A stretch of DNA of 64,000 nt. It comes from Heterodera schachtii (Eukaryota > Nematoda > Chromadorea > Rhabditida > Heteroderidae). Location of the stretch: positions 601,108 through 665,107 of the forward strand of contig SIJG01000031.1 of assembly GCA_023374025.1 (NCBI GenBank), given 5' to 3'. The notes under the pieces were generated by a model. It saw nothing but the letters and a program-made list of their open reading frames with translations. It ran no database searches and was not told where the DNA came from. Both the position numbers and the translations under genes were made by a program. Shown here piece after piece: positions 1 to 64,000 of the stretch (positions are counted from its first letter, which is position 1; the number at the start of each line of letters is the position of its first letter).

Positions 1-258
1 TCCCGTGGGACAATATTTAAAATGAAAAAAAATTTACAAATTTAAGAGAAAAAAATGCCAATGCTGACCCTCAAAAGCGGCCGAAGCCAATTGTACCGGC
101 CAATCGACCAATTGCAGCACAACAACCAAGTTCAACAGCAGAAACAACACAAAAAACACCAATGATCGACACAAAGCCAACTTTAGCTGATTTATTTGAA
201 CCACAAAATGATGCAACAGAAAATAATAGGCACAGCACAGAGACAAGAGGCATTAAAG
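1..258 (+). pseudogene. Copy A of duplicated exon (3' part), unknown Thr-rich protein
   Basis: Bases from about 115 to 258 are nearly identical to 1655-1796, and the open frame ends at the same donor (ATTAAAG followed by GTAAAT). The frame reads ...TPMIDTKPTLADLFEPQ... as in the second copy, but the 5' part (bases 50-114) is different: it reads through a Lys/Pro-rich stretch instead of the ETRKTLISYKK start. This copy is therefore an alternative or rearranged exon truncated by the window edge. I do not recognise the product. Homology to the neighbouring copy runs on for more than 800 bases of intron and downstream sequence. Confidence 0.45.
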
Positions 259-776
259 GTAAATTATGGTTTCAAACCGTAATGAGACGAAGTGCCAAAA
301 GTGCAAGCGCAATGCGAATGTTCAAAAAGCAAAATATGTATTTCAAAAATATATTTATTTTTTACTAAATTAAAATCACATTATTTTTTTCAATTTTTAA
401 AATATGTTTTTAATTTGATCACTCACCTTTTTTGTACTTCGCCCACCTTTCTTTTTGGTTTTTGCTCACGCTTGCACTTTTCGTACTTCACCATAGCACC
501 TTTTAAAACAATAAGACTGTAAAATTTAGTGAAAATTCAGTCCCGGGCGCTCAGTTGATAATCGGCTAATCGTATCAAAAACCCATATGTAGTTTGCTAA
601 GATCGCCATGGAATGCACATATTACCTGCAAAAAGTTCGGCCCCACACCTATTATAACCGTATTTTTAAATCGAAATTGCGAATGCACCTTTAAAAGAAT
701 TTTTATTTTTATTTTATCGGGGCGAAACGATGTTTAGTTTTTGTGGAATATTTTTGGAAATTAATGAATGCGTTAA

Positions 777-1040
777 TTGCACCCGGCTTCGTTCAATTGT
801 CAAAATATTGCCGTAAATTTCACGACAGGGTCGCGCACCTGGTCAACCCATCAACGGCATCGCGGTCTGACCCGATCACTGCCCAGCAACAACATGCTGA
901 TGGACGGCGGTGCCATTGAGGAGAACAAATTGGTCATTGTTGTGCCGGATGTGTCACTAAAAAATTTCGGGACATTGCCTACAGCGACATCATTTAACAG
1001 CCCTTCAGCAGCACCATCAAAAGCACGCCGTTGTGGGTGA
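777..1040 (+). pseudogene. Second exon-like block, duplicated copy A
   Basis: This block and its twin at 2257-2521 share open frames of about 60-85 codons. One frame reads QLSKYCRKF(H/N)DRVAHLV and another reads MLMDGGAIEENKLV(I/V)VVPD, so no single frame covers the conserved part. This suggests a coding region with a frameshift, or conservation that merely reflects recent duplication. I recognise no product. The copy here ends in a different frame from copy B because of small indels near 950-980. Confidence 0.25.
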
Positions 1041-1508
1041 ACAATGCCAATTAACACGCAACAGAGATAGGAGGGAACTGCTGGAACAATTATTTTAAAT
1101 TTTTTGTAGTATTAGTACTAATTTTTTTTTTCCGAAGCATTTAATTGATTTTTTCAAACACTTGTTTGCTTTTTAAAACAAATATTTCAAAAAATCTATG
1201 CCTGAATCCGGGGCCATAACAAACCTGGATTTTTCATAGACATTCATTTTTTTGGATTTTTGTCCAGTAAATCCAGGTCCAACATGGAAGCCAGACCCAG
1301 ATCTTTTTCAAAATGTCGAGCTCTAGTCAGAATTATGTAAGAACATTGTTAAACGTTTTAAAATTTAATATTTTGAATAAAATTAATTACGAAACGACCC
1401 ACAATGTGCAAAATAATGTTGGATTAAATTTGGCTTATTGTGCTTTACGGGTCCCGAAAAAATGAACAATAAAAATTTTTATTCAATTGTTTATTTGTTG
1501 AAATTAAG

Positions 1509-1796
1509 TGGTCGAAACACGAAAAACATTGATCAGCTACAAAAAACCTTCTACTACTACTACTGTGCAAGACGGCCACAATGATTATGCCACACCTGCA
1601 AAAGTTGATGAGAATGGCACAGCAATTCTGATCAATGGCAATGGCATTTCTGCAGCACAACAACCAAGTTCAACAGCAGAAACAACACAAAAAACACCAA
1701 TGATCGACACAAAGCCAACTTTAGCTGATTTATTTGAACCACAAAATGATGCAACAGAAAATAATAGGCACAGCACAGAGACAAGAGGCATTAAAG
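1509..1796 (+). CDS. Exon of unknown Thr/Ser-rich protein, copy B
   Basis: This 96-codon exon is open between an acceptor (AATTAAG before 1509) and a donor (GTAAATTATGG from 1797). It encodes a start-less segment beginning VETRKTLISYKKPSTTTT and ending ...STETRGIK. The composition is hydrophilic and rich in Thr, Asn and Glu, probably disordered, with no transmembrane segment or motif I recognise. The same exon recurs in part at 115-258 and, with a different end, at 3164-3353, so the host gene has been internally duplicated or the locus is a small tandem family. No start codon or terminal exon could be assigned. Confidence 0.45.
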
Positions 1797-2256
1797 GTAA
1801 ATTATGGTTTCAAACCGTAATGAGACGAAGTGCCAAAAGTGCAAGCGCAATGCGAATGTTCAAAAAGCAAAATATGTATTTCAAAAATATATTTATTTTT
1901 TACTAAATTAAAATCACATTATTTTTTTCAATTTTTAAAATATGTTTTTAATTTGATCACTCACCTTTTTTGTACTTCGCCCACCTTTCTTTTTGGTTTT
2001 TGCTCACGCTTGCACTTTTCGTACTTCACCATAGCACCTTTTAAAACAATAAGACTGTAAAATTTAGTGAAAATTCAGTCCCGGGCGCTCAGTTGGCAAT
2101 CGGCTAATCGTATCAAAAACCCATAGTTTTCTAAGATCGCCATGGAATACACATATTACCTGTTCGGTCCCACACCTATTATAACCGTATTTTGAAATCG
2201 AAATTTCGAATGAAATTTTAAAAGATTTTTTATTTTTATTTTAGCGGGGCGAAACG

Positions 2257-2521
2257 ATGTTTAGTTTTTGTGGAATATTTTGGAAATTAATGAATGAATT
2301 ACTTGCACCCGGCTTCGTTCAATTGTCAAAATATTGCCGTAAATTCAACGACAGGGTCGCGCACTTGGTCAACCCATCAACGGCATCGCGGTCTGACCCG
2401 ATCCCTGCCCAGCAACAACATGCTGATGGACGGCGGTGCCATTGAGGAGAACAAACTGGTCGTTGTTGTGCCGGATGTCACGAAAAATTTTCGGGGCATT
2501 GCCTACAGCGACATCATTTAA
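2257..2521 (+). pseudogene. Second exon-like block, duplicated copy B
   Basis: Preceded by an acceptor-like TTTTATTTTAG at 2233-2243. One frame (2257-2445) encodes MNELLAPGFVQLSKYCRKFN...; another frame (2294-2521) ends with a stretch beginning EENKLVVVVPDVTKNF. The shift between them lies near 2420. The block matches 745-1000. No family was recognised and the frame switch makes a functional exon doubtful. Confidence 0.25.
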
Positions 2522-2639
2522 CAGCCCATTAGCAGCACCATCGAAAGCACGCCGTTGTGGGTGAACAAGCCCAATTTTATTTTATCAGATATAGGGTGGA
2601 ACTGGAAGTCTGGATTTTTTAATGAAACTGCGAAATCCT

Positions 2640-3000
2640 AAAATTTTAGTTTCCAAACATACTAACAAATAAGGGTCAGAATTCGAGCTCGACATGGACT
2701 TGGATCCGGGCCTGGGTTTTTCCTGGACTCGGGTTTTTTGGGGTTTTCAGCAAATCCAGTCAAATAAGAAAAAACACAGTTACAGGTTAGGGCATTAAAA
2801 CCTGCTGGACTCTCTGGCTAATATTTAAAATTTATTATTTTCCGTGACCATGTTTTATTTAATATCCTTTTAATTAATGATCTTTTCAAACATTTGTTTA
2901 CCTTTTAAAACAAATTCAACATAATCCAGGCCATGACAAGCTTGGGTTTTTCCTGGACCTGGATTTTATGTCCAATATGGAATCCAGGTCCAGGTGTCTT
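2640..3000. repeat. CCAGGTCC-type interspersed array
   Basis: Multiple short units related to GGTTTTTCCTGGAC and AATCCAGGTCCAGG occur at 2690-2760 and 2920-2995, with a second cluster at 1200-1320 in the preceding unit. They look like the arms of small inverted-repeat elements. No coding potential. Confidence 0.45.
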
Positions 3001-3163
3001 TAATCGGTTACGAAAAATGATCCACAAAGTTCAAAATAAATCGGTAAAAATAAGCGAATAAGTTTGATTTTATTGGTTTATTTAATACTCATTCTTCGCT
3101 GTCGTGAGCCCCAAAAAATTGAAGAAATAAACATTTTTTCAATTTTTTAACTGTTGAAATTAG

Positions 3164-3540
3164 TGGTCGAAACACGGAAAACATTGATCAGCTACAAAAA
3201 ACCTTCTACTACCACTACTACTGTGCATGTTGGCCACAATGAGGCCACATCTGCAAAAGTTGATGAGAATGGCACAGCAATTCTGATCAATGGCAACGGC
3301 ATTTCTGCAGCGCAACGGGTGGCACCCGAACGACGGAATTTGGCACGACCACTGTAAGCAAATTATCATAGAATCTCATGAGCGAAAATTTTATGGAAAA
3401 CGGAAAATCTCCGAGTCGCAAAATGTTTTTTTTTAATTTGTAAAGGTTAAAAAACACGCTGAAGCCTATGGTAGCACAAAAATCGTCGCTGATACCGTAT
3501 GCACATCAGATTTTGACGACAACAACAAAGCCAATTACCG
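3164..3540 (+). CDS. Two-exon fragment of the Thr-rich protein, copy C
   Basis: Exon one (3164-3353) starts like copy B (VVETRKTLISYKKPSTTTTT) but diverges after ...GNGISAAQ to RVAPERRNLARP and ends at a donor GTAAGC. Exon two (3446-3540) follows an acceptor TTTGTAAAG and stays open in the frame set by exon one (LLKNTLKPMVAQKSSLIP... then TTTTKPIT), ending at GTAGAC. The frame continuity across a 92-base intron supports a real gene piece. The function is unknown. Downstream exons were not found before the element sequence at 3750. Confidence 0.4.
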
Positions 3541-3749
3541 GTAGACCGTTTCTTCTATTGTTGATATTGGTCATGAAAATTCAATTTCGAAAAAATAATC
3601 AAATTTATTTTAAAATCAATTCGGGGTCCGCCGTCGGCACCCCCACAAAGTGTCCAAGCCACGAATTGTCCAAAAGAGTAAAAAACCACGAAGGGCTATA
3701 TAAATGTCATCTTCTCCTATTCAGCCACCCCGAAAACCCTAAATTAGAC

Positions 3750-3970
3750 TCATTAGCCAGACCCTTGGCTTCGGGGGGGGGGCTGAAGTAAAAAACTCGA
3801 TTTTTAGTGTGAATTTTTCTTTTTTTATTCAATTTTGTGGTGTATTTTTCGTTTTTTGAAATCCCGAATTAGGGGGAGAGGGGTGTATTTACAAAATTTT
3901 TAGCCGTTCTTCGTCAAAAAATTAATATTTTTGCATTTTGGTCTCCATTAAGAAAATTGCTTAAAATTTC
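3750..3970. repeat. GACCCTTGGCTT element, copy 1
   Basis: The stretch from CAGACCCTTGGCTTCGGGG through ATTTTTCGTTTTTTGAAATC and AGCCGTTCTTCGTC matches 16635-16820 in order and spacing. Both copies are followed by a copy of the GC hairpin core (4143-4163 here, 16856-16883 there). Non-coding. Confidence 0.6.
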
Positions 3971-4142
3971 AAAAAATTGGCCTGAAAGTTTATGTTATTT
4001 CCCCTTGTTTTTTGAGAGGTTGTAAAAGCACCAAAATTTCTTAGGATCTGTCGGATAAATTTTGAAATTAGTTATTTTATCAGATTTTCATAAAATGGCC
4101 AACTTTTTGGGTCAAAATTTTGATTTTATTGGTGGGCAATAA

Positions 4143-4163
4143 CGGTGCGATAGGCGCTGCCGG
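4143..4163. repeat. GC hairpin core (partial)
   Basis: Sequence around GGTGCGATAGGCGCTGCCGG is one copy of the dispersed core whose full form is two 11-base arms, CCGGCGGCGCC and GGCACCGCCGG, around TATC. Seen on the opposite strand here. Confidence 0.55.
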
Positions 4164-4289
4164 GTAAAGTTTTGTAATTTTAAGGAATTGTTTAAGATAA
4201 TTAGCAAATAAAAAAGTATTATTATTTTAGTTTTTTTGTATTTGAATTTGCAAAATATTAATGAGAAAATTGTTTTATTCGAAAAATTG

Positions 4290-4640
4290 TAATGACTCCA
4301 ATCCCGCGGGATCCCATGGGATTGGCGAAATGGTAGGGAAGGATAGCGACTCGGGATCTCAATGAATTTAAAAGGGCTCGGGAAGGACCCAGATGTCGGG
4401 ATCCCGATACAATCCCGCGGGATACGGATCCCATCCGGCAGAATTGGCTTTCCTGACGCAAATTAAAATTATCAAAATTTGAATGGTTCCCAGAAAATCA
4501 ATCAGCGGAAAATTCGTCAATGGACAATCAATCGAAATAATTTTTTTCTTAAGAATTTTATTTTTTCGAAAAAAAGTATTTGACGAATTGTCCACTGACG
4601 GATTGTCCGGACACTAATTTGAATGGGAATGGAGATCAAT
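4290..4640. repeat. GGGATCCC-rich arm and short dispersed motif
   Basis: Bases 4295-4440 contain repeated GGGATCCC and CCCGCGGGAT blocks resembling the arms of the element at 38540-39769. At 4577-4612 lies TGACGAATTGTCCACTGACG, continuing into GGATTGTCCGGAC; this is repeated exactly near 10997-11030. No gene. Confidence 0.5.
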
Positions 4641-5600
4641 AAGTCACTCCATCTACTAATGCCGACGAATGCAAGCGCAAATCTACTAAGCAGACAGAAG
4701 CATCCAAATGTTTAAAAGGAGAGGAGGATGACACTGGTGGATTGGGATGGGAGGATAAAATTGAATCGATTCCCGCGGGGGATTTGTTAGGATTTGCTGG
4801 GATGTTATTCAGGGGGGTGTGCACGAGATGGATAGACAGGAGGATGGATGGATTAAATGGTAAAAATCAATAGAAAAATGAAAAAAAAATGTTGAAAAAT
4901 AGCAATAGATTTAGCGCGGAATACAAATTAAATAATTTTGTATATAAAACTTGTAAATTATTCTGAATTTTTCTTTCCATAGATTTGCTTTAATTTGAAT
5001 TTTCCGCTTTTCATTTTTTTCTGTTTAAAAAATTTTATCATGCATAATCATCTTAAAATAATTATTTAATGTAGAGTTGAGCGGTACCCTTAATTTTCAT
5101 GTACCGGTATTGGAAAAAATTTTGGGGAAGGGAGCCGTGAAAAATTTAGAAAATTTGAATGGAGTTTTAACAGATTTTGCCGAAAAAAACCAAATTTTTG
5201 ATTTCGAGTTAAGAAAACTAAGAATTTTTGGGCCAGGGGACCTTTAGATGCCGTGATTTTCTAAATTTTAGTCACATTTCTTAACAAATTTCCATCAAAA
5301 ATCTTTTTTGCCCCAATGTCGCATTTCGTTTTTTGGATTTTCAGATTTTAGATTCCGCAAATCCGGACCGGAAAATTTTGTTGAAAATCTGCTAAATTTT
5401 TTTTTTAATTTTGGTCCTTTTCACTTCCATATGCAATACATTTTTATGTTCTGAGTAAAACACGAAAAAGAAATGTATTTTTTCTATAAAAAGAATTCTT
5501 GAATTTGTTATTCTACAATACGCTCGAATAAATATAACAATTGTAATGCCCATTTTCATTTGGCTGTTTTTAGGGGATTTAAAATTTTTCATATCCCCCA
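4640..5600. other. AT-rich intergenic stretch
   Basis: No open frame with coding character, no RNA gene and no clear repeat pair was seen. Short open frames are broken by AT-rich homopolymers. Confidence 0.4.
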
Positions 5601-5603
5601 ATC

Positions 5604-5966
5604 GGAACCCGTCAGTTGGGCCCCGGCACATTGGGGCCCCAGCGGTTTTTCGGCTATAACTTTTTTCTTTGTCATCCAAAGCAAACATTTGTTGGTATCA
5701 TTCTAAAGCCCTAAGTGTCCTCTACTAGCTTGCAAAATTTAGAAAAATTTCGTTGAGGTTCAAAAAAGTTTTTGACTCGAAGAATGCAAAAAACCAAATT
5801 TTCCAACTTTTTCGTCTCAAACTTTTTTTAAAATTGACGAAATTTTTTGTAAATTTGCAGGCTAATAGAGGACACTGAGAGCTTTAGAATGATACCAAAC
5901 AATGTTTGATTCGGATCACAAAGAAAAAAGTTATAGTCAAAAAACATGCTGGGGCCCAACTGACGT
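5604..5966. mobile_element. Fold-back element, GTCAGTTGGGCCCC ends
   Basis: The left end reads GTCAGTTGGGCCCC and the right end its complement GGGGCCCAACTGAC. Inside, CTATAACTTTTTTCTTTG mirrors CAAAGAAAAAAGTTATAG, and the motif TTGGTATCATTCTAAAGC near 5693 mirrors GCTTTAGAATGATACCAA near 5881. Almost the whole element is one imperfect palindrome. No coding capacity and no convincing target duplication. Confidence 0.7.
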
Positions 5967-6464
5967 AGACCGCCCCCAATTTAAATAAAGTGGCCAATTC
6001 AAAAATAAATATAAAGATTTTTCATCGAAATCTTAGAGCATTCTATTTTTTTGATTCATTTATTTTTCGTTGCGTAGGCCAATTAATGCAAAGGAAAGCA
6101 AAGCGGGGGGGGGGGGGGGAGAATTGGGGCCAATGGCCAATATTTATGGGGAGGGGAAATAAAGCAAAAGTTTATTCCATCAACAACAAAAAAACGCAAC
6201 GGATAAAACTGATAATTTATAATAAACGTATTGTTGCAGAAGAGGGAGAGAGAAAGGGGGAGAGAGACAAGGGTGAGCAAGACGAGGAGAGCGAAAAGGA
6301 AAAAAGCGTCGCAAAAAATGGAATGAAAAAAAAAGCGGCAAATTCGGCTTTTCGACCAAATTTTCGGTTGACTCCCGGGCCCTCTCCCTCTTTTTTATGT
6401 ATGGGTTAAAGCATTGGCAAAGACCTTCACATTCATGATCAAAAAAAAAAAAACACATCGACGA

Positions 6465-6790
6465 TGGAGCCCGGGGCATTAGCGGCCGAATTTGTCGGTG
6501 AAGCGGACCGAGGCGGAGGTGGAGGGACTGAAAATGTGGAAAAAAATTAGGGGTAGTGAGTGGGAGGAGCGCAGGGTGCGTCAGAAAATTAGGTGTCCTT
6601 TCGGCGCAAACCCAAAGTTTTTTAAACACCTCCCACCCCCACGGTTGCCCTTTTCGGACCGTTGATCGGCGGTAACAGCGGTGCCACGGTCAGAGTGGGC
6701 GGTTGAGGCGGCGGCGTCACGGTCGGAGTGGACGGCTGGCTGCGCAGGCGGCGGCGGTGAGGGCGGAATGCTCTGTCTGCAAAAAATGAC
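6465..6790. pseudogene. Proline-rich exon fragments, copy 1 (paralogue at 62.1-63.3 kb)
   Basis: On the plus strand around 6490-6530 a frame reads NLSVKRTEAEVEGLK, matching NLSVKRTEAALEGLK near 62146. On the minus strand, after an acceptor at 6780 (TTTTTTGCAG), an exon reads SIPPSPPPPAQPAVHSDRD and later TADQRS; the region 63225-63318 gives AVHSDRD and TADQRS in the same order. These are parts of one or two genes with Pro-rich tails. The poly-G run at 6103-6120 and the reading-frame breaks argue against an intact gene here. Confidence 0.4.
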
Positions 6791-7039
6791 ATTGTTAAAT
6801 ATAGAAAATTTTTTTAAAAAATCTTAGAATTTTTTAAAAGGACAAAAAAAATATAGAAAAATTTTCTGCCATTTTTCAAAAGTTTTTTGATGGATTTATA
6901 TTTATTTTGTTTTTCGAGAAATTCTCTAAATTGGTCAATTTTTCTTTAAATTTTTCGGCGGAGGGGGGGGGGGGGGTGGAAACGAGTGCATCTTCCCCAC
7001 TAATTATAAGGTTTTTTCTAACTGAAAATTGTTTTTTAT

Positions 7040-7470
7040 TTGCAGGACTGTCAAAAATATGCATGAAAAATGGCCAAAATACGCACATAAATATGTAAAT
7101 AAAGTCGTGAAATATCCACTAAATATGCATAAAAATGGCAAAATTTGTCCCAAATATGCATAAAAAAGTTGAAAATCAGGGGTACAATTATTAAAAAAAT
7201 TTTTATTCCTCATAAATTTTACCGATTTTTTTTGCAATTTCAAAACAAAAAATTTCCCAAGTTTTCGGCAGTGAAGCTTAATTTTGACCCACTCGCGCAT
7301 CCATTCAGATTTGAATTTAATTTTAGGCATAATCAAATTTTTTCCTAATGAATATTCAAATCTGAAAATATTTGGCGAAAAATGGCAAAACTTTTTAAAA
7401 AATGGCAAAATATGGCATGAAATATGCAGAAAAACCCAAAATTTGCAAAATACAGGATTTTTTTCCAATT
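7040..7470. repeat. ATGCATAAAAATGGC inverted arrays
   Basis: Units such as ATGCATAAAAATGGCAAAAT repeat at 7058-7165, and related ATGGCAAAATATGGCATG units occur at 7380-7440, with AT-rich sequence between. The arms are short tandem units, as in other elements here. A related array with AAAATATGT units is at 10140-10200. Confidence 0.45.
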
Positions 7471-7489
7471 TTATATTAGTTTTTTTACC

Positions 7490-7625
7490 CGATGGTCATG
7501 CCCGCGGGCGCAATTGTGCCGCTCACAAGCGGCGTCAGAGTTTGTGGTGTTGTTGTTGTCCCGCATGGCGCATCCAACAATTTTTGTGTCTCGGGGGGGA
7601 CGGGCCCATCATCGTACTGACAAAT
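7490..7625 (-). pseudogene. C-terminal exon fragment ending APAGMTIG, copy 1
   Basis: Read on the minus strand, the sequence gives TPLVSGTIAPAGMTIG followed by a stop at about 7490. Positions 63865-64000 encode the same end (TGTIAPAGMAIG, stop) preceded by a Pro-rich stretch. The two copies share the GTTTTTTTACC downstream context. This copy seems shorter and its upstream sequence degenerates within 100 bases, so it is probably a relic. Confidence 0.4.
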
Positions 7626-7689
7626 TATAAATTAAGAGAAATTACTCAGATCGGTACCCCGCCCCCATTTTGCATTGTTTCTCACACTG

Positions 7690-7998
7690 GTGTCATGGCA
7701 ACTCGTACAAAAACTCGTACAAAGGCAACGCGTACAAAAAAAAAAATAATTTCTAAGAATTTTCAACTAAAACTTAGAATTTTTAGATTAAAAAACTAAA
7801 TGGATTTTTAGCCTAGAAAAGCTTTTTTAAAAAATCTTTAAAGTTTTTTTTACTAATTATTCCACTGATTTTTTTAAATTTTTGAAAATTAAGTGGTTTA
7901 AAAAGTTTTTCATCTAAAAATTCTAAGTTTTAGGTGAAAACTCTTAGAAAATTTTTTTTTATACAGTTGCCTTTGTACGAGTTGCCATTGACCCCTCT
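7690..7998. mobile_element. Fold-back element with GTACGAGTTGCC arms
   Basis: Left arm: GGCAACTCGTAC repeated with AAAGGCAACGCGTAC. Right arm: TTGCCTTTGTACGAGTTGCC, its complement. The middle is an AT-rich palindrome (TCTAAGAATTTTCAACTAAAACTTAG and mirror). The unit is related to the 15-base minisatellite at 58.2 kb. Confidence 0.55.
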
Positions 7999-7999
7999 C

Positions 8000-8530
8000 A
8001 CTACACCAGGTTGACCCTCGCACCTCCCACACAGGGCGGAGCAGGTCGTTTCCCGCCCGTACCGAAAATTCTTTAAAAAAGAATTTCAAACAAATTTTGG
8101 AAAAAAAAATGAGAAAATTTTTCATAAGAAAACAAAAAGAGAAAATTTTTACAGTTTTAGAACAATTTTTGAAAAAAACTTAGTAATTCATAAAAGAATT
8201 ACGAAAAAAAATCGCTGAACTTTTTTTTTATAGATTTCTCAGGAAATTTTCTTATGAAAAAATCTTGGAGGGGGGGGGCGACGTGGGGAGATACACGGTG
8301 AGGCAGAAAGACATGGGGAATCGATTACAAGAAAAAATATTAGAAAAATTTTTCTAAGAAAATGCTAAGAAAAAAAAAATTCAAATTTTCCATTGATTTT
8401 TCCAAAATTTAATGATGAAGTACCAAAGTGTCCGGTTCGACGTATGCCAAATCCGATGCCGACTTCAGTCCTTGTACGCCAAGGAAGTCGCTCTGAAAAA
8501 AGAATTTTTTTTTTCATACTTGAATTTTTC
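8000..8530. other. AT-rich non-coding stretch
   Basis: Homopolymer-rich sequence with a poly-G run (8270-8278) and AAAAATTTT palindromes. Nothing coding was recognised. Confidence 0.35.
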
Positions 8531-9225
8531 AAAAAAAAAAATCGGCAATGGTCAAGAATTGGTGTCCCGACGAAAAAAAAATGTTAAAAATTTTGCAGGT
8601 ATTTTTTCTAGGCTTGAAAAATGCGCTGATCTCGAATCCGAACTCAGTTTTTATTAAGCATTGATTTTTATCTATGATTTTTGATCAACTATTTGGTTTT
8701 TTGCAAAATTTTAAGAAAATTAGTCAGGCCTAAAAACTCATACCCAGATGTTGCAGCGCCTAATTTTGAATGAGCTAGTGAATGTATGGAGAAGTCGTTT
8801 TCAATTTTTACGCTTTTTTTGAAATTTAATTATTAATCCCAAGGGGTCATATGAGACGGGGGGGGGGGGTCTTGGGTTCGAGTCCACTTGGCTGCGAATT
8901 TGTTTTTTTATGACATTTGATGAAAAATCGTAGACAAATGAAAGTTCATGCATAATCAGAACTTACATTTGTGATCAGAGTATTTTTTAATCCCAAATTC
9001 ATTGCTAAACTTTTTTTAAAGAATTAAAAAATGAAAAAACCAAATAGTTGATGAAAAATCATACATAGATAAAAATCAATGATTTTCAAAATATAAGTTG
9101 AGATCCGTAACCAATGTATTTTTTAAGCCTAGAAAAAATACCTGCGAAATTTTTAACTTTTTTTTCGTCGGGACGCCAATTCTTGACCATTGCCAAATGG
9201 TAATTAACAAAAAAAAAAAAAAAAT
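8530..9225. mobile_element. Fold-back element with tRNA B-box-like centre
   Basis: The left arm CGGCAATGGTCAAGAATTGG, continuing to TCCCGACGAAAAAAA, is mirrored at 9165-9205. Inside, TTTTTCTAGGCTTGAAAAATG mirrors TTTTTAAGCCTAGAAAAAAT. Near 8871-8895 lies TTGGGTTCGAGTCCACTTGG, a good match to a tRNA T-loop/B box. A shorter relative with the same TTGGCAATGGT end lies at 62537-62872 and also holds a B-box-like GGTTTCGAGCCC. Confidence 0.65.
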
Positions 9226-9419
9226 TTAGATTCTTCCTCTATTCCCACACAGCAACAAAATGGCACAAATTATTTTGAAATATTTCATTGCTCTTGAAAA
9301 AATGTGCAAATAAATTTGGGGTGGAGAGTGTTTCATTAACAGGGTTGCCGCCCTAAAAAAACCCGAAACCCGCCTTTTTCCCGACCCGAAAATGGAAGGT
9401 GCTAGGTTGTTTCGTAAAA

Positions 9420-9790
9420 TCCGCCATTTGGCCGATTTTTTCGTCCAAAACATGGCACAACTTTCATAATGTAAAGGGAATCAAATTTTACGTTCTTGAT
9501 ATCATTTTCGAAAGCCAAGCTTTTTCTTAATTAGAATACAAAATTTTAAATAAAATTATCACATTTAACATAAGTTATGGCAGAAATAGTACTTATTTTC
9601 ATACAACTTTTTCTAAAATTGACCAAAATTTTTTAAAATTTTCACTCTTATGGAAAAAAAGCTTGGCTATCGAATGATACCAAGAATGAAAAATTGGATG
9701 GTTTTAAGCAAAGTTATGACATGTTTTGTCCAAAAATTCGCTAAAATTACGAAACGCCCATGGCGGCGGATAAAATGGAAAGTCTTATGG
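9420..9790. mobile_element. Fold-back element, GATACCAA family
   Basis: TTTCGTCCAAAACATGGCAC mirrors GACATGTTTTGTCCAAAA, and CGAAAGCCAAGCTTTTTC mirrors GAAAAAAAGCTTGGCTATCG. The internal TCGAATGATACCAA at 9671 is shared with the elements at 5604, 11860 and 63080. Confidence 0.55.
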
Positions 9791-9834
9791 GGTAACAAAA
9801 AATGATGGTCAAATCAATGCTGCTGTCAATGCTG

Positions 9835-11050
9835 CTGATCCCCCCCCCCCCCCCCCGCCCGCCGGCGTTTTTGCTTTTATTAACATTTTTCCGTTGAAAG
9901 CCGTACCCCCCCCCCCCACCACCAAAACTGTGTTAGAAAATTCATTCCAATTCATTGATGAATTTCCTCTTACCATTTGGCTTACAAATTAGTGGGAGGA
10001 GTGGGGGGGGGAGAGATGTGAATAAAAAATTAAAATGATGAACGATTTGTAAAATAAGTGGAGAGAATGACAGAGGGGGGGGGGGGGGTGGCATGGACAA
10101 AAATCCTTCGAATTTTCTCATAATTTAACTCAATATATAATAGGGCTACCAAAAATATGTCAAAATATGTACAAAAAAGCCAAAATATGTACCAACTATG
10201 TAAATAAAATTTTTAAAATGGTTATTTTTTGGAAAAAAATCCTAATCAAGCATTAAATAGGAACAAATTTTGTACTAATTTTTGGGTTTGAAAATAAAAA
10301 AAATGTAAATTTTGAGTGACTGTTTTGACTTATCGTTTTTTGTTAAAGCGAATATTTGAATGAATTCAAAAAATATACATTTTTATTTCATTTTCATGAG
10401 TTTAAAATGCCCAAAATTTCAATAAAAAGTTTTCAAATGCGATGTTTTTTTTGGGGGGGGGGATGAATTACTGCAGGGGTGAGGGGCTAAAGCCTTCTTC
10501 GCCCCCCGAAACCGAAAATGAAAACAATTTTAAAATGTAAATTGGAAAAATTTCTTAAAAATTGAGTAACCATTTTCTTTAAGGAAATAATGAAAAATTC
10601 TAAATTTCCCACGGCGGTGACTATCCGCACCACCGGACAAAAATTCCTTTAAAATTTTCAAAATTTGACCCAAAATCGCCAATTTTTGAAAAAATCTGTT
10701 CAAAAAATCCGTCAAAAATACCAAAATTTTTCAGGTGGCCTCACCCTACCCTTCAAATTTTTGGAAAATGGCAAAATGCAAGATTTTATCTTAAATAACG
10801 AGAAAATGAATTTAAATTTAAAAGAGTTAATAAAAATTATGATTAAAAAGTGATAAAAAAAGCATTCTACAAAAATTTAAAAGAAATTTTTAATTAAAGT
10901 AACTAGAAAAGTTTTAAAAAGATATGTAAATGTTTTTCTTATTAAATTTAACAATCATTTTTGCAATATTTGGTCTTTGCTCAAAAAAATTCTTTCTGAC
11001 GAATTGTCCACTGACGGATTGTCCGGACCCCCCCCCCCCGCCCTGATGCC
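9835..11050. other. Intergenic; homopolymer runs, one core copy
   Basis: Poly-C/poly-G runs occur at 9841-9856, 9907-9917 and 10077-10088. A divergent GC hairpin core lies at 10611-10636 (ACGGCGGTGACTATCCGCAC, then CACCGG). The 20-mer TGACGAATTGTCCACTGACG recurs at 10997. No gene. Confidence 0.4.
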
Positions 11051-11055
11051 AAGGC

Positions 11056-11400
11056 TCAGATTACACTCTTTGCAGAAGGGCTAACAACTAATTGACCTCC
11101 CCCCATTTCATCTCCCGCGCCGGTGGCATAAGTGAACGACCTCCAGCAGCTAAAAGCGACGAATAATGTTCGCTCTTGATCAGTGAGGGAGGAGCACCCA
11201 CTCCACAGAAAAGAAACGGAGGGGATAATGGTACCTTGGGGATAACAACTGTCCCCGGAGGGGATGAAATTGAGAGCAACGTAATTTGTGTTGTCCTCCC
11301 ATTCGTTTTGGTCATCTTTCACTTTTCATCCTCAGTGTCGTTGCCCGGGGAGCGATTGGAGCCCATTAGCGATTGATTGGCGTAAATCAGATTGAACGGA
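11056..11400 (-). other. Possible coding block, unassigned
   Basis: This block is less AT-rich than its surroundings and is open in two minus frames for 75-88 codons (for example QNEWEDNTNYVALNFIPSGD). No homologue was recognised. It may be an exon relic; there is no good splice context at both ends. Confidence 0.2.
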
Positions 11401-11429
11401 AAATGCTGAAAAGGGACCTTTTAAAAAAA

Positions 11430-11620
11430 TGCACTCGGGACTTTTTTTGGGGGAAAACTAAATTTTTTGGGGGCTTTATTTCAGAGGGGGGGGGGGCTCT
11501 ATTCAGGGGAGGCTCTATTTTCAACCCCCCTTGAAAAGGCGGCTTTATTTCAGAGGGGGGCTCTAATTCAGGGACGGTCTACCATTCAATAAATACGGTA
11601 TTTCCAATTGAAGGGGGGTC
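11430..11620. repeat. GGCTTTATTTCAGAGGGG array
   Basis: Units GGCTTTATTTCAGAGGGG and GGCTCTAATTCAGGGA recur three to four times with poly-G inserts. Probably one arm of a degraded element. Confidence 0.45.
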
Positions 11621-11859
11621 CCTAACTCCAAATGTTCTGGCAATTTTTAGGGGGTCGGAATTTCTACATTCCCACAAAAATTTTAAAACCAGGGCTTCGA
11701 TCGAAAGTTTTCTAAACCAGACATCGGGCTGAAAAATATATATCATATTTTGGGGTCGAGAATCAGAACAGTTTGCGAAATTGCTTCAAATCAGTTATTT
11801 TTACAATTTAATTTATCAAAAATTATCAAATATTATATCTGATTTTAACGGGAACCGGT

Positions 11860-12260
11860 AAGTTTAGCACCAACCGTTTTGGCGCCATTACTAACAACTT
11901 TTCACATTATCAACCAAATTAATTTTTTTTGATATCATTCGATAGCTCTTGAGATTCTTTATTAGCATGTAAAATTTCAAAATATTTCGTCAGTTTACAA
12001 AAAAAGTTATGGCCAAAAACCTCAAAAATTGACTTTTTCTAGGCTTTTTTTGCCGCGGCTTGCCATAACTTTTATTTTTGAATCATTCATTTCTTTTTTG
12101 ACATATAAATAAAGGCACACATAGTGCTTTCAAATGATGACAGATTTACTAACATTAAATTAGAGTTGTACGGGACCGGGAATTTTTTCCAAAACCGGGA
12201 CCGGGACTTGCCGGGATCGAGACCTCGGTTTTTGTCCGGGACCGGGACCAACCGGGAAAT
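11860..12260. repeat. Half fold-back (GATATCATTCGATAGC) and GGGACCGGGA arm
   Basis: 11920-12080 contains TGATATCATTCGATAGCTC and AAAAAGTTATGGCC like the other GATACCAA fold-backs. At 12166 the end TAGAGTTGTACGGGACCGGG begins an arm of GGGACCGGGA units, the same terminus type as the element at 41536-42495, but no mirrored right end was found nearby. Confidence 0.5.
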
Positions 12261-12967
12261 TTTAAAAATTCAAAAAAATTTCAAAAATTTAAATTTTTAA
12301 TTTATTTCAACTGAAAATATGGAATTAATGGAGACGGGAGGATAAAAGAAAAAATACGGTAATTTAATCCGATCAAATGTTTAAAATCATTATAAATCAC
12401 AGTTTATGAGTGCAATTTAAGAAATTCATCATGGTTTGACGGCAAATTAACAAATTTTTTATTAAATATTAAAAAATAACAACAACAAAAACATGAAAAA
12501 TCGGAGACTAAAAATAAAATTCGAGCGCTAAAATTTCATTATATCCCTTTTGTAGCGGTAAAGCTACACAGAGAAAAAAAAGTAAATGCTTTTTTAAGTG
12601 AAGAGATTGAACATAAAATGGGAGATAAAGATAAAAAAGAAAAATAACAGTATTGTAGTTTTTCCACAGAAAATTTTTTTCGCTTTTTTTCTCTTTTTTA
12701 CCGTACATTAAGGGTTTTCTACAGTAAAACATTTTGTTTGATCAGTATAAAAGTGCGAAATTCAAAAAGGTTCGAGTTTTCGACTTTTTGTTTAAACAGT
12801 ATTAACAAAAATTTGAATTGAAATCCGTTAAATTAAAACAAAAAATTGGTAATTGAAAATATATTTTTATTTAAAGAGCAGCAACCAAAACAATCTAAAG
12901 CATCCGTAATGATTCAAAATGATCGATCATTTCTCAAATAATTGCACTTCTTTTCCCGAGTGTCTCA

Positions 12968-14473
12968 TCAGACGCGCCGCTTCCTTCGTTTTGCTGGTAG
13001 AGACAACGGACTAAAGAAAGTTTCAAATTTAATCCGATCAACAGATTAATAGCAAAAACAAAAAAAAAGAAGCAAATTCTGCTCACCCAATGCTAATATT
13101 GCCATCCCACAAATAAAAGTTGACATTGTTCAAATTGGCATCCGAATTTTCGTCTTTCTTCCGCTGAACCGCCGCCTTCTGCCCAAAAAGTGGGCATCGC
13201 TTCAACAGCCAATTAGAAGTTCCAGGCTCCAACGGCCAATTCTTCTTCTTCATCAGTGTCAACTTTTCTTTGGTCCGTTTGTTCACTAATTGAAATGGTT
13301 CAGTTGGTGTTGATTCGTACAATGTCATATGAATAATATAACTGGCAGAAGAAGTGGTGGTGGCACGGGAAAATGCCTAAACAATGCGAGAAACGAACAA
13401 ATTAAAAGCAAATCACAATAATATGTATTTTAATTTTTAAAAAATGCGATTTGGAATTTTTTAGTTTGGGATTTTCTAATCCGGGAGTCGAAATTGGTGT
13501 CATTTTCGTGATCGGTGACCCCGAAAAACTTTTAATGGACAAAATGCATTAAGAAAACGACCGACCCCTTTGAAACTGTTGACCCATTCGAGATTTGTTA
13601 GAACCGAATTGTCACGACAAAACAATCGTTTCGGCCGTCCATCAGTGGTCGGAATGTGCAACCATTTGGACAACATTTGGCCAGCAGAAGGAGTTGCATT
13701 TGGACCATCAACATCACCAATCACTTCGGGAAGCAGTTCACCAGAATTGATTGAATTAATGTTGAGATCGGAGAGAATTGACGGCGAAGTGAGATGAAGC
13801 AAAGTGTCCAAATGAGCACCATTGGAAAAGCCAAAATGGTGCTTGTTGTTTGTCGACGTCGTAAAAATGGGCCAAATTTCACGGACCAAAACATCCAAAA
13901 TCGGCTGACAATCATTACTGATGGTTGCATTAAGCGACAAATTCAAATTGATGCCTCTGTCCCAAATGTGCTTGTTGGCACGAAGAAATGTGACGACAGA
14001 GTGATCGATGTACCTGAAAACGGGGTGCTTTAAGGCTAATAATGTTTTGAGTTTTTGTATCCACCCAATCCGAAGGTCATTAAAGCGAAGTTTGTCGCGC
14101 AGCGGACGGTCCGGCAGCTCAAATTGCACCAATTTGACACCGATCCATACAAACAGTTTCGGCTTTTTTCCAATGCCCTTGCGAATTCTGACAAGTTTCC
14201 AAAGCGTCAATTCCGTTTTGGCATCGAAATGCGCGTCCACCAACGCATCGAAACGAGGTGAAAGAAGCGCCAATTTGAGGCCGAGTTGAGGACGGTCAAA
14301 AAATGGGAAAATGTCCATCAAAACATCGGCACAAATCCAACTGAAATGCGGGAAAAATATATTGAGAGTGCTTTAAAATGAAATGCATAAAAAAAAAAAA
14401 TTTTAAGCCAATAAATAAATTCTCACATTTTCCTCAAAATTCGATGTTTGTTTTTTTCGGCGGGCGGTGCCAT
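12968..14473 (-). CDS. F-box-like family protein, apparently intact (5 exons)
   Basis: Exons on the minus strand: 14427-14473, 14065-14340, 13566-14013, 13087-13376 and 12968-13010, all with GT-AG introns and continuous frame, giving about 367 residues. It starts MAPPAEKNKHRILRK, then ICADVLMDIFPFFDR at residues 17-31, followed by LGLKLALLSPRFDALVD. It continues through YIDHSVVTFLR, WLHIPTTDGRPK, the junction NSFK-G-AFSRATTT, and a C-terminal NWLLKRCPL region. This order matches what I recall of a large cyst-nematode family related to F-box proteins: an N-terminal F-box-like helix pair and a C-terminal domain ending near 'WLLVRCP'. Such proteins are usually linked to SCF ubiquitin ligases, but no enzymatic role can be read here. 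The 51-base third-position intron (14014-14064) is a multiple of three. It faces a paralogue 0.8 kb away, head to head. Confidence 0.75.
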
Positions 14474-14864
14474 TAAATTCGGAAAAAATCGCTAAAAAAA
14501 TCTCAGAATTTAAAAGACAAATTTGGAAAAAGCGCGTAAATAATCTAAGAAAATCTTCTTAGAATCTTTTTTGGGAACATCCAGATGATGAAAGTGAATA
14601 AATGAAATATGCTTAAATTTACTGGTTCCGTCCGCCCCTTTTATATGTATATAGACTTCACCCCCCCCCCGCCCCCTCAAAAAATGAGAATTCTCATCAT
14701 TTTTGCGTCTCTTCTGCATTTTTTTTTGTGCTGAAACGTCCCCTTTTTTAACATTTTTGGCCACAAGCAAAATGGGACATTTACGATCCGACAAATGTAG
14801 CCAGGAGTGATTTGAAATTTTTTTTTAGAAAACCCGAGAATGGTGATACTACATCTGTATGTAC

Positions 14865-15248
14865 CAGGGATGGGCTTTCGCTTTCGCGTTTCGCAAAATT
14901 CGTTTTTTTTTGGCACTTACGATTTAGGATTTTGCGCTAAACGGGAATTTACACCCCTAAGAATGAGGGATGAAATTCCCCTAAAAAAGCTTTTTTATTG
15001 ATTTTTTAAATTTTGAATAGACTTTTACAAAACGATGATTTTGACCCCAAATGCTGATTTTTGTCGGACAAATGCTGCTTTTCAAAAATTTCTTTTTGCT
15101 TTTGATTTTGACTATTAAAAAAATTGTAGAAAAAATTTCGCATTTCGCAATTTCGCGTTTTTTGGAACTTTGCATTTCGTATTTATTAATTATTTCGCAT
15201 TTTTTACTTTCGCAAATTTCGCATTTCTTTCGATTTGGCCCATCCCTG
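14865..15248. mobile_element. hAT-like non-autonomous element, TSD GTATGTAC
   Basis: Terminal inverted repeats CAGGGATGGGC and GCCCATCCCTG are flanked by exact 8-base duplications GTATGTAC (14857-14864 and 15249-15256). The arms are tandem TTTCGC units (TTTCGCTTTCGCGTTTCGC on the left, CGCAATTTCGCG... on the right), and the centre is AT-rich. It lies between the two divergent F-box-like genes. TIR start CA(G)GG and the 8-base duplication place it with hAT-type elements. No coding capacity. Confidence 0.85.
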
Positions 15249-15288
15249 GTATGTACCTGATAAAAAACTTTAGATAAAATTCATTTTA

Positions 15289-16539
15289 ATGGCACCGCCC
15301 ACTAAAAAAAAAGAAAAAACTTTCCTCCGCCGACCATTGCTTAATTTCTTCTGCTACAATTGGTAAACATCAAGAATTAGGACGCCGAACTGTTCGCGTG
15401 GCCAAGAAAGTGAAACGAACTTTGAGGAAAATGTGAGCCAAATTTGGCATTTTTTTTTCATGGCATTAAACAATCAAATATATTTTGCCCCATTTCAGTT
15501 TGGTGTGCAATTGGGTGGACATTTTCCCCTTCTTTGACCGTGCTCAAATCGGCATCAAAATGGCACTGATTTCTCCACGTTTCGCTGCATTGGTGGACAC
15601 GCATTTTGATGGCAAAAGCGAATTGACAATTTGGAGACGTGTCACAATTTGCAAAGATATTGGTGCACCGAAAGTGTCTGTACGTATTGGTCACAATTTT
15701 GTGGAATTTCCGTTGCCGGACCGTCCGCTGCCCGACAAAATTCGCTTTCAAAACCTTCGAATTGAGTAATTTAGAATTCATTATTGGCCTTAAAAGTGCG
15801 TCCGTCCCCTTTTCAGATACATCGACGACTTCGTCATCAAATTTTTCCGTTCCAACAAACAAATTTGGGACAGAAATGGCACCAAATTGGATTTGAATGT
15901 GCGTTCATGTGAAATTGATGTCCAGCCAATTTGGGATGTTTTGGCCCGTCAAATTTGGCCCATTTTTGCGCCAAATATTCGTCATCTGAGCTTTGCCGGT
16001 GGCGATCATTTGAACAACTTGCATCGTCTGATTTCGTCAACAATTCTCACAGATTTTGAACAATTGAATTCAATCGATTCCGGCCATTTGGTGCCCGTTC
16101 GGATTTGTGTTAATGATGGTCCAACTGCTTCAATTTCTTCTGCTGGCCAAATGTTGTCCAAATGGTTGCACATTCCGACCACCGATGGACGGCCGAAGCA
16201 ATTGTTTTGTCGTGATTATTTGGAACCATCAAATATCGGCGGATGGGTCAACAGTTTCAAAAGGGTCGGTCTTTTCTTAATGCATTTCGTCCATTTCACC
16301 ATTTAATATCATAACAATTATGTTTAAGAGTTTTTGGGGTCACAAATCATGAAAACTGACGCCAATTTCGACTTCACTTGGGTGAGCACAATTAATGAAT
16401 GATGGCATTTGCCAATGATAAAATTTTTAATTCAAAATTCATATTGTTTCTTTTAATTTAGGCCATTGTCTGCACCAGCGGAAGAACAAAGCAACGAAAA
16501 TTTTTTCTCGAATCCCGGGCTCAGTGGTCGGCGGAATGA
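15289..16539 (+). pseudogene. F-box-like paralogue, lost exon and frameshifted start
   Basis: Recognisable exons: about 15323-15432, 15499-15765, 15817-16264 and 16462-16539, at the same splice positions as the minus-strand copy (12968-14473). Domains are retained: VDIFPFFDRAQIGIKMALIS, SPRFAALVD, YIDDFVIKFFR, WLHIPTTDGRPK and WVNSFK. Two defects are visible. First, the ATG at 15289 (MAPPTKK) is one base out of frame with GKHQELGRRTVRVAKK, the shift falling in the A-run at 15304-15319. Second, the 290-base exon that in the other copy runs from AFSRATTT to the GTGAGC donor is absent; only its last bases (FDFTW then GTGAGC near 16380) remain, fused to intron sequence. So the C-terminal WLLKRCP domain is missing. 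It may still be transcribed. Confidence 0.65.
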
Positions 16540-16559
16540 ATAAATTATTTGCACAAATG

Positions 16560-17500
16560 ATGATAGATCATTATGAATCATTTGTTACTTGATTAAATTG
16601 TTTTTATTTATTTGCGATTTCGAATACATACCAAAGGCGTAGTCAGACCCTTGGCTTTGGGGCGGGGGTGGGGCTTAAGTCAAAAATTCGATTTTTAGGG
16701 GCATATTTTTCTTTTTTCAGTCCATTTTTAGGGGTGTATTTTTCGTTTTTTGAAATCCTGAATTAAGGGGTGTATTTTACAAATTTTTTTTTAGCCGTTT
16801 ATCGGCAAAAACTACCATTTTTGTCTCTATGTTTCAAAAATATGGTAAAATGGGGTCCGGCGGTGCCGATAGGCGTCGCCGGGGAAAATTTTTTTGAGTA
16901 TTTTAATGCAATTTTGTTAAGAAAATTGCATAAATTTTTTTTTTTACAAAATAACATTTTCCTTTTTCCCGTCCGCCCCTCATAATTCCTCAAAATTTTT
17001 TGGAAAAGTGATATCAAGCAAAAAAAAAGGTCGTAGATTTACGTAGCTGCTGCTGGACTCCTTCACAAAATTTTCGGTCGACCCTCCTCCCATTTTCTGT
17101 ATATTTTTGAAAATTTTGCCGAAAAAACGATTAAAAAGGTCATCATCGGGTTCCCCACCCCTCCCGAACACTGGTCAAAATTATTGCAGTGAATGGAAAA
17201 TTGAACATGAGAACATTTTCTTGTGTCCGGAGTATGCACCAGGGAAGGCATTCCGAGGCCCAATAAAATTTTTTCGGAACAAACAGAATTCGATAGCATT
17301 AACTGTTCCCTATTAATTTTGTACCGTATACCCAAGGATTACAGGGAATTCCGAGTTCCGACATTTTTTGGGTCGGAATTCCGACTTCCGAAAAATTTTT
17401 GGGCCTCGGAATTCCGAGTTTCTCTGGTGGCTAATTATTTAATCATACTGTCATAATCGCAATCAATGCTCAACAAATTACCGTTAAAGACGAATCACAC
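16560..17500. repeat. GACCCTTGGCTT element copy 2, core, and GGAATTCCGA array
   Basis: 16635-16820 repeats 3750-3970. A GC hairpin core is at 16856-16883 (GGTCCGGCGGTGCCGATAGG and CGTCGCCGG) followed by the usual flank. 17340-17425 contains three to four GGAATTCCGA/TCCGACTTCCGA units, an arm type not paired nearby. No gene seen. Confidence 0.5.
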
Positions 17501-17519
17501 AACTTTAAAAAATATTTAG

Positions 17520-18475
17520 TTAACAAGTGGTTCAAAAAGCGACGGTTGAGGGACAAATTGCAACAACAACAAATGTCTGAACTGTCGCCGTTTTGTCCAT
17601 CCACGAGCAGCAGTGTTAATTTAGTTTTTGCGCCAATTTTTTATTCTTTTTAAATTTTATTTAATTTAACTTACGTGAATTTTTTTTTTTTTACAGTTTT
17701 CTTCGGCACACCGCCATGGCCGGCCTGCCCACGGCGCCAATGCAAATGCACCAAATGATGGCCCAGCGGCCGCCACGGCCACTCCAAATGGGCCAAATAT
17801 TCGCGCCGCCGCCTCCTCCGATGTCCCGGTAAATTGTCATTCATTTTCCAGCAAAAAAATAAATAAATCAAAATAGTTTAAAAAATTTCTTTTCTGTTAT
17901 AATTTTTCTTTTAAATTTTATTTATTTTTTTCTGAATAAAACTTAAAATATTGGTGTCATGGAGCGGAATCGAACCTCCGCCCTTGGTTCCTTTACTATC
18001 TTACAAAAACCACTTAACAAAATGATACCAATTGGATCAGTTCATTTTTCGAAAAATTGGATTTAAGAAAAATTTAAATTATTTAAAAAGGAAAAATTTT
18101 TCAGAAAAACAAATTTTTTAAAAAATCTTTTTTTTTCTTCGAAAAATCCTTTGCAATTTAGAAAATCAAAAAATTTTGCAATGCATTCAAGATACCACAT
18201 TAATGTGACTTTTTTTTTTGAAAAAATCAGTGAGTTCCCTGAAAGTTTTCGGCACGGAGCCCATGGGCAGGGGACCCCGGATCATTCCCCTCCGCCATCC
18301 CTCCCAAAAAAAATAAACTTATTGTTAGAAATTTTTTTTAATTTTATATATTTTTTTGAAATTTTCATAAATTTTCAGGTTTTTTCCTCCGACGGTGTCG
18401 CTTCCGGCAACTGATCAGGCACCGCCACCTGCTGCTGATGGGATGGGCATATTGAGAAGTGATTTGATGCAATAA
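17520..18475 (+). CDS. 3' end of Pro/Met-rich gene; first exon resembles homeodomain helix 3
   Basis: Three exons: 17520 to about 17622, 17697-17828 and 18379-18475 (stop TAA at 18473, overlapping AATAAA). The first begins right after an acceptor and reads (V)NKWFKKRRLRDKLQQQQ, similar to the WFxNRRxK recognition helix of homeodomains. Its start coincides with the position between homeodomain residues 44 and 45, where introns are common. The second is Pro/Met/Gln-rich (MQMHQMMAQRPPRP ... APPPPPMS) and the third ends GMGILRSDLMQ. The upstream part of a homeodomain was not found between 16.5 and 17.5 kb, which is element sequence, so the gene is 5' truncated or interrupted. The helix assignment rests on about 12 residues only. 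Confidence 0.4.
17945..18031 (-). ncRNA. tRNA-like module in intron
   Basis: On the minus strand TTTTGTTAAGTGG resembles an A box and GGAGGTTCGATTCCGC has a perfect B box (GGTTCGATTCC). The ends GGTATCA and TGACACC pair at six of seven positions like an acceptor stem. The T stem-loop has an eight-base loop and too long a 3' spacer, so a functional tRNA is unlikely; a tRNA-derived SINE or relic fits better. Confidence 0.45.
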
Positions 18476-18479
18476 ATTG

Positions 18480-19320
18480 ATCATCAGTTTTGAAAAAATA
18501 ATAAAGTTTTCAGTAATTATTGATCCAATAAACCAAAAGACTGTTTTCTTAAATATTTAACGTTCTTTACGAACTTAAAGTTATTGAAAAATTCAAATTT
18601 AGTTTGAGCGACAGCATAAATTTTAAAACAAAATAAATTTTTTTCCGATTAAAGCAAAAGACCTTGGAGCTCAGAGTTTGAAAAAATTCAAATCTAAATC
18701 CGATTTTTAAAAATTTTGAATTTTTTTCGAAAAGCGGGGGGGGGGGGGTAAAACCGGCACTGTTACCTTTTTACATTTTTTACGTTAAACTTTATTTAAC
18801 TCACTGGAAGCACGTCATGGCATTTTGCACCAATTAACAATTTTCCTTCCTCTATAACATTTTTTCTATTTTGTCCAATTTTTTGTTCATTTTTACCAAT
18901 AAAATTTATTTAAATATATTTTTTACGTACATAAAATGGATGGTATAGAAAATAAAAATATATTACTATTTTATTACATTAATCCCAGCGATTGAAATTT
19001 CGTTCAAATGATGAGGATCCTTCATTCACTCACGGCTGCTTTGGCATTTTCCTGTGATCAATTTTTGCACTCCGTTCGATCACTTTCTCTCTTAAAATGA
19101 AGCAAATTAACAATTTTTTGCTGGATTTTTCATTTGATCACTTTTTCCTCACCTATTCCGTATCGTTTCCACCCCACCGCCCGATTTTTTTGCCATAGAA
19201 ATTTTATAAATTATATTTTTTTATAAAATTAAAAAAAAAATTACATTTTCGGTGGAGGACAACTGGGCTAAAAAAATTTTTTTTTTAATTTTTGAAAAAT
19301 TTTATTTTTTTCTCCCAATT
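18480..19320. other. AT-rich intergenic stretch
   Basis: Two polyadenylation-like AATAAA sites follow the stop at 18475. The rest is homopolymer-rich with no coding signal and a poly-G run at 18737-18748. Confidence 0.35.
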
Positions 19321-19323
19321 TAT

Positions 19324-19533
19324 TCAACTGAATTTGTCAGATCCAATGCTTCTGTTTTGACGAGCAAATTCTGCGGCCGGGCGAAACGGTGGATTTGCCA
19401 GTGTTTTTTTACATTGACCCGGAATATGTGAACAACCCGCCGCAGTTGGAGTACATAGACGCGACATGATGGTCCGTCCGACTTTGTTTTTGAGAAAATT
19501 TAACAAAAACACAAAAAGGGGTGCCAAAAACAA
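19324..19533 (-). CDS. Candidate terminal exon, unknown protein
   Basis: On the minus strand, after an acceptor-like AAACAAAG near 19495, the frame reads [20 protein letters not shown], then ...[18 protein letters not shown] and a stop, immediately followed by an AATAAA polyadenylation signal. GC content is raised relative to flanks and the poly(A) signal is well placed, which supports a real 3' exon. No family was recognised and no upstream exon was found before the core copy at 19713. Confidence 0.35.
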
Positions 19534-19929
19534 ATTTAGACGGCATTACTAATGGAATGGGGTCACGAATTTTACTACAAACTCATTATTTTGACCTGAA
19601 ATTCGGTATAAATGACTTTTCAACGTACTACAAAAAAGGGTTGAAACTTTTTGTACAATTTTCTTTATAAATTTCATTGCAATTAATAACAACAACAACA
19701 AAAAATTCTCAGGCGCTGTAGGCAGCGCCGGCATTATTTTTTGAAAATTTGACCCCCAAATGGCAAAAAGTTGTCATTTATTTAGCGCAAAACCGCCACA
19801 AATTAATGCTATTAACCATTTTGCGTAGAGGACATGAAACTGAAAAGTCTTCGTATTCATAGATTTTTCTCATCGACAAAATTCCATTACCCCTTTTTTT
19901 CCCCTCACCTCTCCTCGCTACACCTTTTT

Positions 19930-20070
19930 CGAGTCCAAGTCCAATTTGGTGTTGCCGTCTCCGTTCGACCCGACAAAATAGGCCATTGCTGAAAAACAAT
20001 GGCACCGGTGACAGCAGCAAAAATGACAATGATTTGATGCAGGAAAAGCGACAATTGTTGGAGAAGGCTT
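19930..20070 (+). CDS. Candidate terminal exon, unknown protein
   Basis: A plus frame reads LRSTRQNRPLLKNNGTGD and then a charged tail ending MQEKRQLLEKA and TAG. It is preceded by a pyrimidine-rich tract (19890-19930) ending in a possible acceptor. It would be tail-to-tail with the cotransporter gene, whose stop is at 20484. Hydrophilic and unrecognised; no upstream exon seen. Confidence 0.3.
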
Positions 20071-20483
20071 AGCAAAATAATTTTATTTCATTATTTTAAT
20101 TTTTCAAAAATGTTTTAAAATAATTAAAATTTTATTTTTTTTTTGTTGCAAAATATTTATTGTAATTAATTATGGTCGAGAAAAAAAAGTTAATGCATAT
20201 GTGATGATGCGATAAGTGCTCTCGATAAGAAACCCGGTTTCTATATGAAATGATACAAATTTTCTTTTCAAAAATTATTGATAAAATTACTAAAAATTAG
20301 ACTCGAAAAATTGACCTTTTTCGTAAACGCATTTAGAATTTTTTTTTCAAAAATGGAGGCGCACTATACAATGAAAAGACATTTTTATTCTTCGTTAAAT
20401 CGCAATGCTATATAGGTGTAGATAAGCAATATATTCTCGACGGACAAAGAACAAAAGAACAATACATGGAAACATATAAAGGC

Positions 20484-23400
20484 TTAAGCTTTGGATGTGA
20501 TCACTTCAGCGCCCGTTCCACGAACAAACACAACTTTTTTCAAATTGTCCGAAATCACCTGAACATTTTTATGTTTTTGCGTTTAAAAGTCAAAGTACAC
20601 CTCCAAATAATGGATATAGTCGTCGACTTCGTCCTCAAAGAGAGGCGGCTTTGGGAGAGAAAAAAGCACCAATTGACTGTTGCGCGAATGTTCCAAGATA
20701 AGCTTGTTGAGTCGGAGCGCCCCGTGCATTTTATTGACCTTAATTAGGGCGTAATGAGGACGAATAGAAGTTTCGCATTTCACCCATTCGTCCACCTTTT
20801 TGCGATCCAAATCCTTCATCCTCTCAGACGCCGTCCCTTGCACTTCCTTCGGTCCTTTCGTCTCCGTTTCGTCATTCGCCTCGTTAATCGACAGTTCTGA
20901 GTCATTGAGTTTTGTCACCTGACAATGAGCGTATAAATGAACCGTCTGATCACTTCCCCCGCCCCACCAAAATTTTGGCATCGATTCGCAATTGGTAAAG
21001 GTAGTTTTGGATTTGGTTCTTTAGGTTTGTGCTTTTTTCTTGCGGACGAGCGACTGCAACGATTCGAGTTTTGCAACTGCGCCAAACTTTGCTCTGTTTC
21101 AGCAGAAAAGTGACCAGCACACACAGTCCGCCATCTCGGACAATCCAATAAACGTCCAAATAGCCACTCAATTTAACGTTGCTCCGAAATTCGGTTATTC
21201 CCTTCGCCACCAAAAGTGTCATTCCATTGACCGCGCCAGCCATCAGTTTGTCTTGAATCGGATGGCCGATGTATTGGTCTGATCAAATTCATCTTTAGAC
21301 ATCGTCTTTACCAGTGAATGTTCGGTATTCCGAGTCGGCCGCTTCGTCTTTGCCCACTTCCTTCGTGGGCCAACTTAAGAGCAAAGTGTTCGGCCTTAAC
21401 CCTCCAATTCCGATGCTTTGGATGAGAGTGTTGACACTACCGGTTATCTTAATGCAACTTGATGTTCAATAAAAATAAAGTTTAAAACATATTCTCACCA
21501 TCGTGCCCAACCCTCCCCAAAGTTTCCTGAAAAAAGCGCCCCGAAAGTGATGTGAAAAAGTTGTTGCCAGAATAATACCGTATGAAATTTTGTTTGAGAC
21601 ACCCCTTTCTATTAAAATTGAAAAAACTTATTCTCATTGTCCACCTGATCTTCGTCATATAAAAGGGTCTTCGCAAATCCTCGGAGGCCCAATTCGTTCA
21701 TGTCATTTTCCATTCGCTCCTTAATCAGCTGCGCGGGTTTCACGTCGTTTTCATTGCTCGGATTCCCTCGAAGAAGTGACACCACAATCGTAAGTCCCTT
21801 GCCCGCCTTCAGTTGCGACGCAAAGTTCAACAAATTCAGGTAACGCAGGTCGACCAATTCCTTTGACCAGGGCATCGACTGAAGGATGAGCAGTTGCGGT
21901 CTAAATGAAATGGCAATTTCCGATTGGTTAATGGCGGTGTGCCTTTGACCTCCAATTCTTCGGGTCCTTGCTCTTCTCAGAAATCTGCATGAGACTGTAC
22001 TGTGCCGTACTCAGTGCCAAACCGCGAATGCCATCTCCCCATTCGTTTATGACGCTTTAGAGTAATAGCAAATGAAGTTAAATAACAAATAAGGTTTTTA
22101 CCCTTTCCATTCGACGTATTTGTAAATTGAAGAACACAAAATAACAGAAACAAGGGCGTACGCCGAGTGTGTGCTGAACATAATAAATGCGCAAAGGGCG
22201 TACCCAAGGAGAGACAACGACCTACAAAAAAAAAGTGTCACCGAGAATATGACTAATGTATGAGACCAGTGATAGTAAACAAAACGAGGACGCCAATTGG
22301 GGCCACCCAAAATGGAATGCAAAGCACAAATGAAGTTAACGAAGGCGTAACACATCAGAAAGAACAAGGCAAGCACAGCCGCAATAGTGTCCATTTCGCC
22401 CATTAAAATGCCAAGTTCAGCGATGAAAGTGGTGAACAGCAAGCCGAGGAAGGGCTGAAATTGTTGAAAGAATCGACAAAAAATCGCAAAACCGTAACCA
22501 AAACAATACCTCATTGCTTTTGGTCACTTTGGCGAAGCGTTTGAGGACGGGAATTACGTTGTCCTTGGCAATGCTCTGCAAAAGTCGAGACGCGCCTATT
22601 TTGAAAATGCAAATGCTAACAACAATAACAAAACCAAAAAGTTTCATACTGCAAAGAGACTGAAGAGCAGCACCGAAGGTAGACAGGAAGGAGCCGATCA
22701 AAACCACCCATTCCGTGGGCCATGCCAACTGCGCAACGACCATCCGCCCGTCCAATGAGATGCCGGTCCTTTGGACGAATTAAGCGTAAAATGAAAACTC
22801 TGCCTAATCCCAATTTTTATAAAAAAAAATTTTTAAAAAAGGACGCGAGAGAGAAAGACACGGGAGGGAGGGGGCGATGGAATGAAATTACCGTTTCCCG
22901 CCCTTTTGTACCGCACCCCTATTCTACATGTTCCAGCGAAACAAAAACAATAAAAGTGAATTTTAAGTGTAAATTAAAGGCTCCCACTTGTCTCTGTTCA
23001 ACTCGGGTTTGATTGTTGCGCCGAACACAAAGGCCAACGAGAAATAAATGAAGGAAGTGGTAATCTGCGCAGCGATTGTACCCCCGGGGATGGACTTCTG
23101 CGGGTTGGCCAAGTCGCCGCTCATATTGGTCCCAGTGAGAATGCCCGTCACGGCGGGGAAGTAAATGGCCATGATAAGGAAGAAAGAGCTGAAAAACGTA
23201 GGGAAAACACAGCAAAGGGACAAAGTGTTACGTTTTGACGTCCTGGAAGACTTCCTTGGAAACGTCAGCTTTTTTTCCTACGGCGTATTCATGAAAGTCG
23301 GGGTAATTGGGATTGAAATTGCCTGTAACAATTGAGGGAAATGTATGGGAATTAAAACATTTTACCATCACTGACCCCAAAAAGTGTCAGTGGCAAAACC

Positions 23401-24510
23401 GGGAAATCCATTGACACAAGAGGCATTCAGAAGGTGACTGTTGTTTTCCTTTGCAGAAAATTTGATAACCCTTAAAGGTTTTCGAAATTTTAAAAAAGAA
23501 AAAATATCTCACAAGTCTAAAAGGTAAGTCGAGTTGCAATAATCGCAGACGGACACCCCCTCGGGAATGGACTGATTTTTGAACACTCCTTTCAAAACTG
23601 CATCAGTTTGGAGCAAATGGTCACCGATCATGCAAACTCTGAATGCAATGATTTAAAGTGTACAACTTCCTCAAAAGATACTGTTGTCCGCTTCCGGAAA
23701 TGGTTTTTTCAACGGCACCAGCGTAACAAGCCAAAACGGAGAGAATGACACAGACGAGCGAAACCTTAAGGAAATTAGGGGGACAAAGTTAGGAGAAAGA
23801 AAACGAAGAAGTTACAGGCGCAAGAAGTTTGACAAAACGAACACCCATCGCAACGATGGTGAACTGAACAATGAGCAGAAAAGTAGCATACAGACGCATG
23901 TTGTTGGACATCATCCCCAAGAAACCTGTCGAAGGGAAAGTATTTATGCTACTGAAATAAGCGACATTTCCAAAGGGGGGGGGGGAATTTGTGTCGCCCT
24001 CTCCCGGGGTGGTTTCTGTCGCTACTTCCTTTGGTGCCTTGGCTTTGTGCTGATGCAACTCACCAGTGTCCGTGTGCGCATTTCTACCGCCAATTGTCAT
24101 CCCGGGACAAAGGTACAACTGAAAATTTATGGATGGAAAGGTCAATGGGTTGGTTGAACAGAAAAATTCACCAGAAGAATTTCAATTCCGCCAACCAAGT
24201 ACATGGAAGTTGCAACAGTGTTGGCCAGATAGAACAGCATGCCAACAGCACATCCAAATGCTGGTCCCAAATTGCGTGATATTATAAAATAAGCTCCTCC
24301 GCCTTCCACGACGCCATTGGTCGCCACCGCTGACACACTGATGCAGGTGAGGAACGTCTGAAAGACGACACGTGAAAAATGAGTTTGAAAAAATGCAGCT
24401 ACACAAAGGCAGCAAATGAAGAGCATCAAAAAAGTGGGCCATAGGCCAGAAACACCAACGATCCACGCCAAACGGATGAACATGGTGACGCCAAGAAAGT
24501 GCTGGATGGT
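20484..24510 (-). CDS. K-Cl cotransporter (SLC12, KCC type), N-terminus missing
   Basis: Nineteen minus-strand exons with GT-AG introns can be joined without a break: 24403-24510, 24172-24357, 24064-24118, 23816-23925, 23682-23764, 23513-23638, 23376-23470, 23232-23322, 22988-23188, 22650-22768, 22510-22595, 22267-22454, 22102-22221, 21950-22054, 21645-21900, 21312-21447, 20968-21278, 20601-20918, 20484-20558. They total 2769 bases, 922 codons plus stop. Membrane domain: HFLGVTMFIRLAWIVG (TM1), AVATNGVVEGGGAYFIISR, IYFPAVTGILTGTNMSGDL, QLAWPTEWVVLIGSF, GGPNWRPRF. The long TM5-TM6 loop has several Cys. C-terminal domain: SQLKAGKGLTIV, VYWIVRDGGL, ending VVFVRGTGAEVITSKA. The family moves K+ and Cl- together out of cells; KCC rather than NKCC is suggested by the loop and tail. 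The first visible exon starts at TM1, so the cytosolic N-terminus (about 100 residues in relatives) is not in the 1 kb upstream. Confidence 0.9.
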
Positions 24511-24604
24511 CTGAAGGCACACGCAATAATGATGGCAATTAAAAGGCAATGTGGCAATCTTAAAGAATGGGTTTAACTTTTTTTTATTTTAGGCTTAAAA
24601 TCAC

Positions 24605-24950
24605 TTTCCGGGGTTTTCGAGGGTTCTGATTACGAATCCGGACTCGGTTTTGCTCAATTCCGAACCCCTGACCCGGATTCGAACACAAAAGTTGAAATTT
24701 TTTTCAAAATACGCGTTAAAATCGATCTAATTCTAATTTGGGCGTAAATTGCATATTTTTATGCAATTAATAGTTGAAGCAATATTTTGGATCAAAATAA
24801 ATAATTGTTAAATGAATCGAAGCTTTTACCCAGAAAAGTGTATCTTTGGAAAAAAAATTCCAACTTTTTTGTTCGAGTTCGGGTCCGGGGTTCGGAATTG
24901 AGCAAAACCGAGTTCAGTTTCGTGATCAGAACCCTCGAAAACCACCAACT
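24605..24950. mobile_element. Fold-back element upstream of the cotransporter
   Basis: GGTTTTCGAGGGTTCTGAT at the left is mirrored by ATCAGAACCCTCGAAAACC at the right. Within the arms CTCGGTTTTGCTCAATTCCG mirrors CGGAATTGAGCAAAACCGAG. About 90 bases of arm on each side flank an AT-rich loop. It sits where the missing N-terminal exon of the cotransporter would be expected. Related half-arms occur at 35430-35510 and 59160-59400. Confidence 0.7.
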
Positions 24951-24959
24951 ACTCATTTT

Positions 24960-25680
24960 GAGCTCAAATAAAAAACAATAATTTATATTTGGGACCCCTT
25001 TCTTTACGGTTGACGGTAATGTTGTAAAAATAAAAGAAAAAAGGAAATATTGTAAACTGAAAAATGCGTTCCATTTTCCTCCTTATATACCCTTATTTGT
25101 CCTTCATTTCAAAAAAGATTGCCAAAAGATTTTTTGCTTTGTCAGTGTCCATTTTCACTATGGGTCAAGCCCAGTGTCAGACAGAATTGCTCATAACGCC
25201 AAATAGCGCAATTGGCGTAAATTTTTGCGCGCTAATTCAAAATTTACACTGGTAAACGCCTTTTTTGTATTTTTTTTTTATTTTGATCAGTCATAACTTT
25301 CTTCAGACCAATTTGATATCTAAAAAAGGTTTATGAAAAGAAGAATCTTTTTGAAAAAAGTTGTAAGAATTTCAAATGTTTAGATTTTGTAGTCTGTAAA
25401 CCAAAAATGTTAGAATTTGAGAGTTTCATGTTTTTTCTTGGTTAGAGATATGAAATAGTACGCGTAAAAGGAGAGAAAAAGAAATGCAATTTTTTTCCAT
25501 CCCATTTTAACAATGTTGTAGGCCGAAATTCTTAACCAAATCACTGAAACTTTGTTAATTTTCTTTTTCTCTATCGATTTGTAAAATTTGGTACAAATTG
25601 TATGGAGAGAATGTAAGCCGGATTCGTGATCAGTGACTTCAAATACACTGGAACTTGTTTTATGACACAAAACCTTCAAT
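24960..25680. other. AT-rich stretch between cotransporter and chd-7-like locus
   Basis: Open frames of 60-90 codons are present but have no recognisable features. No N-terminal KCC exon and no further chd-7 exon was found. Confidence 0.35.
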
Positions 25681-26639
25681 TTTTTTTTTCAAAAAAGGGG
25701 GAGAAACACAAACCGGCATTTTTGCCGTGTAACCAGACTGTACACAAGTGCACATGGCTAATACACAATAAAGCATTTCAAGTAGATCTCTCTCAGTTTT
25801 TCTGAAATTTTAAAAAATTATTTTTTTTTCCAATTTAATTTACTTTTTTGTGCAAGCAAATGGGAAGTTCACGAAAGCGGCCCAAATTAATCATATTTTG
25901 ACTGTTCGTGTCATCCTTGACGCCATTGTTGCGCAATATTCGCATAAAGTCACTCTCCTCCACCTTGGACCACTCACTGAAAATTGAAAAACAATTTGTT
26001 TTTAATTTTGAAAATTGAGATAATTAAATAAGAGATAAACAAATTTTACGGTATTAAATGTCAATTTGAGGGATTAAGATTCAAAATTGTTGTGAAAGCT
26101 TTAAAGTTATACAAAAATTTTTATTTTTCCGAAAGTATAAGCGGCCATTGTCCCCTTCTTTTGGACTTTTATTACTTGAATTAATAAATAAATTTATTTA
26201 TTTTTCTAATTTTGCAGGGTTAATGAAGCAAGATAAAGGATGGTATTCCCATAATATTAAATTAATTAACCGCAGGCGTTTCTTGATTTTACTGATGGGG
26301 CTACCCAGGTGAAATCCCACAAAATTCAATCTCGTCCGGGCTCTAACGACACCCCACCAATACTTACACCACTGATGGTGGTGCTTTGTGCGGTGGGGCA
26401 TTTGCCGTTGCTTTGGCTGCTGCTGATGACTCGACGGCAACTCTTTGCAGCACATTAATTAGGTGTTTAAAGCGGTTGTTCAGTCAGGTCCATCGTGTTC
26501 GGAAATTGGATGCTTTTTTGTGTAAAACAAAGCTTTTCATCCGCACGCACTTGATCCCATTTTCCATTCCTTTAGAATAAAAAAAGTAATTTAAAATATC
26601 ATTTTTTAAGAAATTAATTATTTAACATTTTTTTAATGG

Positions 26640-27290
26640 ACTAATTAATTATTTAATTTCTTGATGACCCCAGTTTGAGAAATCATGAAATTTTCATTTA
26701 ACATAGATGACACGTAAAAAGGACCAGTTGGAAAATCATTAGATTTGACGTAACATTGATGGAACCGGTTAGAAAAATAATGAGATCTCACTTAAAATAA
26801 ATGACCCGGGAAATGTGAGTGAAATTATTAGATTTGACGCAAAATAGTATATGATTTCATCAAAAAGGTGACACAGGAACTTGTAAAATTATGAGTTTTC
26901 ACGTGACATAGATGACACGGGAAAGAGGACCGTTTGAAAAACCATGAGATTCTACGTGAAATAGATGATATGGAAAATATGATTCAAAATGACACGAAAA
27001 GAGACCGGTTAAAAAATCATAGATTTAGAAACATAGATGACCAATGAAATGTGAGTATAAAAATTATTAGATTTGACGCGAAATAATAGGTGACACGGGA
27101 AACAGACCGGTGAAAAAATCATAGATTTAGAAACATAGATGACCAATGAAATGTGAGTATAAAAATTATTAGATTTGACGCGAAATAATAGGTGACACGG
27201 GAAACAGACCGGTGAAAAAAATCATGAGATTTCACGTTACATAGATGACACCAGAAATGGGACCGGTTGAAAAAATTAGACTTCAGGTGA
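26640..27290. repeat. Tandem array in place of the chd-7 helicase exons
   Basis: Units contain ATAGATGACACGGGAAA, GACCGGTTGAAAAA and AAATTATTAGATTTGACGC. Two consecutive 101-base copies at about 27015-27115 and 27116-27216 are virtually identical; flanking units are more diverged. No coding potential. Confidence 0.7.
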
Positions 27291-27639
27291 AATACGGAAA
27301 TTGATTCCAACATCAAGTTTGCCGCTACAGTAACCAAGTTTAGGCAAATAATTGCGAAGCTACAGTAACAAAAAGTTGGCAAATTAGGCGGTTATAAATT
27401 AAAGATTGAGTGGCTAATATTACGGAATAAGGACTTTACGGGGTTTTTAGTCCGTATGAATGCCTAGTTCGTAACCCGTGTTGCTTACTGTATGTAGAAC
27501 ATTTTCATTGACCGATTCAGCTTGGTCATTGCCCGTTTGTCGCCCAACTGCTCCAACTCCTCCACCATTTTCCACTCGCAATGCAAATAGGAGAAGTTTT
27601 TGTATTTGGCGTACAGTTCCTCAATCTGAACTTCTTCTT

Positions 27640-27880
27640 CTTCCCCTTTTCTCCCTCCTTTTCTTTCTTTTCCTCTTCCTCGTCGTTCCTTCTTCCTTCT
27701 CTTCATCCTTTCCTTCCTCCTCCTTTTCTTTCTCTCCATCCTCCTTTTCCTCTTCTTCATTTCCGTCCTCTTCCTCTTTTCTCTTCATCTTTGCCATTAT
27801 TCTTTTCTTCCTTCTTTTCACCATCTTTCTCCTTTTCTTCTTCCTTCTTTTCCTCCTCCTCTACTTTTCTTTCCAATTTC
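27640..27880. repeat. Long pyrimidine (CT) tract inside chromodomain exon
   Basis: The plus strand is about 240 bases of C/T with few interruptions. On the coding minus strand it gives Lys/Glu-rich peptides in all three frames, and the chromodomain frame before it (FGKRKIVTK) differs from that after it ([10 protein letters not shown]). Confidence 0.75.
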
Positions 27881-28136
27881 TTCTTCTTCGTCACAATTTT
27901 TCGCTTCCCAAAACGCACTACCAAAAATTTTTCCACTATTTTTTCCTCAAATTCCGCAAGTTGCGGCGGTTGCTGGTGTTGCTGCATTTGTGTCGCGATT
28001 GCTGTTGCCATTTTTGATGAAGAAGCCGCGGCCGCTTCATCTTCACTGTCACCCTCATATTTTGCCTTTTTGGCTGCCCAGTGACCTTGGAAAAGAACTA
28101 TATACAAATTTACTGTATGATTATGGTTTAATTATA

Positions 28137-28568
28137 CGGTGCACCCAAAAACTCAGCCGCCGAAATTCAGCCGCCTAAACTCAGCCGATACATAATTCAG
28201 CCGGGAAAAATTTTTTTTTTAAATTTTCAAACTTAGAAATTTTTCAAGAAAAAAATCTTAGAAAAATTTTTCTTTAAAAATTCTATGAGAAAAAAATTTT
28301 CAAGAAATTTTCAGGTGATTTTTTCAAAATTTACTAAGAATTTTAAAAAAATTAAAAAAAAAATCGCAGATTTCTTGAAAATTTTTTTTCTCATAGAATT
28401 TTCAAAAAAAAATTTTTCTAAAATTTTTTTCTTGAAAAATTTCTGTTTGAAAATTTTTTTAAAAATTTTTTCCCGGCTGAATTATGTCTCGGCTGAGTTT
28501 CGGTCGGCTGAGTTTTGGTCGGCTGTTTCGGCGGCTGAATTTCGGCGGCTGAGTTTTGTCCTGCTCCG
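28137..28568. mobile_element. MITE with CAGCCG arms, 9-base TSD TTAATTATA
   Basis: Begins CGGTGCACCCAAAAACTCAG, ends in the complement of CGGAGCAGGACAAAACTCAG. The arms repeat TCAGCCG units and the centre is an AT palindrome. Exact 9-base duplications TTAATTATA flank it (28128-28136, 28569-28577), as for Mutator-type elements. It lies in an intron of the chd-7-like locus. A relative in the opposite orientation is at 32016-32336. Confidence 0.85.
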
Positions 28569-29039
28569 TTAATTATAGTAACAAAATTTAAATTTAATAA
28601 ATTTTTGGCATCAAAAATATTTTATGGACTCTTGAAAAATGCTAGTTTTTATAGGAATGGCCCGTCATTTCCGGCAAGCAGTTCAGTTCCGCGCCATCAG
28701 CAGCTTCTCTCTCACCTTCCTGGTTGATCGCCGCTTCTCCACCAGCAACATTTGTTCGACCACCACCATTCCCGCCGCCATGCCCTCCTCGTTGTCGTCG
28801 TCCGTTTCGTCCACCATGCCCATTTGTGCTGGTGGTGTCGTTGCCTTTGGGCCTTCATCTCCTCCGCTACGCTTTTGCTTCCTTTTCGACGATGACGACG
28901 GCACCAGCACAACTGTATGCCGTGACAACTTTGTCCTGCTCAGATAGTCCTCGTCCTCATCCCGTCGATTCCAGTCAAATTTGCGCTTCTTGGTGCCCGC
29001 CCTCTGCTGATGCTGTTTGCCTGCTGATGGAGGATGATG

Positions 29040-29555
29040 AATAATTTAATTTTTAATTTGCTAAGCGATAATGACGGCTAATTTGGGCATCGAAAAAATT
29101 GAAAAGTTTCCCACTGAAATCTTTAAAAAATTGAATCAATTTTCTCAAAAAATCTGTAAAATTTTCCACGGCGCTGTGCGCCTATTGGCATCACCCACCG
29201 AGGGCATTTCATTCTTGCGCATTTGTCCTCCCCACCTTTTGAGGACGAAGTGCCGGAGGCGGCAAATTCATAATTCAATATTCCAAAACAAACAAAAAAT
29301 CGGGGATTTAAAGCTCGGTAATCCTATTCCGGCCTGACGCCAATCCCAAATCCTGATCCCGATTTTAAAAATTTCGGACACTAAAAATTTCTTGGAGTTT
29401 TTTGGGTCGTCTCAGTCTCAATGTCAATAAATTTCGACTCTTTCCAATAACCTCTAAACTCTGACACCAAATTTTTGTGAAAATAATTTTTTTTTTTTTT
29501 CAAAAAACAGTGACCTAGTTTAAAAAACACCTTGTAATCAAGCCGGTTTAGGCCT
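29040..29555. other. Intron-like AT-rich stretch in the chd-7-like locus
   Basis: Between the acidic block and the KKRKFDW exon. No exon, RNA gene or paired repeat was recognised. Confidence 0.35.
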
Positions 29556-32015
29556 GTTTCATTCAGACGCTGACGGAGGAGTTAGTTCCGCCACCGATTC
29601 TGCTGACTCATTGTCAACAGCAACAGGTTGAGCCTCCTGCTGTTCTTCCATTTGTACTGCTTCAACCGCTTTATCCTCCTCATCCGCCGACATTTGTTGT
29701 TTTTCCATACTTCTCACCCCATCATCACTCATTTCAACAACATCATCTTCATTATCATCATGATGGTGGACATCATCATCATTATCGTCCAGGTCCATGG
29801 CATTGTCATTATTATCATCCATTTCGGACAATTGTAATGACACATTTTCAGGATGGCACAACGGTGCTGTTGTTGTAATTTGCTTGGCTGCCTCTAATGG
29901 TGAAAAGCGGCTGCTTCTTCAATGACATCATCTTGCTGCTGAATTGGGGAGGACGGAGGTGGTTAATCATGCTTTAGCCGTCGTGTCAACAATGGCGGCA
30001 TCGGTGGTGGCAAAATCGACGGCATGACAGTCAACAGCGGTACGTTTGGCATTGTCACTACCCTTCGCGGTATTCCTTTTTTCTTCCGGTGGCGGCGGCT
30101 TTCTTGGCACAATTTTGACCGTTCCAACCACCGATTCTCTAACAATAATGCGACGTACGGTAGCACAAGAAGCGAATGACGAGATGCGGCATGTTTTGCA
30201 ACAAAATGAAGCGCCACTTTGGCATTTTGTACGACGGCAACCGCTGGTGGAGGTGGCGGAGCACGTACAACAACCCCGGGTGACGGAGGTGTTGGCACTT
30301 TTCTGCTGCCAAACATGGTGGACCCCCATCACCACTGGCATAAGACTGCTGCTGGCGATGACGAGCATTTTGCCCATGTGACGACGGCATGGTAAATTCA
30401 GGTGGCGTGATTGCACGCTGCTGTTGTGACGACGACGACGACCAGTAGGGTGATGGCGACTTTTGTTGGGAATGTTGTCGTTGTTGATGGAGCTGTTCAA
30501 CACCAACTTCCGGTTGCGGCACCATCGCTGACGTGTGAGAGCGATGCCGAAATGGTGGCGCCGCCGACGGTGTCATTTGGGCAGAACTGGCACTCCGGAA
30601 GCGCTGTTGTGCTGCTGCATCCTGAACGCTTCATCGTCCCGTGCTGCTTTGATTGCAGGTGAAATTGGCGCATTGGGTGGCGGCGATGTGGAAAGTGACG
30701 AAGTCTGTGGAAAATTCATTTATTTAATTTTGTATATTTAATTAAATTCTTGCAATCATTTAATTAATGAATAGTAACAAATTGAAAATTAAAATTGCCG
30801 GAAAAAATCTTTCTGATTTCTGTCGAATTCACATAGTGTTTAGGGATGCCGAAGTGTGCTGCCCTCCCACCACCTACTAATCCAATGCCTAATGCATCCT
30901 TTGTTGGCACCGTTGATGCCCCTAAATTGAATGATTGCTGCTGCTTCTGTTGTTGTTGCTGGTACTGCTCTTCTACCCGTTGCTGCTGCTGCAACATCAG
31001 CAACTGTTGCTGGCGCCGCTTCTTCTCCTCCCCCTACGGGGTGCACTTCATTCCCCCCCTCCCCCCCGCGTCGTTTCTCCCCGCTCAATTTTTTTTTAAG
31101 TTTTAACTTAGACTTTTTGAAAAAAAATTATTAGGTAATTTTTTTTTTAAATAACTGTTTTAATTTTTTAAAAATTCGGGGGGGGGGGGGGGGGACCTGC
31201 TCGCCCCTACGGCGGGTCAACACAGAGCTCGAAAGCTTAAATTTGCGGTTCCCGCTGCGGGATTGCGTGGAACGGGATCCCGCTTGATTAATCCAGCAAA
31301 TGCCGCAATTCCCAAAAAATGCGGGTTTGAGTAGAAAAGTAATGGGAGAGGAGGGGGGGGGGGGGGGGTACAGTACACATAGGCTGGTACCACATCCTTT
31401 GTTAAACTAAACATATAAAAATGTTTTTTGTTGGGGCTTTTGGTTAAGCCCCTGCAATCCGCCGCACCCTTTGCCAGCCGTTCAATGGCCGCACACAATG
31501 CTCTGGGATGCCCATTTGCTGCACTTCAGCATCGCCAGGCCGAATCAGCAGTTCGGGCAGTGCAAAGCGTTCAACGCACAGCGTAACCTTTTGCTGCTGC
31601 TCGTCGACAGTATTTTTGTGTGCCAACTGCAGAAAAAAATAATGAGAATTAAAATTTTCTTAAATTCATTTTCATTAGCGATTTGTTTTTCTTCACCCTA
31701 TTAGAAGCGTCCCCCCAATGCAGCACATGACCACGTGTTGTGTGCATAAAATCAGGCAAAACACAGTCGACACGGTTGGCACTGGAACAAAAAATAAATT
31801 AAAAAATGTGAGGGCAAAAAAAAATTTTTTAATTTTTTTTTATTCTAAAAAATTGCAAAGAATTTCTCCGTCAGACAAGAATAAAAGTTGGTGGTTTTCA
31901 TTCTCTTCATGTACCATAAGGAGAAGCAAATATTATAAACAGAAGTCAGCATTCGGAGAAGGAACAATTTTTTAAATTTTATAAAAACTTGGCCTGGGAC
32001 CGAACCTAAAAATGG

Positions 32016-32336
32016 CGGAACAGGACAAAACACAGCCGCCGAAACACAGCCGGGAATAAATTTTTTTTTAAATTTTCTCTTAGATTAGAAAAAATTTTTC
32101 TTTGGAAATTCTATGAGAAAAAAATTTTTCAAGAAATTTTCAGCGATTTTTTTAATTTTTTTTTTGAAAAATCAGTAAATTTTGAAAAAATCGCTTAAAA
32201 TTTCCTGAAAATTTGTTTCTCATATAATTTCCAAAGAAAAAGTTTTCTAAGATTTTTTTTTTAAATTTCTGCTAGAAAATTTTTTTTAATTTATTCCCGG
32301 CTGTGTTATGTCTCGGCTGTGTTTTGGGGTGTACCG
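32016..32336. mobile_element. MITE with ACACAGCCG arms, 9-base TSD TAAAAATGG
   Basis: Starts CGGAACAGGACAAAACACAG and ends in the complement of CGGTACACCCCAAAACACAG, with exact TAAAAATGG duplications at 32007-32015 and 32337-32345. The arms carry ACAGCCG units; the interior is a near-perfect AT palindrome (TTTCTATGAGAAAAAAATTT and mirror). It sits in an ARP6 intron and is inverted relative to the copy at 28137-28568. Confidence 0.9.
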
Positions 32337-33614
32337 TAAAAATGGATACACCTCAAAACGTCGCCGGTAGATAAAGTTAAGTAAATTTTAAAAAAAGCTC
32401 AATTTTTTAATTTTTTTTTTTAAATTCTAGGTGTTAATAAATATAAAATTGCTGAATTTCCAGGAAACAAAAATTTTCAAATTTGTCTAAAAAAATAACC
32501 AAATGTGATTTTTTAAGAAATTTTTATTGGCTGATGGTGCATCGGCGCCACCGGTTGAAAAAATTTGTAATTTTTTAATACAATTTGTAACAAATTTTCA
32601 CCAAAAATTGCACGTACCGCCATCGGTCCATGTCCCGTTGAAAGTCGGTGGAGACGAAGCAGCAGTCATCCTTACACTGTGTTGTGTGAATTTTAAATCA
32701 TTAAAAATTATTTTAATTATTTAAAAAAACGATTGCACTTACCCAATTCACCAAATACGTCTCGTCCATCATGTGCAGTTGGCGGTAGGAGATCCAATCC
32801 TTCAACTGATTGGTCAACGCTTTGCCACCGATGTCATTTCTTTAGAGGGAGGGGGGGGGGGGGGTTTAATGGGAGAAATTTTTTAAATTTGAAATTTTGA
32901 AATTTAAAAAAACCTAAAAAATTTCCAGCTTTTTTTCCGAAAGTTTATGATGATCGCTAATTTTTATTTTATTCAGTTTTTTTCTTAAAAAATTCTAACT
33001 CTCGAATGAAAAAAAAAATTGGCTGCGAGATTTTCCCAAGCCGACAAATTAAATTGTCGACTTTTTTTTCATAAATTAAAATTCGCCTAATTTTACGAAA
33101 AATTTAACACACGGCGGATGCCAAAATAAAAAAGAAGTAAAATTTCTAAAAAAATAGGCACCACTACTGTCCCTCCATTTTTTCACCAGAAAATTAATTT
33201 TTGAAAAAGCGCGTCAAATAATAAGCTTTTAAATTAAAGTTTTAGCGGCGAGATTTGCGTCGTCTCCAAATGAAATTGTCGATTGTTTTCATAAATTAAA
33301 ATCCGTTAAAATTTTATGAAAATTCACAATGCCCTACCCTCCCAAAACCGAAAAATTTATTCTTTTTAGTAATAATTAAAAAATTTTTTTTTTAAAGTTG
33401 AATTTTATTAAATTTTTTTTTCATAGTTTTACCGGACAAATCACGCACAATTTGTCCCCCAACGAATGGCACAATGTGGGTGAATGAGTGCCTGAAAAGT
33501 AGGCAAAAAATTGCCACGAAGACTAATGAAAACAACCGACCCCGAGTCGACCACAACACAGCACGGATTGTGGGCCAAGCAGTGTGCCTGGGCGGTGCAG
33601 GCGGACGCTAAAAA

Positions 33615-34255
33615 TAACATTTTTTTAGAATTAAATCCGCGGGCATTTTGTGATATATGTTAAATTGAGTTTATTTATTTACTTTTTTCGGTACAAAAAA
33701 TGGGGCGGTCAATATTAAAGTGAATTTCAAAAAAAAAAAATTTGAAAAATTTTTCTCACGTTTTTTACGAAATTTTAGAATGAATTAATTACCTACAAAG
33801 TTTTTCAAAAATTTTTCAAAAGATAGCTAGAAAAAAATTCAAAAAGATTTTTTCAATTTGCCAATTTTTGGAATTCTCTCTCATCAATAAAATGCAATTT
33901 AGCAAGCAATGATTTTTCTTGTTGTTTTTTTTGTATCGGCATTGAAAAAAAAAAAAAAATTTTGTTGACATTTGCGATTTTTTAGCCATTTTTTTAAAGA
34001 AAATTTAAAGATTTTTACAGGCGACGCAAGGAAAAATGCTGGATTTTTTTAAACAGGCCAAATATTAGCGTTTTTCTACCCCCTCTCCCCTTCGGTCGAC
34101 GAATTTTCCTCCACAAATTGGGGTTTATCGACCGTTGAAAATTTGGAAATTTTTAATGGAATTTGGTTTTCCGATATGTGAACGACCGACAGAAAAATCG
34201 TAAAAAAGGGCAAGGACGAAGAAGACCTAATTTTTTTTTCATGACCCCCATTTAA
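33615..34255. other. AT-rich intronic stretch in ARP6 relic
   Basis: ARP6 should have an exon here (the EEYQFQ...NAGAL region of relatives) but none was found. Only homopolymer-rich sequence is seen. Confidence 0.4.
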
Positions 34256-34572
34256 ACCCAAATTTGTGCCATTGCATTCATTACAATGCCAACTTCGTTG
34301 GGGTCGGTGAGCACCAGGCGGCACACTTAGCAGCCCACGCCGAGGCCGGCGCCCTCCGTGCCGAACAGGCGGTTCCAAATCTGCAGCTGCATGTCCCAGT
34401 TGACTGAAATTGAAAAAAAAATTTGTTTTTTGATAGAGTAAAAATTTTCAAAAAAAAAATTCAAGCGATTTTTCAATTTTTTTTTTAATTTTCTAAGATT
34501 TTTTAAAACAGTTTGACATGGGCATAAATTTCATGTAGATTTCCCAAAATTTTGACCCTAAAAACCTGCCAA

Positions 34573-34948
34573 CAGGGGCGTATCTAGAAAAATTTTTCGG
34601 GGGTTGACCCGACCGACCTGAAGACCTCTTTTTTTTTGCTATTTACCCAATAAAAAACTTTTTTTTCCCTTTCTGCTGGGTAAAAACTTCACTTTTTCAC
34701 TAAAAATCACCCAATCGTGGCCGTTTTAAGGCAAAAAACTTGTAAAAATAGTGGAAAATGGAGGTCCGGCGTGCCGATAGGCGCCGCCGGGAAAATTTTT
34801 GAAAATTTGAGTGCTATTTGTTACGAAAATTCTATAAAATTTTTAAATTTTCGTTTGGGGGGGGAGGGAATTCGAAAAAATTTTCCATTACTGTATTTGC
34901 TGGAAAATTTTTTAAAATTTTCATTTCGGCCCCCTAGATACGCCCTTG
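34573..34948. mobile_element. hAT-like element at ARP6 splice donor, TSD CCTGCCAA
   Basis: TIRs CAGGGGCGTATCTAG and CTAGATACGCCCTTG with exact 8-base duplications CCTGCCAA (34565-34572, 34949-34956). It contains one GC hairpin core at 34765-34790 and the flank AAAATTTTTGAAAATTTGAG. The duplication, read on the gene strand, is TTGGCAGG and spans the junction CTTGGCAG/GTTTTTAG, so the insertion falls at the exon boundary. Confidence 0.9.
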
Positions 34949-35099
34949 CCTGCCAAGATATCCCCGCTCAAATGGCAAGACGGAAAACAGTGCCGAACCG
35001 TCGGTGCACTGGTCCAATTCGTCGGCGACGAAAATGCGCTTCCGCTGCCCTTCGATTTGAACACAGTGTTGAAAAAATTTCTAAAAAACGGGAAGGATG

Positions 35100-35800
35100 G
35101 AGTGCAATCATTATAATAAAATAGTGCATACTCCCACAAAATTTAACAATTTTTTTTAAAATTGAAAAAAAAAATTTTTTTTTTTTAATTGGCATTTTTT
35201 TTGCCATAGTTTTCTAATAGAAAACCCTTGGAACTATGAAATATGATAGTGAATTTTATTTCACAAAATCCAAAAAATTGTTAAAGTTTTCGACTTTTTT
35301 CGAGTTAGGGCTAATGGCTTAGTTAAAATTATACCAGAACTCGTCAAGAGTGACTTTTCAAGAAAACATAGGTATATTTTTTTAATTTTGCACAATTTTC
35401 TATCATAATTCATTAAAATTTCTTAGGGGCCTCAAGGGACGGAGAATCCGAATCTGACATTTATTATGACCTATGTCGAACCCCGAACCCGATTTCGAGC
35501 AAAAGTCGAAAATTACAAATTTTCGTAATTTTTTATTTTTGGTCTAAAAATAGTTGATATGATTTTTTATTAGTGAATTGTCCAATATTTACCTCAATTT
35601 GTTTCAAATAAACAATTGATTCTAATACCAAGAAAATGAATGCCACGCGATACCTGCGACTTTGGTCGGTGGCATAGCCAGCCTTTATGCTGTACGCGCC
35701 TTTGTCCATGAACAGCGTCGGTTAGGAGACGAAAATAAATTAATTATTTTAAAAAGCAAAAGCAAAATAATTGTGAAATTAAAATTAATTATAACTAGCG
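35100..35800. other. AT-rich stretch with degenerate arms
   Basis: Contains GAACCCCGAACCCGA at 35480, a half-arm related to the element at 24605. No N-terminal ARP6 exon was found. Confidence 0.35.
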
Positions 35801-37243
35801 CAGGCGCGCTCGCTTCGCTCAGAGTCGGGGGCGTTTGGGCCCCAGTTTTTGGGCTCCCGCGTTTGGGCCCCCGTTTTTGGGCCGTGGCCGTGTCCCGACA
35901 TTTGCGGCCCCAGCTAATAACCGACATTTGCGGCCCGACTTTTGCGGCCCGACATTTGCGGTCCGACATTTGCGGCCCATTTCTTAAGGGTTATTTTCCG
36001 ACATTTGCGGCCCAATGGAAAATCAAACATTTGCGGCACCCAAAATACTAATTTAAAAATTTAACAAAAATTAACCACTTTCTGGTTTCTCTATATATCA
36101 CAGTGAGGTCAGTTATAGTTATTTGAAAATACCAATTTATTTAATTTTAACCAAATTTTTCTTTTCAAAATTTACATGAATATTCTTCTATCTTTTTTTC
36201 AACAAAATTGGGCTTGCTCAAGGCCCCATCTTATTTTAATATAAAATTCGAATAGTAGAAGATGTCGAAGACAAAAAAAATCGAAAGTTCGAAGAAATCC
36301 ATGCCAATCCTATTAATGTATGCGCTTATTAACGAGATTAGTCTGTAATTATTCTTGTGCTGATCAAAAAATAGTTAAATATAGAACATATCATAATAGA
36401 TTCGATAAAAATTTTATGAAATAAAAAGTAGTTAATTTTTGTTAAATTTTTAAATTAGTATTTTGGGGCCGCAAATGTCGGTTATTGGCTGAGGCCGCAA
36501 ATGTCGGACCGCAAATGTCGGGCCGCAAATGTCGGGGTTCCTTTTGGTTTTGGGCCCCAGGGTCGTTTGAGCCCCAAGTACAGAAAAATGAAAAATCACA
36601 GTAAAAACAACTTTTCAAATTTCAGCATAAAAATGTAAAATAAACATTTTAAAAATAAATTCAACAATAATTTTAACAATAGAAAAATGTAAAAATTAAA
36701 AGAAATTCACGGGTTCATAAGGTAATTTGGACAATAAAACAAAAAATCACGGGTTCATTCGATAGTTGCAAGAAATTCCCCGGAGAAACTCCAAAATAAT
36801 GTGAAATTGACCCATCAGAACTCAATTTAGCGAAGGTGTAAAAGTGGCCTTCGTAAGACAATTCTACTTTTTGTTTTTTGGTTGCAATTGGGTTAGCCAT
36901 TTCTGAAAAATGTCCAAATCAGAATGTACATCAAATTGGTTAACTATCAAAAAATTGTAAAAAAATGAGCGAATGTTAATTAAACCTAACTTATGCCAAG
37001 TGGCGAGGGATCCCTCAGGCTTAGTTTTTAGAATCTTAATTTTTAAAAAAGCACATTTTTATATTTTTAGGTTGGGCCAAACGACCCTGGGGCCCAAACG
37101 ACCCCGGGGCCCAAAAACGGGGGCCCAAACGCGGGGGCCCAAAAACGGGGGCCCAAACGCGGGGGCCCAAAAACGGGGGCCCAAACGCGGGGGCCCAAAA
37201 ACGGGGGCCCAAACGCTCTGGTCCCCTTCGCTCGCGCTAATCG
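35800..37243. mobile_element. Nested inverted-repeat elements (GGGCCCAAACG outside, TTTGCGGCCCGACA inside)
   Basis: The outer ends TAGCGCAGGCGCGC...CGTTTGGGCC and GGGCCCAAACGCTCTGG...CGCTCGCGCTA mirror each other, with a 30-base tandem of GGGCCCAAACGCGGG and GGGCCCAAAAACGGG at 37090-37215. Within it, 35898-36030 holds about five ACATTTGCGGCCCG units mirrored by CCGCAAATGTCGG units at 36468-36536, a second element inside the first. An open frame at 36715-36900 (minus, 61 codons, start MANPIATKKQKVELSYEG) lies between the arms and is unrecognised. Confidence 0.6.
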
Positions 37244-37289
37244 AAATTAAAAAACTCACTAACCTCACCTAACTTGATCTTCTCTATCT

Positions 37290-37301
37290 CAGCTTTTCTC
37301 A

Positions 37302-37348
<47 letters not shown>

Positions 37349-37536
37349 CTCTCCTTTTTTTCTTTCTCATCTATCTTTTTCTTATTTCGCACTCTTACTC
37401 TTTCTTCCCTTTCTCTATCTCTCTCAGTTTCTTTCTCTCTCTCTCCTTTTTCTGTTTCTCTCTCTCTCTCTCTCTCCTTCTCTCTCTCTCTTTCTCTCTC
37501 TCCTCTTTTCTCTCTCCCCTTTTCCCTCTCTATATT

Positions 37537-37569
<33 letters not shown>

Positions 37570-37605
37570 CTTTTTTTCTCTTTCTCTCTCTCTTTTCAGG
37601 TCTCT
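37290..37605. repeat. CT microsatellite
   Basis: Over 300 bases of CT/CTTT repeats. The open frames across it (Ser/Leu-rich on plus, Arg/Glu-rich on minus) are compositional only. Confidence 0.95.
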
Positions 37606-37814
37606 TTCTTATCCTTCTAAAAACAATCTTCAATAAATAAATTCAAAATGTTTGTTTACTTGTGAGACAAAAGGAAAAAATTATATAGATATAATATATT
37701 ATTTAAATTCCGCTACATAATTAAAATATATTTTTATATTAATCATATGCATGATGAATCGAAGTTTAAACCGAATTTTATTATGTTTGCTTTGTTGGTT
37801 TTGGCATATTAGAC

Positions 37815-38500
37815 CAGAGATGCGATATCTGAGTATTTTTACTCATTTTGTGGTCTTTTAGAGGGTCAAAGAGGATTTTTTTGAAAAATGAGGATTTGCG
37901 TATTTTTGTGGTCTTTTGATAAAAAAAAAAGTGACAAAAACGCATGATTTTTTAAAAAATTATGTATATTTGGCAAAATGTTCGAACTTTTTCTTCAAAT
38001 CTTTAAACATTTTTTCGAAAAATCCTCATTTTGCAATAAATTTTAATTAACTGTTAACAAATCCCATTCAAAATCCCAAAAATTTTTCCGGCAGCGCCTG
38101 TCGGCACTGCCGCTCCCCCACCCCCAATGTTCCCAAAAAGTTTTTTGGAAAAACCGCGCCACAAAAAAGCAATTTAAAAGCAAAAAATTAAGAATTGTCA
38201 ATTTATTAAAAGAATATAAATTGATTTTTTTAATTTTGTTTTTTTGGAGGTTTTAAACAAGATTAGTTATTTTGCGATTCTCGACCAATTTTTTAAGAAA
38301 AAAAAAATAGGAATTATTGGGGTCCGGCGGCGCTGATAGGCGCCATGATGGTTACAAACGAAAAATATGACAATTAAGTGATTTTGTTCGCATTTTATGA
38401 TGTTTTAAAAAATGAGGATTTTTCATGCCAAATGAGGATTTTTTTGAGGATTTTTTATGGCTGAAATGAGGATTTTCAAAATTTTGAGATCGCATCTCTG
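37815..38500. mobile_element. hAT-like element, GAGGATTTTT arms, copy 1
   Basis: TIRs CAGAGATGCGATATCTGAG and GAGATCGCATCTCTG with 7 of 8 matching duplication (TATTAGAC / AATTAGAC). The arms are units of AATGAGGATTTTT and TTTTGTGGTC. Two GC hairpin cores in opposite orientation lie at 38088-38112 and 38323-38349, each with the CTGTTAACAAAT-type or mirrored flank. Non-coding. Confidence 0.85.
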
Positions 38501-38539
38501 AATTAGACTATAAAGACTTCCTTTAAAATCAATAAGAAG

Positions 38540-39769
38540 TAGAGACCGGACGGGATCGGGGTCCCGCGGGATTTCTTCGGGATCCCGCGGGATTAAATTC
38601 GGGATCCCGACCTCGGGATCCGTCCCGAACGATTTTTTAAATTCATCGGGATTGATCGGGATTTCATCGGGATCCCGAACCGGGATCCCTCCCGACATTT
38701 TACCAATCCCGCGGGCTCCCGCGGGATTGAAGTCATGATAATTTTTCGAAAAATCTCCATTTTTTAATTAATATCTTGAATTTTAAATAAAAAATATTGT
38801 CATTTGCTAATTTTTCTTAAAAAAATCGGTAAAAATCCCAAAAAATTTCCACAGGTCTCCAAAATTCCAATAAAATTTTCAAAGTTAACGTAAAAGTTGG
38901 CTATTTTGTGACTTTTATTTTTTTCAAAAAAGAATTATCAAAATTTTTTTTAATTCCTAAAATATTATTTTAAAACTTTTAGGTTATGACACAACAATTT
39001 CTAAGAATTTTGTGCACAAAATTAGATTAGAAATTGTTGTCTACGTATTTTTCCTTCGGTGCATATCTGCAGCGCCGGACTCTAAAATCCTTATTTTCCT
39101 GAAAATTTTGCTCAAAATCGCTAAAAAATTTTGGTTTTTTGGACAAAATCTGTTAACAAATCGCATCAAAAATTACAAAATTTTTCCCGGCGGCACCTAT
39201 CGGCACCGCCGGCCTCCACATTGTTCCCTAAAGTTTTTGAAAAAATCTCAGCAAAAAAATCATAGAAATCTGATTTTTTGGCTCCGATGCACTTAACGAT
39301 TTGCTAATTTTCCTCAAATTGTTCAAACTGATCATAGGAGGCGAAAATATAAAAATTTATATTAATTAAATTGTAAAAAACAATTTAAAGCTATGTTGTT
39401 AAATGTTCTAATTTTTGGTCCTAAAACCTGATTTTTTAGGCATGATATTCGATTGAAAATTTTCTAAAAACCTGATATAATTCCCATACTTATTTTTCTT
39501 CAATGGAATTGATCAATTATAAATATTAGATAAGCATTATAACAAAACTTGACACAAAACGTAAAAAAATTTGAGTTTTTTTCAAATCCCGATAATCCCG
39601 CGGGATCTCGAAAAAAAATCTTCGGGATTGATCGGGATCGGGATTCGGTCGGGATCCCGAGTCGGGATCCGTCCCGATCGTTTTTATGAAATGTTCGGGA
39701 TTGATCGGGATCGGGATTCAGTCGGGATCCCGACTCGGGATCCCTCCGACCCCAGTTGTCCGGTCTCTA
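38540..39769. mobile_element. hAT-like element, GGGATCGGGATCC arms, TSD ATAAGAAG
   Basis: TIRs TAGAGACCGGAC and GTCCGGTCTCTA with exact duplications ATAAGAAG (38532-38539, 39770-39777). The arms repeat CGGGATCCCG and TTGATCGGGAT. The interior has a complete core at 39187-39212 with the flank ATCTGTTAACAAATCGCATC. A 94-codon open frame (39012-39296) crosses the core and is not credible as a gene. Confidence 0.9.
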
Positions 39770-40166
39770 ATAAGAAGCATTCACAAATCAAAATCAATAT
39801 AAGCCCGAAAAAAAAATAAAAAATTTGGAGTGCGAATTCGAAGATATTTTTTTTTTTTTTTTGCTCCGCGCGCCAAACTTTTTTTTGTTTCTCTCCATTG
39901 TTATTTGGAAATTTCAGCGCCGCAGAGCAAAAAACAGGAATTTGTAGCCCCTTTTCGCCAAAAACGACTATTTTTGCCATTTTGGCGTCTAAATTTTAAA
40001 AAAAGGCTATTTTTTTTAAATTTTAATACTTTTTTGTGGAGTTTTTTTTTTGGAAAAAAAGGCCAAAAAAGGAACGAAAACAGAAAAATACCAAAAAAGG
40101 CTACTTGCCGTACTTCCCGTCTACACCAAGGCGGAAAAAGGCGCCAACCAGCAGAGCAGATTACAC

Positions 40167-40893
40167 CAGAGCTGTGATCTCAAAATTTTAAAATCCTCAT
40201 TTCAGCCGTAAAAAATCCTCATTTGACATGAAAAATCCTCATTTTTTAGAACATCATAAAATGCGAACAAAATCAGTTAACTGTCATTTTTCCGTTTGAA
40301 AAACAATCACGGCGCCTATCAACGCCGCCGCACTCCAATAATTCCTATTTTTTCTTAAAAATTGGCCCTGAATCATAAAATTGGATCACAAAATTGTAAA
40401 TTTTTAGTAAAATCTACATATAACTACATAATCTTATTTAAAAGCTAAAAAAAAAAATTGATTTCTATTGATTTAATAAATTAACATTTCTTTAATTTTT
40501 TGCTTTTAAATTACTCTTTTTGTGGCGCGGTTTTCCAAAAAACTTTTTGGGAACTTGGGGGAGGTGGTCCGGCAGTGCCGATAGGCACTGCAGGAAAAAA
40601 TTTGGAATTTTGAGTGCGATTTGTTAACAGATTTTGTCACAAAAATGATTTTGACTGAGGATTTTTCGAAAAAATATTTAAGATTTGAAGAAAAAGTTCG
40701 AACATTTAGCCAAATATACACAGTTTTTCAAAAAATCATGCGTTTTTGTCACTTTTTTATCAAAAGACCACAAAAATCCTCAAATTTCTCAAAAGACCAC
40801 AAAAATCCGCAAATCCTCATTTTTCAAAAAAATCCTCTTTGACCCTCTAAAAGACCACAAAATGAGGAAAAATCCTCAGATATCACAGCTCTG
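40167..40893. mobile_element. hAT-like element, GAGGATTTTT arms, copy 2, TSD GATTACAC
   Basis: TIRs CAGAGCTGTGATCTC and ATATCACAGCTCTG, exact duplication GATTACAC (40159-40166, 40894-40901). Same arm units as the copies at 37815 and 48202. Cores at 40308-40331 and 40567-40591 in opposite orientation. Confidence 0.95.
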
Positions 40894-40899
40894 GATTAC

Positions 40900-41530
40900 A
40901 CACACTTTGCTGGTTTTGCCCTTTTTATATGGTGCTAGGTCGATCCAAAAAAAAAAACTCAGTGATTGATTGGTCATTTGCCGGAAGCCGATCGCACCAT
41001 TCCGGGGCATCAAAAGTGCCTGATCCGGAATCCGGACCGGCCTAGTTAAGAACAATTTTTTCTTCAGTTTTTCAAGGGCTATCTCCCAGGCCGGGTCCGG
41101 TCCTTGATCCATTCACTTGGAGCCCGTCATGGGTCGGGCACTTCTGCCGGAGGACCCTCAGCCTTGCCCCCGACCCTGTTGATGGCCAACCCAAAGCTAA
41201 GCGTGCCAGTACCTGCGGCTTTTTTGTACAGCTCGATGAGCTCTACAAAATGGTATCAATGACGTCAGGCTAGGTCTACTACAAATGGAGAAAATTGGCG
41301 AGAAGTGATGTGATGAAAAAAAATTGAAAATGACTTGCGTCCCGCCGTACATTAGGGTTAAGCGGACGGCACGGCACATTGATTTTATGAATTGAATTGT
41401 TAAACTTATTTATTTAATTTATCAATAACTGAGTTTTTTTTTTGGACCGCCTACATAGTTTTTTTTTGGATCGACTCACCACGTTTTTATATGACACAAA
41501 ATTTTATATGACATAAAATTCTTTGGTCTT
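40900..41530. other. Intergenic stretch, GC-richer
   Basis: Contains GATCCGGAATCCGGACCGG and GGCCGGGTCCGG blocks (41020-41105), perhaps remains of an arm. The minus open frame 40876-41112 is not recognisable. Confidence 0.3.
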
Positions 41531-41535
41531 TTTAT

Positions 41536-42495
41536 TAGAGTGCGACGGGACCGGGACCGGGCCGGGAATTCCCGGTCATCCGAGGTCCCTGTCCCGGTTC
41601 CCGGTCCCGGGTTTTGAAAAGCTCAGGTCCCGGTCCCGGTCCCGGTAGGGCAACCGGGAACCGGGAAAAAGAAGCACTGGTAAGAATGGGGGTCTGAGTG
41701 GAAAATTAGTAATGAAAATTAGAGTCAAAGGAAAAAATATAAAAAAAATGATTAAAAATATTCTTTAAAAGTTGTGCAAGCAATTGTGCAAATGGCCTAG
41801 TGGCTCGTCCCCTTGACTTTTGTCTACTTCTTTTCCCTGGTTCAATCCCTCTACGGAAATTAATATATTTTGAATTTTCTTTTTGTATATTCATGGTTTT
41901 CCTATCGACAAAATATGATTTCTCATATATTTTTTTGTTTATATATATTTTATTATTTTTTTAAATGAAAATACGTACAAATTGAGCCTAATAAATCCAA
42001 AAAACCTGCCTTTTTGTTGATAATCTGTTAACAAATTGGACTCAAATTTTCAAAATTTTCCCGGCGGCGCCTATCGGCACCGCCGGTCTCCTCTTTCTCC
42101 ACAAAAGTTTTTTGGAAAAAGCGCGCCGAAAAAATGATCAGAAAAGTAATATAAATTTATAATAATATTCGATCATTTAATCCAAAAATGATTATTTTAA
42201 AAAATAATTTAAATAAATTTAGTTTGATTAATTTTCATTAATTTAATTATGCTTTAACTTTTGGATTTTATTAAATAAAAAACAAAATAAAAATTTAATT
42301 TAGTATTATTTTCAATTGAAATAAATTAAAATTTGAATTTTTTAAAATTTTTTTGAATTTTTTGAATTTTTAAAAAGTCCCGGTTGGTCCCGGTTCCGGT
42401 CCCGAAAAAAAATTGAGGTCCCGGTCCCGGCTTCTCAGGTCCCGGCAAGTCCCGGTCCCGGTTTTGCCCAAAATTCCCGGTCCCGTCGCACTCTA
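41536..42495. mobile_element. hAT-like element, GTCCCGGTCCCGG arms, TSD CTTTTTAT
   Basis: TIRs TAGAGTGCGACGGGACC and GGTCCCGTCGCACTCTA, exact duplications CTTTTTAT (41528-41535, 42496-42503). The arms are tandem GGGACCGGG units. One full core at 42061-42086 with ATCTGTTAACAAATTGGACT before it and a GGAAAAAGCGCGCC segment after it. A tRNA-like module lies at 41793-41860. Related solo arms are at 12166, 51705 and 58935. Confidence 0.95.
41793..41862 (+). ncRNA. tRNA-like module inside hAT-like element
   Basis: ATGGCCTAGTGGCTCG is a textbook A box, and CTGGTTCAATCCCTC some 45 bases later a B box. No convincing acceptor stem closes it, so a tRNA-derived module rather than a gene. Confidence 0.45.
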
Positions 42496-42499
42496 CTTT

Positions 42500-43160
42500 T
42501 TATGATGGGATGCAAAAAGAGGGTGAGAAACGCGTAGAGCGGCCACTTTCCCTCGAGTTTAGCTCATTTCTTTTTCCGTGTATGCATGCACTATTTCTTC
42601 ACAGACAGTGCCGGTCAAAAAACGAAATTTGTATCAATAAGTGGAGAGTGCGAGAAAAAAAAAAAAGATCTTTCTTTTTCAAGAATTTTTGGTAACTCAC
42701 TTTGTTCTCATTTTCGGAAGCGAACAAAAGAACTAAAAAATTTTGAAAAATTCTCTTTGGCGTTTTTTTTAAATTTCTAAAATCACGATCCGTAGGGTTT
42801 ATTTTCGATTTTTTTTGCATTTTTCTTGTGAAAATTTCTAAATAATGGCTGAAATATGGATAAAAAAAAAGCAAAATGAATGCTGGAAAGCGTTCAAAAT
42901 TTCTGCGGAAAATTATTATTCTTTTGGACTGACAATTTAGTCTTTAAATGTTTGTTTTTTTTTGAAAACCCCAATTAATTAACACGGAAAAAGGCGAATA
43001 TTCGCGCACATGGATTTCTTTTTTTATCCTCCATTTGAGCACCTGAGCCCAATCAAATTTAACACGCTGAAAAAATTACAGTTCTTTCTTTGAATAATTT
43101 TCAGCTGTGCAATCACAGTTTCTGACCCGATTATGAAAAGCACAATCATTTTGGTGATCA
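42500..43160. other. Intergenic AT-rich stretch
   Basis: No paired repeat or gene recognised. Open frames at 42510-42874 lack features. Confidence 0.3.
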
Positions 43161-43184
43161 GAAGATCGACTGTTTGTGCAAGAG

Positions 43185-43420
43185 AAAAAGATAGAGAGAG
43201 AGGTGGATTAAGAAAAAGGAGAGAGACTGGGATAGAAAGAGAGGAGAGAGAGAGAGAGAGAGAGACACGGAAGCTGAGAGAGAGAGAGACAGGGAGGCTG
43301 AGAGAGAGAGAGAGAGAGCGACAGGGAGGCTGAGAGAGGGAGAGAGAAGAGAAAGAGGGAAAGAGAAGAGGGAGAGAGAGAGAGAGAGAACTTGCGCGTG
43401 CACGTGAGAAACAGCAAGGG
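43185..43420. repeat. GA microsatellite
   Basis: GAGAGA runs with embedded GGGAGGCTGAGAGAG units (43270-43350). Long open frames on both strands are compositional. Confidence 0.9.
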
Positions 43421-43471
43421 GACGACAGATATGCATGCGGCGCCGCGTGCGCGTGCGGAAGTGAACAAGCG

Positions 43472-46300
43472 GCACGACGACATTTCGCCAACTAAGCCAA
43501 ATTCGGACGTTTCGCCAACTCACCTAAAAAATGACATTTTGCCAACTGACATTTCGCCAACTTAACATCTCGCCAATTGACATCTCGCCAACTGAACATC
43601 TCGCCAACTCACCCAAAAAATGACATTTCGCCAACTAATTTCGCCAACTGGACTAAAACCTATTTTTAATTGTGGAAACAATAATAAAATTCAATATAAA
43701 AGTGCATAAATGAATGGAAATTTTTATTTTATAAAAAAATAATAAAAAACGTAAAATAAAAAATTTTAAAATCAATTTCCATCGCCATCATCTGTTTCTT
43801 CGCCACTATCTTCATTTCCACGGACGTGAAGCCCCTCCACAAAGCCTTACATGACGAGTCCAAGCAGATTTAATGTATTTGCCAATCCTTCTTCTGATTC
43901 AAAGTCGGCCTCGTCAAGAATCTGCATCACATTCTGTTCCTTTATGATGTACCGTTGCGGACGTTTTCTGCTTTTCTGAAGATGTTCTGCGCGTCCGATG
44001 TCCAGCTGTTTGTCGATGTCCCTTGTGAATGCAGTAATGAAGTCACTCAATGATGGTTGAGTTCACGCTGAAATACCAAAAATTAATGTTTTTCTAAGTA
44101 TTTTTTGTACAGCGAATTGGCCATGTGCGGCCTCCATGCCGTTATTCGTTCGTTCAAATGCCATTTGAGCCCTGATGTGCACATTCCAAAACGATATCGG
44201 GAAGCGCGGAGGACGGACAATCTCATGTTCCAGCGTCGAATAAGCTGTAAGCTGCTTTCTTCTGACAATGGAATGGTTGGAGTTGAAGGTTGTGGCGAAT
44301 GCAGTCCGAATTGTATTGGTCCACTGCCTGTCATTATGGATGCCTGGGACATACTGAACGCTAAAATTGAAAAAAATTTCATAAATTTCATGACAGAATA
44401 GGTGCATTTACGAGTTGTGCTTCGAGTGCGACGCAGAAGAAAGTGTCCGACATCAGCATGCGGTTCAAATGCCTCCGCCCCGCGATCAATCTCGAATTGA
44501 GTGGTGCCAATGTAGGTTTTTGCAAAATGCGCTAGCCATCCTTGAACTCCAAGCGGTGCCGCGCTGACAATAGTTGAAAAAGCGAGCCGAACGTAAAGTG
44601 GCGGAATGAGTGCCAAAGAAAGAACTGATCTGATTTTGAAAAAACAAATAAATACATATAAGCTAATGAAAGACACCTGAATGTTTTGTGAACGGATTTC
44701 CTTTGAACCGGTGCTTCGTCGTCATCTTCGTTCAACAAATTAAAAATGCCCATGCTTCTGGCTTTTCGGAACACCGCTTGCGCCATGTGGAAGCTGCAGC
44801 CCGAGCGTTCGCATGACGGGAAGACATGACGCATCGCTTTCAGCATTCCAATCTCGAAGTCGCTCATCACTTAAAATAATTATTAATGAAGATAATCTGC
44901 TGTTTTTTTTGCTTTTTATGGGAAGGATGGGTTCAACGGCACGCTTCAACTGTTGGAGGACTTCTGTGTAGTACTTCGAGGCTTTACCAGGTAGTAAAGC
45001 TTGCGCTGCAACCAACATTCGGTTGTTGACATAACAGCCGATGACGAACACCTGCATCCACGGCTTTGGCGCACTTCGGAATGTGCCATCGAGGCTCCAC
45101 CTACGATTCTGTTTGAGCACTGACAACAGCTGAAATTAAGCTGATTTAAAAAAAGGAAATGGGTAAAGGTAGCATGCCTTGCTATGGCTGAAAACCAGGA
45201 CGACATCAGATTGTCCAGTCCTCACTCTACGACTGTCATAAATGAGGACGGACTCACCATTCTTTATCAAAAGACCAGGCGGAATTTGGATTTTCAGTGG
45301 GTCAACGCAGTTAACTTTGCCCACAAATTGTTCTTTGCTCTAGTAATGTTTTACCATTACTTGAGTAAATGTGTTTTCTACCTGTTCGTCATTCGGTCAA
45401 GCGCTTCATTGGTGCCGAGCAGTTCAAAAACTTCATCGTCGACGTCCGTCCTTGTTTGTGCACGCAGTTGAGATGGTTTCCTTTTTGGCTCCTCCTTGAC
45501 CATGAGCTTCATCAGATTTCGTTTCGTCTCTGCATTATAACGCGATGGTGCACAACCATGGTGATGTGATTTTGGGCCCAAAATGCCTGTCATCAAATCG
45601 TTGTCTTCCAATTTGGCTGTCGCTGGACAATTGCGCTGTTCGCACCTGAACCAGCTGCCATCTTTTCTGATTTTGAGAAAGCGAAAGCCTGAAAAATAAA
45701 GAAATAAAAAATCAAAAAAACTATTCACACCTTGGTGCCAAAGACAAAGCGCTCCTCGGATTGTTTCGCCACGTTGGAATTGAACAGGCTCACAATTTTC
45801 TTCATCGTCGCTTTCAGCGACGTTCAAAACGTTGCTGGTTGAAGCGCCTTCCATTTGTTGTTCTGTGGCCGTCCTCTCAACATTCAGTACGCTGTCTTCA
45901 TTTGCTGGAATTCGGGGCCTTTTAATTGGCTTTTGCAGACTCTCAAGTATTTCACGTACAGTTGGCATTTCTTACTAGATTTGAAAATCCTTTTTGTTTA
46001 AGTAGAAAAAAAAATTCTAAAAACTTGATATGTTTGATGAAAAAGAAACAGTTTCGTTTATTTTTTTTCTCATATGTTAATATCATGGCTATTTGGCGAA
46101 ATGAATGTTTTTGGCAAAATGTCAGTTGGCGAAACGTCCGAATTTAGCTTAGTTGGCGAAACGTCCGAATTTGGCTTAGTTGGCGAAATGTCATTTTTTG
46201 GGTGAGTTGGCGAAACGTCTGAATTTGGCTTAATTGGCGAGATGTCAGTTGGCGAAGTGTCAGTTGGCGAGATGTCCAGTTGGCAAAATGTCCACACACC
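43472..46300. mobile_element. Complete Mutator-like element, TSD GAACAAGCG
   Basis: A 2.83-kb element bounded by exact 9-base duplications GAACAAGCG (43463-43471, 46301-46309). Ends GCACGACGACATTTCGCC and the complement of GGTGTGTGGACATTTTGCC. Each end carries about 130-200 bases of tandem units related to ACATTTCGCCAACT (left: 43485-43660; right: 46095-46290, mirrored). Between them is one multi-exon transposase gene on the minus strand. Terminus, duplication length and transposase agree on the Mutator superfamily. Confidence 0.9.
43847..45968 (-). CDS. Mutator-like (MULE) transposase
   Basis: Starts MPTVREILESLQKP at 45968. A FLYWCH-like zinc-finger region follows (GFRFLKIRKDGSWFRC, CPATAKL, KSHHHGC). 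Then IPPGLLIKNG and SDVVLVFSHSK, then the catalytic core: RRWSLDGTFRSAPKPWMQVF with the first acidic residue in SLDGTF, LSDFEIGMLKAMRHVFP with the second Asp, and GCSFHMAQAVFRK (the C..H of the MULE domain). Near the C-terminus PRFPISFWNVH and ERTNNGMEAAHGQF match the usual 'W...RTNNxxE.WH' motif holding the last acidic residue. It ends ANTLNLLGLVM. Introns are short; one at about 45125-45170 appears to use a GC donor (AAG/GCATGC). No stop interrupts the blocks I could join, so the protein may be functional. Confidence 0.8.
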
Positions 46301-46339
46301 GAACAAGCGCCGACCCACCTCACCGGTCGATGCGCGTGT

Positions 46340-46480
46340 CTTCTTCTTCCTCTTCTTCTTCTCGTCCTCTCTGTCTCTTTCGGCTTTTCCTCATCCCTTT
46401 TTTCTTTTCTTTGCTCTTCCTTTTCTGTCTCTCTCTCTTTTCCCATTCCCTCTTTTTCTCTTCCAATTTCACTCTTTGCC
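46340..46480. repeat. CT-rich tract
   Basis: CTTCTTCCT and CTCTTT repeats. Together with the GA tract at 43185 it flanks the Mutator-like element, which inserted beside it. Confidence 0.8.
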
Positions 46481-46489
46481 GGTGCCTTA

Positions 46490-47510
46490 CGGACATTTGC
46501 GGACGGACATTTGCGGACGGACATTTGCGGACGGACACTTGCGGACGGACATTTGCGGACGGACATTTGCGGACAATTTCGGTAAACAATTAAAAAAATT
46601 TCTTAAAAATCTTTTTTTTAATTTCTGAAAATATGGAATGGAGACTGAAAACTAAATAAAACTTTGTTTTTGGGCTTTTAAGCCTAACATCTTATTTTTA
46701 AATTTCTAAGAAATTAATTTCACTACTCGTATTTTAGTGATTAAATTAAAATTGGTTCCCAACATTGGGGAAGTGTTAATGTCGCCTGTTACACTTAAAT
46801 TCGGGTGAGAGTGCTATTTTTTATCTTTAGAAAAAATCTAAAAATTTATGAAACTATTTTCCAACGAGGATTTTTCACCGACCATTTTTTAAATTTCTCT
46901 AGCCATACAGACAAATCTTGTAGGGAAATTTGCTACCCACCACCTGAATTTTCTTTTTTTTATTTGTTCGGGATGGAGAAGAACCCAGCATATATAAGGG
47001 TTGCTCTACTTTTCATCAGCAGGGAAAGTTTCAGAAAAGGAAATCTGATGCCCAAAAATGTCGAGAATCGGATTTTAGTACAGCTGATGTTAAGCGCTTA
47101 TATAATAGGCTGTTCATTTCGAAATTGCAAGCAAATTTTGTTCGCGATTAAGCATGTCTGAGAATTTTTTCTAAAGATAAAAATAGCACTCTCACCCGAA
47201 TTTAAGTATAACAGGCGACATTCACACTTCCCCGATGGTTGGGATCAATTTTACTTTAATCACTTAAAATACCAGTAGTGAAATAATTTATTAGAAATGT
47301 AAAAATAAGAGATGTTAGGCCTAAAAGGCCAAAAACAAAGTTTTATTATGTTTTAAGTCTACATTCGATATTTTCAGAAATTTTTATACGATTTTTTCCC
47401 CGAAATTGTCCGCAAATGTCCGTCCGCAAGTGACCGTCCGCAAATGTCCGTCCGCAAGTGTCCGTCTGCAAATGTCTGTCCGCAAATGTCCGTCCGCAAA
47501 TGTCCCACTG
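46490..47510. mobile_element. Inverted-repeat element, ACATTTGCGGACGG arms
   Basis: Six to seven units of GGACATTTGCGGAC at 46492-46574 are mirrored by GTCCGCAAATGTCC units at 47405-47506. The inverted homology extends inward for about 330 bases (AAACTTTGTTTTTGG, AAGCCTAACATCTTA, GGGTGAGAGTGCTATTTTT and mirrors). The centre (46830-47165) is unique AT-rich sequence with open frames but no known domain. No clear target duplication. Confidence 0.75.
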
Positions 47511-47519
47511 CGTCTCCTC

Positions 47520-48190
47520 CGCCTCTCTCCCTTAAACAAACCTGCTGCTGGCTGCTCTGCTTCTTCCATATTTGACCAATTCCCGCCTCCATTTTCTGTT
47601 CTATTCTCTCGGTGCCGGGTCGTAAAACCATCAAAATGAAAATTTTGAGAGAATTATTCATAACTTCGCCTAAAAAGTTTTTTTTGGATGGCGTAGTCTG
47701 ATTTTCCGAGTGCCTGATTTTTAGAATTAGTGAAAATCAAAAATTCGATCCGGATTCTAGGTCTTGAAAATTGAGTTTTTTCAGTCACTATATTTTATTC
47801 AATTAATTAAATTGGATAAAATTTAAATGTTCATCTCATCTATTTTCAATAATATTTCATTTATTTTTATTTTTGTTTTTTTCAATTAATATTATTTTGG
47901 TTTTATTTTTATATTTTTGGCATTTTTATGTTTTGTATCGATTGAATTTTTTTAATTGATTATTATTTAAAATGATTTTCTATTTTAAAAAATATTTTAA
48001 AATTGATAATGATTATGGTATTTTAATAGCTTGTTAAGTTCACAATTAGCCTACAATTTAAAAAATCTTTAAATTTCAAAAAGGAGATTCGCTAAATTTC
48101 CTTACCCCCACCCTACCATTAACTAAACTGAAAAAATTAATAAAATTAATTTCACTACTATTTTATCGTCTCCATTTTCTGAACAAAAAA
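47520..48190. other. AT-rich intergenic stretch
   Basis: Nothing recognised; 47780-48060 is almost pure A/T. Confidence 0.35.
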
Positions 48191-48201
48191 TCTTTTTAAA
48201 G

Positions 48202-48905
48202 CAGAGCTGCGATATCTGAGGATTTTTCCTCATTTTGTGGTCTTTTAGAGGGTCAAAGAGGATTTATTTTGAAACTGAGGATTTGCGGATTTTTGTGGTC
48301 TTTTGAGAAATTTGAGGATTTTTGTGGTCTTTTGATAAAAAAGTGACAAAAACGCATAATTTTTTGAAAAATAGGTATTTGGCAAAATGTTCGAACTTTT
48401 TCTTCAAATCTTAAACTTTTTTTTTCGAAAAATCTTCAGTCAAAATCATTTTTTTGACAAAATCTGTTAACAAATCGCACTCAAAATTCCAAATTTTTTC
48501 CGGCAGTGCCTATCGGCACTGCCGGACCCCCTCCCCCAATGTTCCCAAAAAGTTTTTTTGGTAAACCGCGCCACAAAAAAAAAGCAATTTTTCTGGGTCT
48601 CAGTGGACAGATAAACAGAATTCATTACACATGGACACAGTGAAAGCATTGGCCCAAGTGAAGTGCAACTTCGATTTTTCGTGCTCAGACTTCCATAAAA
48701 TGCTTACAAATGACAAGAAATTGATGAATTTGATTGTTTCGAATGAAAAATATGACAGTTAACTGATTTTGTTCGCATTTTATGATGTTTTAAAAAATGA
48801 GGATTTTTCATGTCAAATGAGGATTTTTTTGAGGTATTTTAGTCGCAAATGAGGATTTTTTATGGCTGAAATGAGGATTTTCAAAATTTTGAGATCGCAG
48901 CTCTG
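48202..48905. mobile_element. hAT-like element, GAGGATTTTT arms, copy 3, TSD TTTTAAAG
   Basis: TIRs CAGAGCTGCGATATC and GAGATCGCAGCTCTG, exact duplications TTTTAAAG (48194-48201, 48906-48913). Core at 48500-48525. Unlike copies 1 and 2, its right half holds about 150 bases (48597-48755) with an acceptor-like TTTTCTGGGTCTCAG and an open frame reading FSCSDFHKMLTNDKKLMNL, apparently captured host sequence. It ends 26 bases before the tomosyn start codon. Confidence 0.9.
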
Positions 48906-48931
48906 TTTTAAAGTGTCAATTGTTATAGGGC

Positions 48932-51900
48932 ATGGACAGTGCCTGGAGGCGTTTGGTCTCGGCCATCGACGGCATCAAGGCTCAGTTCACCGACGGCGAT
49001 TCGGAGGACACAGCAGACTTGCCAAGCACCGCCAACTCAGTGCCGGACCAATTGGCAAACATCCGGGAAAGGGTCGAACCGGCGCATTGCCAATTGAGCA
49101 AAGTGAAAATGGGCGGAAAATAATAATAATGATAAGGATAAGGAAGAAGTATGATAAGGATAAAAGATAATGATTAAGACAATGATAAAGACAAAGGATA
49201 AGGAAGAGTTAGAAGGATAGAGATAAAGGATAATGATAAAGACAATGATTGTGATAAAGGAAAGGATAAGGAAGAGTAGGGTTGCGATCCCGACGTCGGG
49301 GGTTGGAAAAGTCGGGGTTCGGGGTCGGGGTTTTTCAATTTTTGCCTTATGCCAAATAGTCAAAAAACTTTATATTATTTTTGCTTAAAAATATTTATTA
49401 TTCATTAATAATTTTTGTGCTTTTTTATTTTGTATAGAATTAATTAAAACGCATAAGGCATTTTTAAAAATGGTCATTTTTGATGAAAATCTGTTAACAA
49501 ATTGCACTCTAATTCTCTAATTTTCAAAAAAAAAATTTCCCGGTGACGCCTACCGGCACCGTCGGACCCCTGTTTCCAAAAAGTTTTTTTGGAAAAAGCG
49601 CAGCACAAAAAAAATATTTTTTATTTTTTTGAACTGAAATAAATTTTTCAAAATGATTTTTTGACTCTAAATGCTGGTTTTTCGCCCTGGCAGCCCTGGT
49701 TTTTCCGTATGGTTTTCGCGGCACACATTTTCCAAAGACTTGCGGAGCATGGGGGTCCGGTGGTTTCGATAGGCGCCGCCAGGGAAATTTTGAAAATTTT
49801 GTATAATTTGTTAACAGATTTTTATCAACATATGCCAGTTTTGCGATTTTGAGCCAATAATTTTTATTGGTGTTTTTGTTTAAAAATCCTATAAGAAAAA
49901 AATAAATTCAAAAAGAAAACGTCAACCGGTATCGAACTCATGACAAAAAGTTTGTTAGTAGTGTTAAAGCACTAAACACTACTCCACAAAAGTCAGTTCT
50001 AAATATAAAAGATCAAATTTACTTTTTTTTAATAATAATAATTTGTCAAGATGATTTAAAAAAGGGTCGGTGTCGTAGTTCGTCGGGGTTGGAAGCGTCG
50101 GGGTCGGGGTTAAAACATGGCCAACAGTGCCGGGGTTCGGGGTCGGAGCGGGGTCGGGGTCGCAACCCTAATTTGTAAGGAAGAGGATAGGGATAATGAT
50201 AAAGGATAAGGAAGAGAATTAGGATTAGAATAAGGATGATAAGCATTCAAAATATTTATTATATTTTCAAAAATGATAAATATATTAGATTCAGAAAAAG
50301 AATGATAAAATATACGGAAAATAATTTAAAAAAAAGAAATCCAAAAGTAATTTACAAAATTTAAAATGAACAAAAGTAGCTAAATTTTTATTAAAAATAC
50401 CAAAAATAAGTAAATATTCTTTATAATTATTTATATTAATTAAATTATTTAAAACCAATTACAAATAAATCAATTGGATGATTTAATTCAATTTAATTAA
50501 AGAGTTTATTTTTAGTATTTTTGTAGCCAAAAATATTAAATATTAAAAAAATTCACAGATTGTTCGGCACGGCTTTCCCGACTCGCCAAAATGCATGGCT
50601 CTCCAAAAATTGTGTGTCATTGGTTCGTGCAACGGCTGTGTTCGTCTGTTCGGCCAAGTAATTACTGAGTACCGCATGTTAATGTATTTTAAATTAAATA
50701 AAAAATAAATTATTATTTCATTTTGCATTCATTTGAATTATTTACTTTCCTTAATTTTGGCAGGTCTCTCCCGTCGCCCCGACCAAGCTGTTAATTGTGT
50801 TCGACCGTTGTCAACTCGTGCTGTGGAACATTCAGACCCTCGAGGTTGACCGGCTCAGGTTGGATGATCAGCCGAACAGTCCGGTGATCGCGGTCAGCTG
50901 GCATTTCGACGGCAAACAGTTGATGGCCGGGCATCACGACGGTGAGTCGATTACTGTAATACGCACAGTATTTGCATAGACCATGTCATTCAATCGGGTT
51001 TCATTTTCAATTATGATTTATGATATCTATATATGTGACCGGCTCACGTAGAATAATGATCAGACATCGCAACGGTGAGGCGGTTACTGTAATACGCACA
51101 GTATCCGCACGACGGGGAGGCGCCAGGGTAAACAAGCTGCATCCGTATTTATGAGTGACCGGATCGTTTAAAAAACTGATCAGAGTTAATGTCGAAAAGT
51201 AGATCGGTCGAGTTTAGTGACCTAGTCGTATTGGTCAACTTAGGTTTAAGATCGAACAACAGATCGGAAACCTTATGCCAAATTGATCACTTTAGAAAAT
51301 TTTCAATTAATGGAAAATACGCGGGGACGGCCGATCACTCCACTCACACAGGTTCAGTGTCCATTTGGAATGTGAAGAAGCCGCACGAAATGGTACAGCA
51401 CAGTATGCAACATGGAGGAATGACAAACGTACAACAAAACCAGCAGAAGCATGACAACCACAAAGAGAAAACTGCTGCTTCTGCTGGTGATCAGCAACAA
51501 CAACGGCACCGATCGACAATGCTGCCAATGCCATCGCTGTGGCATGTAAGCCGATCACACCGCCGAGCTGGAACGTGAACATTGATGGCGATCAGATGAT
51601 CATCTTCGCCGGAGATGTGCTGGACAAATTTTTTTAATTTAAGAAATTTTTTTAACAAATTACATTAAATTTCCAAAATTTTCCCCGCCGGCACCTATTG
51701 GCACCGGTCGGGACCGGGACCAAAACCCGGACAACTGAGTACCGAAGTCGCGGTTTTGACTGGGACCGGGAAATACCCGGGTTTTTTTCCCGATTTTCCC
51801 AGCCAAAAAGTCCCGGTTTACCTCAAAATTCCCGGTCCCGACCAACCCTAAGAAAAAAAAGAAAAGGCCTTCGGATTCCCGTTGAGAAATTTTTCTGGCA

Positions 51901-54900
51901 CGGGCCTGGCGGCACAAGACTGGGTCATCAGCCCCCAACCATTGAGTCCTGGGCAAAAATTCATAAAATTTGCAAATTTTCACCATTAACCAAACTGTGA
52001 TTTTTCTCTGCCTGACAAGGTCGTCATTTTTGGCACAAAAAATAGTCGTCTGAGGTTTTTTTAATTTTACTAAAATTTTCTGCAATGAAATACATCATAT
52101 CAACACGCAAAGCCGCCTATGAAATTCGAAAAATTTTGTAAAAAAAGTGCCGTTTTAGGCATGCCAATGGACGAGGGCGCATTGCCATCGCTGACGGTGA
52201 AGCGTGCCAAAGGGTCGCTCACTTTGCTGGAGGTGAGTGGGCTCATAATTAATTATCAAATTTTCAAATTATGCCAGATGAACCACCCAATCATGTCCAT
52301 GTTGCCGCTGCACGCGTCGCCCTACGCCAGCGCAGCACAACCCCCGCACACCATGGCTGTTCTGTTGCGCAACGACCTGCTGGTTGTGGACATGGAAGCC
52401 CAAGGGTACAAATCAGGGCTGTTGCAAGTTTCGCTTTTCGACTTTCGCTATTTCGCTTTTTTGGGGCCTTTCGCCTTTTCGCTTTCGCTTTTTTGCTGAA
52501 AAGCGAAAGAAAAGTACACCCCTAAAGATTGGGTTTTTAAAATAAACAAATGCATTTTCGTGGGAGAAAAAGCAAAAAATTAACACAAAGTTTTTACCAA
52601 ATTTTTATGAAATAAAGTAAAATTTGCTTTTGTTTGTTTGTCTGTAGTCTGGTGTAGTGGTTAGTGCAGCAACCTTGACATTATTTTCTGTTAAGAGTTC
52701 GATGCCGCTTGACGGTTATTTCTTTAATTTAATTTTTTTAATTTTAAAATTCGCCTGGCGCTACCTATCGGCATCGCCAACAAAAATAATACTAGTAATT
52801 ATTCAAAAAAAAAATTCTCAAAATTGCAAAAATCTATCATTTTTGGGACAAATCTGTTAACAGATCCATCCAAATTTTCAAAATTTTTCCCGGCGGCGCC
52901 GCCCCCACCCCTTGTTTCCGAAAATGTTTTTGAAAAGCGCATCGCTAAAATTGTAAATTTTTTGACAATAAAAAGTGAATTTTTTATTCTTTTAAATTCA
53001 TCTAATTGTTGGAAAAAATTTCGCCTTTTGCCTTTCGCTATTTCGCTTTTTTTAGGCATTTCGCTTTCGCCTTTTCGCTTTTTATTTTATTTTCGCTTTT
53101 TTCGCTTTTCGCCTTTCGCTTTTTATTTTTCCCTTTGCAACAGCCCTGGTACAAATGTCAATAATCCATTAACTAATGAATCAATTAAATAATTAATTAA
53201 GGTATTTATTTGAGCGGACCCGTACGCTGACCTAAAAATTGTTAATACCGTATGAAATATTCATTTAATCATTTTTATGTTTAATGCTGTACTTAGCAAA
53301 TTGCATTAAAATTTCCCAAAATTTCCCCCGGTTGCGCCTATCGGAACCGCCGGACACCCATTTTTACATTATTTTTTAAATGTTGACCCCAAAATGGCAA
53401 AAATAAGTTGTTTTTTTGGCGATGGTTATAAATTGTTTCTTTTTCTTTGGGCGCTGAGTTTTAAAATAAAACTGGGGAAAAAAGTTTGGATTTTTCATCC
53501 GAAAGCAAAAAAAAAACTAAAAAAAATTGTACAGGCGGAATTGGCCGAGAATGTGCCACAGGAAAGCATGAAATGCTGTTGACCGGCGATGAGGAAGGGT
53601 TCATCAAATTTTGGCAGGCGTCCAGTGAACAGCTTCAGGTATGGTAACTCGGTAATACCGTAGCACCAACAAAAAACTATAAGGAATACTGTAAATAAAA
53701 TAAAGATTTATTTTTAATTTTTAAAGATTATGTACAAGCTGAAAACGGGAAGGCATTTCGATAAGAATGTTTCGGCACACATTGCTTATCTGCAAACTGC
53801 ACAAGCAGCGAATGGAGGCAAAGAAAAAGCAGTAAAATTATCAAAAACTATTTTTTGTTATTTTTAATTGGTAAATTATTTTTTCAATTTATATTAACTT
53901 TCTCCAATATTTAAAATTATTTCATTAACTAAATGTACAAAGTGCCATTAAATTCAAATTAAAAAAAAAATATTTTCCCATTTTTCTCAGTTGACCGTTC
54001 CCGTGATTAGCCACGCGGTTGCGGACATGGAGCTGTGTTTGGACTCGCACCAGCTGCTTGTTGCCAGCCGTTCTGGCCAAGTCACACAATTTCTTTTTGC
54101 CAAGATGGAATGTTGCCAAGAAATTGCGGTAAAAAATCCGTTTTCATATATTATTTTATACAAAATTCCACATGAAAATTTGTGTTACATAATTTTTTTT
54201 CATACAGACAATGGTTTTGCCACAGCTGTGCCGTTCGATCATTTCAGCAACTTTTTCACCCACAACAGCACCACCATCGCCCAAGAATGGCGTCCAACAA
54301 GCGCCAAATGGTAATAAAGAATGCCTTTTTTTGGCCTTTTTGTGTTTTTATGTCTTTTTTGGTCTTTTTTCCGAAAAATATTAAAAATGCAATAAAATCG
54401 TAAAAATACACTCCCTAAGAATGACCTGGAAATTTAAAAAAAAATACGCCCCTAAGAAATGAAAATTTCTCAAAAATTCATCTCCAAAATAATATGTTTG
54501 TTTTCTTGATAAAAATTTATGTTTAAAATTTTCCTTATTCGAAAAACATTATAAATCTTTAATAATCATTTAAATGATGACTAAATTTAGTTATTTCGTT
54601 TTTTACGTGTTTTACTCACTAAAAATTCTTAATAAAAAAATTTTAAATGCCTTTTTTCATGCTTTTTTAGGTTTTCGTGCCGTTTCATGCCCTTTTTACA
54701 ATTTTTTGATGCCTATTATAGTGCCTTTTTCGCGATTTTTGGTTCTTTTTTAGTCAAAAGTTATTGCCATTTTAACTATTTTTTTGACAAAAAATGACAT
54801 AAATTTGCTTAAAAGCAGTTGCATTTTTGGCATCATTAGGTAACACTTTTTCTTTATTATATTGCAAATTTTCAAAAAATTTGGCCATCGTTTGAAAAAT

Positions 54901-56059
54901 TTATGCCATAACCTACAGTATGGTGCATATTTTTATAATCAAACTGTATTTAGTCGTAACTTTGTCAAAATGACGGTTAGTCTTAACGATTTTGGTATCA
55001 AAAATAGCTTGAATAAAATCTCAATTAACCTATTTCAGCCATTTTCTGGAAAAAACTAATTAAACCGGTTAAAAAACTGTTTAAAAAATATGCCATTTTT
55101 CAAGTCAAAGGAGAAAATTATTTGTGATTTTAGTCTGAAACAAGATGCAGAAAACCGCGTCCAAATTGGTTCAGTTGGAGCCTTATCAATTGCCCTTTCT
55201 TTAATTTTCAAATTTTATTATGAATTTTTTTTTTGGCATATTCTACACATTGAATGTGAATTTTCTCGTCCCAGGCTATCAGCCCGAGTTGGTGTGCCAA
55301 ATCCCGTGGGTCAATGGCATCCGGTCCGCCGCGTTGGTCACCGCCTTGGCACTGAATTCCGCGCGCGGACTCATCGCACTAGGCACCAGACTTGGCTTCG
55401 CGTTAATTGATGCGCACAACGCGGCACAGGTCAAACGAAAACAGTATTTATTAAAATGAATTAATTAAAAAATAATGATAAGATTAAATTAAATTCAGAA
55501 ATATCGAATTTATATAAAATTAAATCTTCTAATTAGTAAAATATGTTTTAATGTTTAAATTATTCTTTTTACCTTTAAAGCTAATTAAAATATTTCAATC
55601 TCTATTTTAAACATTGAATAATGAGAATATGCAATAAGAAATTAATTTATGGCAATTTAAAATAAAAATACAAAAAATGAATTGAAAAATTTAAAACAAA
55701 AATAAATGTTATAATAAATTAAATAAATTGAGTTTTATGAATAATATAATTCTTTTTTCTTGTATAAATTCATTGATCCATTGTCTTAAATCCTTTTTTA
55801 GCCTTTTTAAAAAACATAATTAAAATAATTTCAAATTGTCTTTTAAATAAATAATCATTCAATTTACCGTAAATATTTAAAATTCATATTCTGACATATT
55901 TAAAATTTTAATCAAATTTAAATTTAAAAAAACTCCATACTTTCAAGGTCTACGCTTGGTTCAACGATGAACTGCTTGGCCGTGCGCCAATCCCTTATTT
56001 GTCTTCCAGATTTGTCTTCCAGCCAAATTGGCGAAATGACCATTTCGCCAGCAACGGAG
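48932..56059 (+). CDS. tom-1: Tomosyn (STXBP5-like), incomplete
   Basis: Exons: 48932-49102 (MDSAWRRLVSAIDGIKA ... AHCQLSK), 50559-50657 (IVRHGFPDSPKCM, SCNGCVRLFGQ), 50764-50941 (TKLLIVFDRCQLVLWN, AVSWHFDGKQLMAGHHDG), about 51352-51620 (SVSIWNVKKPHEMVQ; later CKPITPPSWNVNIDGDQMII), 52159-52232, 52278-52405 (HTMAVLLRNDLLVVDMEAQ), 53535-53638 (HEMLLTGDEEGFIKFWQAS), 53727-53831 (IMYKLKTGRHFDKN), 53991-54128, 54208-54310, 55275-55429 (GYQPELVCQIPWVNG), 55948-56059. Tomosyn is a WD40-propeller syntaxin binder that restrains vesicle priming. About 150 residues of the first propeller are missing between exons 2 and 3 (gap only 106 bases), a second piece is missing at 52406-53534, and the C-terminal propeller and SNARE-like tail are absent. 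A frame switch occurs near 51490-51520. Likely a degraded copy, or a truncated one still read. Confidence 0.75.
49120..49285. repeat. GATAAGG-rich intronic array
   Basis: Irregular GATAAGGA and GATAATGATAAAGACAA units. The array resumes at 50175-50240 after the element at 49293, showing that the element inserted into it. Confidence 0.7.
49288..50171. mobile_element. TIR element, GTCGGGGTTCGGGG arms, in tomosyn intron
   Basis: Ends TAGGGTTGCGATCCC and the mirrored GGTCGCAACCCTA. The arms are GTCGGGG/TTCGGGG units. Two cores (49540-49566, 49756-49783) in opposite orientation, each with the TCTGTTAACAAATTGCACTC-type flank. AGGAAGAG precedes the left end and recurs seven bases after the right end, so a target duplication is uncertain. 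A tRNA-like module is at 49925-50003 (minus). Confidence 0.75.
49925..50003 (-). ncRNA. tRNA-like module inside element
   Basis: On the minus strand GTGGAGTAGTGTTTAGTG (A-box-like) is followed 40 bases later by ATGAGTTCGATACCGG (B-box-like). The arms do not fold into a full cloverleaf by eye. Confidence 0.4.
50175..50555. other. AT-rich tomosyn intron
   Basis: No further exon recognised. The first-propeller exons expected in this gene are absent. Confidence 0.4.
51625..51855. repeat. Core plus GGGACCGGG arm in tomosyn
   Basis: Core at 51685-51710 follows TTAACAAATTACATTAAATT; an arm of GGGACCGGG and TCCCGGT units follows to 51850. The left boundary cuts into the exon ending NIDGDQMIIFAGDVLDK, whose donor is missing. 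Confidence 0.6.
52414..53148. mobile_element. hAT-like element at tomosyn splice donor, TSD GTACAAAT
   Basis: TIRs CAGGGCTGTTGCAAG and CTTTGCAACAGCCCTG, exact duplications GTACAAAT (52406-52413, 53149-53156). The left copy of the duplication is the 5' splice site after exon ...MEAQ-G. The arms are TTTCGC/CTTTCGC units, like the element at 14865. The interior has a core at 52754-52778, a half core at 52887-52905 and a tRNA-like module at 52648-52712. Confidence 0.95.
52648..52712 (+). ncRNA. tRNA-like module inside hAT-like element
   Basis: TCTGGTGTAGTGGTTAG is an excellent A box; AAGAGTTCGATGCCGC 40 bases on is a B box. The 3' side runs straight into element sequence without an acceptor stem. 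Confidence 0.5.
54311..55270. other. Large AT-rich tomosyn intron
   Basis: GCCTTTTTTGG-type T-rich units (54326-54370, 54650-54760) suggest a degenerate element. No exon or core seen. The acceptor at 55274 (TCTCGTCCCAG) restores the frame. Confidence 0.4.
55430..55947. other. AT-rich tomosyn intron
   Basis: Almost pure A/T with no repeat unit recognised. Confidence 0.4.
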
Positions 56060-56443
56060 GTTAGTGCGAATCCATTCTTTTTACCAATTTCACATTTTAT
56101 TATGACTTTATAAGAAATTTAATTATGGACAATTAAGCTAATTACCGTTAGTTAATTGCGTGTTTGCCAACCATAAACACTGACTAATCAAAAAATACTA
56201 ACACGCATTTCTATACCGTACATCTCTCTTTTTTTATAATACACCCATCTACCGTAATGTCTCTCTACCGGTTGTATGTGGGCACCGGGAAGTTTGGGCA
56301 CCAAATAAGGATTGTAAAAATAAATAAAATTTTTGTTATCTAAAAATTGCAACCATTCAATTTAAATGCATTAATCAAATTAAGGACCGAAAATTTTTTA
56401 TCAATCATAGACTAATTATTCTATTTCTCCCCGCCTATTTCAG

Positions 56444-57330
56444 GCCCACACAAATGCCATCACTAAGCTGGGCAAGGCGGGCAACGAAATGATCCAGCAT
56501 AATCATTACGAAAAGGACAGCATTCGCAAACGTTTGGACGTTCTTCATCAGCTGTGGGACCGACTGTTCGCCATGCTGGAGACCAAGGGCATCAATGTGC
56601 AGCAGACGCTGAAACTGCTCAATGTGTGCGCAAGTGTGACGAGATGCTCTACTGGATTAAAGAAAAGGTGGGGCGGACGGAGAATTTAATCAAGTCCAAG
56701 CTGACTAAGTAGGACTGATTAGATTACGCTTGACCAGGTCGGACTGATTATCTAAGACTGTTTATGTAGAACATTTACAGACCAAAAAAGGCTTGAATAT
56801 GCAGAACTGATCAAATCAGACTTTATCAGAACCGACCAAAAAAATTTATCCCGTATTGATCAGTCAGGCGAATTTAGTTGTGCCAGAGATCAACGTTATC
56901 AAAATCACAAACTTCACCGGTACGATTTTAGTTCTGGCAAAGCAAATGAGAATTGTTTAGTTTTTCTGACTATGATCAAACTAAATCTCAGAAAACTCAG
57001 AGTTTTTAAATCTTTTATTTGCTGATTCAGATCGAAATCGTTTCCTCGGACAATCTTCTGCTGGGCGCCTGCCTTGAATTTGTGGAGGCGATGCAGCGCA
57101 AATTTGCAGGGTTTTTCGATGAGTTAAAAAGTCAAGAGGTATGAGCGCCTGCACCTTTTTTTTGAAATTTTGTATGTTTTTGTTTTCAAAATTTCAGTCC
57201 CGCGTTTTGAACATGAATCACGGGGCGAACGCACTCATTAATGAAGGCCAACCGGTAAAGCAGCAAATCCATGGCAAGTGGGATGAAGTGAAGGAGGCAT
57301 GGCACAAGATGGGCACACTGACATCAACCA
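56444..57330 (+). pseudogene. spc-1: Alpha-spectrin fragment (two partial repeats)
   Basis: Three exons: 56444 to about 56667 (AITKLGKAGNEMIQHNHYEK, SIRKRLDVLHQLWDRL, then KCDEMLYWIKEK), 57032-57138 (FVEAMQRKFAGFFDELKSQE) and 57198-57330 (ALINEGQPVKQQIHGKWDEV, KEAWHKMGTLTS). They align with consecutive N-terminal spectrin repeats of alpha-spectrin; spectrin repeats form triple-helical bundles of the membrane skeleton. A one-base shift near 56632 separates LKLLNVC from KCDEMLYW, and no actin-binding, EF-hand or further repeats follow. It lies 0.4 kb after the last tomosyn exon on the same strand. Probably a translocated gene fragment. Confidence 0.75.
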
Positions 57331-57689
57331 GGTGGGCGAAGAAATGGTGTAGCGCCGAATTTAACATTGGAAAATTAAGAAATTATGTGCTCACATACAA
57401 AATAACCAACCATAATAATTTTTAGTAGGGCAGCAAATTATACGCATTTTTTCTTACTGTAGAATAAATGTGTTTTCTGACTTTTCGCCATTATTTGACC
57501 CTCTCACACTTTGTTGTTCATATCACCTTCAATCGATTTTTGATTCGGGATTTTTTGTGCTGATATGAAGCCGATATATTGGATTAATAAACACATAAAT
57601 AATTGCCCACAATGCTTCATTTAATTATCTTAAAAATTGCATGTTTGTTTAAAGACTTTCTTCCACCAGTGTAGTAGGGCTCAAAATTT

Positions 57690-57955
57690 TTAGCTTTTTG
57701 TCTATTTTTGCTACTTTTCGAACATATTTTCTAAGTTTTTTAAACGATCACAACTTTTTTTAGATATACAACTCTCTATAACAAAATTTATTTTCTCAAA
57801 AATTCATATCCAAAATTTAGCTTTTGTCTATTTTTGCTACTTTTCGAACATATTTTCTAAGTTTTTTAAACGATCACAACCTTTTTTTTAGATATACAAC
57901 TCTCTATAACAAAATTTATTTTCTCAAAAATTCATATCCAAAATTTATTTAGTTT
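57690..57955. repeat. 128-base direct tandem duplication
   Basis: TAGCTTTTTGTCTATTTTTG through AAAAATTCATATCCAAAATT occurs twice in succession with only one-base differences in T runs. Confidence 0.9.
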
Positions 57956-58179
57956 TTACCGCGCACTGTTACTCTTTATTCTACTAACAACATGTGGAGC
58001 GGATGAGGCATACAAAGTCGTTTCGACATATTTTATCCGATCAACGCGAGATGCACCACTTATCACAGTAAAAGAAGTGAGAGGACCGAATTTTTTTTTG
58101 TTTTACATATTTTGAGATTTTTAAGATTCTATAGAAATTTCTTGTTTAAATTAAAAGCTTTTTTTTGCAAATATTTAAT

Positions 58180-58625
58180 TAAAAAACTGCCATTGTATGA
58201 ACTGCTTCTGTACGAATTGCCGAATTGTATATTGTCATTGTACGAACTGCCATTGAACAAACTGCCATTATACGAACTGCCATTGTATGAATTGCCATTG
58301 TAAGAAGTGACATTGGATTTCCGTTGTTAAATTGCTATTGTACGAACTGCAATTGTATCAATTGCCATTAAAAAACTTTATGTACGAGTTGGCATTGAAA
58401 GAACTGCCATTGTACGAACTACCATTGATCGAATTACCATTGTATGAATTGCCATTGTACGAACTTCTATTGCATCATTGCCATTGTACAAACTGCCATT
58501 ATATGAACTGCCACTGTACGAACAGCCTTGCCTATTGTACGAAGTGCCACTGTACTAACTGCTTTTTTACGAACAGCCATGCCTATTGTACCAACTGCCA
58601 TTGGATTAAGTGCCATTGTAAAACA
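58180..58625. repeat. 15-base minisatellite (GAACTGCCATTGTAC)
   Basis: About 25 imperfect copies of GAACTGCCATTGTAC, in phase over long stretches so that plus frames read repeated LPLYE. Stops and phase changes from 58303 on argue against translation. Related units form the arms of the element at 7690. Confidence 0.85.
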
Positions 58626-58629
58626 TAGA

Positions 58630-58735
58630 TTTTGATGTACGGTTTCCGGTGTCCAATTTCCTTGAAGTCCAAAATTCCGGCGGTGTCCAGTTTTCCGTTT
58701 TCTGGTGTCCAATTTTCCGATGTCCAATCTAGCTG
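58630..58735. repeat. GGTGTCCAATTTTCCG array
   Basis: Four units of GTGTCCAATTTTCCG directly abut the minisatellite. Probably an arm of another element; no partner found. Confidence 0.6.
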
Positions 58736-58807
58736 TTCCACTTTATTGTTCAAAAGAAATGAACATTTATTAATTTATGAGCCATCCTTTAAAGTTTGTC
58801 TGCTCAG

Positions 58808-61352
58808 AGAACATTAAAGGCAAGGTACCTTTAGATCGTGAACAAGAGGCTGCGAAAAAAAGGATGCGGTTTCTCCCATTCGACGAAACAGCGGTGGAAA
58901 ATTTTAAAAATGTGTCTTTCCAAATTTCCCGGTCAAAACTGACCAAAACCGGGACTGGGTACTCAGTTGTACCCGTTTTTTCAGTACCAGTCCCGGTCCC
59001 GTGCAGCTCTACTTTATATTGATTGAACCTTAATTTCCGTCATTCTTGACAGAGGAAATCAATCGAAATTGATTTGCACGGTTGGTGAAAACAGGTTTTT
59101 GGGCCATAGGTTCAAATCCACTTGCCTATTAAATATTTTAAAGATTTTTTTTTTGGAGTTTTTGGGCCGCCGATCAGGAATTTAACATCCATTTCGCCCA
59201 ATTACGAATCCCTGACCCAAACTCGAACAAAAAATCAATTTTACAAAATTATAAAATTTTGTTTCAAGAAAGAAATTTGTGATTTCATCGGAATGATATT
59301 TTTTTAATAAACTTGTTTTTTTCGAATTCGGTTCAGGGATTCGTAATTAGACGAAAATGATGTCAAATTCTTGATCGGCCGGCGGTCCAAAAAACTCCAA
59401 AAAAAAATCTTAAAAACATTTAACAGGCAAGTGAATTTGAACCCATGGCCCAAAAACCTGTTTTTAACCAACCGTGCAACTCAATTTCTCTTGATTTCAC
59501 TGTCAAGAATGGCCAAATTTCCGATTTTTTGAGGCCTTGTAACTCTCGAAGGAGGCAAATGCACCGCTCAAATTAAACTTTCATAATAGAAGTCAACCCT
59601 GCTCTATCCAATGGTATATCGTTTGTAGGCATTTTCCGACTGACAGATCGGAATGTTTCCTTGTTAATAATAATGCAAAAAAAAAATTCTCAAAGGCTGT
59701 GATAAAATTGCTTGAAAATTTGGTTCTTAAATCTACGCCCACCACTTAAATACCTTTCTTTATGAGAAATATATTTCTTTTCAAGGTCAGCCAAGACGAC
59801 AAACAAGCAACGTTACAAGCGAGCCGAAGCAGCTTCTTTGAGGCGAAGAAATGCATTAAAGGAGTATGGGTTAAATGGAAAAGGTAAATTCTAGAGGTGT
59901 GCCGTGATTCACGGTCACGGTTACCGTGAATTTCACGGGTTTTTTCACTCACGGTCACGGTCATGATTCACGGTACCAATTCACGGTTATTCCGTGAAAA
60001 ATTTACACTGGATAAAATTGAATATTTATGAAATAAACTTTTTTTTATAAAGAAATTTGGTCTTTTTTGGGCAAAGTTTGCTAAGAAATCGATCAAAATT
60101 TTCAAAAATTTCCCCGGCAGCGCCTATCGGCACCGCCGGCCCCCTCCCATATTCCTGAAACTTTTTTGAACAAAGCCAACCAACTACATACAAATAAAAA
60201 GCAAAGTTTCAAGTATGAGCCCATTTAAATAAAAAAAATTCATTTAGTTTTTTAAAAAATTCGCTCGAAATAAAGTTATATCAGTTAATTAGTCATATTT
60301 TCTAAAAGTTTCCACTAAAACCTATATTTTTCTTAAAAATTGGGTAAATATGTCTCACAAAACCATTTATAAAAGGTCGGAATCAATTTAGAACGTCCAC
60401 AATTATGCGAAAAATGCAAATTATGGGCGCGCTTGCCAATGAACACTTCAGTACCCGATTTTTTTAAACTTGAAATATGCAAGCGCACCTATAATTTGCG
60501 TTTTTCATCGTTTTTGACTTTTAGATTAATTAAAATTGTAAAATTTGCTAATTTTAGGGATAAATCTGTTAAAAATGTTAACAAATTGCACTCAAATTTT
60601 CAATTTTACCCCCGGCGGCGCCTATCACCACCTCCGGGCCCCCAAAATTTATTATTTCATAAAAAATTGGCTCAAATTCGCAAAATTTGGTCATTTTTTG
60701 GACAAAATCTGCGCACAAATAAGACTCAAATTTTCAAATTTTGCGATGGCGTCTATCGGCGCCTATGGACCCCCCTTTTCCCAAAGAAATTTATTTGGAA
60801 AATTATACTACAAAAAAATAGTTTAAAAAAAATTCGCCGCCAAAAAAAATTTTCTTAAAATTCACGGTCACGGTCACGAAAACCGTGAATTTCACGGGTT
60901 TTTTGGATCACGGTCACGGTCACGATTCACGGGACCAATTCACGGTCACGGTCACGGTTCACGCGGTCAATTCACGGTCACGGTCACGATTCACGGGTTT
61001 TTTTAGTCACGGCACACCTCTAGTAAATTCCAAATAAATATTTTGATTTCAAGATTTTTAGCTAGTGAAAAGGTTGGTACAAATGGGAACGATGTACCCG
61101 CAAGATGTTTATGCGTGAGTTTTGTATAAAAAAATTACCAAATTAGTTTATTTATTTGAAAAAAACATAATGAAAATTTTAATTTTTTATTGACTTTCTC
61201 CTAAAATTAAGAAATTTTATAATAGCAATTTCAAATTTAAACCACCCGAAAATTTAGTGTTATTGGAAAGTTACCAAAAAGGAAAAGGAAAGGAAAAGGA
61301 GGAGGAAAATAATGAGGAAGAGGAGGAGGACGATGAAGAGGAGAACGAGTGA
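58808..61352 (+). CDS. Unrecognised gene with acidic C-terminal tail (4 exons visible)
   Basis: Exons 58808-58911 (NIKGKVPLDREQEAAKKRMR, FLPFDETAVENFKN), 59786-59883 (VSQDDKQATLQASRSSFFEA, KKCIKGVWVKWK), 61054-61114 (FLASEKVGTNGNDVPARCLC) and 61212-61352 (KFYNSNFKFKPPENLVLLES, then a Lys/Glu tail ending DDEEENE and TGA). All junctions are GT-AG and the frame is continuous, so this looks like a working 3' gene end. I recognise no family; the basic start and acidic tail suggest a nuclear or cytosolic protein. The second intron is almost entirely a hAT-like element whose target duplication is the splice donor. The first intron also carries element arms (58935-59010, 59090-59470). Upstream exons were not found before 58808. 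Confidence 0.5.
59090..59470. mobile_element. Fold-back element with B-box-like ends in intron
   Basis: CAGGTTTTTGGGCCATAGG with GGTTCAAATCCACTTGCC at the left is mirrored at 59418-59462 (GGCAAGTGAATTTGAACCC, CCCAAAAACCTG). ATTACGAATCCCTGACC inside mirrors AGGGATTCGTAAT. The GGTTCAAATCC is a B-box match. Confidence 0.65.
59892..61022. mobile_element. hAT-like element at splice donor, CACGGT arms, TSD GTAAATTC
   Basis: TIRs TAGAGGTGTGCCGTGA and TCACGGCACACCTCTA, exact duplications GTAAATTC (59884-59891, 61023-61030). The left duplication is the 5' splice site after ...WVKWK-AG. The arms are CACGGTCACGGT/TTCACGG units. Three cores (60114-60139, 60612-60638, 60743-60769), the second preceded by ATCTGTTAAAAATG...AAATTGCACTC. 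Confidence 0.95.
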
Positions 61353-61480
61353 GGAAGAGGAAAGTCAAAGAAAGAAGGGAAGAGGAAAAGGAAGAAGCAG
61401 AAAACGAGGAGGAAGACAAGAAAGAGGAGGAGGAAAAGAAGAAGAGGACGAGAAAGAGGAAGAAACAGAGGAAGTGGATC
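61290..61480. repeat. Purine-rich (GAGGAA) tract
   Basis: The part up to 61352 is the acidic C-terminal coding tail of the preceding gene; the purine bias continues about 130 bases past the stop. Confidence 0.7.
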
Positions 61481-61499
61481 AAAAATTTTCAAAAATTAA

Positions 61500-62090
61500 T
61501 GATCATACATAATAAAAATAATAATATTAAAAATAATAAAAAATGGCAAAATTCTTGGAATTCCTCAATGATCTTATGAATCTTAAAATTCATTTTTTGC
61601 AAAAAATTTATAAAAATAAGCAGCGAAAGATTTAATTGAAAGGTTTATAACATTTTGTTCAAATGATTTGTTTAAATTTATACATAAAAATGTTGTGTCA
61701 ATTCAAAAGCATAAATTTTGTTCCCGGACACAAGTTCAAAACCGGAGAGATTTTTTAAATTTTTTACAAGTTTTGAAGTTTTTACACCTAAAATTGTAAA
61801 ATTTGTGGATTTTTGTTAAATTGGGAACTTGTTTTTTGTTTTTTATAATTTTTTAATGTTTTTCTGGCATAAAAAATTTTCCGGTTATAATGAGTTAATA
61901 AATAAATTTTTCATTGGGTAAGATCCGGGACAAAACAGGGTATGAAAAGGAACTTGATGCAATGCCAATTAAGAAAAAAGTAACTTTGAAAAACCAGAAA
62001 CAACAAATAAATATATAAAGCCGATGGCATCCACAAAAAAGCATAATTGCCTGCATTCTTTCACAAAACATCAACCAACAGCATCTGTTC
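61500..62090. other. AT-rich intergenic stretch
   Basis: No gene or repeat pair recognised. Confidence 0.35.
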
Positions 62091-62111
62091 CTTGCCACAA
62101 CATCAACATCG

Positions 62112-62226
62112 ATGATGACCATGGGCCAGCAGCGACCGCAAAATTTGTCGGTCAAGCGGACTGAGGCGGCGCTGGAGGGCCTGAAAAAAATTGGCAAAAA
62201 ATTTTTCGCAGCGGGAATAAAGCTTT
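62112..62226 (+). CDS. N-terminal exon candidate, MMTMGQQRPQNLSVKRTE
   Basis: An open frame begins MMTMGQQRPQNLSVKRTE and continues AALEGLKKIGKKFFAAG. The NLSVKRTEAxxEGLK part recurs in the degenerate copy near 6490-6530. The conservation of frame between two copies 56 kb apart suggests coding sequence. No family was recognised. Confidence 0.4.
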
Positions 62227-62279
62227 AAAACAGCAGGAAAAATTAGCAGTAAAGATCAATTAGTAGCAACCTAGTTCAT

Positions 62280-62536
62280 CCCATGCCCCATGCCGTCACA
62301 GGTGCACTCCCATACCGGATTTTATAAAATTAAAAAAAAAGTTTTAAGGGGGGTCATAAATGTAAAGGGGGGGGGGAGTCAACCAAAAATTTTGGGAAGG
62401 GGTCCGGCCAGGTAAATCGACGACCTTTTATTTTTGCTTGAGCATCTTCTTCGTGGCGCGCTGTTTTTTTAAGTTTTTGGGGATCCGGGGGGGGGGGGGG
62501 GGGTCCAGCGGTGAAAGGGGCGCCGCCGGGGAAAAA
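62280..62536. other. Poly-G stretch with divergent core
   Basis: Poly-G runs at 62368-62377 and 62487-62502. A degraded core with AGCGGTGAAAGGGGCGCCGC at 62509-62530. No gene. Confidence 0.35.
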
Positions 62537-62872
62537 AATTGGCAATGGTAAAAATTTGTGGTTTCTTCGAAAAATAGTTTAAAAATTTAATTAGCACATT
62601 TTTATGCTGAAAAATGCGCTGATCACGGACCTGAGATCGGATTTTGCAAAATTAATGATTTTATCTATGATTTTTTATCAAATATGAGACGGTGGTCTGG
62701 TTTCGAGCCCGCTTGGCTGCAGTTATAACAATGAAAAATCGTTGACAAAACATTGATTTTTAAAAATATGAATTCAGATCGTGATCAGCACATTTTTTCA
62801 GCCTAGAAAATGTGCTAATTAAATTTTTAAATTTATTTTTCGAAGAAACCACAAAACTTTACCATTGCCAAA
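62537..62872. mobile_element. Fold-back element with B-box-like centre
   Basis: Ends TTGGCAATGGTAAAAATTTG and the mirrored AAACTTTACCATTGCCAA. Internal AATGCGCTGATC and GATCAGCACATT mirror. Centre GGTTTCGAGCCCGCTTGGCTG parallels the centre of the element at 8530-9225. Confidence 0.7.
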
Positions 62873-63039
62873 AAATTAAAAATGGTCCTACATTTCAGGG
62901 CACAGCGATTTCTTCTTTGCTAAAATTTTCTATTTCTAAGCGATTAAACAATTTTTAAAAAAGTTGCAACAATAAAACCAAAAAAAATCAGAATTTTTGC
63001 ATATTTTAATTTCTAACTTTTTTACATGTCGATATATCA

Positions 63040-63180
63040 TTGTGATTTTTGGGAAGCCGATAGAGCTTGTTAATAGCTTTCGAATGATACCAAGTTTGTT
63101 AGATTTGGTCAACAAAGATAAAAGTTATGATGCTATAAACTTGGCTCAGACGCAACTGGCCAGACGCAACTGGCCCGCTT
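63040..63180. repeat. Half of a GATACCAA fold-back
   Basis: AGCTTTCGAATGATACCAAG and AAAGTTATGATGCTATAAAC, followed by two CAGACGCAACTGGCC units. The partner half was not found. Confidence 0.5.
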
Positions 63181-63219
63181 CGCCCCCCCCCCCCCCGCCC
63201 CGCCCCCGGACCCATCATG

Positions 63220-63330
63220 TTGCGCGGACCGATCGCTGATCAGCAGTGGCGGCGGCTGAGACGTCACGGTCGGAATGGACGGCTGCGGAGGCGGCGGCGG
63301 TGGGGGCGGATGCTATGTCTGCAAAAAAAT
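63220..63330 (-). pseudogene. Proline/alanine-rich exon fragment, copy 2
   Basis: Minus-strand exon after an acceptor at 63320 (TTTTTTTGCAG): AVHSDRDVSAAATADQRS, then a stop (RAT, TGA). Matches the block at 6640-6780 (AVHSDRD, TADQRS). Confidence 0.4.
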
Positions 63331-63339
63331 GATGTCATA

Positions 63340-63860
63340 AATAAGTGAACAGAACGCAATGCAAGGCTAGCATTTTCAACTTTTTCTCTTTTCATTTTGT
63401 TTGAACTTGGCATGCGTACCAAAAGATAAGACCAAACATTTAAAACTTAGTTTTTAAAATAATTCATCCTAAAATTAAAAAAAATATATATATATTTCAT
63501 GAAATTTCTCACAATCAGGCTACACCATTAGACTTTTAAAATTGACATTTACAATTCAAATGTATTTGGTATTCATTTAAATGTTACCCGACATTTGCAG
63601 ATTTTTTCAAAGCGGACGAATTTTATGAAAAAATTTTTTAACAGAAAATTTCTCAGCAAAATTCTAGTCATTTAGAGCCGCACGCTCAAATGCCCCACTA
63701 ATTGCTCCGTCATCGGATGCTCGCCATTGGCGTTAGGATACAAATAATTTGTATTTTTCATCCGCAAATGTCGCAAAACACATTTAAATAAAACAATTTG
63801 GCTTAAAACTTCCCATGGTTTATTTTTCCAAATTTATTTTTTGAATAAATGATTTCATTT
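63340..63860. other. AT-rich stretch
   Basis: Nothing recognised between the two exon fragments. Confidence 0.3.
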
Positions 63861-63882
63861 TTGTCAGTTTTTTTACCCTATG

Positions 63883-64000
63883 GCCATGCCCGCGGGCGCA
63901 ATTGTGCCGGTCACAACCGGCGGCGGTGGCGTAAAGAATGGCACTGGCGGCGCGGGCGGAATGCCTTCGCCAAGGCGCCGGAATTGTTGCGGGCACCACC
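63883..64000 (-). CDS. C-terminal exon, Pro-rich, ending TGTIAPAGMAIG
   Basis: The minus frame reads GEGIPPAPPVPFFTPPPPVV then TGTIAPAGMAIG and a stop (TAA at about 63883-63885), with a T-rich 3' flank. It is truncated by the window end. The paralogous end at 7490-7560 shares (S/T)GTIAPAGM(A/T)IG. Probably the low-complexity tail of an unrecognised protein. Confidence 0.45.

What the first reader, a model, noticed from the sequence alone, without database searches (positions are those of the whole stretch)
34573..61022. One GC hairpin core shared by elements with unrelated ends
A core of two 11-base arms (CCGGCGGCGCC and GGCACCGCCGG around TATC) occurs about twenty times: near 4143, 10611, 16856, 34765, 38088, 38323, 39187, 40308, 40567, 42061, 48500, 49540, 49756, 51685, 52754, 53328, 60114, 60612, 60743 and 62509. 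It is usually preceded by TCTGTTAACAAATTGCACTC, then AAAATTTTC, and followed by CCAAAAAGTTTTTTGG and GCGCGCCACAAAAA. Yet it lies inside elements whose TIRs and arms differ (CAGAGCTG, TAGAGACC, TAGAGTGCG, TAGGGTTGCG, CAGGGCTGTT, TAGAGGTGTG, CAGGGGCGTA). This suggests a modular group in which a conserved core is kept while termini are swapped, or a core that is itself mobile or functional (hairpin RNA, replication or transposase-binding site). I know of no described family with this structure.
Basis: partly seen in the sequence, partly recalled or inferred. Interest (0 to 1): 0.88.

Follow-up and report, generated by a model that had tools for sequence, protein, structure and literature searches.

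The report
Shared hairpin inside many hAT transposons
In a cyst-nematode genome, one small GC-rich hairpin sits in the middle of short hitch-hiking DNA transposons that have different ends, which suggests that the ends were exchanged around a kept centre, much as is known for some animal retroposons.

Summary
Of the 20 listed sites, 18 are cores with at most 8/26 mismatches and 2 look like cores damaged by indels; the reversed control gives 0 where the core gives 17. The genome (Heterodera-like, 178.5 Mb) has 3,481 exact copies. The carriers are non-autonomous hAT elements: 24 held elements have 12-bp TIRs and 8-bp target duplications and fall into 13 arm types. Between arm types only about 130-150 bp around the hairpin is shared. 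Three delimited transposase-coding hATs lack the core; one matches both ends of a core-bearing element at 94-97% but lacks its middle. Three other transposase loci have cores nearby and could not be delimited. Two-core blocks keep their order across five arm types. So ends were swapped around a kept centre, partly by nesting. The hairpin is also a place of breaks. It is better conserved than its flanks, also when copies are found by flank alone; support for maintained pairing is mixed. Why it is conserved is open. Closest precedent: conserved domains of SINEs. A new variant of a known kind.

The parts
34573..34948 (-). Non-autonomous hAT element, TIR CAGGGGCGTATC (one mismatch), target duplication CCTGCCAA; core 34765-34790 on the - strand (1-base deletion)
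37815..38500 (+). Non-autonomous hAT element, TIR CAGAGATGCGAT, target duplication wATTAGAC (one mismatch); cores 38088-38113 (+) and 38324-38349 (-)
38540..39769 (+). Non-autonomous hAT element, TIR TAGAGACCGGAC, target duplication ATAAGAAG; two-core block, cores 39053-39078 and 39187-39212
40167..40893 (-). Non-autonomous hAT element, TIR CAGAGCTGTGAT, target duplication GATTACAC; cores 40306-40331 (+, 8 mismatches) and 40569-40594 (-)
41536..42495 (+). Non-autonomous hAT element, TIR TAGAGTGCGACG, target duplication CTTTTTAT; exact core 42061-42086
48202..48905 (+). Non-autonomous hAT element, TIR CAGAGCTGCGAT, target duplication TTTTAAAG; core 48500-48525 with fully complementary arms
49277..50170 (+). 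Element with TAGGGTTGCGAYCCCGAC ends, no clean target duplication; cores in opposite orientation 49540-49565 (+) and 49757-49782 (-)
52414..53148 (+). Non-autonomous hAT element, TIR CAGGGCTGTTGC, target duplication GTACAAAT; degenerate core 52755-52780 and a half core (exact left arm 52890-52900, right arm lost)
59892..61022 (+). Non-autonomous hAT element, TIR TAGAGGTGTGCC, target duplication GTAAATTC; cores 60114-60139, 60612-60637, 60743-60768
42001..42146 (+). The shared module in the element with the exact core: about 60 bp upstream, hairpin 42061-42086 (loop TATC), about 60 bp downstream
16857..16882 (-). Core with module flanks, element ends not found
10611..10636 (.). Degenerate core (5 mismatches on +, 7 on -), element ends not found
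51685..51710 (+). Core, 6 mismatches, element ends not found
53328..53353 (+). Core, 3 mismatches, element ends not found
4143..4163 (-). Probably a decayed core: left arm (1 mismatch), TATC and part of the right arm with an indel
62509..62529 (-). Probably a decayed core: exact left arm, damaged right arm

Best explanation
SHOWN: the core is the centre of a non-coding module of about 130-150 bp, often as a tandem two-core block of about 300 bp, inside non-autonomous hAT elements. The ends belong to many different hAT arm types; in the one case where a transposase-coding hAT matches both ends, the module stands where that element has its transposase gene. The hairpin is the best conserved part, and several copies are broken or joined at it. 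INFERRED: the module is an old hAT-MITE interior that keeps acquiring new ends. When a hAT family is active, template switching during repair of excision gaps or stalled forks, or insertion of one hAT element in another, joins its two ends to the module, and its transposase then spreads the chimera. The GC hairpin stalls or breaks DNA and so promotes such switches. Repair from thousands of like copies may also keep the 26 bases uniform. A cis-acting benefit (for example a bound host factor) may add selection but is not shown.
For: hAT identity: TIRs of YARRG type plus 8-bp target duplications; PF05699 in L050, L052, L053 and a BED finger in L053. Modularity: 24 elements, 13 arm types, shared part mostly limited to the module; 60-bp blocks beyond it fall to the shuffled baseline. 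Swap of ends: L038 shares 178 bp at 96.6% and 232 bp at 94.0% with L053, which lacks L038's core-bearing middle of about 390 bp. Two-core block inherited as a unit: in a tree without the core columns, 11 of 15 second-core units (arm types A, B, G, K, N and unassigned) and 1 first-core unit form a group with support 93/98; first/second needs 6 changes against 10.4 shuffled, 2 of 500 as low. Core direction equals that of the transposase gene in 3 of 3 cases with a matching end (both ends for L053, one end for L052 and L049). Nesting: inner hAT ends inside L029, L041/L045 and C1_15411. Breaks at the core: L008 joins the left side of L037's first core to the right side of its second; half cores at 52890 and C1:16185; core lost with flanks kept at C1:140096. 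Conservation: mean pairwise identity 0.86 in the core, 0.63-0.67 in the flanks, baseline 0.58 (copies there were found by their core, which favours the core). Found by flank alone, 15 of 24 upstream and 15 of 20 downstream hits have a core with at most 4 mismatches, one each has 8 and 6, and 8 and 4 have none or half.
Against: No empty-site pair catches a capture. Breakpoints in L038 lie in A/T runs, where microhomology cannot be told from chance. Of six transposase loci read, three were delimited and lack the core (L050 with 3 of 12 TIR mismatches), but three (L049, L051, L054) have a core within the 4.6-4.8 kb fetched and no delimited element, so a transposase-coding element with the module is not excluded. 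Simple nesting explains some cases without template switching. Left/right contrast between copies is not commonest at the core: 51 pairs there, 101 and 32 at the module's own edges, 2 and 4 further out. The second-core group has 93, not 95, bootstrap support; 4 of 15 second-core units, among them that of arm type I, lie outside it, and first-core units form no single group. GTTAACAAAT, about 25-34 bp upstream, also looks well kept, which hairpin-centred repair does not explain. Fork stalling at this hairpin is inferred. 42 of 77 distinct cores were not inside a complete TIR/duplication element by the strict test, so their carriers are only partly identified.
Confidence: 0.55

Rival explanations
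1. Ordinary nesting only: one core-bearing hAT MITE inserted into members of other hAT families, the composites multiplied, and the inner ends decayed.
For: Inner 3' end of the L037/CAGAG group inside L029; inner 5' end of L046 type inside L041 and L045; inner 5' end of the TAGAGACC type inside C1_15411. Weaker signals: L046-type 3' end in L036, CAGGGATGGCAC-type 3' end in C1_160849 and TAGAGACC-type 5' end in C1_5064.
Against: In most of the 13 arm types no inner end of another arm type passed the threshold in 2400 comparisons, and I saw no element in which both inner ends did; core direction agrees with the transposase gene in 3 of 3; L038 is 94-97% like L053 at both ends, yet apart from ends of its sister L035 no inner end was flagged in it.
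Confidence: 0.25
2. The core is a functional cis element or RNA hairpin under selection (host-factor or transposase-accessory binding site, or source of a small RNA) that raises the copy number of any hAT that carries it.
For: Core-specific conservation; 12 cells with changes on both sides against 3.8 in column shuffles, 0 of 500, covariation score 0.207 against 0.165, 0 of 500; loop TATC and the C/A mismatch kept; 13 of 18 complete hAT-like elements in the window plus 200 kb of C1 carry it.
Against: In the slid control the structure shifted by -3 reaches 13 such cells in 6 pairs, no fewer than the true one (12 in 6), though its covariation score is lower (0.121). Compensatory changes are partly shared by related copies and can arise in one step by hairpin-templated repair. 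The change that mends the mismatch (75 copies) is hardly commoner than the pair-breaking change of the neighbouring base (57 copies). No Rfam match in the window; no expression data.
Confidence: 0.33
3. All elements are one old family whose ends diverged by simple descent.
For: Full-length alignment within the TAGAG..GGGACCGGGA group and the CAGAGNTGYGAT group; L006 and L046, of different arm types, share a 3' end.
Against: Under the test no two of the 13 arm types match at both ends; module neighbours are at random baseline; L038's ends match a hAT with another interior at 94-97%; inside the CAGAG group one block is replaced while both sides stay at 95% or more.
Confidence: 0.05
4. The core (or module) is itself an independently transposing element.
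For: Thousands of copies in many contexts.
Against: No target duplication or sharp edge seen around the module in the alignments inspected (not searched systematically); inherited as a two-core block; loss at C1:140096 leaves CGCG, as a hairpin deletion would; the unassigned copy C1:140153 begins like a truncated hAT (my reading).
Confidence: 0.04

Closest known systems
Highly conserved domains (HCDs) of SINEs: CORE, V, Deu and others; V domain inside the MER6 MITE (PMC6887750, abstract and introduction read)
   Same: A central stretch (about 120 bp for V) is shared by elements of different origin; reason for conservation unknown; module exchange proposed.
   Different: SINEs are retroposons with RNA-derived heads and LINE tails; here the carriers are hAT DNA elements with TIRs and 8-bp duplications, and the best conserved part is a 26-base GC hairpin.
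Pack-TIRs / chimeric TIR elements made by gap filling or by fork stalling and template switching (PMC8277862, passages read)
   Same: Foreign sequence joined between hAT ends and in some cases multiplied; template switching with microhomology.
   Different: There mostly single-copy captures; here one and the same non-coding module in many hAT arm types, with thousands of core copies.
hAT-derived MITEs (features recalled)
   Same: YARRG-type TIRs, 8-bp duplications, mostly 0.4-1.2 kb; ends shared with a transposase-coding hAT where one was found.
   Different: In L038 the interior is not a deletion remnant of the matching hAT but a module shared across arm types.
Nested MITEs
   Same: Inner hAT ends seen inside some outer elements.
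   Different: Not seen in most arm types.

Membership tests
hAT superfamily (non-autonomous members) | Short TIRs starting YARRG (motif recalled) | tested here: met
   24 elements with 12-bp TIRs, up to 2 mismatches; a YA.RG-type start was a condition of the search
hAT superfamily (non-autonomous members) | 8-bp target site duplication | tested here: met
   0 in two mono-shuffled sequences
hAT superfamily (non-autonomous members) | Ends shared with an element coding for a hAT transposase | tested here: inconclusive
   Met at both ends for one arm type (L053 with L038 and L035), at one end for L046 (L052), weakly for TAGAGACC (L049); the other arm types had no match at both ends in the six transposase loci read
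Highly-conserved-domain SINE | Central conserved domain shared by elements with different ends | tested here: met
Highly-conserved-domain SINE | RNA-derived head and LINE tail, no terminal inverted repeats | tested here: not met
   Elements have TIRs and 8-bp duplications; one tRNA-like call (38542-38637) lies at one element's end and was not followed up
Helitron | TC...CTRR ends, 3' hairpin just before CTRR, no target duplication (recalled) | tested here: not met
   Core is internal and mostly followed by a C-rich stretch, and the elements have target duplications
Satellite DNA | Long head-to-tail arrays | tested here: not met
   One to three cores per complete element, four within about 350 bp in L032
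Known RNA family | Match to an Rfam model | tested here: not met
   0 matches at gathering score in the window
Described repeat family with fixed ends | Match to a Repbase or Dfam consensus | not testable with these tools
   No repeat library held

The most novel reading that the evidence does not exclude
A DNA-transposon counterpart of the SINE conserved domains: a 26-base hairpin with a sequence-specific function in cis (for example a replication- or repair-coupled copy-number booster) that is kept by selection while it passes from one hAT family to the next, each time taking the ends of whichever transposase is active.
Probability: 0.26. Interest if true: 0.82.

Novelty: new variant of a known kind. 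Interest (0 to 1): 0.62.

Why it matters
It carries a long-standing puzzle of SINE biology, why a central domain stays conserved while ends differ, into DNA transposons, where it can be tested directly: transposase-coding hATs, young chimeras and thousands of core copies lie in one genome. It also suggests how non-autonomous elements could outlive their transposase family by changing ends. In practice, repeat annotation by consensus may merge or split such elements wrongly.

Tried and rejected
Strand bias: the listing suggested Mb-long blocks with one core orientation. Rejected: that listing (2 mismatches allowed) omitted the - strand site C1:6758, which is exact, and the exact search gives 1752 forward and 1729 reverse, with both orientations mixed in its listed 100 places.

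Known RNA family: none in the window. SINE-type head: one tRNA-like call in the window. Helitron end: not met.

Exact 45-base pattern of upstream flank plus left arm: 0 copies reported genome-wide; the tool warns that it skips very common words, so this is weak.

Core as independent insert: the clearest core-less module copy looks like a hairpin-type deletion.

Looser end searches for the unassigned cores gave nothing convincing. A first BLAST of them returned nothing, apparently because the gap settings were not accepted; it was repeated with default settings.

Sliding identity from global alignments is inflated for A/T-rich unrelated sequence, so only contrasts within one pair are used.

Literature: 8 searches listed, as far as titles and abstract starts show, no paper on a shared hairpin core in hAT MITEs; the library lacks most subscription journals, so absence is weak evidence. 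Of PMC4168063 (Galileo) passages were seen.
Full report
WHERE. The window is C31:601108-665107 of a 178.5-Mb genome in 356 contigs. One window protein (13500-14369, -) has 19 relatives at E up to 0.001, all named as Heterodera trifolii or H. schachtii, the best at 59% and 52% identity. The host is thus a cyst nematode of or near Heterodera; the species is not settled.

THE OBSERVATION. Eighteen of the 20 listed positions hold a core with at most 8 of 26 mismatches, and the two others hold what look like cores damaged by indels. One more core lies at 39053. The control, the core read backwards, gives 0 at up to 7 mismatches, where the core gives 17. Genome-wide there are 1752 + 1729 exact copies with any loop, and 0 + 0 for the tool's reversed control. 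The counts at 2 mismatches (6527 and 6587) largely count the same near-palindromic sites on both strands.

THE CARRIERS ARE hAT ELEMENTS. Eight core-bearing elements of the window have 12-bp TIRs beginning YARRG or close to it and 8-bp target duplications, with at most one mismatch in either. In the window plus a contiguous 200 kb of contig C1, 18 hAT-like elements pass the test (at most 2 mismatches in TIR and duplication together) and 13 of them carry a core: 8 of 9 in the window, which was picked for its cores, and 5 of 9 in C1. One mono-nucleotide shuffle of each gave 0. Adding 22 loci (L006, L007, L029-L048), all chosen because they hold exact cores, gives 24 core-bearing complete elements. 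By similarity of their outer 120 bp they form 15 clusters, plus 49277-50170 as a sixteenth without clean duplication. I merged two pairs by hand (L041 with L045, alike at one end and over most of their length; C1_15411 with C1_160849, whose ends match in flipped orientation), which leaves 13 arm types. One pair of different arm types (L006, L046) shares a 3' end.

WHAT IS SHARED. Between arm types BLAST aligns about 120-150 bp around the core in most pairs (its output was cut in the middle). For 75 cores with 200 bp on each side, mean pairwise identity by block is 0.52, 0.54, 0.67 (upstream, towards the core), 0.86 (core), 0.63, 0.57, 0.53 (downstream); shuffled flank gives 0.58. So the shared module is about 60 bp on each side, with two-core elements sharing more. 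Within some arm types whole elements align (63-98%), so those TIR variants are related by descent.

ENDS FROM ONE hAT, MIDDLE FROM ELSEWHERE. L053 (C36) holds a 2903-bp hAT: TIR CAGGGATGGCAC/T, duplication ATAAAAAC, BED finger and hAT dimerisation domain in separate reading frames. L038 matches its first part over 178 bp at 96.6% and its last 232 bp at 94.0% but has about 390 bp between them that L053 lacks; both cores are there. L035 is a second member of this arm type whose interior differs more from L038 than its arms do. L052 (2565 bp, duplication CATTATGG) shares 104 bp at 80% with the 5' end of L046. L050 (3670 bp, duplication ATAAACAT, 3 of 12 TIR mismatches) has TAGAGA[GC]CGG ends; its relative L049 matches the first 48 bp of the TAGAGACC elements at 84-86%. 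L050, L052 and L053 have no core at up to 8 mismatches. The other three transposase loci read, L049, L051 and L054, have cores within the fetched stretch but no delimited element. In L051 the core lies in a fragment 81% like the 3' part of L046, and in L049 about 500 bp beyond the end of the similarity to L050; so they are not clear counter-examples, nor do they count as support. In the three cases with a matching end the core has the same direction as the transposase gene.

NESTING. L029 contains, at its positions 464-500, the 3' end of an L037-type element. L041 and L045 contain an L046-type 5' end at 372 and 378. C1_15411 contains a TAGAGACC-type 5' end at 414. Weaker signals were seen in L036, C1_160849 and C1_5064. 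I saw none in which both inner ends passed the threshold, and no matching inner duplication.

BLOCK INHERITANCE. I chose by hand 15 two-core arrangements from the held loci (not used: L048, L054, window 60612/60743, opposite-strand pairs, and the third cores of L006 and L032). A tree of the flanks without the core places 11 of 15 second-core units, from arm types A, B, G, K, N and unassigned elements, together with one first-core unit (support 93/98, short of the tool's star). First/second needs 6 changes; shuffled labels need 10.4 on average, and 2 of 500 were as low. Four second-core units (L006, L032, L040, C1:95524) lie outside, and 11 of 27 inner branches are open. Arm type needs 10 changes in the same tree; no shuffle was printed for it.

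THE CORE AS BREAKPOINT. L008 has a single core whose left side equals that of L037's first core (0.93, next block 0.87) and whose right side is 84% like that of L037's second core. Half cores lie at window 52890 and C1:16185. At C1:140096 a module has lost the core and kept CGCG, compared with its relative at C1:95524. Pairs with one flank block alike (0.80 or more) and the next unlike (0.62 or less) numbered 51 at the core against 101 and 32 at the module's outer edges and 2 and 4 further out; this count by itself does not single out the core.

CONSERVATION. In the 32 copies from the window and C1, core positions agree at 0.78-1.00, the 14 bases before it at 0.53-0.84. Those copies were found by their core, so I also searched the same 264 kb by flank alone, with profiles trained on copies from other loci and thresholds above five shuffles and the reversed sequence: upstream, 24 non-duplicate hits of which 15 had a core with at most 4 mismatches, 1 had 8 and 8 had none or half; downstream, 20 hits with 15, 1 (6 mismatches) and 4. 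Some of the core-less hits may be false. The core tends to be nearly intact or gone.

PAIRING. On 41 of 43 distinct cores (two with indels left out), taken on the strand where the odd pair is U.G, 86.9% of cells pair (column shuffles 84.5, sd 0.6; 0 of 500), 12 cells change on both sides (3.8, sd 1.8; 0 of 500), in 6 of 11 pairs (13 of 500), and the covariation score is 0.207 (0.165; 0 of 500). Sliding one arm by -3 gives 13 such cells in 6 pairs, so that measure does not separate the structure; percentage paired (53.9) and covariation score (0.121) do. Related copies share some changes. This is mixed support. The natural mismatch (C8/A19) is kept: C in 70 and A in 72 of 77 copies. The mending change C8 to T occurs in 75 copies and the pair-breaking change of the same CpG in 57, against 3,481 unchanged (the last figure allows any loop, the other two only TATC). 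Folding: -12.0 kcal/mol for the given DNA strand, -14.7 for the other, -16.1 and -17.6 for the two mended versions. Pairing strength alone is therefore not what is kept.

READING. The anatomy supports a module that stays while hAT ends change. Nesting explains part; L038 and the two-core blocks ask for exchange, for which gap filling and fork stalling with template switching are described in Pack-TIRs, 208 of 370 of them hAT (PMC8277862, abstract start and passages). That the hairpin promotes these switches, and that repair from many copies keeps it uniform, is inference. A cis function is the main rival for the conservation. Highly conserved SINE domains, one of which (V) is also known inside a MITE, are the closest precedent (PMC6887750, abstract and introduction). 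A survey of transposons in plant-parasitic nematodes reports hAT among the widespread superfamilies; the whole word MITE was not found in its main text (PMC11118728, passages).

Noticed in passing
window 35906-35989, 36493-36534, 46475-46586, 47394-47519: Short arrays of a 14-base unit (ACGGACATTTGCGG and variants), each pair in opposite orientations 0.5-0.9 kb apart.
   Followed up: no
window 37087-37240: 14-base tandem array of GGGGGCCCAAA-type units, close to a CT-rich tract at 37287-37615.
   Followed up: no
window 58173-58629: Degenerate 15-base tandem array (TGCCATTGTACGAAC-like).
   Followed up: no
window 113-412 and 1651-1950; 752-952 and 2278-2478: Direct duplication about 1.5 kb apart, 100% over 300 bases and 96% over 201 bases.
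   Followed up: no
window 38542-38637: ARAGORN calls a tRNA-Glu two bases inside the 5' end of the TAGAGACCGGAC element; probably spurious, but a tRNA-like end would be notable.
   Followed up: no
window 22098-24588, - strand: Two open frames with weak AA_permease matches (PF00324, 26.7 and 29.4 bits); probably exons of a transporter gene.
   Followed up: partly
window 13500-14372 (-) and 15794-16306 (+): Two related frames in divergent orientation (75% DNA identity over 533 columns); relatives in H. trifolii and H. schachtii are partly labelled F-box proteins, but Pfam gave no match.
   Followed up: partly
L042:1195-1822: A complete TAGGGATGGGAT hAT element without core (duplication TATATAAC) splits a core-bearing element; its two sides match adjoining stretches of L037.
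   Followed up: partly
C1:8828-12306 (L009-L010): Three closely alike core-bearing TAGAGCTGA.CG elements in a row whose flanking 8-mers are shared crosswise, as after segmental duplication.
   Followed up: no
window 38088/38324, 40306/40569, 49540/49757; C1:16052/16270; L031; L033: Pairs of cores in opposite orientation about 220-540 bp apart; the C1 pair has a half core (16185) between them.
   Followed up: partly
window 48202-48905 against 40167-40893: Two CAGAG elements agree at 95-100% per 60-bp window except for one block of about 180 bp at unrelated level: an internal block swap.
   Followed up: partly
modules genome-wide: GTTAACAAAT, about 25-34 bp upstream of the core, also looks well kept; not quantified and not explained.
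   Followed up: no
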